Assembly: GCA_003990745.1 (NCBI GenBank)
Contig: RBNI01000904.1
Coordinates: 1-25,928 of the forward strand
Reading direction: 5' to 3'
From: Jimgerdemannia flammicorona
Lineage: Eukaryota; Mucoromycota; Endogonomycetes; Endogonales; Endogonaceae
DNA length: 25,928 nt
This document shows, piece by piece, positions 1 through 25,928 of this stretch; the stretch's first letter is position 1, and each line of letters starts with the position of its first letter. The notes under the pieces were generated by a model, which was not told where the DNA came from, made no database searches, and worked only from the letters and a program-made list of their open reading frames with translations. The position numbers were made by a program, and so were the translations under genes.

Positions 1-415
1 CTTGGGTGATCGAGCGATCGCACATTTTCTTTATTTCTTTCTTTCCCCTCGCTTCCCCGGTTGGTTCCCCCGTTGTTGAGAGCGCATTAAGTTATTCATC
101 TCATGTCAGTCGTTTGGTGTTTAGTTGTCGATACGGTCCTTGTAGTTGGCGCCGGGCGGGCGTGTATTTCATCTTAGCCTCTCTCTTCTTTGCTTTTTTG
201 CATTTATTACCTTTACGGCCGTGACAAAATGGTTTATCCAGCCCGTCCATAGGGTGGTCACCTCTCTGGCCTTTGTTTTGTACTTCTTAGCTAGTTGTTT
301 ACTTCGCTGGCCTTGTTTTGCTTTTCTCATCTTAGGAGTCCTTGTCTTTTGTTGCTCCAATGTACTCTATCTTCTCTACAACGAATAAATTCTTACTTGA
401 AGCCTAACCCTAACC
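1..415 (+). mobile_element. Family A LINE copy 0: last codons of ORF2, 3' UTR and telomeric junction
   Basis: The window opens in the last two sense codons of ORF2 (CTT GGG) followed by TGA at 7-9, the same ending as at 5162-5164 and 10305-10307. The rest is 3' UTR: a T-rich stretch, the conserved core beginning CCATAGGGTGGTCACC near 247, AATAAA at 384-389, then TTACTTGAAG and the CCTAACCCTAACC tract at 403-415. Of all six 3' UTRs this one keeps the most CpG (for example GGCGCCGGGCGGGCG near 149-163, where other copies have TpG or CpA), so it looks like the youngest copy. The body of the copy lies left of the window. Short open frames here are chance, because the region aligns as untranslated sequence in all copies. 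Confidence 0.85.
403..415 (+). repeat. Telomere-like tract CCTAACCCTAACC, copy 0/copy 1 junction
   Basis: Two units of the C-rich telomere repeat follow the 3' end of copy 0 (TTACTTGAAG) and precede the 5' end of copy 1. The same arrangement recurs at four more junctions. There is no poly(A) tail. The tract could be remnant telomere DNA or the end of the element RNA. Confidence 0.85.
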
Positions 416-515
416 ACTCCCGTGATTTCCCCATTTGGCTAGACTCGGCTTTACGGCCCGAAGCTATTCCAATTTAAGAAAGCAGTCACTTTGATTAGCT
501 AAGCCTCTCATCGGG

Positions 516-523
516 TATAAATA
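516..523 (+). promoter_or_regulatory. TATA-box-like TATAAATA in copy 1 5' UTR
   Basis: TATAAATA followed by a C run occurs here and at the matching place in copy 2 (5677-5684), about 100 nt inside the 5' end and about 100 nt before the ORF1 ATG. The site is conserved between the two full-length copies. A role as a pol II promoter is inferred from the motif and position only. Confidence 0.5.
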
Positions 524-622
524 CCCCCTTCCCCATTATTTTTTCGTTGCACAAACAAAGGTCACATGACTCATTTCACAATTTCAAACAAATAAACAAA
601 CCCACCTCTGCCTATTTCGGCA

Positions 623-2121
623 ATGTCAGCCACCTCCTCTATTGTCGGCGATGACAGCAATGCCACCCACCTCTTTGCGTGCTTCGGCGCCTTGCTCTGC
701 TACGCTGAATGTCGCGGCATCGGTCTTCTCTCCCTCGGCTTCGGCGAGGGCAGCCTAACAGTGATGTGCAGGTCGTGCGGGGATGCATGACCAATATTAG
801 CGTATTTATCTTCCCTGTGTGATGTAGAAGATAACGAAGAGATCGCAATCTCTTCCAATTCAGACCACGATGCCCAGCGTACCTCATTTTCTTCCACACC
901 CCGCCCCTCAATCGGAACAAGCATGATCGCCCAAACACTAATTTGGGAATGACCCTGATGGCCGGTCGTGCGGGCCCCTTAGCCAACCCTGATTTGGTCA
1001 TAGAGATGGCCGCGATGAGGAAGCAGATCTCGGATCTGCTGACTCAAGTGGCTGATTTGGCCAAAATCAATGCCCAGCTGATGGCACAGCTTACTGTGCG
1101 ATCGGTGCCCACCACCCCCTCGTCATCTGATGCTCCTTCGGGAAGTACCCCCACTGCCCCTTCCACATCCGCCTCCCCCAAGTCCTCGGCCCCCCCTCCT
1201 ACTGGTCCTGCTGCAAACACGCGGTCTAAGACCCAGAAGCGAGTGGACAAGCGGGCTGCTAAAGCCGCTGCGTCACAAGCTGGTGCACCACCAAAAGAGG
1301 CAACTCCCACGGTTGCGCCGTCGGCCGCTAAAGCCGTGCCCCCTAAAAAGGGTAAGGCCAAGGCCCCCGAGCCAGTGCTCTAGGCTCAGCCTGTGGGTTC
1401 CAGTGCCGCCGGCCCGTCTTCATCCTCCACTTCGGCCCCCGCCCCCCCCAAATCGTACATCACTACTGCCAAGAAGGTCTCTATCAAGGATAGGACCCAG
1501 GCCTATCCCGAGCCGGAGAGAGCTGCCACCACTGCTGCCCTCTCGTGCATGACCCATAAGCCAACCTCTCATTTGTCGCCGACTGAGAAGAGTGCTCGGC
1601 TGTAGCACGTTTATGTCAATGGATTTGCCCATCTTAAGATCGGGCAGATTCGGAAGAACTTGTATGATGTCCATGTGATGTTGTCGAAAGTTCTCAATAT
1701 GTCGTACATCTCGGCATCGACCATCGAATTCCTTCTCCGCCCTGATTATGTCACGGCATTCCAAAAGAAGATAAAGATACTCAGGTTCTCGGTGCTAATG
1801 ACCTAGGACCCTGTGCTCCTACATAACAAGAATGCCACGGAGGCCATAAAGGCACGGGTACTCCAATCCTTCCATGCTCGGGTCCGACAGTTGGCTGGCG
1901 ATACCACTGTGAAGAGGCCAGAGGTGCAGACCTTCTACAGAGCTTGGGCCGCAGAACTCGGCCTTACTCTCCTCTCCTTCACCTCCCCGACGGCCGGCCC
2001 TGCTTCGAAGGCAGATGGTACTGTGGCTGTGACTGGTGATATGGCGATAGATTTGGAAGCCGAGGCTTCCACTTCAGGTGCTTCCCACGCTGTTGGTGCT
2101 AATGCACCCAGCCCACAATGA
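623..2121 (+). pseudogene. Family A ORF1, copy 1 (nucleic-acid-binding ORF1 protein), broken
   Basis: The start is the ATG at 623-625 (MSATSSIV), matched at 5786 in copy 2. Comparing the copies gives an ancestral ORF of about 499 codons. Domains in order: a Cys cluster near residues 27-55 (CYAECR, then CRSCGDA), an acidic stretch, an AT-hook-like segment (damaged here, NKHDRP), a heptad-rich helix (EMAAMRKQISDLLTQVADL) near 1003-1090, a Pro/Ala/Ser/Lys linker, and a conserved C-terminal domain (FAHLKIGQIRKNLY onwards). Lesions: TGA 788-790, a 1-nt deletion near 898-903, TAG 1381-1383, TAG 1603-1605 and TAG 1804-1806. Most sit where copy 2 has CAG or TGG, so they are C-to-T or G-to-A changes. 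The role, RNA binding in the retrotransposition particle, is known for LINE ORF1 proteins and inferred here. Confidence 0.75.
2118..2121 (+). promoter_or_regulatory. ATGA overlap coupling ORF1 stop and ORF2 start, copy 1
   Basis: ORF1 ends in TGA (2119-2121), which overlaps the ORF2 ATG (2118-2120). The same overlap is kept at 7271-7274 and in badly decayed copy 5 at 16964-16967. Such overlaps in other LINEs support translation of ORF2 by termination and reinitiation. That mechanism is inferred here. Confidence 0.7.
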
Positions 2122-5100
2122 GAGTTGGGTTCCTCAATACACACAGACTACTCCAGAACAAGTTCGATGTGCTCAGTTGGTTGATTGGTCCTGCCCTTGA
2201 CGTTCTTTTCATATGTGAAACATGGCACATTCCACTGCATCCCTCTCCGCTCATTCATATGTCCTCTCCTCTGGCGTCGCACAGGATCGTGGGTCACCAG
2301 AATGGTGGGCTCGTAGTCCTCGTGTCAAACTGTTTCACCCTCCTTATTTCCGGATCCTCCGCTGACTCCTTCTATATCTGGCTCATGTTCTAGGGCCTGA
2401 TATTGGTTGGGGTTTACGCCCCCCCCTCTCTTCCTATTGGTGGTTTCCGAGATCTCGTGTCTGGTCTCTTTCTGGGTAAGGCACTTTTGATTGGTGACAT
2501 CAATACTCAATTCAGTGCCCGCCTTAATGATATCAACTCTGGTCCTCATAATCAGATGGATGTCATCGATACCTCCCTGATGATGTAGTCATTGAATCAC
2601 TTGACCCCAGTGGCTAGTTCTACATACATTGATCACGCGTTTGCCACCGCATCTCTTCATGCATCCCTCACCTGCTCTACCCCCCCTGTCACTACCGACC
2701 ACCCCTCCCTCCTTACTGTTTCCTTCCCCTTCTCCCCCTCGCCGGTTGCCGCTCAGGCTGGTGTCTGCCGTTACTCTGCAAGATATCTGACTGACCTGGT
2801 CATTCAAGCTCACCTTCGGGAATTAGCAGATATTGTTTGCGATACTGTTGTCAGGTCCATCTACTCTGTCCGAGATCATGTCCCTGGCTTTCACTCCGTG
2901 GAAGATCGCCAGTAGTTCATTGATTCCCTGGATACTCTTTTGACCTCTGGTCTATAATCAGTTTGTGAGGACATTCTTGGCTCATATGATGCAAGAGAAA
3001 TCAGAGCAGCGCCACTCCCTCGGCAGGACCTTCTTCATAGTGCATCTTTGGTCTCTGATGCCATCCGCGGTTTTAAGTGAGTGTATTGCTCCACCCCCCT
3101 CACCCCCCTCCAATCTCGATCCTCTGCTATTCCAGTGTTCGATGACGTGGTTGCTCATTTTACCACTATCTTCAGCCAGCCGAATGCCTCTCTCCACCTC
3201 GATGACTCTGAGGATGTCTTTCCCCTTGGCGTGGGTGCTCTTGGACTGCAGGGCTGGTTTGACCAGTCGGCGGTTTGGAGGGCTATCCGCAGCTACTCCC
3301 TCTCGAAGGCCTGTGGAGCAGATTCCTTACACATCCGGATCCTTCAGGTGATGGCGGGTGAGGTTGATGCCCCCTGTAGCCTCTCCAAAGCCTTGTCCTT
3401 CTTCTTCCAGATGTGCGTGGTCTGGGGGCTCACTCCCCGCTGCTGGAATTCTGCCATTATCACTCTGATCCCTAAGAAGGAGGATTCGAGGACGATTGAT
3501 GGATTTTGCCCTATCGCTCTTACTAAAATGTTTCGTAGACTCTTCGAGCGGTGTCTGGAAGGATATGTCAAGAGCCGAAGTGGCCTGACAGAATTGTCGC
3601 GCTGCCAAGGTAGCTTCTACACCTGCTTCTCATCTCTTTCCCATGTCTTGCTCTCGCATGAGACATGGGCCAAGGGGTGGGGCCGCCGTGTCTTTCTTGA
3701 CCTCTGGCAGGCATATGATTGAGTCCCCCTCAAGCTTATTCTTTCCCATCTTGAGGCGTGAGGTGCCGACACGGCCCTCCTTAGCATTATCCGAAGCCTG
3801 TTCAATTACTGTTCTTATCAGGTGGTTGTTAATGGCCTCATTACCCCTCTGGTCCCCACTGAGCGTGGTCTTTTTCAGGGCTCCCTCCTCTCTCCCTGGC
3901 TCTTTGATGTCTTTATCGACCCCCTTGCCGCCTCCTTTGATGAAATATTCAAGGAGTACGACTTCCTCCTTGGGCTCTTCTTCACTGACGATATCGCTCT
4001 TACCCCCCACACTACCGTAGAAGGGCAAAGAATGATTGACTTTTGTGAGGATTGGCTTCTGGAAAATGGTATGGAACTCAATCCCAAGAAGTGTGGTTAT
4101 GTTGGCCCTGCTGACTGAACTGTGTGGATTGGGGGCGAACCATGCCCGCGACCCCCCTCCTACATATACCTGAGTGTACCGTATACCAACAAAGGGTTTG
4201 ACTTTGTTGAGCTCGCATTGCAGAATACGGCAAAGGCAAAACAAACTCTTGGGTTCTGCCGTACCCGTGGTCCCCTCTGGTTGCCAATGGTCAAGCTGGC
4301 CATCGTATGGACATTCATTAGGCCTCAGCTGGAATATGGTCTTCCCCTTTTATGAGCTTCCTGTCTGGCTACTACCACGGGGCTTCAGATGTTGAAGCGT
4401 CCCGAGAAGGTCTTTGATGATGCTGTTGCTTGGGCGGTTGGATTTTCTGGCCGTCCCTTGCTTGGCAGCTCGATTCTCGGCCTCCCTTCCTTCCTTCATC
4501 ATATGTCTGACCTCTGTTGCATGTTCCAAGCCCATCTGGATTAGCGTAGCAAGTCTGGCAACAACCCCATCGGCCCCCTTAGCGAGCGCTTTGTCACGCG
4601 TCCTCCGGGTTCTATCATTGACAAGTTCCAGCATTGGACCTCTTAGCTTGACTTCCTCGACTGATACTGGGACCTTCATCCCCAGGTTCACAAGGCTTGC
4701 TCGCTCCGCTCCTTCCTTCAGTCCTTCCTTCGGGATCAGCTGCTGCAGGAATGGGCCTCCTCTTCCCAGGCTCTCGTTTGGTATATCACCCCAAAGGCCG
4801 CTTACAGTCGCGAGGCGCCGATTGTATCCTCTCCTTCCCCCCCCGGCTTGTGCATTCTGTGCTCGCTTGGTGCTATGACTACTTTGGCCAACCCCGCCTC
4901 TACCCCTGTAGAAATAAGTTTCATTGTGGCCATCTCCTCAGATGTGGTCTTCTCGACGGTTCATATTCTATGTTCAGAGGTTCTTCCGATCATGATAAAC
5001 AACTCGATTGGTTTACCAATGATGAATAGCAGGAGGAACTTCGTGCCTACCCTCTTCACGCTCTTCATGGGACAGCCTATCATGCTATCGACATCATGTG

Positions 5101-5164
5101 TAATTCTGGTGGCCATCTCGTGGTCGGGTTCTGCCTGACTGAGATTATGAAGATGCTTGGGTGA
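2118..5164 (+). pseudogene. Family A ORF2, copy 1: APE endonuclease, reverse transcriptase and Zn-knuckle polyprotein, broken
   Basis: Ancestrally about 1015 residues. The N-terminal APE-like endonuclease shows RVGFLNTH, ICETWH, GVYAPPS, GDINTQF (catalytic Asp kept), YIDHAFAT and TTDHPSL. The reverse transcriptase follows with WNSAIITLIPKKEDS, FCPIALT, motif A FLDLWQAYD, motif B GLFQGSLLSPWLF and motif C FFTDDIAL at 3981-4004, where copy 3 has FFADD. A C-terminal CCHC-like motif lies near 4907-4955. No RNase H was recognised. The ORF ends in MKMLG then TGA at 5162-5164. At least 13 in-frame stops were located: TAG at 2391, 2586, 2913, 4542, 4644 and 5027; TAA at 2955; TGA at 3078, 3720, 3759, 4116, 4353 and 4662. 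One C is missing from the run near 4788-4792, shifting the frame. Where copy 2 is intact, most stops pair with CGA, CAG or TGG codons. Confidence 0.85.
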
Positions 5165-5557
5165 TCGAGCGATTGCACATTTTCTTTATTTCCTTCTCTC
5201 CCCTTGTTTACCTGGTTGGTTCCCTTGTTATTGAGAATGCGTTGAGTTATTCATCTCATGTTAGTCGTTTGGTGTTTGGTTGTCGATATGGTTCATGTAG
5301 TTGGTACCAGGCAAACGTGTATTATATTTTAGCCTTTCTTTTCTTTGCTTTTTGCATTTATTGTCTTTATGGCCATGACAAAATCGTTTTATCCAGCCCG
5401 TCCATAGGGTGGTCACCTCTCTGGCCTTTGTTTTGTACTTCTTAGCTGGTTGTTTACTTCGCTGGCCTTGTTTTGCTTTTCTTATCTTAGGAGTTTTTGT
5501 CTTTTATTGCTCTGATGTACTCTGTCCTCTCTACAATGAATAAATTCTTACTTGAAG
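5165..5557 (+). other. 3' UTR of family A copy 1 with conserved core
   Basis: Non-coding, about 390 nt, aligned in all copies. The core begins CCATAGGGTGGTCACC near 5402 and runs about 110 nt to the GTTGCTC block near 5512. AATAAA follows near 5539, then the telomere-like tract. In LINEs the 3' end usually carries the signal recognised by the reverse transcriptase, and this core is the best candidate. The open frames read through this stretch are not supported as genes. Confidence 0.7.
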
Positions 5558-5573
5558 CCTAAACCTAACCTAA
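5558..5573 (+). repeat. Telomere-like tract CCTAAACCTAACCTAA, copy 1/copy 2 junction
   Basis: A slightly degenerate C-rich telomere-type tract sits immediately after the copy 1 3' end and before the copy 2 5' end. Unit lengths vary (CCTAAA, CCTAA), as in decayed or error-prone telomere repeats. Confidence 0.8.
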
Positions 5574-5676
5574 GTCACTCATGTTATTTCCCCATTTGGC
5601 TAGACTCGGCTTTATGGCCCGAAGCTATTCCAAATTAAGAAAGCAGGCACTTTGATTAGCTAAGCCTCCCATTGAG

Positions 5677-5684
5677 TATAAATA
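5677..5684 (+). promoter_or_regulatory. TATA-box-like TATAAATA in copy 2 5' UTR
   Basis: Same motif, same following C run and same spacing to the ORF1 ATG as at 516-523. The surrounding sequence differs at several CpG sites while the motif itself is unchanged. Confidence 0.5.
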
Positions 5685-5785
5685 CCCCCTTCCCAATTAT
5701 TTTTTCGTTGCACAAACAAAGGGTACATGACCCGCGTTTCATAATTTCAAACAAATAAACACACACACCTCCGCCTATTTCGGCA

Positions 5786-7274
5786 ATGTCAGCCACCTCC
5801 TCCATCGTCAGTGATGACAGCAATGCCACCCGCCTTTTCGCGCACTTTGGCACCTCGCTCCACTGCGCCGAATGTCGCAGCGTCAGTCTTCTTTCCCTCG
5901 GCTTCGGCGAGGGTAGTCTTATGGTGATGTGCAGGTCATGCGGGGATGCATGACCGATATCGGCATATTTATCTTTCCTGCGTGATGCGGAAGATGACGA
6001 AGAGATCGCGATCTCTTCCTATTCGGACCATGACGCCCAGCATACCTCATTCTCTCCCATGCCCCTGCCCCTCAATCGGAACAAGCGTGGTCGCCCGAAC
6101 ACTAGTTTGGACGGCCGTTCGTGTGGGCCCCTCAGCCGACCCTGATTTGGTCATGGAGATGGCCGCGATGAGGAAGCAGATCTCAGATCTGCTGACTCAA
6201 GTGGCTGAACTGGCCAAAATCAATGCCCAGCTGATAGCGCAGCTTGCTGCACGATCTGCGCCCATCGCCCCCTCATCATCTGGTGCTCCTTTGGGAAGTA
6301 CTCCCGCCATCCCTTCCACATCTGCCCCCCCTAAGTCCTCGGCCCCCCCTCCTACTGGTCTTCCCATGAACACGCGGTCGAAGGCCCAGAAGCGAGCGGA
6401 CAAGTGGGCTGCTAAAGCCACTGTATCACAAGCTGGTGCGCCGCCAAAGGAGGCAACTCCCATGGTTGCGCCCTCGGCCGCTAAAGCTGTGCCCCCTAAA
6501 AAGGGTAAAGCCAAGGCCCCCGAGCCAGTGCCCCAGGCTTTGCCTGTGGGTCCCAGTGCCGCCAGTCCATCTTCGTCCCCCACTTCAGCCCCTGCCCCCC
6601 CTAAATCGTACACCGCCGCCACCAAGAAGGTTTCTATCAAGGATAGAACCCAGGCCTACCCCGAGCCAGAGAGAGCTGCTGCTGCCGCCACCCTCTCGCG
6701 TATGACCCACAAGCCGACCTCTCATTTGTCACCAACTGAGAAGGGCACTCGGCTGCAGCACGTTTATATCGATAGATTTGCCCATCTTAAGATCGGGCAG
6801 ATTCGGAAGAACTTGTACAACATCTATGTGATGTTATCTAAAGTTCTCAATATATCGTATATCTCGGCGTCAACTATCGAATTTCTTCTCCACTCTGATT
6901 ATATCACGGCATTCTAAAAAAAGATGAAGGCGCTCAGGTTCTCGGTGCTGACGGCCTGGGACCCCGCGCTCCCATGCAACAAGAATGCCATAGAGGCCGT
7001 GAAGGCATGGGTACTCCAATCCTTCCATGCTCGGGTCTGACAGTTGGCTGGCGATGCTACTGTGAAGAGGCCTGAGGTGCAGACCTTCTATAGAGCTTGG
7101 GCCGTGGAACTCGGCCTCACTCTCCCCTCCTTCACCTCTCTGGTAGCCAGCCCTGCTTCGAAGGCAGGTGGTACTGTGGCCGTGACGGGTGACATGGTGA
7201 TGGATTTGGAAGCTGAGGCTTCTGCTTCAACTGCTTCTCATGCTGTTGGTGCTAACGCACCTGGCCCACAATGA
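5786..7274 (+). pseudogene. Family A ORF1, copy 2, broken; best view of the N-terminal finger and AT-hook
   Basis: The ATG at 5786 begins MSATSSIVSDDSNAT. A four-cysteine cluster follows with spacing C-x2-C-x19-C-x2-C (CAECRS ... CRSCGDA), which suggests a zinc-binding fold. Next come an acidic stretch (DAEDDEE), NKRGRPNTS, an AT-hook-like GRP core in a basic setting, a coiled-coil helix near 6150-6250, a long Pro/Ala/Lys-rich linker, and the C-terminal domain beginning FAHLKIGQIRKNLY near 6778. Lesions: TGA 5951-5953 (shared with copy 1), an 11-nt deletion near 6109, TAA 6915-6917 (CAA in copy 1) and TGA 7038-7040 (CGA in copy 1). Overlaps ORF2 by ATGA. Finger and hook assignments are visual only. 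Confidence 0.75.
7271..7274 (+). promoter_or_regulatory. ATGA overlap coupling ORF1 stop and ORF2 start, copy 2
   Basis: The ORF2 ATG (7271-7273) overlaps the ORF1 TGA (7272-7274), exactly as in copies 1 and 5. Conservation at three sites marks this as the ancestral junction. Confidence 0.7.
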
Positions 7275-10200
7275 GAGTCGGGTTCCTCAATGCACACGGA
7301 CTACCCCAGGACAAGTTCGATGTGCTCAGTTGGTTGATTGGTCCTGCCCTCGACATTCTTTTCGTATGTGAAACGTGGCACATTCCGCTGCATCCCTCTC
7401 CACTCATTCACATGTCCTCTCCTTCAGTGTCGCACAGGATTGTGGGCCACCAGAATGGTGGACTCATGGTCCTCGTGTCAAACTGTTTCGCCCTTCTTAT
7501 TTCCGGGTCCTCCGCTGACCCCTTCCATATCCGGCTCATGTTCTAGGGCCTGGCTTTGGTTGGGGTTTACGCCCCCCCCTCTCTTCCTATTGGTGGCTTC
7601 CATGATCTTGTGTCTGGTCCCTTCCCGGGTAAGGCACTTTTGATCGGTAACATCAATACCCATTTTGGTGCCTGCCTCGGTGACGTCAATTCTTGTCCTC
7701 GTGATCGGATGGATGTTGTCGATACCTCCCTGATGACATGGTCATTGAATCACTTGACCCCGGTGGCTGGTTCTATGCGCATTGACCATACGTTCGCCAC
7801 CGCGTCCCTCCATGCATCACTCACCTGCTCCACCCCCCCTGTTGCTACTGACCACCCCTCCCTCCTTACTGTCTCCTTCCCCTTCTCTCCCTTGCCAGTT
7901 GCAGCCCTGGCTGGTATCCGCTATTACTTTGCGAAATATCTGACCGACCCGGTTGTTCAAGCCCACCTTCGGGAATCAGCTGATATTATTTGCAATATAG
8001 TTGTCAGGTCCATCTACTCAATCCGGGATTATGTTGCTGGCTTTCGCTCCATGGAAGATCACCAGCAGTTCATTGATTCCCTGGATGCCCTTTTGACCTC
8101 TGGTCTGCAGTTGGTTTGTGAGGACATTCTCGGCTCGTATGACGCAAGAGAAATAAGGGCAGTGCCGCTCCCTCGGTGGGACCTTCTTCGCAGTGCATCT
8201 TCGGTCTCTGATGCCATCCATGGTTTCAAGCGAGCATATCGCTCCACCCCCCTCGCCCCCCTCCAATCTCGATCCCCTGCTGTCCTGGTGTTCGATGATA
8301 TGGTTGTTTATTTCTCCACTATCTTCGGCCAACCGGACACCTCTCTTCATCTCGATGACTCTGAGGATGTCTTCTCCCTTGGTGTGGGTGCCCTTGGACT
8401 GCAGGGTTGGTTTGACCAACCAGCAGTTTAGAGGGCTGTCCACAGCTACCCCCTCTCGAAGACCTGTGGAGCTGATTCCCTGTACATCTGGATCCTTAGA
8501 GTAATGGCGGGCGAGGTTGACACCCCCTGTAGCCTCTCCAAAGCCTTGTCCTTCTTCTTCCAGATGTGCGTGGTCTGGGAGCTCACTCCCCACCGCTAGA
8601 ATTCCACCATTATCACCCCAATTCCCAAGAAGGAGGATTCCCAGACGATTGATGGATTTCGCCCTATTGCTCTGACTGAAATGTTTCGTAGACTCTTCGA
8701 GCGGTGTTTGGAAGGATATGTCAAGAGCCGAGGTGGCCTGACAGAAATGTCGTGCTACCAAGGTGGCTTCCGAACCTGCTTCTCATCCCTTTCCCATATC
8801 TTGCTTTCGCATGAGATGTGGGCTAAGATATGGGGCTGCCGTGTCTTTCTTAACCTCTGGCAGGTGTACGATCGAGTTCCCCTCAAGCTCATTCTTTCAC
8901 GTCTTGAGGCGCGAGGTGCCGATGTGGCCCTCCTTAGTATTATCCAAAGCCTGTTCAATTACTGTTCCTATCAGGTGATTGTTAATGGCCTCGTTACCCC
9001 TTCGGTCCCCACTGAGCATGGCCTCTTCCAAGGCTCCCTCCTCTCCCCCTGGCTCTTTGATGTCTTTATCAACCCTCTTGCCACCTCCTTTGATGAACAA
9101 TTTAAGGAGTACGACTTCCCCCTAGGGCTCTTCTTCGCTGATAATATCGCTCTTACCCCCCGCACTGCCGTGGAAGGGCAAAGGATGGTTGACTTCTGTG
9201 AGGATTGGCTCCAGGTGAACGGTATGGAACTCAACCCCAAGAAGTGTGGTTATGTCAGTCCTGCTGACTGTATGATGTGGATTGGGGGTGAGCCCTGCCT
9301 GCGACCCTCCTCCTACGTATACCTGGGTGTGCCGTATACTAACAAAGGGTTCGACTTTATTGAGCTCGCGTTGCAGAATACGGCTAAGGCGGAATGAACT
9401 CTTGGGTTCTGCTATGCCCATGGTCCCCTCTGGTCGCCAATGGTCAAGCTGGCCATTATATGGACATTCATTAGGCCTCAGCTGGAGTATGGCCTTCCTC
9501 TTCTATGAGCTTCCTGTCTGTCTACTACCACGGGGCTTCAGGTTTTGAAGCATCCTGAGAAGGTCTTTGATGATGCTGTTGCTTGGGTGGTTGGATTTTC
9601 TGACTGTCCCTTACTTGGTAGCTCAATTCTCGGCCTCCCTTCCTTCCTTCGTCGCATGTTAGACCTCTGTTGCATGTTCCAAGCCCATCTGGATTGGTGT
9701 AGCAAGTCCGGCAACAACCCCATCAGCCCCCTTAGTGAGCGCTTTGTCACACGTCCCCCGGGTTCTATTATTGACAAGTTCTGGCATTGGACCTCTTGGC
9801 TTGACTTCCTCGACTGGTCCTGGGACCTTCGTCCCCAGGTCCACAAGGCTCGCTCACTCCGCTCCTTCCTTCAGTCTTTCCTTTGGGATCAGTTATTGCA
9901 AGAATGGGCCTCCTCCTCCCAGGCTCTCATTCGGTACATCACCCCCAAAGGCCGCTTGCGGTCGCGGAGCGCCGACCGTGTCCTCTCCTTCCCCCCCCGG
10001 CTTGTGCGCTCTGCCCTTGCCTGGTGCTATGGCTACTTTGGCCAACCGTGCCCCTACCCCTGTGGAGATAAGTTTCATCATGGCCATCTCCTCAGGTGTG
10101 GTCTTCTCGATGGCATTCAGAGGTTCTTCCGATCGAGATGAACAACTCGACTGGTTTACCAATGACAAATGGCAGGAGGAGCTTCACACCTACCCTCTTC

Positions 10201-10307
10201 ACGCTCTTCATGAGACAGTCTACCACGCTATAGATGCTATGTGTAATTCTGGTAGCCACCTCACAGTTGGGTTCTGCCTGACCGAGATTATGAAGATGCT
10301 TGGGTGA
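7271..10307 (+). pseudogene. Family A ORF2, copy 2: endonuclease and reverse transcriptase, catalytic Asp codons mutated
   Basis: The most readable ORF2. Endonuclease motifs: RVGFLNAHG, VCETWH, GVYAPPS, GNINTHF (Asp to Asn; copy 1 has GDIN), RIDHTFAT and ATDHPSL. Reverse transcriptase: FRPIALT, motif A FLNLWQVYDRV (Asp to Asn at 8852-8854), motif B GLFQGSLLSPWLF and motif C FFADN (second Asp to Asn at 9143-9145). The C-terminus has CPYPCGDKFHHGHLLRCG, a CCHC-like motif near 10050-10103. In-frame stops: TAG 7544, TAG 8429, TAG 8597, TGA 9395 and TGA 9506. An 11-nt deletion near 10114 shifts the frame, after which QLDWFTNDKW to MKMLG completes the protein. All of these are G-to-A or C-to-T except the deletion. 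It cannot be active. Confidence 0.87.
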
Positions 10308-10689
10308 TCGAGCGATCACACATTTTCTTTATTTCCTTCTCTCCCCTCGTTCCCCCAGTTGGTTCCCCATTGTTGAGAGCGCATTTAGTTATTTATCTCA
10401 TGTTAGTTGTTTGGTGTTTGGTTGTCGATACGGTCCTGTAGTTAGTACCAGACGAATGTGTATTATATCTTAGCCTTTCTTTTCCTTGCTTATTATCTTT
10501 ACGGCCATGACAAAATAGTTTTATCTAGCCCATCCATAGGGTGGTCACCTCTCTGGCCTTTGCTTTGTACTTCTTAGCTAGTTGTTTACTTTGCTGGCCT
10601 TGTTTTGCTTTTCTCATCTTAGGAGTCTTTGTCTTTTGTTGCTCCGATGTACTTTGTCTTCTCTACAATGAATAAATTCTTACTTGAAG
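10308..10689 (+). other. 3' UTR of family A copy 2
   Basis: Non-coding 3' UTR aligned to copies 0 and 1. The conserved core runs from about 10534 to 10645, AATAAA lies near 10671, and the telomere-like tract follows. A short deletion relative to copy 0 removes some of the T-rich segment near 10490. Confidence 0.7.
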
Positions 10690-10705
10690 CCTAACCCTAA
10701 CCCTA
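10690..10705 (+). repeat. Telomere-like tract CCTAACCCTAACCCTA, copy 2/copy 3 junction
   Basis: The cleanest junction tract in the window, with two full CCCTAA-type units and flanking partial units. The copy 2 3' UTR abuts directly on the left. A 5'-truncated copy 3 starts directly on the right, within ORF2 coding sequence. Confidence 0.87.
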
Positions 10706-10950
10706 CCTCTCTTCAATCTCGCTCCCCTGCTGTCTTGGTGTTTGATAATATGGTTGCTTACTTCACTATTATCTTTGGCCAACCAAATACCTCTCTCTAT
10801 CTTGATGCCTCTGAGGATGTCTTCTCTCTTAGCATGGCTGCTCTTGGACTATAGACTTAGTTTGACCAATCTGCAGTTTGGAGGGTAATCCACAGCTACC
10901 CCCTCTCAAAGGCCTGTAGAGTTGACTTCTTGCATGTCTGGATCCTATAA

Positions 10951-10958
10951 GTGATAGC
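10951..10958 (+). repeat. Left target-site duplication GTGATAGC of nested insertion
   Basis: Repeated at 12153-12160 beyond the poly(A) tract. Copies 1 and 5 have GTGATGGC at this place, so both duplicate copies carry the same G-to-A change. It extends to 9-10 bp if one mismatch is allowed. Confidence 0.75.
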
Positions 10959-12151
10959 AGGTAACAGACCCCTTTCTCTGCTATCTTACTGGTCACAAGG
11001 TTTGGTAAGCAACCTTCTAAGTCCCCTTTCCTCTATTATTATACCCTCTACCTTGGGTTGGTTTGCTGTGTCTATATAGGCATAGTGAGAGGAGGGCAAT
11101 AGTGAAGAGTTGCCCCTTTATCAGTATTGGATCAGTGTCTTCTCCACTTTTTTGCAGTTTCTGGTGCCTTTGGCTGCATTTTGAGTGGATCTGTTTGGTG
11201 CAGCACTTTCTTTCTTTTGCTATCACCAATAAGGTGCTGTCTCAGTATGTCTCAGACTACATAGGGAGTCAGCTGACCTTAGGCATCAAGTACTCAATGT
11301 AGGTTACCTGTAGGTCCTCAGTACCTGTGGTGGGGCCCTCTGACTTTAGCGAGCTTCCTGGCGAGCATGGTTCTGATGTAGATGACTGCTTTTTAGGTAT
11401 TGTCGAGATGGGAGGGGAGATGGCTGTCACAGATAGGAGGAAGGGCAATTATGGTAGACCAGTAGGGTGCCAGGCTGGGGGCGGTCATCAGGGCTGGGGC
11501 AGATGCTGCTTCGGTGGGGCCTTTTGATTGGTATGGCACAGTTAGGTAGTAGGTATCACTCTCAGCTTCTTTTGGTGATTTGGCAGATTGGGCTCCAGTC
11601 ATCAGGGGGGGTCAAGGGGCCCAAGGCTACGTATTTCAGATGTCTTGGCTACACTTAACTGAAACTGAGAGCTGACATAGCAATGTGATTGAGGCCCATA
11701 GGCTTGAGTAGTAGAGTATTGGGGGACTCCTCCCACCTTATATATAAGTTCTTTACTCATCTTAACTGAGAGAACCAGGCCCTACCCACTGTATTGTGTC
11801 TTGATGAGAGTTTTTCTTTACCTGTTATTCTCTTTGAGGTAGCAGGGGCTATTCAATTCAGCTCAGACATGGCCTTATATATATGTTGGGTTCTCAGGCA
11901 TGCACTTTTGGTCATTAGCATATGGTTGGGTTTTCTCTGATAGTAGGAAGAGCATGGTACACAGAATGAGGTGTAGGCCACCATAGGCCCTACTGTGCCT
12001 GATATAGTTGAGCTGCTAGATAATAGCTAGCCTAGGTTAATGGGGGAGCAGTGCTTGGTGGGTGGTGGGGGAGGGTTTTGGCCTATATAGTCTAGGTTCT
12101 CTTTCAATAAAAATCCACAGGACATTGAGTCTGTCAAAAAAAAAAAAAAAA
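10959..12151 (+). mobile_element. Poly(A)-tailed retrotransposed insertion in copy 3, identity unknown
   Basis: About 1.19 kb interrupts the copy 3 ORF2. It is bounded by an 8-bp duplication, ends in 16 A residues (12136-12151) and has AATAAA at 12106-12111, about 25 nt upstream of the tail. That combination is typical of a polyadenylated transcript inserted by an L1-type machinery: a processed pseudogene, a SINE-like element, or the 3' end of a LINE. Its base composition is unlike the host copy, with G-rich stretches near 11400-11530 that recall family B. Only short open frames are present, for example 11327-11527 and 11063-11302 on +, and I recognise no protein in them. No gene call is supported. 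Confidence 0.75.
12106..12111 (+). terminator. Polyadenylation signal AATAAA of nested insertion
   Basis: AATAAA lies about 25 nt before the 16-A tract, the normal spacing for a pol II polyadenylation signal. This supports an mRNA-like origin of the insertion. Confidence 0.65.
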
Positions 12152-12152
12152 G

Positions 12153-12160
12153 GTGATAGC
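12153..12160 (+). repeat. Right target-site duplication GTGATAGC of nested insertion
   Basis: An exact 8-bp copy of 10951-10958, followed by the continuation of the copy 3 ORF2 (CGATGAGAAGGATGCTCCC). Confidence 0.75.
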
Positions 12161-14365
12161 CGATGAGAAGGATGCTCCCTGTAGCCTCTCGAAAGCCTTG
12201 TCCTTTTTCTTCTAGATATACATGGTTTGGGGGCCCACTCTCTGCTGCTGAAACTCCACTATTATCACCCCAGTTCTCTAGAAGGAGGAATTGAGGACAA
12301 TTGATGGATTTCGCCCTATTGCTCTTACTGAAATGTTTCATAGACTCTTTGAGCGGTGTTTGGAAGGTTACGTCAAAAGTCAAAGCAGCCTGACAGAAAT
12401 GTTACATTGCCAAGGTGAGTTCTGAATCTACTTCTCATCTCTTTCTTATGTCTTACTCTTGTATGAGATGTGGGCTAAGGGATGAGGCCACTGTATCTTT
12501 CTTGACCTCCAGCAGACTTATAACAGAGTCCCTCTCAAGCTTATTCTTTTGCGGCTTGAGGTGTGATATGCTGATGCAGCCCTCCTTAGTATTATCTGAA
12601 GTCTATTTAATTACTATTCTTATTAGGTGGTTGTGAATGGCCTCATCACCCCTTTGGTCTCTACTGAGCATGGCCATTTCCAAGGCTCCTTCCTCTCCCC
12701 CTAGCTCTTCAATGTCTTTATTGACTCCCTTGCTGCCTTCTTTGATGAACAGTTCAAGATGTATGACTTCTCCCTCAGGCTCTTCTTTGCTGATGATATT
12801 GCCCTCAATCCCCACACTGTTGTGGAGAGGCAGAGGATGATTTACTTCTGTGAGGATTGGCTCTTGGTAAATGATATAGAGCTTAACCACAAAAAATGCA
12901 GTTATGTTGGTCCGGCCAACTGTACAGTACAGATTGGGGGAGAGCTCTGCCCATGACCCTCCTCCTATATCTATCTGGATGTACTATACACTAATAAAGA
13001 ATTTGACTTTGTCAGCCTAGCATTATAGAATATGGCAAAGGTAGAATGAACTCTTGGATTCTGCCATATCTGTGGTCCCCTTTAGTTACTAATGGTCAAG
13101 TTGGCCATTGTATATACTTTCATCAGGCCTCAGCTAGAGTATGACCTCCCCCTTCTTTGAGCTTCCTGTCTGGCTACTACCACAGAGCTTCAGATATTGA
13201 AGTGGCTCGAGCAGGTCTTTAATAATGCTATCACTTAGGCAGTCAGGTTTTCTGGCTATCTCTTACTTGGCAGCTCAATTCTTGGCCTCCCTTCCTTCCT
13301 TCTTCATACATCGGACCTTTGCTGCATATTCCAAGCCCATCTGGATTGGTGTAGTAAGTCTGGCAACAACTCCATCAGCTCCATTAGTGAGTGCTTTGTC
13401 ATGCATCCCCTGGGTTCAATTATTGATATGTTCCAATGTTAGACCTCCTGACTTGACTTTCTCAACTGGTACTAGGAACTTCATCCCCAGGTCCACAAGA
13501 CTCGCTTGCTCTACTCCTTCCTCCAGTCATTTCTTCGAGATCAGCTACTCTAGGAATAGGCCTCCTCCTCCCAGGCTCTTATTTGGTATATCACCCTGAA
13601 AGGCTGCTTGTGGTCAAGGAGCACCAATCGTATCCTCTCCTTCTCTCTCTGGCTTGTATGTTCTGCTCTTGCCTGGCATTATGGCTACTTTGCCCAACCC
13701 CGCCCCTATTCCTGTGGAGACAAGTTTCATCATAGCCATCTCCTCAGATATGGTCTTCTCGATGATTCTTATTCTGCCTTCTGAGGTAATTCTGATTATG
13801 ATGAACAGCTTGATTGATTTACTGATGACAAGTGGCAGGAAGAACTTCATACCTACCCTCTTCACACTCTTTATGAGACAGCCTACCACACTATTGATAC
13901 CATGTGTAATTCTGGTAGCCACCTTGCAGTTGGGTTCTGCCTGACCAAGATTATGAAGATACTTGGGTGATTGAGCAATCACACATTTTCTTTATTTCCT
14001 TCTTTCCCCTTATTTGCCTTGGTTTTTTTCTTATTGTTGATAGCACATTGAGTTATTTATCTCATGTTAGTTATTTGGTATTTGGGTGTTGATATGGTCT
14101 CTGTAGTTGGTGCTGGGCATTTGTGTATTTTATTTTAGTTTTTCTCTTCTTTTGCTTTCTGCATTTTTATTATCCTTATAGTCATAACAAATGGTTTTAT
14201 TCAGCCTATCCATAGGGTGGTCACCTCTCTGGCCTTTGTTTTGTACTTCTTAGCTAGTTGTTTACTTTGCTGGCCTTGTTTTACTTTTCTTATCTTAGGA
14301 GTCTTTGTCATTTGTTGCTCTAATATATATTATCTTCTCTATAATGAATAAATTCTTACTTGAAG

Positions 14366-14380
14366 CCTAACTCTTACCCT
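14366..14380 (+). repeat. Degenerate telomere-like tract, copy 3/copy 4 junction
   Basis: CCTAACTCTTACCCT can be read as CCTAACCCTAACCCT with two substitutions, one of them C to T. It follows the copy 3 3' end and precedes the truncated copy 4. The tract has decayed along with its neighbours. Confidence 0.65.
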
Positions 14381-15373
14381 TATATATACTTGGGTATGCT
14401 ATATGTCAATAAAGGGTTTGACTTTATCAGTCTAGTATTATAGAATACAGCAAAGGTAGAATGAACTCTTGGGTTCTGCCATACCTATAGTCCTTTCTGG
14501 TCACTAATAGTCAAGCTGGCCATCATATGTATCTTTATTAGGCCTCAGCTGAAATATGACCTTTCTCTTCTACAAGCTTCTTGTCCTGCTACTATTATTA
14601 GGCTTAAGGTGTTGAAGCATTCTAAGTAGGTCTTTGATGATACTATTGCTTGAGCAATCAGGTTTTCCACCTATCTCTTGCTTTGCAGTTCAATTCTTGG
14701 TCTCTCCTCCTTTATTTATCATATGTTGGACCTCTGCTATATGTTCTAAGCCAATCTGGATTGGTTTAGCAAGTCTAGTAACAACCCCATCAGTTCTCTT
14801 AGTGAGTACTTTGTCACACATCTCCTAGGTTTTATCATTGATAAGTTCTAGCATTAGACCTCTTGGCTTGACTTTCTCAACTGGTACTGGGACCTCTATC
14901 CTAGGTCCATTAGACTTACTTGCTCTGTGTCATTTCTCTGGGACCAGCTGCTCTAGGAATGGGCTTTGTCCTCCCAGGCTCTTGTTTGGTACATTACTCC
15001 CAAAGGCCACTTATGGTCTCAGGGTACTAATTACATCCTCTGCTTTCTCTCCTAGCTTGTGCGCTCTGCTCTTATCTGGCATTATGGCTATTTTGGCCAA
15101 CCCTACCCCTGCCCTTATAGAGATAAGTTTCATCATGGCCATCTCCTAAGGTGTAGTCTTCTTGACAGTTTCTATTCCACCTTCTGAGATAACTCTAATT
15201 GTAATGAATAGCTCGATTGGTTTACCAGTGATGAATGACAGGATGAACTTTGCACTTACTCTCTTCATGCTCTTCATGAGACAGCTTATCATACTATTGA
15301 TGCTATATATAATTCTAGTCACTACCTTGTGGTTGGGTTTTGCCTGACTGAGATTATAAAGATGCTTAAGTGA
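14381..15373 (+). pseudogene. Family A ORF2 C-terminal remnant, copy 4
   Basis: Matches the last third of ORF2: the YLGV-like start, a region equivalent to PEKVFDDAVAW, a C-terminal knuckle-like stretch (YRDKFHHGHL near 15120), then the ancestral stop. Interrupted by TAG and TGA codons. In copies 4 and 5 the codon that is TGA at 4353 and 9506 is CAA, the other decay product expected from an ancestral CGA. Confidence 0.72.
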
Positions 15374-15768
15374 TTAAGCAATTGCACATTTTCTTTATCC
15401 CCTTCTCTCTCCTCATTCACCTTGGTTGGTTCTCTTGTTGTTGAGAGTACATTAAGTTATACATCTCATATTAGCCACTTGGTGTTTGGGTATTGATATT
15501 ATTTCTATAATTGGTACTGGACATTTGTATATTTTATCTTAGCTACTCCTTTCTTTACTTTTCACATTTATTATCTATATAGCTATGACAAAATAGTTTT
15601 ACTCTGTCTGTCTATAGGGTGGTCACCTCTCTGGTCTTTATTTTGTTCTTCTTAGCTAGTTGATTACTTTGCTAGCTTCTTTTTGCTTTTCTTATCTTAG
15701 GAGTCTTTGCCATTTGTTGCTCTGATATATCTTATTTTATCTAGAATGAATAAATTCCTTACTTGAAG

Positions 15769-15777
15769 CCTAACCCT
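15769..15777 (+). repeat. Short telomere-like tract CCTAACCCT, copy 4/copy 5 junction
   Basis: One and a half C-rich telomere-type units between the copy 4 3' end (TTACTTGAAG) and the 5'-truncated copy 5. The exact right edge is uncertain by a few bases. Confidence 0.7.
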
Positions 15778-16967
15778 ACTCTGATAGTTTGGATATATCC
15801 TAACTGCTGGCTGAGGAGGTCCCTCAGCCAACTCTGATTTAGCCTCAAAGATAGCTATAATGAGAAAGCAAATCTTAGATCTGTTAACTTATATAACTAA
15901 TCTGACTAAGATCAATACCCAGCTAATGGAATAGCTTGCTGTACAATCTGTGCCCACTGTTCTCTATCATCTAGTACTCCTTTAAAAAGTACTCTTATGC
16001 TTAGTCAACTACTGTAACCCTAATTATTCAGCCCTCCCTCCTACTAATCCTACCACAAATACATATTCTAAAACTTAGAAATTAGCAGACAAGTAGGCTA
16101 CTAAAGCCACTGTATCATAGTCTAGTATACTACTAAAGAAGGCAACTTCTATAGCTGTACCTCTAGCTGCTAAAGCTATACTTTCCAAAATGAGTAAGGT
16201 CAAGGCTCACAGGCCAGTGCCCTAGGTAATACCTATGGAACTCAGTGCTATCAGTCCATCTCTGTTTCCTGCTTTGACCTCTACCCCATCTAAATTATAT
16301 ACTGTTGCCACTATGAAGATTTCTATCAAAGATAGAACTCAGGCCAACTCTGAGACAGAAAGAGCTTTTGCTACCACAGCTATTTTATATATAACCTGCA
16401 AGCTAACCTCTCATTTATTACTAACTGAGAGAGACACTCTACTGCAGTACATTTACATCAATGGCTTTACCCATTTGAAGATCAAATAGATCCAGAAGAA
16501 CCTGTGTAACATCTATGTGATATTATCAAAGATTCTCAATATGTTATATGTATATCTCAGCATTGACTATTAAATTTCTTTTATATCCTGATTATGTCAT
16601 AGTATTCCAAAAGAAGATAAAGTTGCTTGGGTTCTTAGTACTCTTGGCCTAGGACTCTGTGCTTCCCCAAAACAAGAATACCAAAGAGGCCATAAAGACA
16701 CAGATCCTCCAATCCTTCTATATCTAGGTCTAGTAAATAGCTAACAATACTACTATGAAGAGGTCCAAGATATATACTTTCTACAAGATATAAGTTATAG
16801 AACTCAGTTTCACCCTCCTCTCTCTTGCCCCCATATCAGCTGGCTCTGCTTTGAAGACAGATAGTATTGTAGCTATAACTGGGGAAATAGTGATAGATTT
16901 GGAAGCTAAAGCTTCTCTCTCAGATACTTTCCATACTGTTAGCACTAATGTGTCTAGCCTCTAATGA
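15778..16967 (+). pseudogene. Family A ORF1 remnant, copy 5
   Basis: Lacks the finger and AT-hook through 5' truncation. The coiled-coil segment aligns near 15846-15930 (ATAATGAGAAAGCAAATC), followed by the linker and the C-terminal domain near 16455-16620. The ATGA junction survives at 16964-16967. CAG-to-TAG and TGG-to-TAG changes are frequent, and the longest remaining open piece is about 84 codons (16235-16489). Confidence 0.72.
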
Positions 16968-19900
16968 GAGTCAGATTCCTCAATACTCACAGACTAACTC
17001 AGAACTAATTTGATATACTCAGTTAGTTAATTGGTCCTGCCTTTAATATTCTTTTCATATGTAAAATATAGCAGATTCTACTGCATCCTTCTCTACTTAT
17101 TTATATGTCCTCTCTCCCAGTATTATACAGGAACATAGATTACTAGAATGGTAGTCTTATAGTCCTTATATTAAACTATTTTACTCTACTCATTTCTGGG
17201 TCCTCTGCTAAGATCTTCTATATCAGCCTCATGTTTTAGAACCTGGCTTTGGTTGGAGTTTTCACCCCCATCTCTCTTCCTATTGATGGCTTTCATGATC
17301 TTATATCTTGTCTCTTTCTAGGTAGGATTCTCTTGATTAGTAACATCAATACACACTTCAGTACTTACCTTTGTGATATTAACTCTGGTCCTTATGATCA
17401 GATAGATATCATTGAATGACATGGTCACTGAGCCACCTGACCTTAGTGGCAGGATCTATATATATTGATTACATATTCACCACTATATTCCTCCACATAT
17501 CTCTTACTTGCTCCACCCCTCTTGTTACTACTGACTATCTTTCTCTTCTCACTGTCTCCTTCTTCTTTTTTCTCTTACTAGTTGCTACCTTGACTGGTGT
17601 CTACTATTACTCTGTAAAATATCTGATCAATCCAGTCTTTCAAGCTCATCTCTAGAAATCAGCAGATATTATTTATAATATCATTGTTAGATTATTTACT
17701 CTATCTGGAACCATATTGCTGGTTTTCACTCTGTGGAAGATAACTAGCAGTTTGTTGATTCCTTTTACTCTCTTTGACCTCTGGTCTACAGTCTATCTAT
17801 AAGAACATTCTGGGCTTATATGATAAGAGAAATCAGGACAGCACTACTCTTATAGCAGGACCTCCTTTGTAGTACATCCTCAGTCTTTGATACCATTCAT
17901 GAATTCAAAGAGCATACTACTTCATCTCCTCTACACCTATCCAATCCTGCTCTCCTACCTTCTTAGTATTTGATAATATGGTTTTCTATTTTATCACTAT
18001 TTTCAGCCAACTAAATACTTCCCTATATCTTGATAACTCTGAGAATATCTTCCTCCTCAGTGTGGAGGCCCTTGGACTATAGTCTTAGTTTGACCAATCT
18101 ATAGTTTAGAGGATCATCTATAGCTATCCCCTCACAAAGACCTGTGGGGCCAACTTCTTGTATGTTCAGATCCTTCAGGTGATGGCAAGCAAGAAAGATA
18201 CCCCCTATAGCCTGTTGAAAGCCCTATCCATCTTCTTCTAGTTGTATATAGTTTAGGGGCTCACTCTCTGCTACTAGAATTCCACCATTATCTCCTTAGT
18301 TCCAAAGATAGAGAAATCTTTGATAATTAATAGATTTTGCTCTATCACTCTTATCAAGATGTTTGCCAACTTTTTGAGTAGTGTTTGGAAGACTATGTTA
18401 AGAGCTAAAGTGGTCTGACAGAAATATCATGCTGTTAAGATAACTTCTCAATCTACTTCTTATCTCTCTCTAATATCTTGCTCTTGCATGAGATATGAGC
18501 CAAGAAGTGGAGCCACAATTTCTTCCTTAATCTCTGGCAGACATTTGATAGAGTCTCCCTCAAGCTTATTCTTTTGTAACTTAAGGTAAGAGGTGCTAAT
18601 GTGACCCTCCTCAGTATCATCAGAAGCCTGTTCAATTACTGTTCTTATCAGATAGTTGTTAATGGCCATATTACCTCTCCAGTATCCACTGAGCATAGTC
18701 TCTTCCAGGGCTCCCTCCTCTCCTCTTGGCTTTTTGATGTATTCATTGACCCTCTCGCTACCTCTTTTGATGAGATATTTAAGGAGTATGACTTTCTCCT
18801 CAGACTCTTCTTAACTGATGACATTGCTCTCACCCCCCACACTACTATAAAAGGGTAGAGGATGATTGATTTTTGTGAAGGTTGGCTTATTGTTAATAGT
18901 ATAGATCTCAACTTAAAGAAGTATAGTTATATTGATCCAACTGACTATACTATACTGATTGGGGCAAGTCTTGCCCATAACCCCCCTCCTCCATATATCT
19001 CAGCATGCCATATACTAATAAAGAATTAGACTTTATCAGTCTTATGTTGCAGAATATAGTAAAGACAGAATGTACTCTTGGTTTCTGCTGTACTCATAGT
19101 CCCCTCTAGTCACTAATGGTCAAGCTGGCCATCATATATATCTTTATTAGACCTCAGCTAGAGTATGGTCTTCCACTTCTACAAGCTTTCTATCTGGCTA
19201 CTACTATGTGGCTTTAGGTGTTGAAGTATTCCAAGCAGATCTTTGATAATACTGTTACTTGGGTGGTTGAATTTTCCAGCTGTCTTTTGCTTGGCAGTTC
19301 AATTCTTGATCACTCTTCTTTTCTTTATTGTATATTAGACCTCTGCTATATATTCTAAGCCAATTTGAATTAGTGTAGCAAGTCTGGCAATAACCCCATC
19401 AGCTTTATTAGCAAGTGCTTTATCATATATCCCCTGGATTTCATCATTAACAGGTTTCAACATTAGACCTCTTGGCTTGACTTCCTTGACTAGTACTGAG
19501 ATCTCTGTCTCTAGGTCTGCAAGACTCACTCACTCTGCTCCTTCCTTCAGTTCTTCCTCCAGAATCAGCTGCTACAGAAATGGACCTCCTCTTACTAGGC
19601 TCTCATTTAGTATATTATACCCCATGGTCACTTGCAATCTCAAGAGGCCAATTATGTCCTTTCCTCCCCCCCCCCCTAGTTTATATATTTTGCTCTCACC
19701 TGGCTTTATGGCTACTTTGGCCAACCTGTCCCTGCTTCTATTGAGATAGGTTTCATCATGGCCATCTGCATGGGTGCAGTCTTCTCAATAGTTTGTATTC
19801 TGCTTTCTGAGGTAATTCAGATTATAATGACTGGCTCAATAAGTTTACTTTTAAAAAATGACAAAAACAACTTTACACCTACCCTCTTTATACTCTTCAA

Positions 19901-19996
19901 GAGACAGCCTACCATGCCCTCAATATCATATATAATTCTGGTTACTATCTCACAGTTGGGTTCTATCTGAGCAAGATTATGAAGATGCTTAGGTGA
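16964..19996 (+). pseudogene. Family A ORF2 remnant, copy 5
   Basis: Nearly full length (3033 nt against an inferred 3048). Recognisable pieces: the endonuclease region with AGTAACATCAATACACAC at the GDIN position, reverse transcriptase motif A as FLNLWQTFD near 18515-18550, motif B as SLFQGSLLSSWLF near 18697-18735, and motif C as FLTDDIAL near 18805-18832, all damaged. The TAG in the MF-stop-G(L/N) context near 17237 is shared with copies 1 and 2. The C-terminus ends at TGA 19994-19996. Stops are too many to list. Confidence 0.78.
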
Positions 19997-20226
19997 TCAA
20001 GTGATTGTATATTTTCTTTATTTTCTTCTTTCTCCTCATTTACCTTGATTTGCTTCCTTATTATTGAGAGTGAATTGAGTTATACATCTCATATCAGTCA
20101 TTTGGTATTTGGGTATCAATATTGTTCCTGTAGTTTGTATCATATTTTATCTTAGTTTCTCTCTTTTTTGCTTTTCACATTTATTATCTTTATAGTAATG
20201 ACAAAATGCCAGTCACCTTTCTCTGG
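19997..20226 (+). other. Partial 3' UTR of copy 5 and junction with family B
   Basis: Matches the first half of the family A 3' UTR as far as GACAAAATG near 20207. A short deletion removes the CCAGCCCGTCCATAGGGTGG part of the core, TCACCTTTCTCTGG follows, and similarity then stops. The family B open frame begins about 10 nt later. Confidence 0.6.
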
Positions 20227-20234
20227 TATAATTC

Positions 20235-22322
20235 ATGTTATACAAACTTCAAGCAACGGTTTTCAATGCAACTCGGAGAAAAGGTACTATACAAATATTA
20301 TCAAGCAAGAGTTCTGTTGGGAGTGCTGGGTTGGGTGGACCTCGGGCCTTTGGTTGGCAGAGTGTAGGGAGGGGTTATGACCTGGGGATGGGGGCCTTTG
20401 GAGGATTGAAGAGTGGTGAGGGTTCTGGAGGAGGGTCAGTGTCTGGTGAGAAGGGAGGGTGGACTGACCCTGCAAGCTTTGCTGACAAGGTGAAGGGGAG
20501 AGGATGGCCGGTTGGTGACAGGGCTAGTGCTGCTGTGGGGAAGGGCATGGCGAGCCTTGGGAGGGGGAGAGGCCCCCTGGCTGGGGGTGTGAGCATAGGG
20601 TCTGGAGGTGTTGTAGCTGGGGGCGGGACTACTGATGGAGGTGTGACGGTAAATCAAGAAAAAAAAAGGGATGTGATGGCTGATGGCGGAGTGGGGCAGA
20701 GGTTACTGATCTGGAAGGGGGACCAGGCTGATGGACTGATGGGACTGGTGGTGGCACCATTACTCAAGAAGTCGGTTTCAGAGTTCACGGCTACCTTGTA
20801 CTTCTGGGGCTTGGCAGTGACAGCCAGGATGGTTCTGGGGCTTATCTCACAGCAGGTGGCTGGGGCAGCCTCGGTGAAGTTCCTGAAGGGGCTGGAGGGG
20901 GTGGAGGTGGGCTTTGAGGAGGTGGGCCCACTAGACAAGGTGATGAAGACTGAAGTCGTGGTTGATGAGGTGGCAGTCCCTATGGTGAGGTGCCTCAGAT
21001 GGGACCCCAGGGTGGTACAACTGCTAGTCAAAGGGGTACTGACAGTGATGAAGGTTGAGACTAGGAGGAGGGTTGAGGAGGTGGTGGCCAAGTATGGCGA
21101 CATTGTAGATATCAGATTCAGGGTGTGGGAGGGGATGATGATCAGGACAGGTGATGTGGATGTCAGGATTAGGCTGGCAGGGCAGGAGGCCATGGGAAAG
21201 GCAAGTGACTGGCCCTTGGTGTTGATGTGGGGTGCTGTCGTCTGTAGGGTATCGAGGGTAAAGAGGAGCGAAGAGGAGGAGGAGGATTTATTTGAGGCAC
21301 TGGAGGAGTTGAGTGGTGCAGTAGAATGGAGAGCAAAGGCCTGAAAGCTCTTCAAGGAATCGATGCATTTGGAGGTTATGGAGGGGAAGCATATCTGCAT
21401 GGATAAGAGGTAGTGGGAGCTGGCACAGGGGCGTAGGAGGCAGAGAGAGCCTCTGGCGAGTATGATGGCAGAGGCAAAGATGAAGGCAGTTGGAGTTGTG
21501 GTATCTGGGGGCATTGATGCCAGTATCTGGGCTGGTAATAGAGGAGGAGAGGTGGAGGCAGACAAGGAAGAGACTGGGAAGATACTGGCCAAGGACTCTT
21601 ATGTCGACGGCACGTTTGAGGTCTGGGAACAGGATGTGGATACCACTCCCCCTCCTCTCATCAGGAGGGGCCTGGTGGTGAAGAGAAGGATGACAGAGGA
21701 TGTGGTGATGAAGGGGGCTCAGCAGGTGTGCTTTGGGGTCCTGGATGTGGAGAAAGGAGACCAGATAGTGGTGGCTGGTGAGGATGAGCTGGTGGATGTC
21801 CCTGAGGAGAGTTGGGATGAGGCCACCAGTGTGGGTGTGGACATCATGATGTTGGATGTAGGAAGGCCAGCAATCCCAGGAGGGAAGGAGGTGAGGAATT
21901 TGTTGTGGATGAGCAAGGTGATGGATAACCTTGCAGCAGATATATTGGGAGAAGTGGATCTGTGGGCAATGCCTGAGGAGCATTGAGAATGGATTCTGCA
22001 TGGCGATGGTGTAGAGGAGGTGCTGAGGGGGGAGATTCTTACAATCTTCCTAGAGGAGGAGAGTTATGAGGTCAATAAGTTGAGGAAGGCAGAGCTGGTG
22101 GTGGTTGCAGGTGAGAGGGCAGCATACTGTTGGGCGGAGCATCATGGTTTATAGTTCTGGAGGGAGGCTTGTCTGGAGTATAGGGAGGACTTTGAGAAGA
22201 GAGAAGATGGGGCAATGGTAGAACTTCTGGAAGGGCTGGAGGCACAGAAAGCTGGAGAAAGGAAATGGGCTACTGAACATGAATTGGACTTAGTACAGGA
22301 GGAGTGGAATGTGGATGTGTAG
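20235..22322 (+). pseudogene. Family B ORF1, about 695 codons, four in-frame stops
   Basis: One reading frame runs without frameshift from ATG 20235 to TAG 22320-22322. The first 369 codons (to 21344) are uninterrupted. The N-terminal part is Gly/Ser-rich with WTDPASFADKVKG, a motif style seen near the start of some L1-type ORF1 proteins. The middle part (SEFTATLYFWG to VVCRVSRV, about residues 175-345) is a mixed alpha/beta-looking region that could be an RRM-like RNA-binding domain; I cannot confirm this. The rest is acidic and helical. In-frame stops: TGA 21342, TAG 21411, TGA 21984 and TAG 22152. The start is the first ATG after the junction, so the true N-terminus may be missing. Role inferred: RNA binding. 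Confidence 0.6.
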
Positions 22323-22352
22323 AGAATGGGATCATTATCTAACATTATTCCT

Positions 22353-25300
22353 ATGAACAGTACAACTAACATTTTCTCTTTGAATGTGAATAGGTTGCGG
22401 GGATCTGGACAGCATAAGAACATTTTTACTTAGCTCAAGGGATTGGAGATGGACCTCTTTTTACTACAGGATGTGAGGTGTGAGGATGAGGATAATAGGG
22501 TGGAGTAGACTAGGGAATGGGGTAGAGCCACTGCTTGGTTTGGAAAAGTGGCAATTCTGATGAAGAAGGGTAGAGGGGACTTGGTGAGTATCAGGAGCTG
22601 GGGTGATCGCTTGGTCTGGGGAGATTGGCAGAGGCCGGGGTGGGAGTTGGTGAGAGTTGGCTCTTGCTACTGCTCTGCGGTTAGGGGTGGGAGAATTGCA
22701 TAGATTGAGGAGCTGATGGAGGAGAGTATTCTCTTGGAAGAAGGGGTTGATGTTCTGGGGGGGGACTTTAATATGGTTTGGGATCAGCATCTCGACAGGA
22801 CTGATGAAGGGAGGAGTGCAGGGGGGAGAAGTGGAGGGCTGGGGGCGTGGGAGGAGGTGGAGAGGTTGAGCTCATTAGGGGATATGAGCAGAACATGGTG
22901 GGGCGATACCAGGATCAATACACATTGGGTGAATGACTTAGGTACCAGGATTGACTGGATTCTGATGGCTGAGTGTTGGGGTTCTGATGTTTGGAAGTCA
23001 TTAAGGTGGAGTGGTGCCCATGGTCTGACCACTGGGGACTGTTGGGGCAGGGGCAGTTTGGGGGAGTGGAGATAGACCCAGACATTGGCACCTTAACTCC
23101 TCCCTACTGGCCGAGAAGGGGTTGTGGGACTTATGAGTGGAGGATATTCAGGCAAAGGTTGTTGTGTAGAGGCATGAGGGTTTGTTTATGGATGTCCAGT
23201 GGAAATGTTTGAAAGAGACTGTGAGGGTCTTTTGGAGAGGAGCTGGTAGGGAGGCTGGGAGGCAGAGGAGGGAGTGCACGAGGTGTACTTCCAATAGGCT
23301 GCAGAGACTGCAATTGGAGTGGGTGGATCTGCTCACTTTTATTGGAGTGGAGGACTGGAGGATGGAGAGGGCGAAATTGGAGATGGTGGAACTACAACAG
23401 ATGTTGCGAGATGAGGAGGAGACTCATATACAAGGTATGGCTACCAGGCTATGGTGGCAGGAGCTTGAGGAGGATGAGCAGCCTACTAGATACTTATCGA
23501 GACTCCTCAATGCTAGGAGAGTGTGGTATCAGTGGGATGGGGTCCTGGATGCCGATGGGGACATGGTGCATGGCACACAACAAATCTTAGGAGTTTTGAA
23601 GGAGCAATGGCAGGGTTTGTGGAGTGAGGAGGAAGGGGGTGCAGATGAGGCAGTGATTGCCAATACACTAGAGGAGTGGGGGCCACCACAGGTAGCTGAG
23701 TTGGGTGACTTGATCTTGCCAGTGCAAGGAGAAGAGATTCAGAGTGTCCTTGCAGCGACTAAACTTGGAACATCACCAGGGGAGGATGGATTACTGTGGG
23801 ACTTCTGGAAAAAGATGGTAAAGGTCCCCAGAGTTTTGGGTGAGATGACTGCCCTCTGTAACCATGTTATTCAGCGGGGTGAGTGGGTTGGAGAGCAAGA
23901 CCTTGGGCTGGTGGTCTTATTGTACAAAGATAAAGAGAGAAGAGAGGACTGGAAGAATTGGAGGCCAATTATGCTTCTGGATATGGACTGGAAAATGATG
24001 ACTAAGGTGATCATCGCTAGGCTGTAGAAAGTTGCCCAAGGAGTGCTGGGGGAGGAGCAGTGGGGCTTTGTTGGGGGCAGGCTTATAAGAGATGGTACTG
24101 CATGGGTTCATGGTGTCATTGAAGGGGCTTGGGCCTGTGGACTCGATGGAAGGTTAGTTTTCTTGGACCAGGAGAAGGCATATGACTGGGTATGGTGGGT
24201 TTGGCTGGACAAGGTATTGGATCGAATTGGTGCTCCTCCGAGATTTCGGGCCTCTATATTGAGTCTGCTGGGGAGCAGTTGGGCGGCATTGATGTGTAAT
24301 GGACACTATGGTCTGGTGTTTTCCTTGGGAAGAGGAGTTCCTCAGGGGGATCCTTTGTCCCCTATTCTCTATGCCCTTTTGCTGGAGCTATTGATGGATT
24401 GGATTTGCTGAAAGGTGGTGGGGCTCTCTATATGATATAGTGTGGAAGGTGGGGGCCTTTGCTGATGATATGGTGGTTGGACTTGGGTCTGTGGCAGATG
24501 TCGAGGTGCTTAAGGAGACAGTAGATTGATATGAGGCTCACTCTAGGATAAAGTGCAACTGGAACAAGTATGAGACGATGGTGCTAGGGAATGGGCTAGT
24601 GGGTGGGGATGTCATTGGAACAATTGTCCCTACTGGTGAGGTGGTGCGGTATCTGGGCATCTTTCTCTCTGTGTATGGCTCAGTCCTGCCACATGTATGG
24701 TGGGAGAGCAGAGTGACCATGTGGGGGGAGGCCCTTCAAGGTTAGAGAGGCTGCCATATCTCTCTGGCAGGGCGGGTGACTATACTGAATGTATATTGGT
24801 TCCCTAAGCTGTAGTAGGTGACCTATTACCTGGACTTCCCAGTGTGAGTGGTGAAGAGACTGATGAAAGTGGCTAGAGATTGGATTTGAGCAGGGAGGAG
24901 GGCCCAGGTCAGTTGGGATACCTTGGTGAGTCTGGTGGTCAGGGGGGGTCTAGGCCTTGTGGATTTTCCCAAGTGGTTACACTGCTTGTGAGCCTGGTGG
25001 TTGAAGAGAGCTGCTGAACTGTGGGGCGGGGGTTGGGTGCCTCTGCTACAAAAGGTGTGGGAGATGAGATCCTCCCCTTGAGGGTCCTCTAGAGATCTGC
25101 TTTCTATGGTGGGGCTGAATGGTGCTCGGTGGCTATGATTCAAGGGCTTTTGGTGGAGAGTGGTAGAGGGAGCACACAGAATTGGCCTGCATTGGCAGAG
25201 TGATGAGGGGGAGGTGATGTGGGGGCCCAATATGTGGCATTGGGATAGGCTGCTCCTGGGGGGTGCCCCACTTGAAACATTTGATATCAGGGATGGAGTG

Positions 25301-25792
25301 GAGTGTCAGCAGCATCTTGGCCTTGACCTTTGGCCAAGTGGCTGGTAGGCAGCAGAGATCGGTGAGGAGTGGGACTGGGCAGGTATCTGGTCTTGAAGTG
25401 CCTAGGTGCGAAGGTGGCTTCCTCCTAAATACTGAGTGGTATGGTGACAGGTACTGCAGAGGAATGTCATGTTGAATTTCCATACTGGGCATCTGGTGGA
25501 CAGTGGCCGCTTTGAGTGTGAGGAGTGTTACAATGTAGGGCAGGCTGGGGGTCTGGTGCAGATGCTGGAACATTGGCTAGGAGAGTGTGAGGTATTGGGG
25601 GACTTTTGGGTAGTAATCAGGAATAGACTGGGTGTGGAGCAGAGGCAGGTTGGTGTGGGGGGCTGCTGGGATGACTTGAAATCTTGGCTAGTGAGGGGGG
25701 TGGGAGATAGTTGGCTTACTGTAAGTTGGGTGTTGATAGTGTGGGTAGGACTAGCAGATCATTGGCTCTTTGTATTTGAGGAGGGGCGGTAG
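22353..25792 (+). pseudogene. Family B ORF2: endonuclease, reverse transcriptase, C-terminal knuckle, broken
   Basis: Starts at ATG 22353 (MNSTTNIFSLNVNRLRG). Endonuclease motifs: LNVNRL, LLQDVRC where most LINEs have E, VLGGDFNMVWDQ (GDFN motif) and TRIDWILM. Reverse transcriptase: LGLVVLLYKDKERRED, NWRPIMLLDMDWKMMTKV, motif A FLDQEKAYDWV, motif B GVPQGDPLSPILYALL, motif C AFADDMVVG (24455-24481), then RYLGIFLS. The C-terminus has CEECYNVG then HWLGEC, a CCHC-like knuckle near 25517-25590. Lesions: TAG at 22431, 22506, 22701 and 23073; a frameshift between 23075 and 23182; TAG 24025; a frameshift near 24405-24413; and more stops downstream. The last stop, TAG 25790, may itself be a mutation, with coding continuing past the window. 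Strongly decayed but clearly L1-like. Confidence 0.78.
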
Positions 25793-25928
25793 ATGGGACT
25801 ACAGGAGAAGGTGGTACGGTGGGAGGAGCTGTTGGGGGATCTGCTGACTGGATGGTGGGTTGGTTGGGGTCCTCTGGGGGGGAGACGGTGCAGTTTGGTA
25901 ACTAGGATCTGTGAGCAAAGTGGTGGGA

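Follow-up and report, generated by a model that had tools for sequence, protein, structure and literature searches.

The repeat array and its features

The window, the 25,928-nucleotide contig C904 in full, came from a fungal genome of 135 Mb and contained a single LINE of about 5.1 kb in six copies, as determined by BLAST against a reference copy (L091). The sequence-only reading had counted six LINE copies in the same orientation; all six (A to F) aligned on the + strand and were 71-90% alike to the reference. Two of them, B and C, were full-length, and a different LINE family, termed LINE2, lay under the array. The features were as follows.

1..402, + strand: copy A, 3'-terminal part, ending in TTACTTGAAG (BLAST to L091 4757-5171, 90%; motif at 393)
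403..415, + strand: telomeric C-strand tract CCTAACCCTAACC
~416..5557, + strand: copy B, full length, reading frames interrupted (87.6% to L091 over the copy B length)
5558..5573, + strand: variant tract CCTAAACCTAACCTAA
~5574..10689, + strand: copy C, full length (87.8% to L091)
5928..6917, + strand: copy C ORF1-like frame of 329 codons, Pro/Ala-rich, without a Pfam match
7547..8431, + strand: copy C ORF2 piece covering the second part of the putative APE-type endonuclease and a linker (motifs aligned in L091 and relatives; the piece alone had no Pfam match)
8600..9397, + strand: copy C ORF2 piece encoding the reverse transcriptase (RVT_1 match, E 7.3e-19)
10690..10705, + strand: tract CCTAACCCTAACCCTA
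~10706..14365, + strand: copy D, truncated on the 5' side near element position 2708 and carrying a later 1.2-kb insertion (BLAST to L091)
14366..14380, + strand: tract CCTAACTCTTACCCT, 15 nt
~14381..15768, + strand: copy E, truncated on the 5' side near element position 3759 (BLAST to L091)
15769..15778, + strand: tract CCTAACCCTA
~15818..20208, + strand: copy F, the most diverged (71% to L091, BLAST), truncated at both ends
20209..25928, outer limits approximate, + strand: LINE2
22704-23075, + strand: LINE2 Exo_endo_phos-like stretch (E 0.00099, below the curated cut-off)
24028-24411, + strand: LINE2 RVT_1 (E 3.2e-10)

Five successive junctions followed one order, in which the LINE 3' end was joined to CCTAACCC and then to the next copy. 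The terminal motif TTACTTGAAG was located at positions 393, 5548, 10680, 14356 and 15759, and each time a tract beginning CCTAA came directly after it. The five joins read earlier as punctuated by telomere repeats were thus recovered, but the repeats were far from arrays: the tracts measured 10-16 nt, or about 2 to 2.5 telomere units, two were degenerate (CCTAAACCTAACCTAA and CCTAACTCTTACCCT), and no true telomere array was present within the window. Copy F had neither a 3' end of the TTACTTGAAG type nor a tract at its 3' side. No Rfam family matched the window at gathering thresholds.

The later insertion in copy D showed two marks of an ordinary insertion, a tail of 16 A and a direct repeat of 8 bp. 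It was also observed that C-to-T decay between the element copies was biased to CpG, unlike classical RIP, which follows a CpA pattern; this bias points to no particular phylum. The fungal nature of the genome was indicated by 22 Fungal_trans matches. HET and hydrophobin profiles matched nothing, but neither did their controls, which leaves these two results uninformative, and KDZ yielded a single fragment.

Proteins of the element

The reverse transcriptase of the element was recognized by RVT_1 with an E value of 2.1e-20, and its ADD motif was invariant in seven aligned proteins. The residues E39, Y105, D132, N134, D177, H178, D199 and H200, which we take to be the APE motif positions, were likewise invariant in all seven, and the first N of the endonuclease motifs was invariant in the six proteins that covered it (P0006 lacked the N terminus). 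The family profile matched LINE-1 ORF2p with an E value of 1.7e-38, in an alignment that started at ORF2p residue 7 and spanned the endonuclease. It also matched R2 (E 1.5e-36), although the R2 chains were aligned in the reverse transcriptase part only. The endonuclease part searched alone, without its relatives, matched no Pfam family and no PDB chain, and PF03372 was matched weakly by two of the seven family members.

A CxC-x7-H-x4-C motif was located at the C-terminus, and the 958-codon ORF2 frame stopped about 10 residues after it. A C-terminal restriction-like endonuclease was not found, as too little sequence followed this motif. By motif and family profile, the element is a LINE with a predicted N-terminal APE-type endonuclease and a reverse transcriptase. 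Truncation at the 5' end was frequent, while the 3' end was constant, partly by construction, since the copies were collected via that end. A protein search returned 12 matches, the best at 36% identity, and the ORF2 alignment revealed no relatives in IMG/VR.

Chromosome ends and the junction tract

Arrays of ten perfect TTAGGG repeats were located exclusively at contig ends, on 16 contigs. In 14 of the 16 the LINE was fused directly to the array, always via its 5' side and with the 3' end facing inward. Nine of the fusion points were at or within a few nucleotides of the full 5' end, and the other five joined truncated copies, near element positions 66, 860, 1562, 2823 and 3400. Hence the outermost copies, full-length or truncated, carried the (TTAGGG)n cap directly. 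The two arrays lacking a fusion stood on LINE2 (C175) and on sequence unmatched to the element or the window (C476). These data agreed with the initial proposal of an APE-bearing LINE stacked at telomeres, with 3' ends inward at all 14 fusions.

Further, the distribution over the assembly was investigated. From 2255 first-look candidates, 144 reverse transcriptase places were scored on 74 of the 7754 contigs, and 42 contigs held at least two places, versus about 1.6 expected by simulation. The predicted clustering at TTAGGG-bearing contig ends was supported by a strong enrichment of the element on telomere-bearing contigs, 15 of the 16 carrying it (P about 2e-30). The element-bearing contigs of known length did not exceed 72 kb, and these counts cover contigs of this size, not chromosome arms. 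Neighbouring places were on one strand in 66 of 68 cases, with flips in C175 and C4327. Two further pairs, each separated by under 1.2 kb, probably represent fragments of a single copy and were excluded; if they are included, the figure is 68 of 70. Neither random orientation nor junctions devoid of repeats characterized the family; telomeric sequence followed 89 of 90 3' ends.

The junctions were collected with the 13-mer TTCTTACTTGAAG, which occurred 96 times genome-wide versus 14 times for a reversed control pattern, so that a chance motif was ruled out. Sequence was retrieved for 95 of the 96 sites (C7229:110-122 was left out), five chance matches in other sequence were dropped, and 90 genuine 3' ends were kept. 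CCTAACC came exactly next in 66 of the 90 and CCTAA in 83. The telomeric C-strand followed in one fixed phase when at least eight of the first 10 positions were required to match, and the sole exception, L047, matched seven. None of the 90 junctions had poly(A) immediately behind the 3' end. The acceptors beyond the tract were a full-length copy, a variously cut copy, LINE2 in either orientation or other DNA; 19 junctions led into DNA without identity, part of which could be ordinary chromosome.

Passive accumulation in subtelomeres of a general LINE, whose 3' end happened to finish in a CCTAACCC microsatellite, was also considered. Some LINEs do end in short tandem repeats, and LINE2 likewise occurs in these regions. 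However, the fusions to terminal arrays were uniformly oriented (14 of 14), and element sequences downstream of a 3' end were in the same orientation in 58 of 59 cases with one reversed, whereas LINE2, an internal control beside the same junction type, was six to six. The single insertion in copy D, with the A tail and direct repeat of an ordinary insertion, may also speak against it. The passive explanation was largely contradicted, and we regard it as highly improbable.

Twenty-nine of the 90 joins led to a full 5' end and 61 to other acceptors, and 58 of these 61 were non-redundant. This diversity counts against growth of the arrays by recombination or break-induced copying of element-telomere units instead of repeated retrotransposition, because amplification would repeat the same junction. 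The copies in the window, merely 71-90% alike to the reference, point the same way. Head-to-tail arrays with short interstitial tracts would be compatible with recombination, an origin suggested for the MoTeR arrays once telomerase has been lost, and two duplicated junction sets, one of three members and one of two, were present; the 29 joins to full 5' ends were outside this duplication test because their acceptor sequence is common to all. As the main source of the arrays, recombination was considered improbable.

Based on these data, we proposed that the element is a telomere-specific APE-type fungal LINE that adds copies to chromosome ends. Reasoning from the genome sequence, a probability of roughly 0.85 was assigned to this reading, which covers telomere-specific end addition and excludes an RNA-borne tract. 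The ribonucleoprotein would prime on the G-strand 3' end of a telomere that is eroded or short, the element RNA would be reverse-transcribed outward from it, and the new tip would afterwards be capped by telomerase. A telomerase RNA-binding domain (Telomerase_RBD) is encoded in the genome, therefore no claim is made that the element replaces telomerase; the LINE apparently contributes to building chromosome ends together with it.

The origin of the tract was approached through its length. Across the 58 non-redundant joins whose acceptor was a truncated copy or other DNA, the match to the telomeric repeat per position was 0.83-1.00 through nt 15, and it fell to 0.40-0.48 at nt 16-19 and 0.14-0.41 at nt 20-36. 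The step from nt 15 to 16 gave a P of 8e-5, computed from rounded fractions. Tracts of 14-17 nt were recorded in 36 of the 58 joins, 9 nt was never observed and 21 nt once, and only four of 87 counted tracts exceeded 24 nt (32, 32, 37 and 47).

It may be that the 15 nt CCUAACCCUAACCCU are the closing stretch of the element RNA, which would end about 28 nt past AATAAA. The element would then supply its own short telomere template, and its transcripts would end in ..CUUGAAGCCUAACCCUAACCCU. An RNA ending in this template would let the reverse transcriptase heal telomere-less ends by adding 2.5 repeats and then the 5-kb element, a suggestion that we hold tentatively, at slightly less than even odds. 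In 40 junctions with at least 200 nt upstream, T at tract position 7 did not cluster by 3'-UTR lineage (P 0.95), and no non-canonical tract was shared with the nearest 3' UTR. The short, little-mutated copy L044 was nearest to most others, so this comparison has little weight and counts for neither origin of the tract.

The tract may instead be leftover target of an insertion within the array, as in SART/TRAS, with the APE endonuclease nicking TTAGGG repeats at a fixed phase by target-primed insertion. Shorter tracts would be unrecognisable and those of at least three repeats would be lost by breakage, so that survivors would be near 2.5 repeats. The telomere specificity is the same as in end addition, and the difference is in the origin of the tract. 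The phase is fixed at the element side, and at eight of 17 terminal arrays the repeat starts with AGGG on the acceptor, matching the phase of the inner end of the tract; 15 nt is therefore among few possible nick lengths (9, 15, 21). The available portions of the literature state that SART1 requires at least three TTAGG repeats (PMC7265360) and that MoTeR tracts of at least three repeats are fragile, the stable ones having at most two (PMC7367193). However, 9-nt tracts were missing and 21-nt tracts nearly so among the 58 joins, despite terminal arrays with 60 nt or more of perfect repeat, and one dominant length would need coinciding lower and upper limits. Leftover target seems a possible but rather doubtful source of the tract.

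Comparison with known telomeric elements

A close likeness was seen to MoTeR1 of Pyricularia (Magnaporthe) oryzae and FoTeR of Fusarium oxysporum. As described in the consulted parts of the sources, these are fungal non-LTR elements at TTAGGG telomeres with the 5' end tipward and common truncation, MoTeR also forming head-to-tail arrays with short interstitial TTAGGG tracts, and both have a restriction-like endonuclease and are placed in the group of CRE1/2 and SLACS (PMC7367193, PMC12857005, PMC8381367). The earlier remark that MoTeR lacks an APE domain is in line with these passages, whereas the element reported here has a predicted APE-type endonuclease at the N-terminus. FoTeR 3' ends, in the same partial texts, are followed by three to seven TAACCC copies, compared with most often about 2.5 here.

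The endonuclease of SART1 and TRAS1 is of the APE type. HeT-A, TART and TAHRE of Drosophila (Jockey clade) form head-to-tail arrays with the 3' end inward and attach to chromosome ends, as here, and their junctions are oligo(A). Athena and Coprina have short reverse-complement telomeric repeats at their chromosome-end junctions.

According to the accessible text of one source, SART1 and TRAS1 (Bombyx mori, R1 clade) are telomere-repeat-specific LINEs with a sequence-specific endonuclease in a host that keeps its repeats; however, they insert inside TTAGG arrays, while the inner tracts here were short with no long inner array, and the SART1 3' junction bears poly(A), in contrast to none in 90 of 90 here (PMC7265360). 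The same text describes Drosophila as having neither telomeric repeats nor telomerase activity, unlike the TTAGGG caps and Telomerase_RBD of this fungus (PMC7265360). Zepp of Chlorella and Tx1-1_ACar of Anolis, LINEs of unrelated hosts, were reported in telomere repeats and are likened here by description alone, as given in part of PMC10088271. Athena and Coprina are Penelope-like and endonuclease-deficient in the sections seen (PMC3846280; Athena is named in PMC10088271), unlike the LINE reverse transcriptase and APE motifs of this element.

As far as the cited sections extend, the described fungal telomeric LINEs, MoTeR and FoTeR, use a restriction-like endonuclease, and a putative APE-bearing lineage at fungal TTAGGG ends differs from them. 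If the proposed reading is true, another branch of LINEs would have become specialised for telomeres anew, in a host that apparently keeps telomerase. The many copies form a natural record of end attachment, with dozens of distinct joins and a narrow range of tract length, and they raise the testable question of whether a LINE RNA carries a telomere template and heals broken ends. If such an RNA-borne template is true, a mobile element would join a template like that of telomerase to end attachment of the HeT-A kind, beside the telomerase of the host.

Arrangement of the element in the window

The source genome comprised 134.8 Mb in 7754 contigs, and the window was the whole of contig C904, 25,928 bases long. 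A BLAST comparison with the reference copy of the element (L091) located one LINE six times on a single strand, together with a second LINE family (LINE2).

Copies of the element and associated features in the window
Copy A: 3' part only
Copies B and C: full length
Copies D and E: 5'-truncated
Copy F: both ends truncated; the most diverged copy
~20209 to 25928, after copy F: LINE2, with Exo_endo_phos-like and RVT_1 stretches
393, 5548, 10680, 14356 and 15759: element 3' end TTACTTGAAG

At all five TTACTTGAAG sites the 3' end was followed immediately by a CCTAA-type tract and then by the next copy. The sequence-only reading of same-strand LINE copies with telomeric junctions held for the six copies and five junctions; the tracts were not arrays, being ~2-2.5 repeats (10-16 nt) long, and two were degenerate. 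The majority of copies carried AATAAA directly upstream of the 3' end.

Copy D was interrupted by a 1.2-kb insertion (10963-12151) ending in a 16-A tail, with the 8-bp direct repeat GTGATAGC on either side (10951 and 12153). Unlike the telomeric element, it looked like an ordinary poly(A) retro-insertion. The substitutions private to copies B and C, relative to L091, were chiefly C-to-T and G-to-A with CpG as the commonest site, a pattern which suggests methylated-cytosine decay rather than CpA-type RIP.

Chromosome ends and genome-wide junctions

A search for ten perfect TTAGGG repeats yielded 95 overlapping matches, spread over 16 contigs, against none for the control; every one of these arrays was positioned at a contig end.

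Sequence bearing the terminal array
Full 5' end of the element, or a few nt away (9 contigs): C1192, C2317, C3373, C3766, C4238, C5069, C6737, C6888, C7229
Truncated element (5 contigs): C17, C1856, C3789, C3929, C6543
LINE2: C175
Sequence matching neither the element nor the window: C476

The element 3' end pointed inward at 14/14 array-element fusions, and the less perfect array of C943 was also fused to the element in this orientation. The proposal that TTAGGG contig ends carry the element with 3' ends inward was thereby borne out at 14 of the 16 ten-repeat contigs. Runs of at least three TTAGGG were also recorded away from the terminal arrays (C1213:9142, C2525:13090 and others); some of them may mark former ends.

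Reverse transcriptase (RT) domains were scored at at least 144 places, from 2255 first-look candidates. These fell on 74 contigs, and 42 contigs carried two or more, versus ~1.6 expected. The predicted clustering on telomere-bearing contigs was observed, as 15 of the 16 telomere contigs were among the 74 (P ~2e-30). Neighbouring RT pairs at least 1.2 kb apart lay on the same strand in 66/68 cases, the exceptions being a single old reversed copy of 51% identity on C4327 and two convergent arrays, 3' ends inward, on C175. The latter contig (L080; 38.7 kb, telomere at its start) carried the element on the plus strand to 14.1 kb and on the minus strand from 17.3 kb; an end-to-end fusion, a mini-chromosome or a misassembly is possible.

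The 3'-end sequence TTCTTACTTGAAG occurred 96 times in the genome versus 14 times for the reversed control. All sites except C7229:110-122 were fetched (95/96), and 90 were kept after the removal, before counting, of five chance matches within unrelated sequence (L037, L041, L108, L124 and L145). Exact CCTAACC directly followed 66 of the 90 3' ends and CCTAA 83, and 89 agreed with the C-strand phase in at least eight of the ten positions that come first.

Sequence downstream of the 90 3' ends
5' end of the same element, complete or nearly so: 29
Truncated element copies beginning close by: 26, all in the same orientation
Element copies detected further down: 3, all in the same orientation
Reversed element copy: 1
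LINE2: 12, six per orientation
Other sequences: 19

The 6/6 split of LINE2 is a useful internal control on orientation. LINE2-related sequence, the acceptor at 12/90 junctions, also bore a telomere directly at the C175 start. The 3'-terminal stretches of copies L028 and L044 were 99.5% identical over the ~200 bases compared, hinting at recent activity among otherwise decayed copies.

Element proteins and known telomeric elements

The ORF2 frame of L091 was stop-free over 958 codons, and only RVT_1 was detected in it by Pfam. An alignment combined it with six relatives found at E 1e-141 to 1e-45, the best of which showed 36% identity across 99% of the query. The positions equivalent to the APE catalytic residues and the RT ADD motif were invariant; the catalytic roles of the aligned endonuclease residues are presumed from LINE-1 and APE enzymes. 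The family profile matched LINE-1 ORF2p from residue 7, across its endonuclease, and R2 chains in the RT region only. PF03372 matched weakly in 2/7 family members, and no PDB chain matched the endonuclease part of the element alone. Because too little sequence followed the terminal CxC-x7-H-x4-C motif, a C-terminal restriction-like endonuclease was considered absent. ORF1, whose frame was shifted in L091, contained CxxC pairs as well as a region of low complexity rich in Pro and Ala.

According to PMC12857005, PMC8381367 and PMC7367193, MoTeR1 and FoTeR share the orientation of the element (and MoTeR its head-to-tail arrangement; PMC7367193), whereas their endonuclease is restriction-like rather than APE-type, and their RT groups with CRE1/2 and SLACS. 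PMC10088271 names SART/TRAS, GilM/GilT, Zepp1, MoTeR1, Tx1-1_ACar, Athena and Drosophila elements as telomeric retrotransposons. Among the top-listed matches in open-licence PMC, none named an APE-type LINE at fungal telomeres in its title or abstract opening, which does not prove absence.

Length and origin of the tract

The 61 joins not made to a full 5' end were reduced to 58 by collapsing two duplicated-junction sets, and were scored per position against CCTAACCCTAACCCTAAC.... The match fraction was 0.83-1.00 at positions 1-15, 0.40-0.48 at 16-19 and 0.14-0.41 at 20-36, with a drop between positions 15 and 16 (P 8e-5, from rounded fractions). The mismatch-tolerant length had a mode of 15 (16/58) and was 14-17 nt in 36/58; 9 nt was never recorded, 21 nt once, and the maximum was 47 nt. 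The matching at 16-19 above the later background reflects either some longer tracts or a preference for short tract/acceptor matches. The exceptionally long degenerate tract (~47 nt) at the L113 junction (C2317:13442-13814) perhaps arose where the element attached to a telomere of which more was left. Among the 29 joins made to a full 5' end, counted with any duplicates included, tract length ran from 5 to 37 nt with no single mode.

It was proposed that the tract may be borne by the element RNA, which would give one dominant length whatever the kind of acceptor. Alternatively, it may be leftover target telomere, its minimum set by recognition and its maximum by the fragility of long interstitial tracts; by analogy, SART1 is reported to require at least three repeats (PMC7265360), and MoTeR tracts of at least three repeats are reported to break (PMC7367193). 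On our reading, the terminal array began with AGGG on the acceptor in 8/17 cases, in the phase of the tract's inner end, which fits both explanations. That LINE2 and other DNA were likewise joined by way of this short tract suggests that the ends receiving the element had already lost their telomere.

Telomerase_RBD matches were found on three contigs by six-frame search, so the host probably makes telomerase; several contained stops, which could stem from introns or decayed copies. Fungal_trans gave 22 matches in the genome, which marks the host as a fungus.

At the level of the assembly, end stacking, orientation, a fixed-phase tract, TTAGGG capping and varied acceptors were demonstrated. 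We propose that, at the tip of the chromosome, a G-strand 3' end would prime copying of the element RNA, that the new cDNA would lengthen the chromosome, and that telomerase would cap the new tip.
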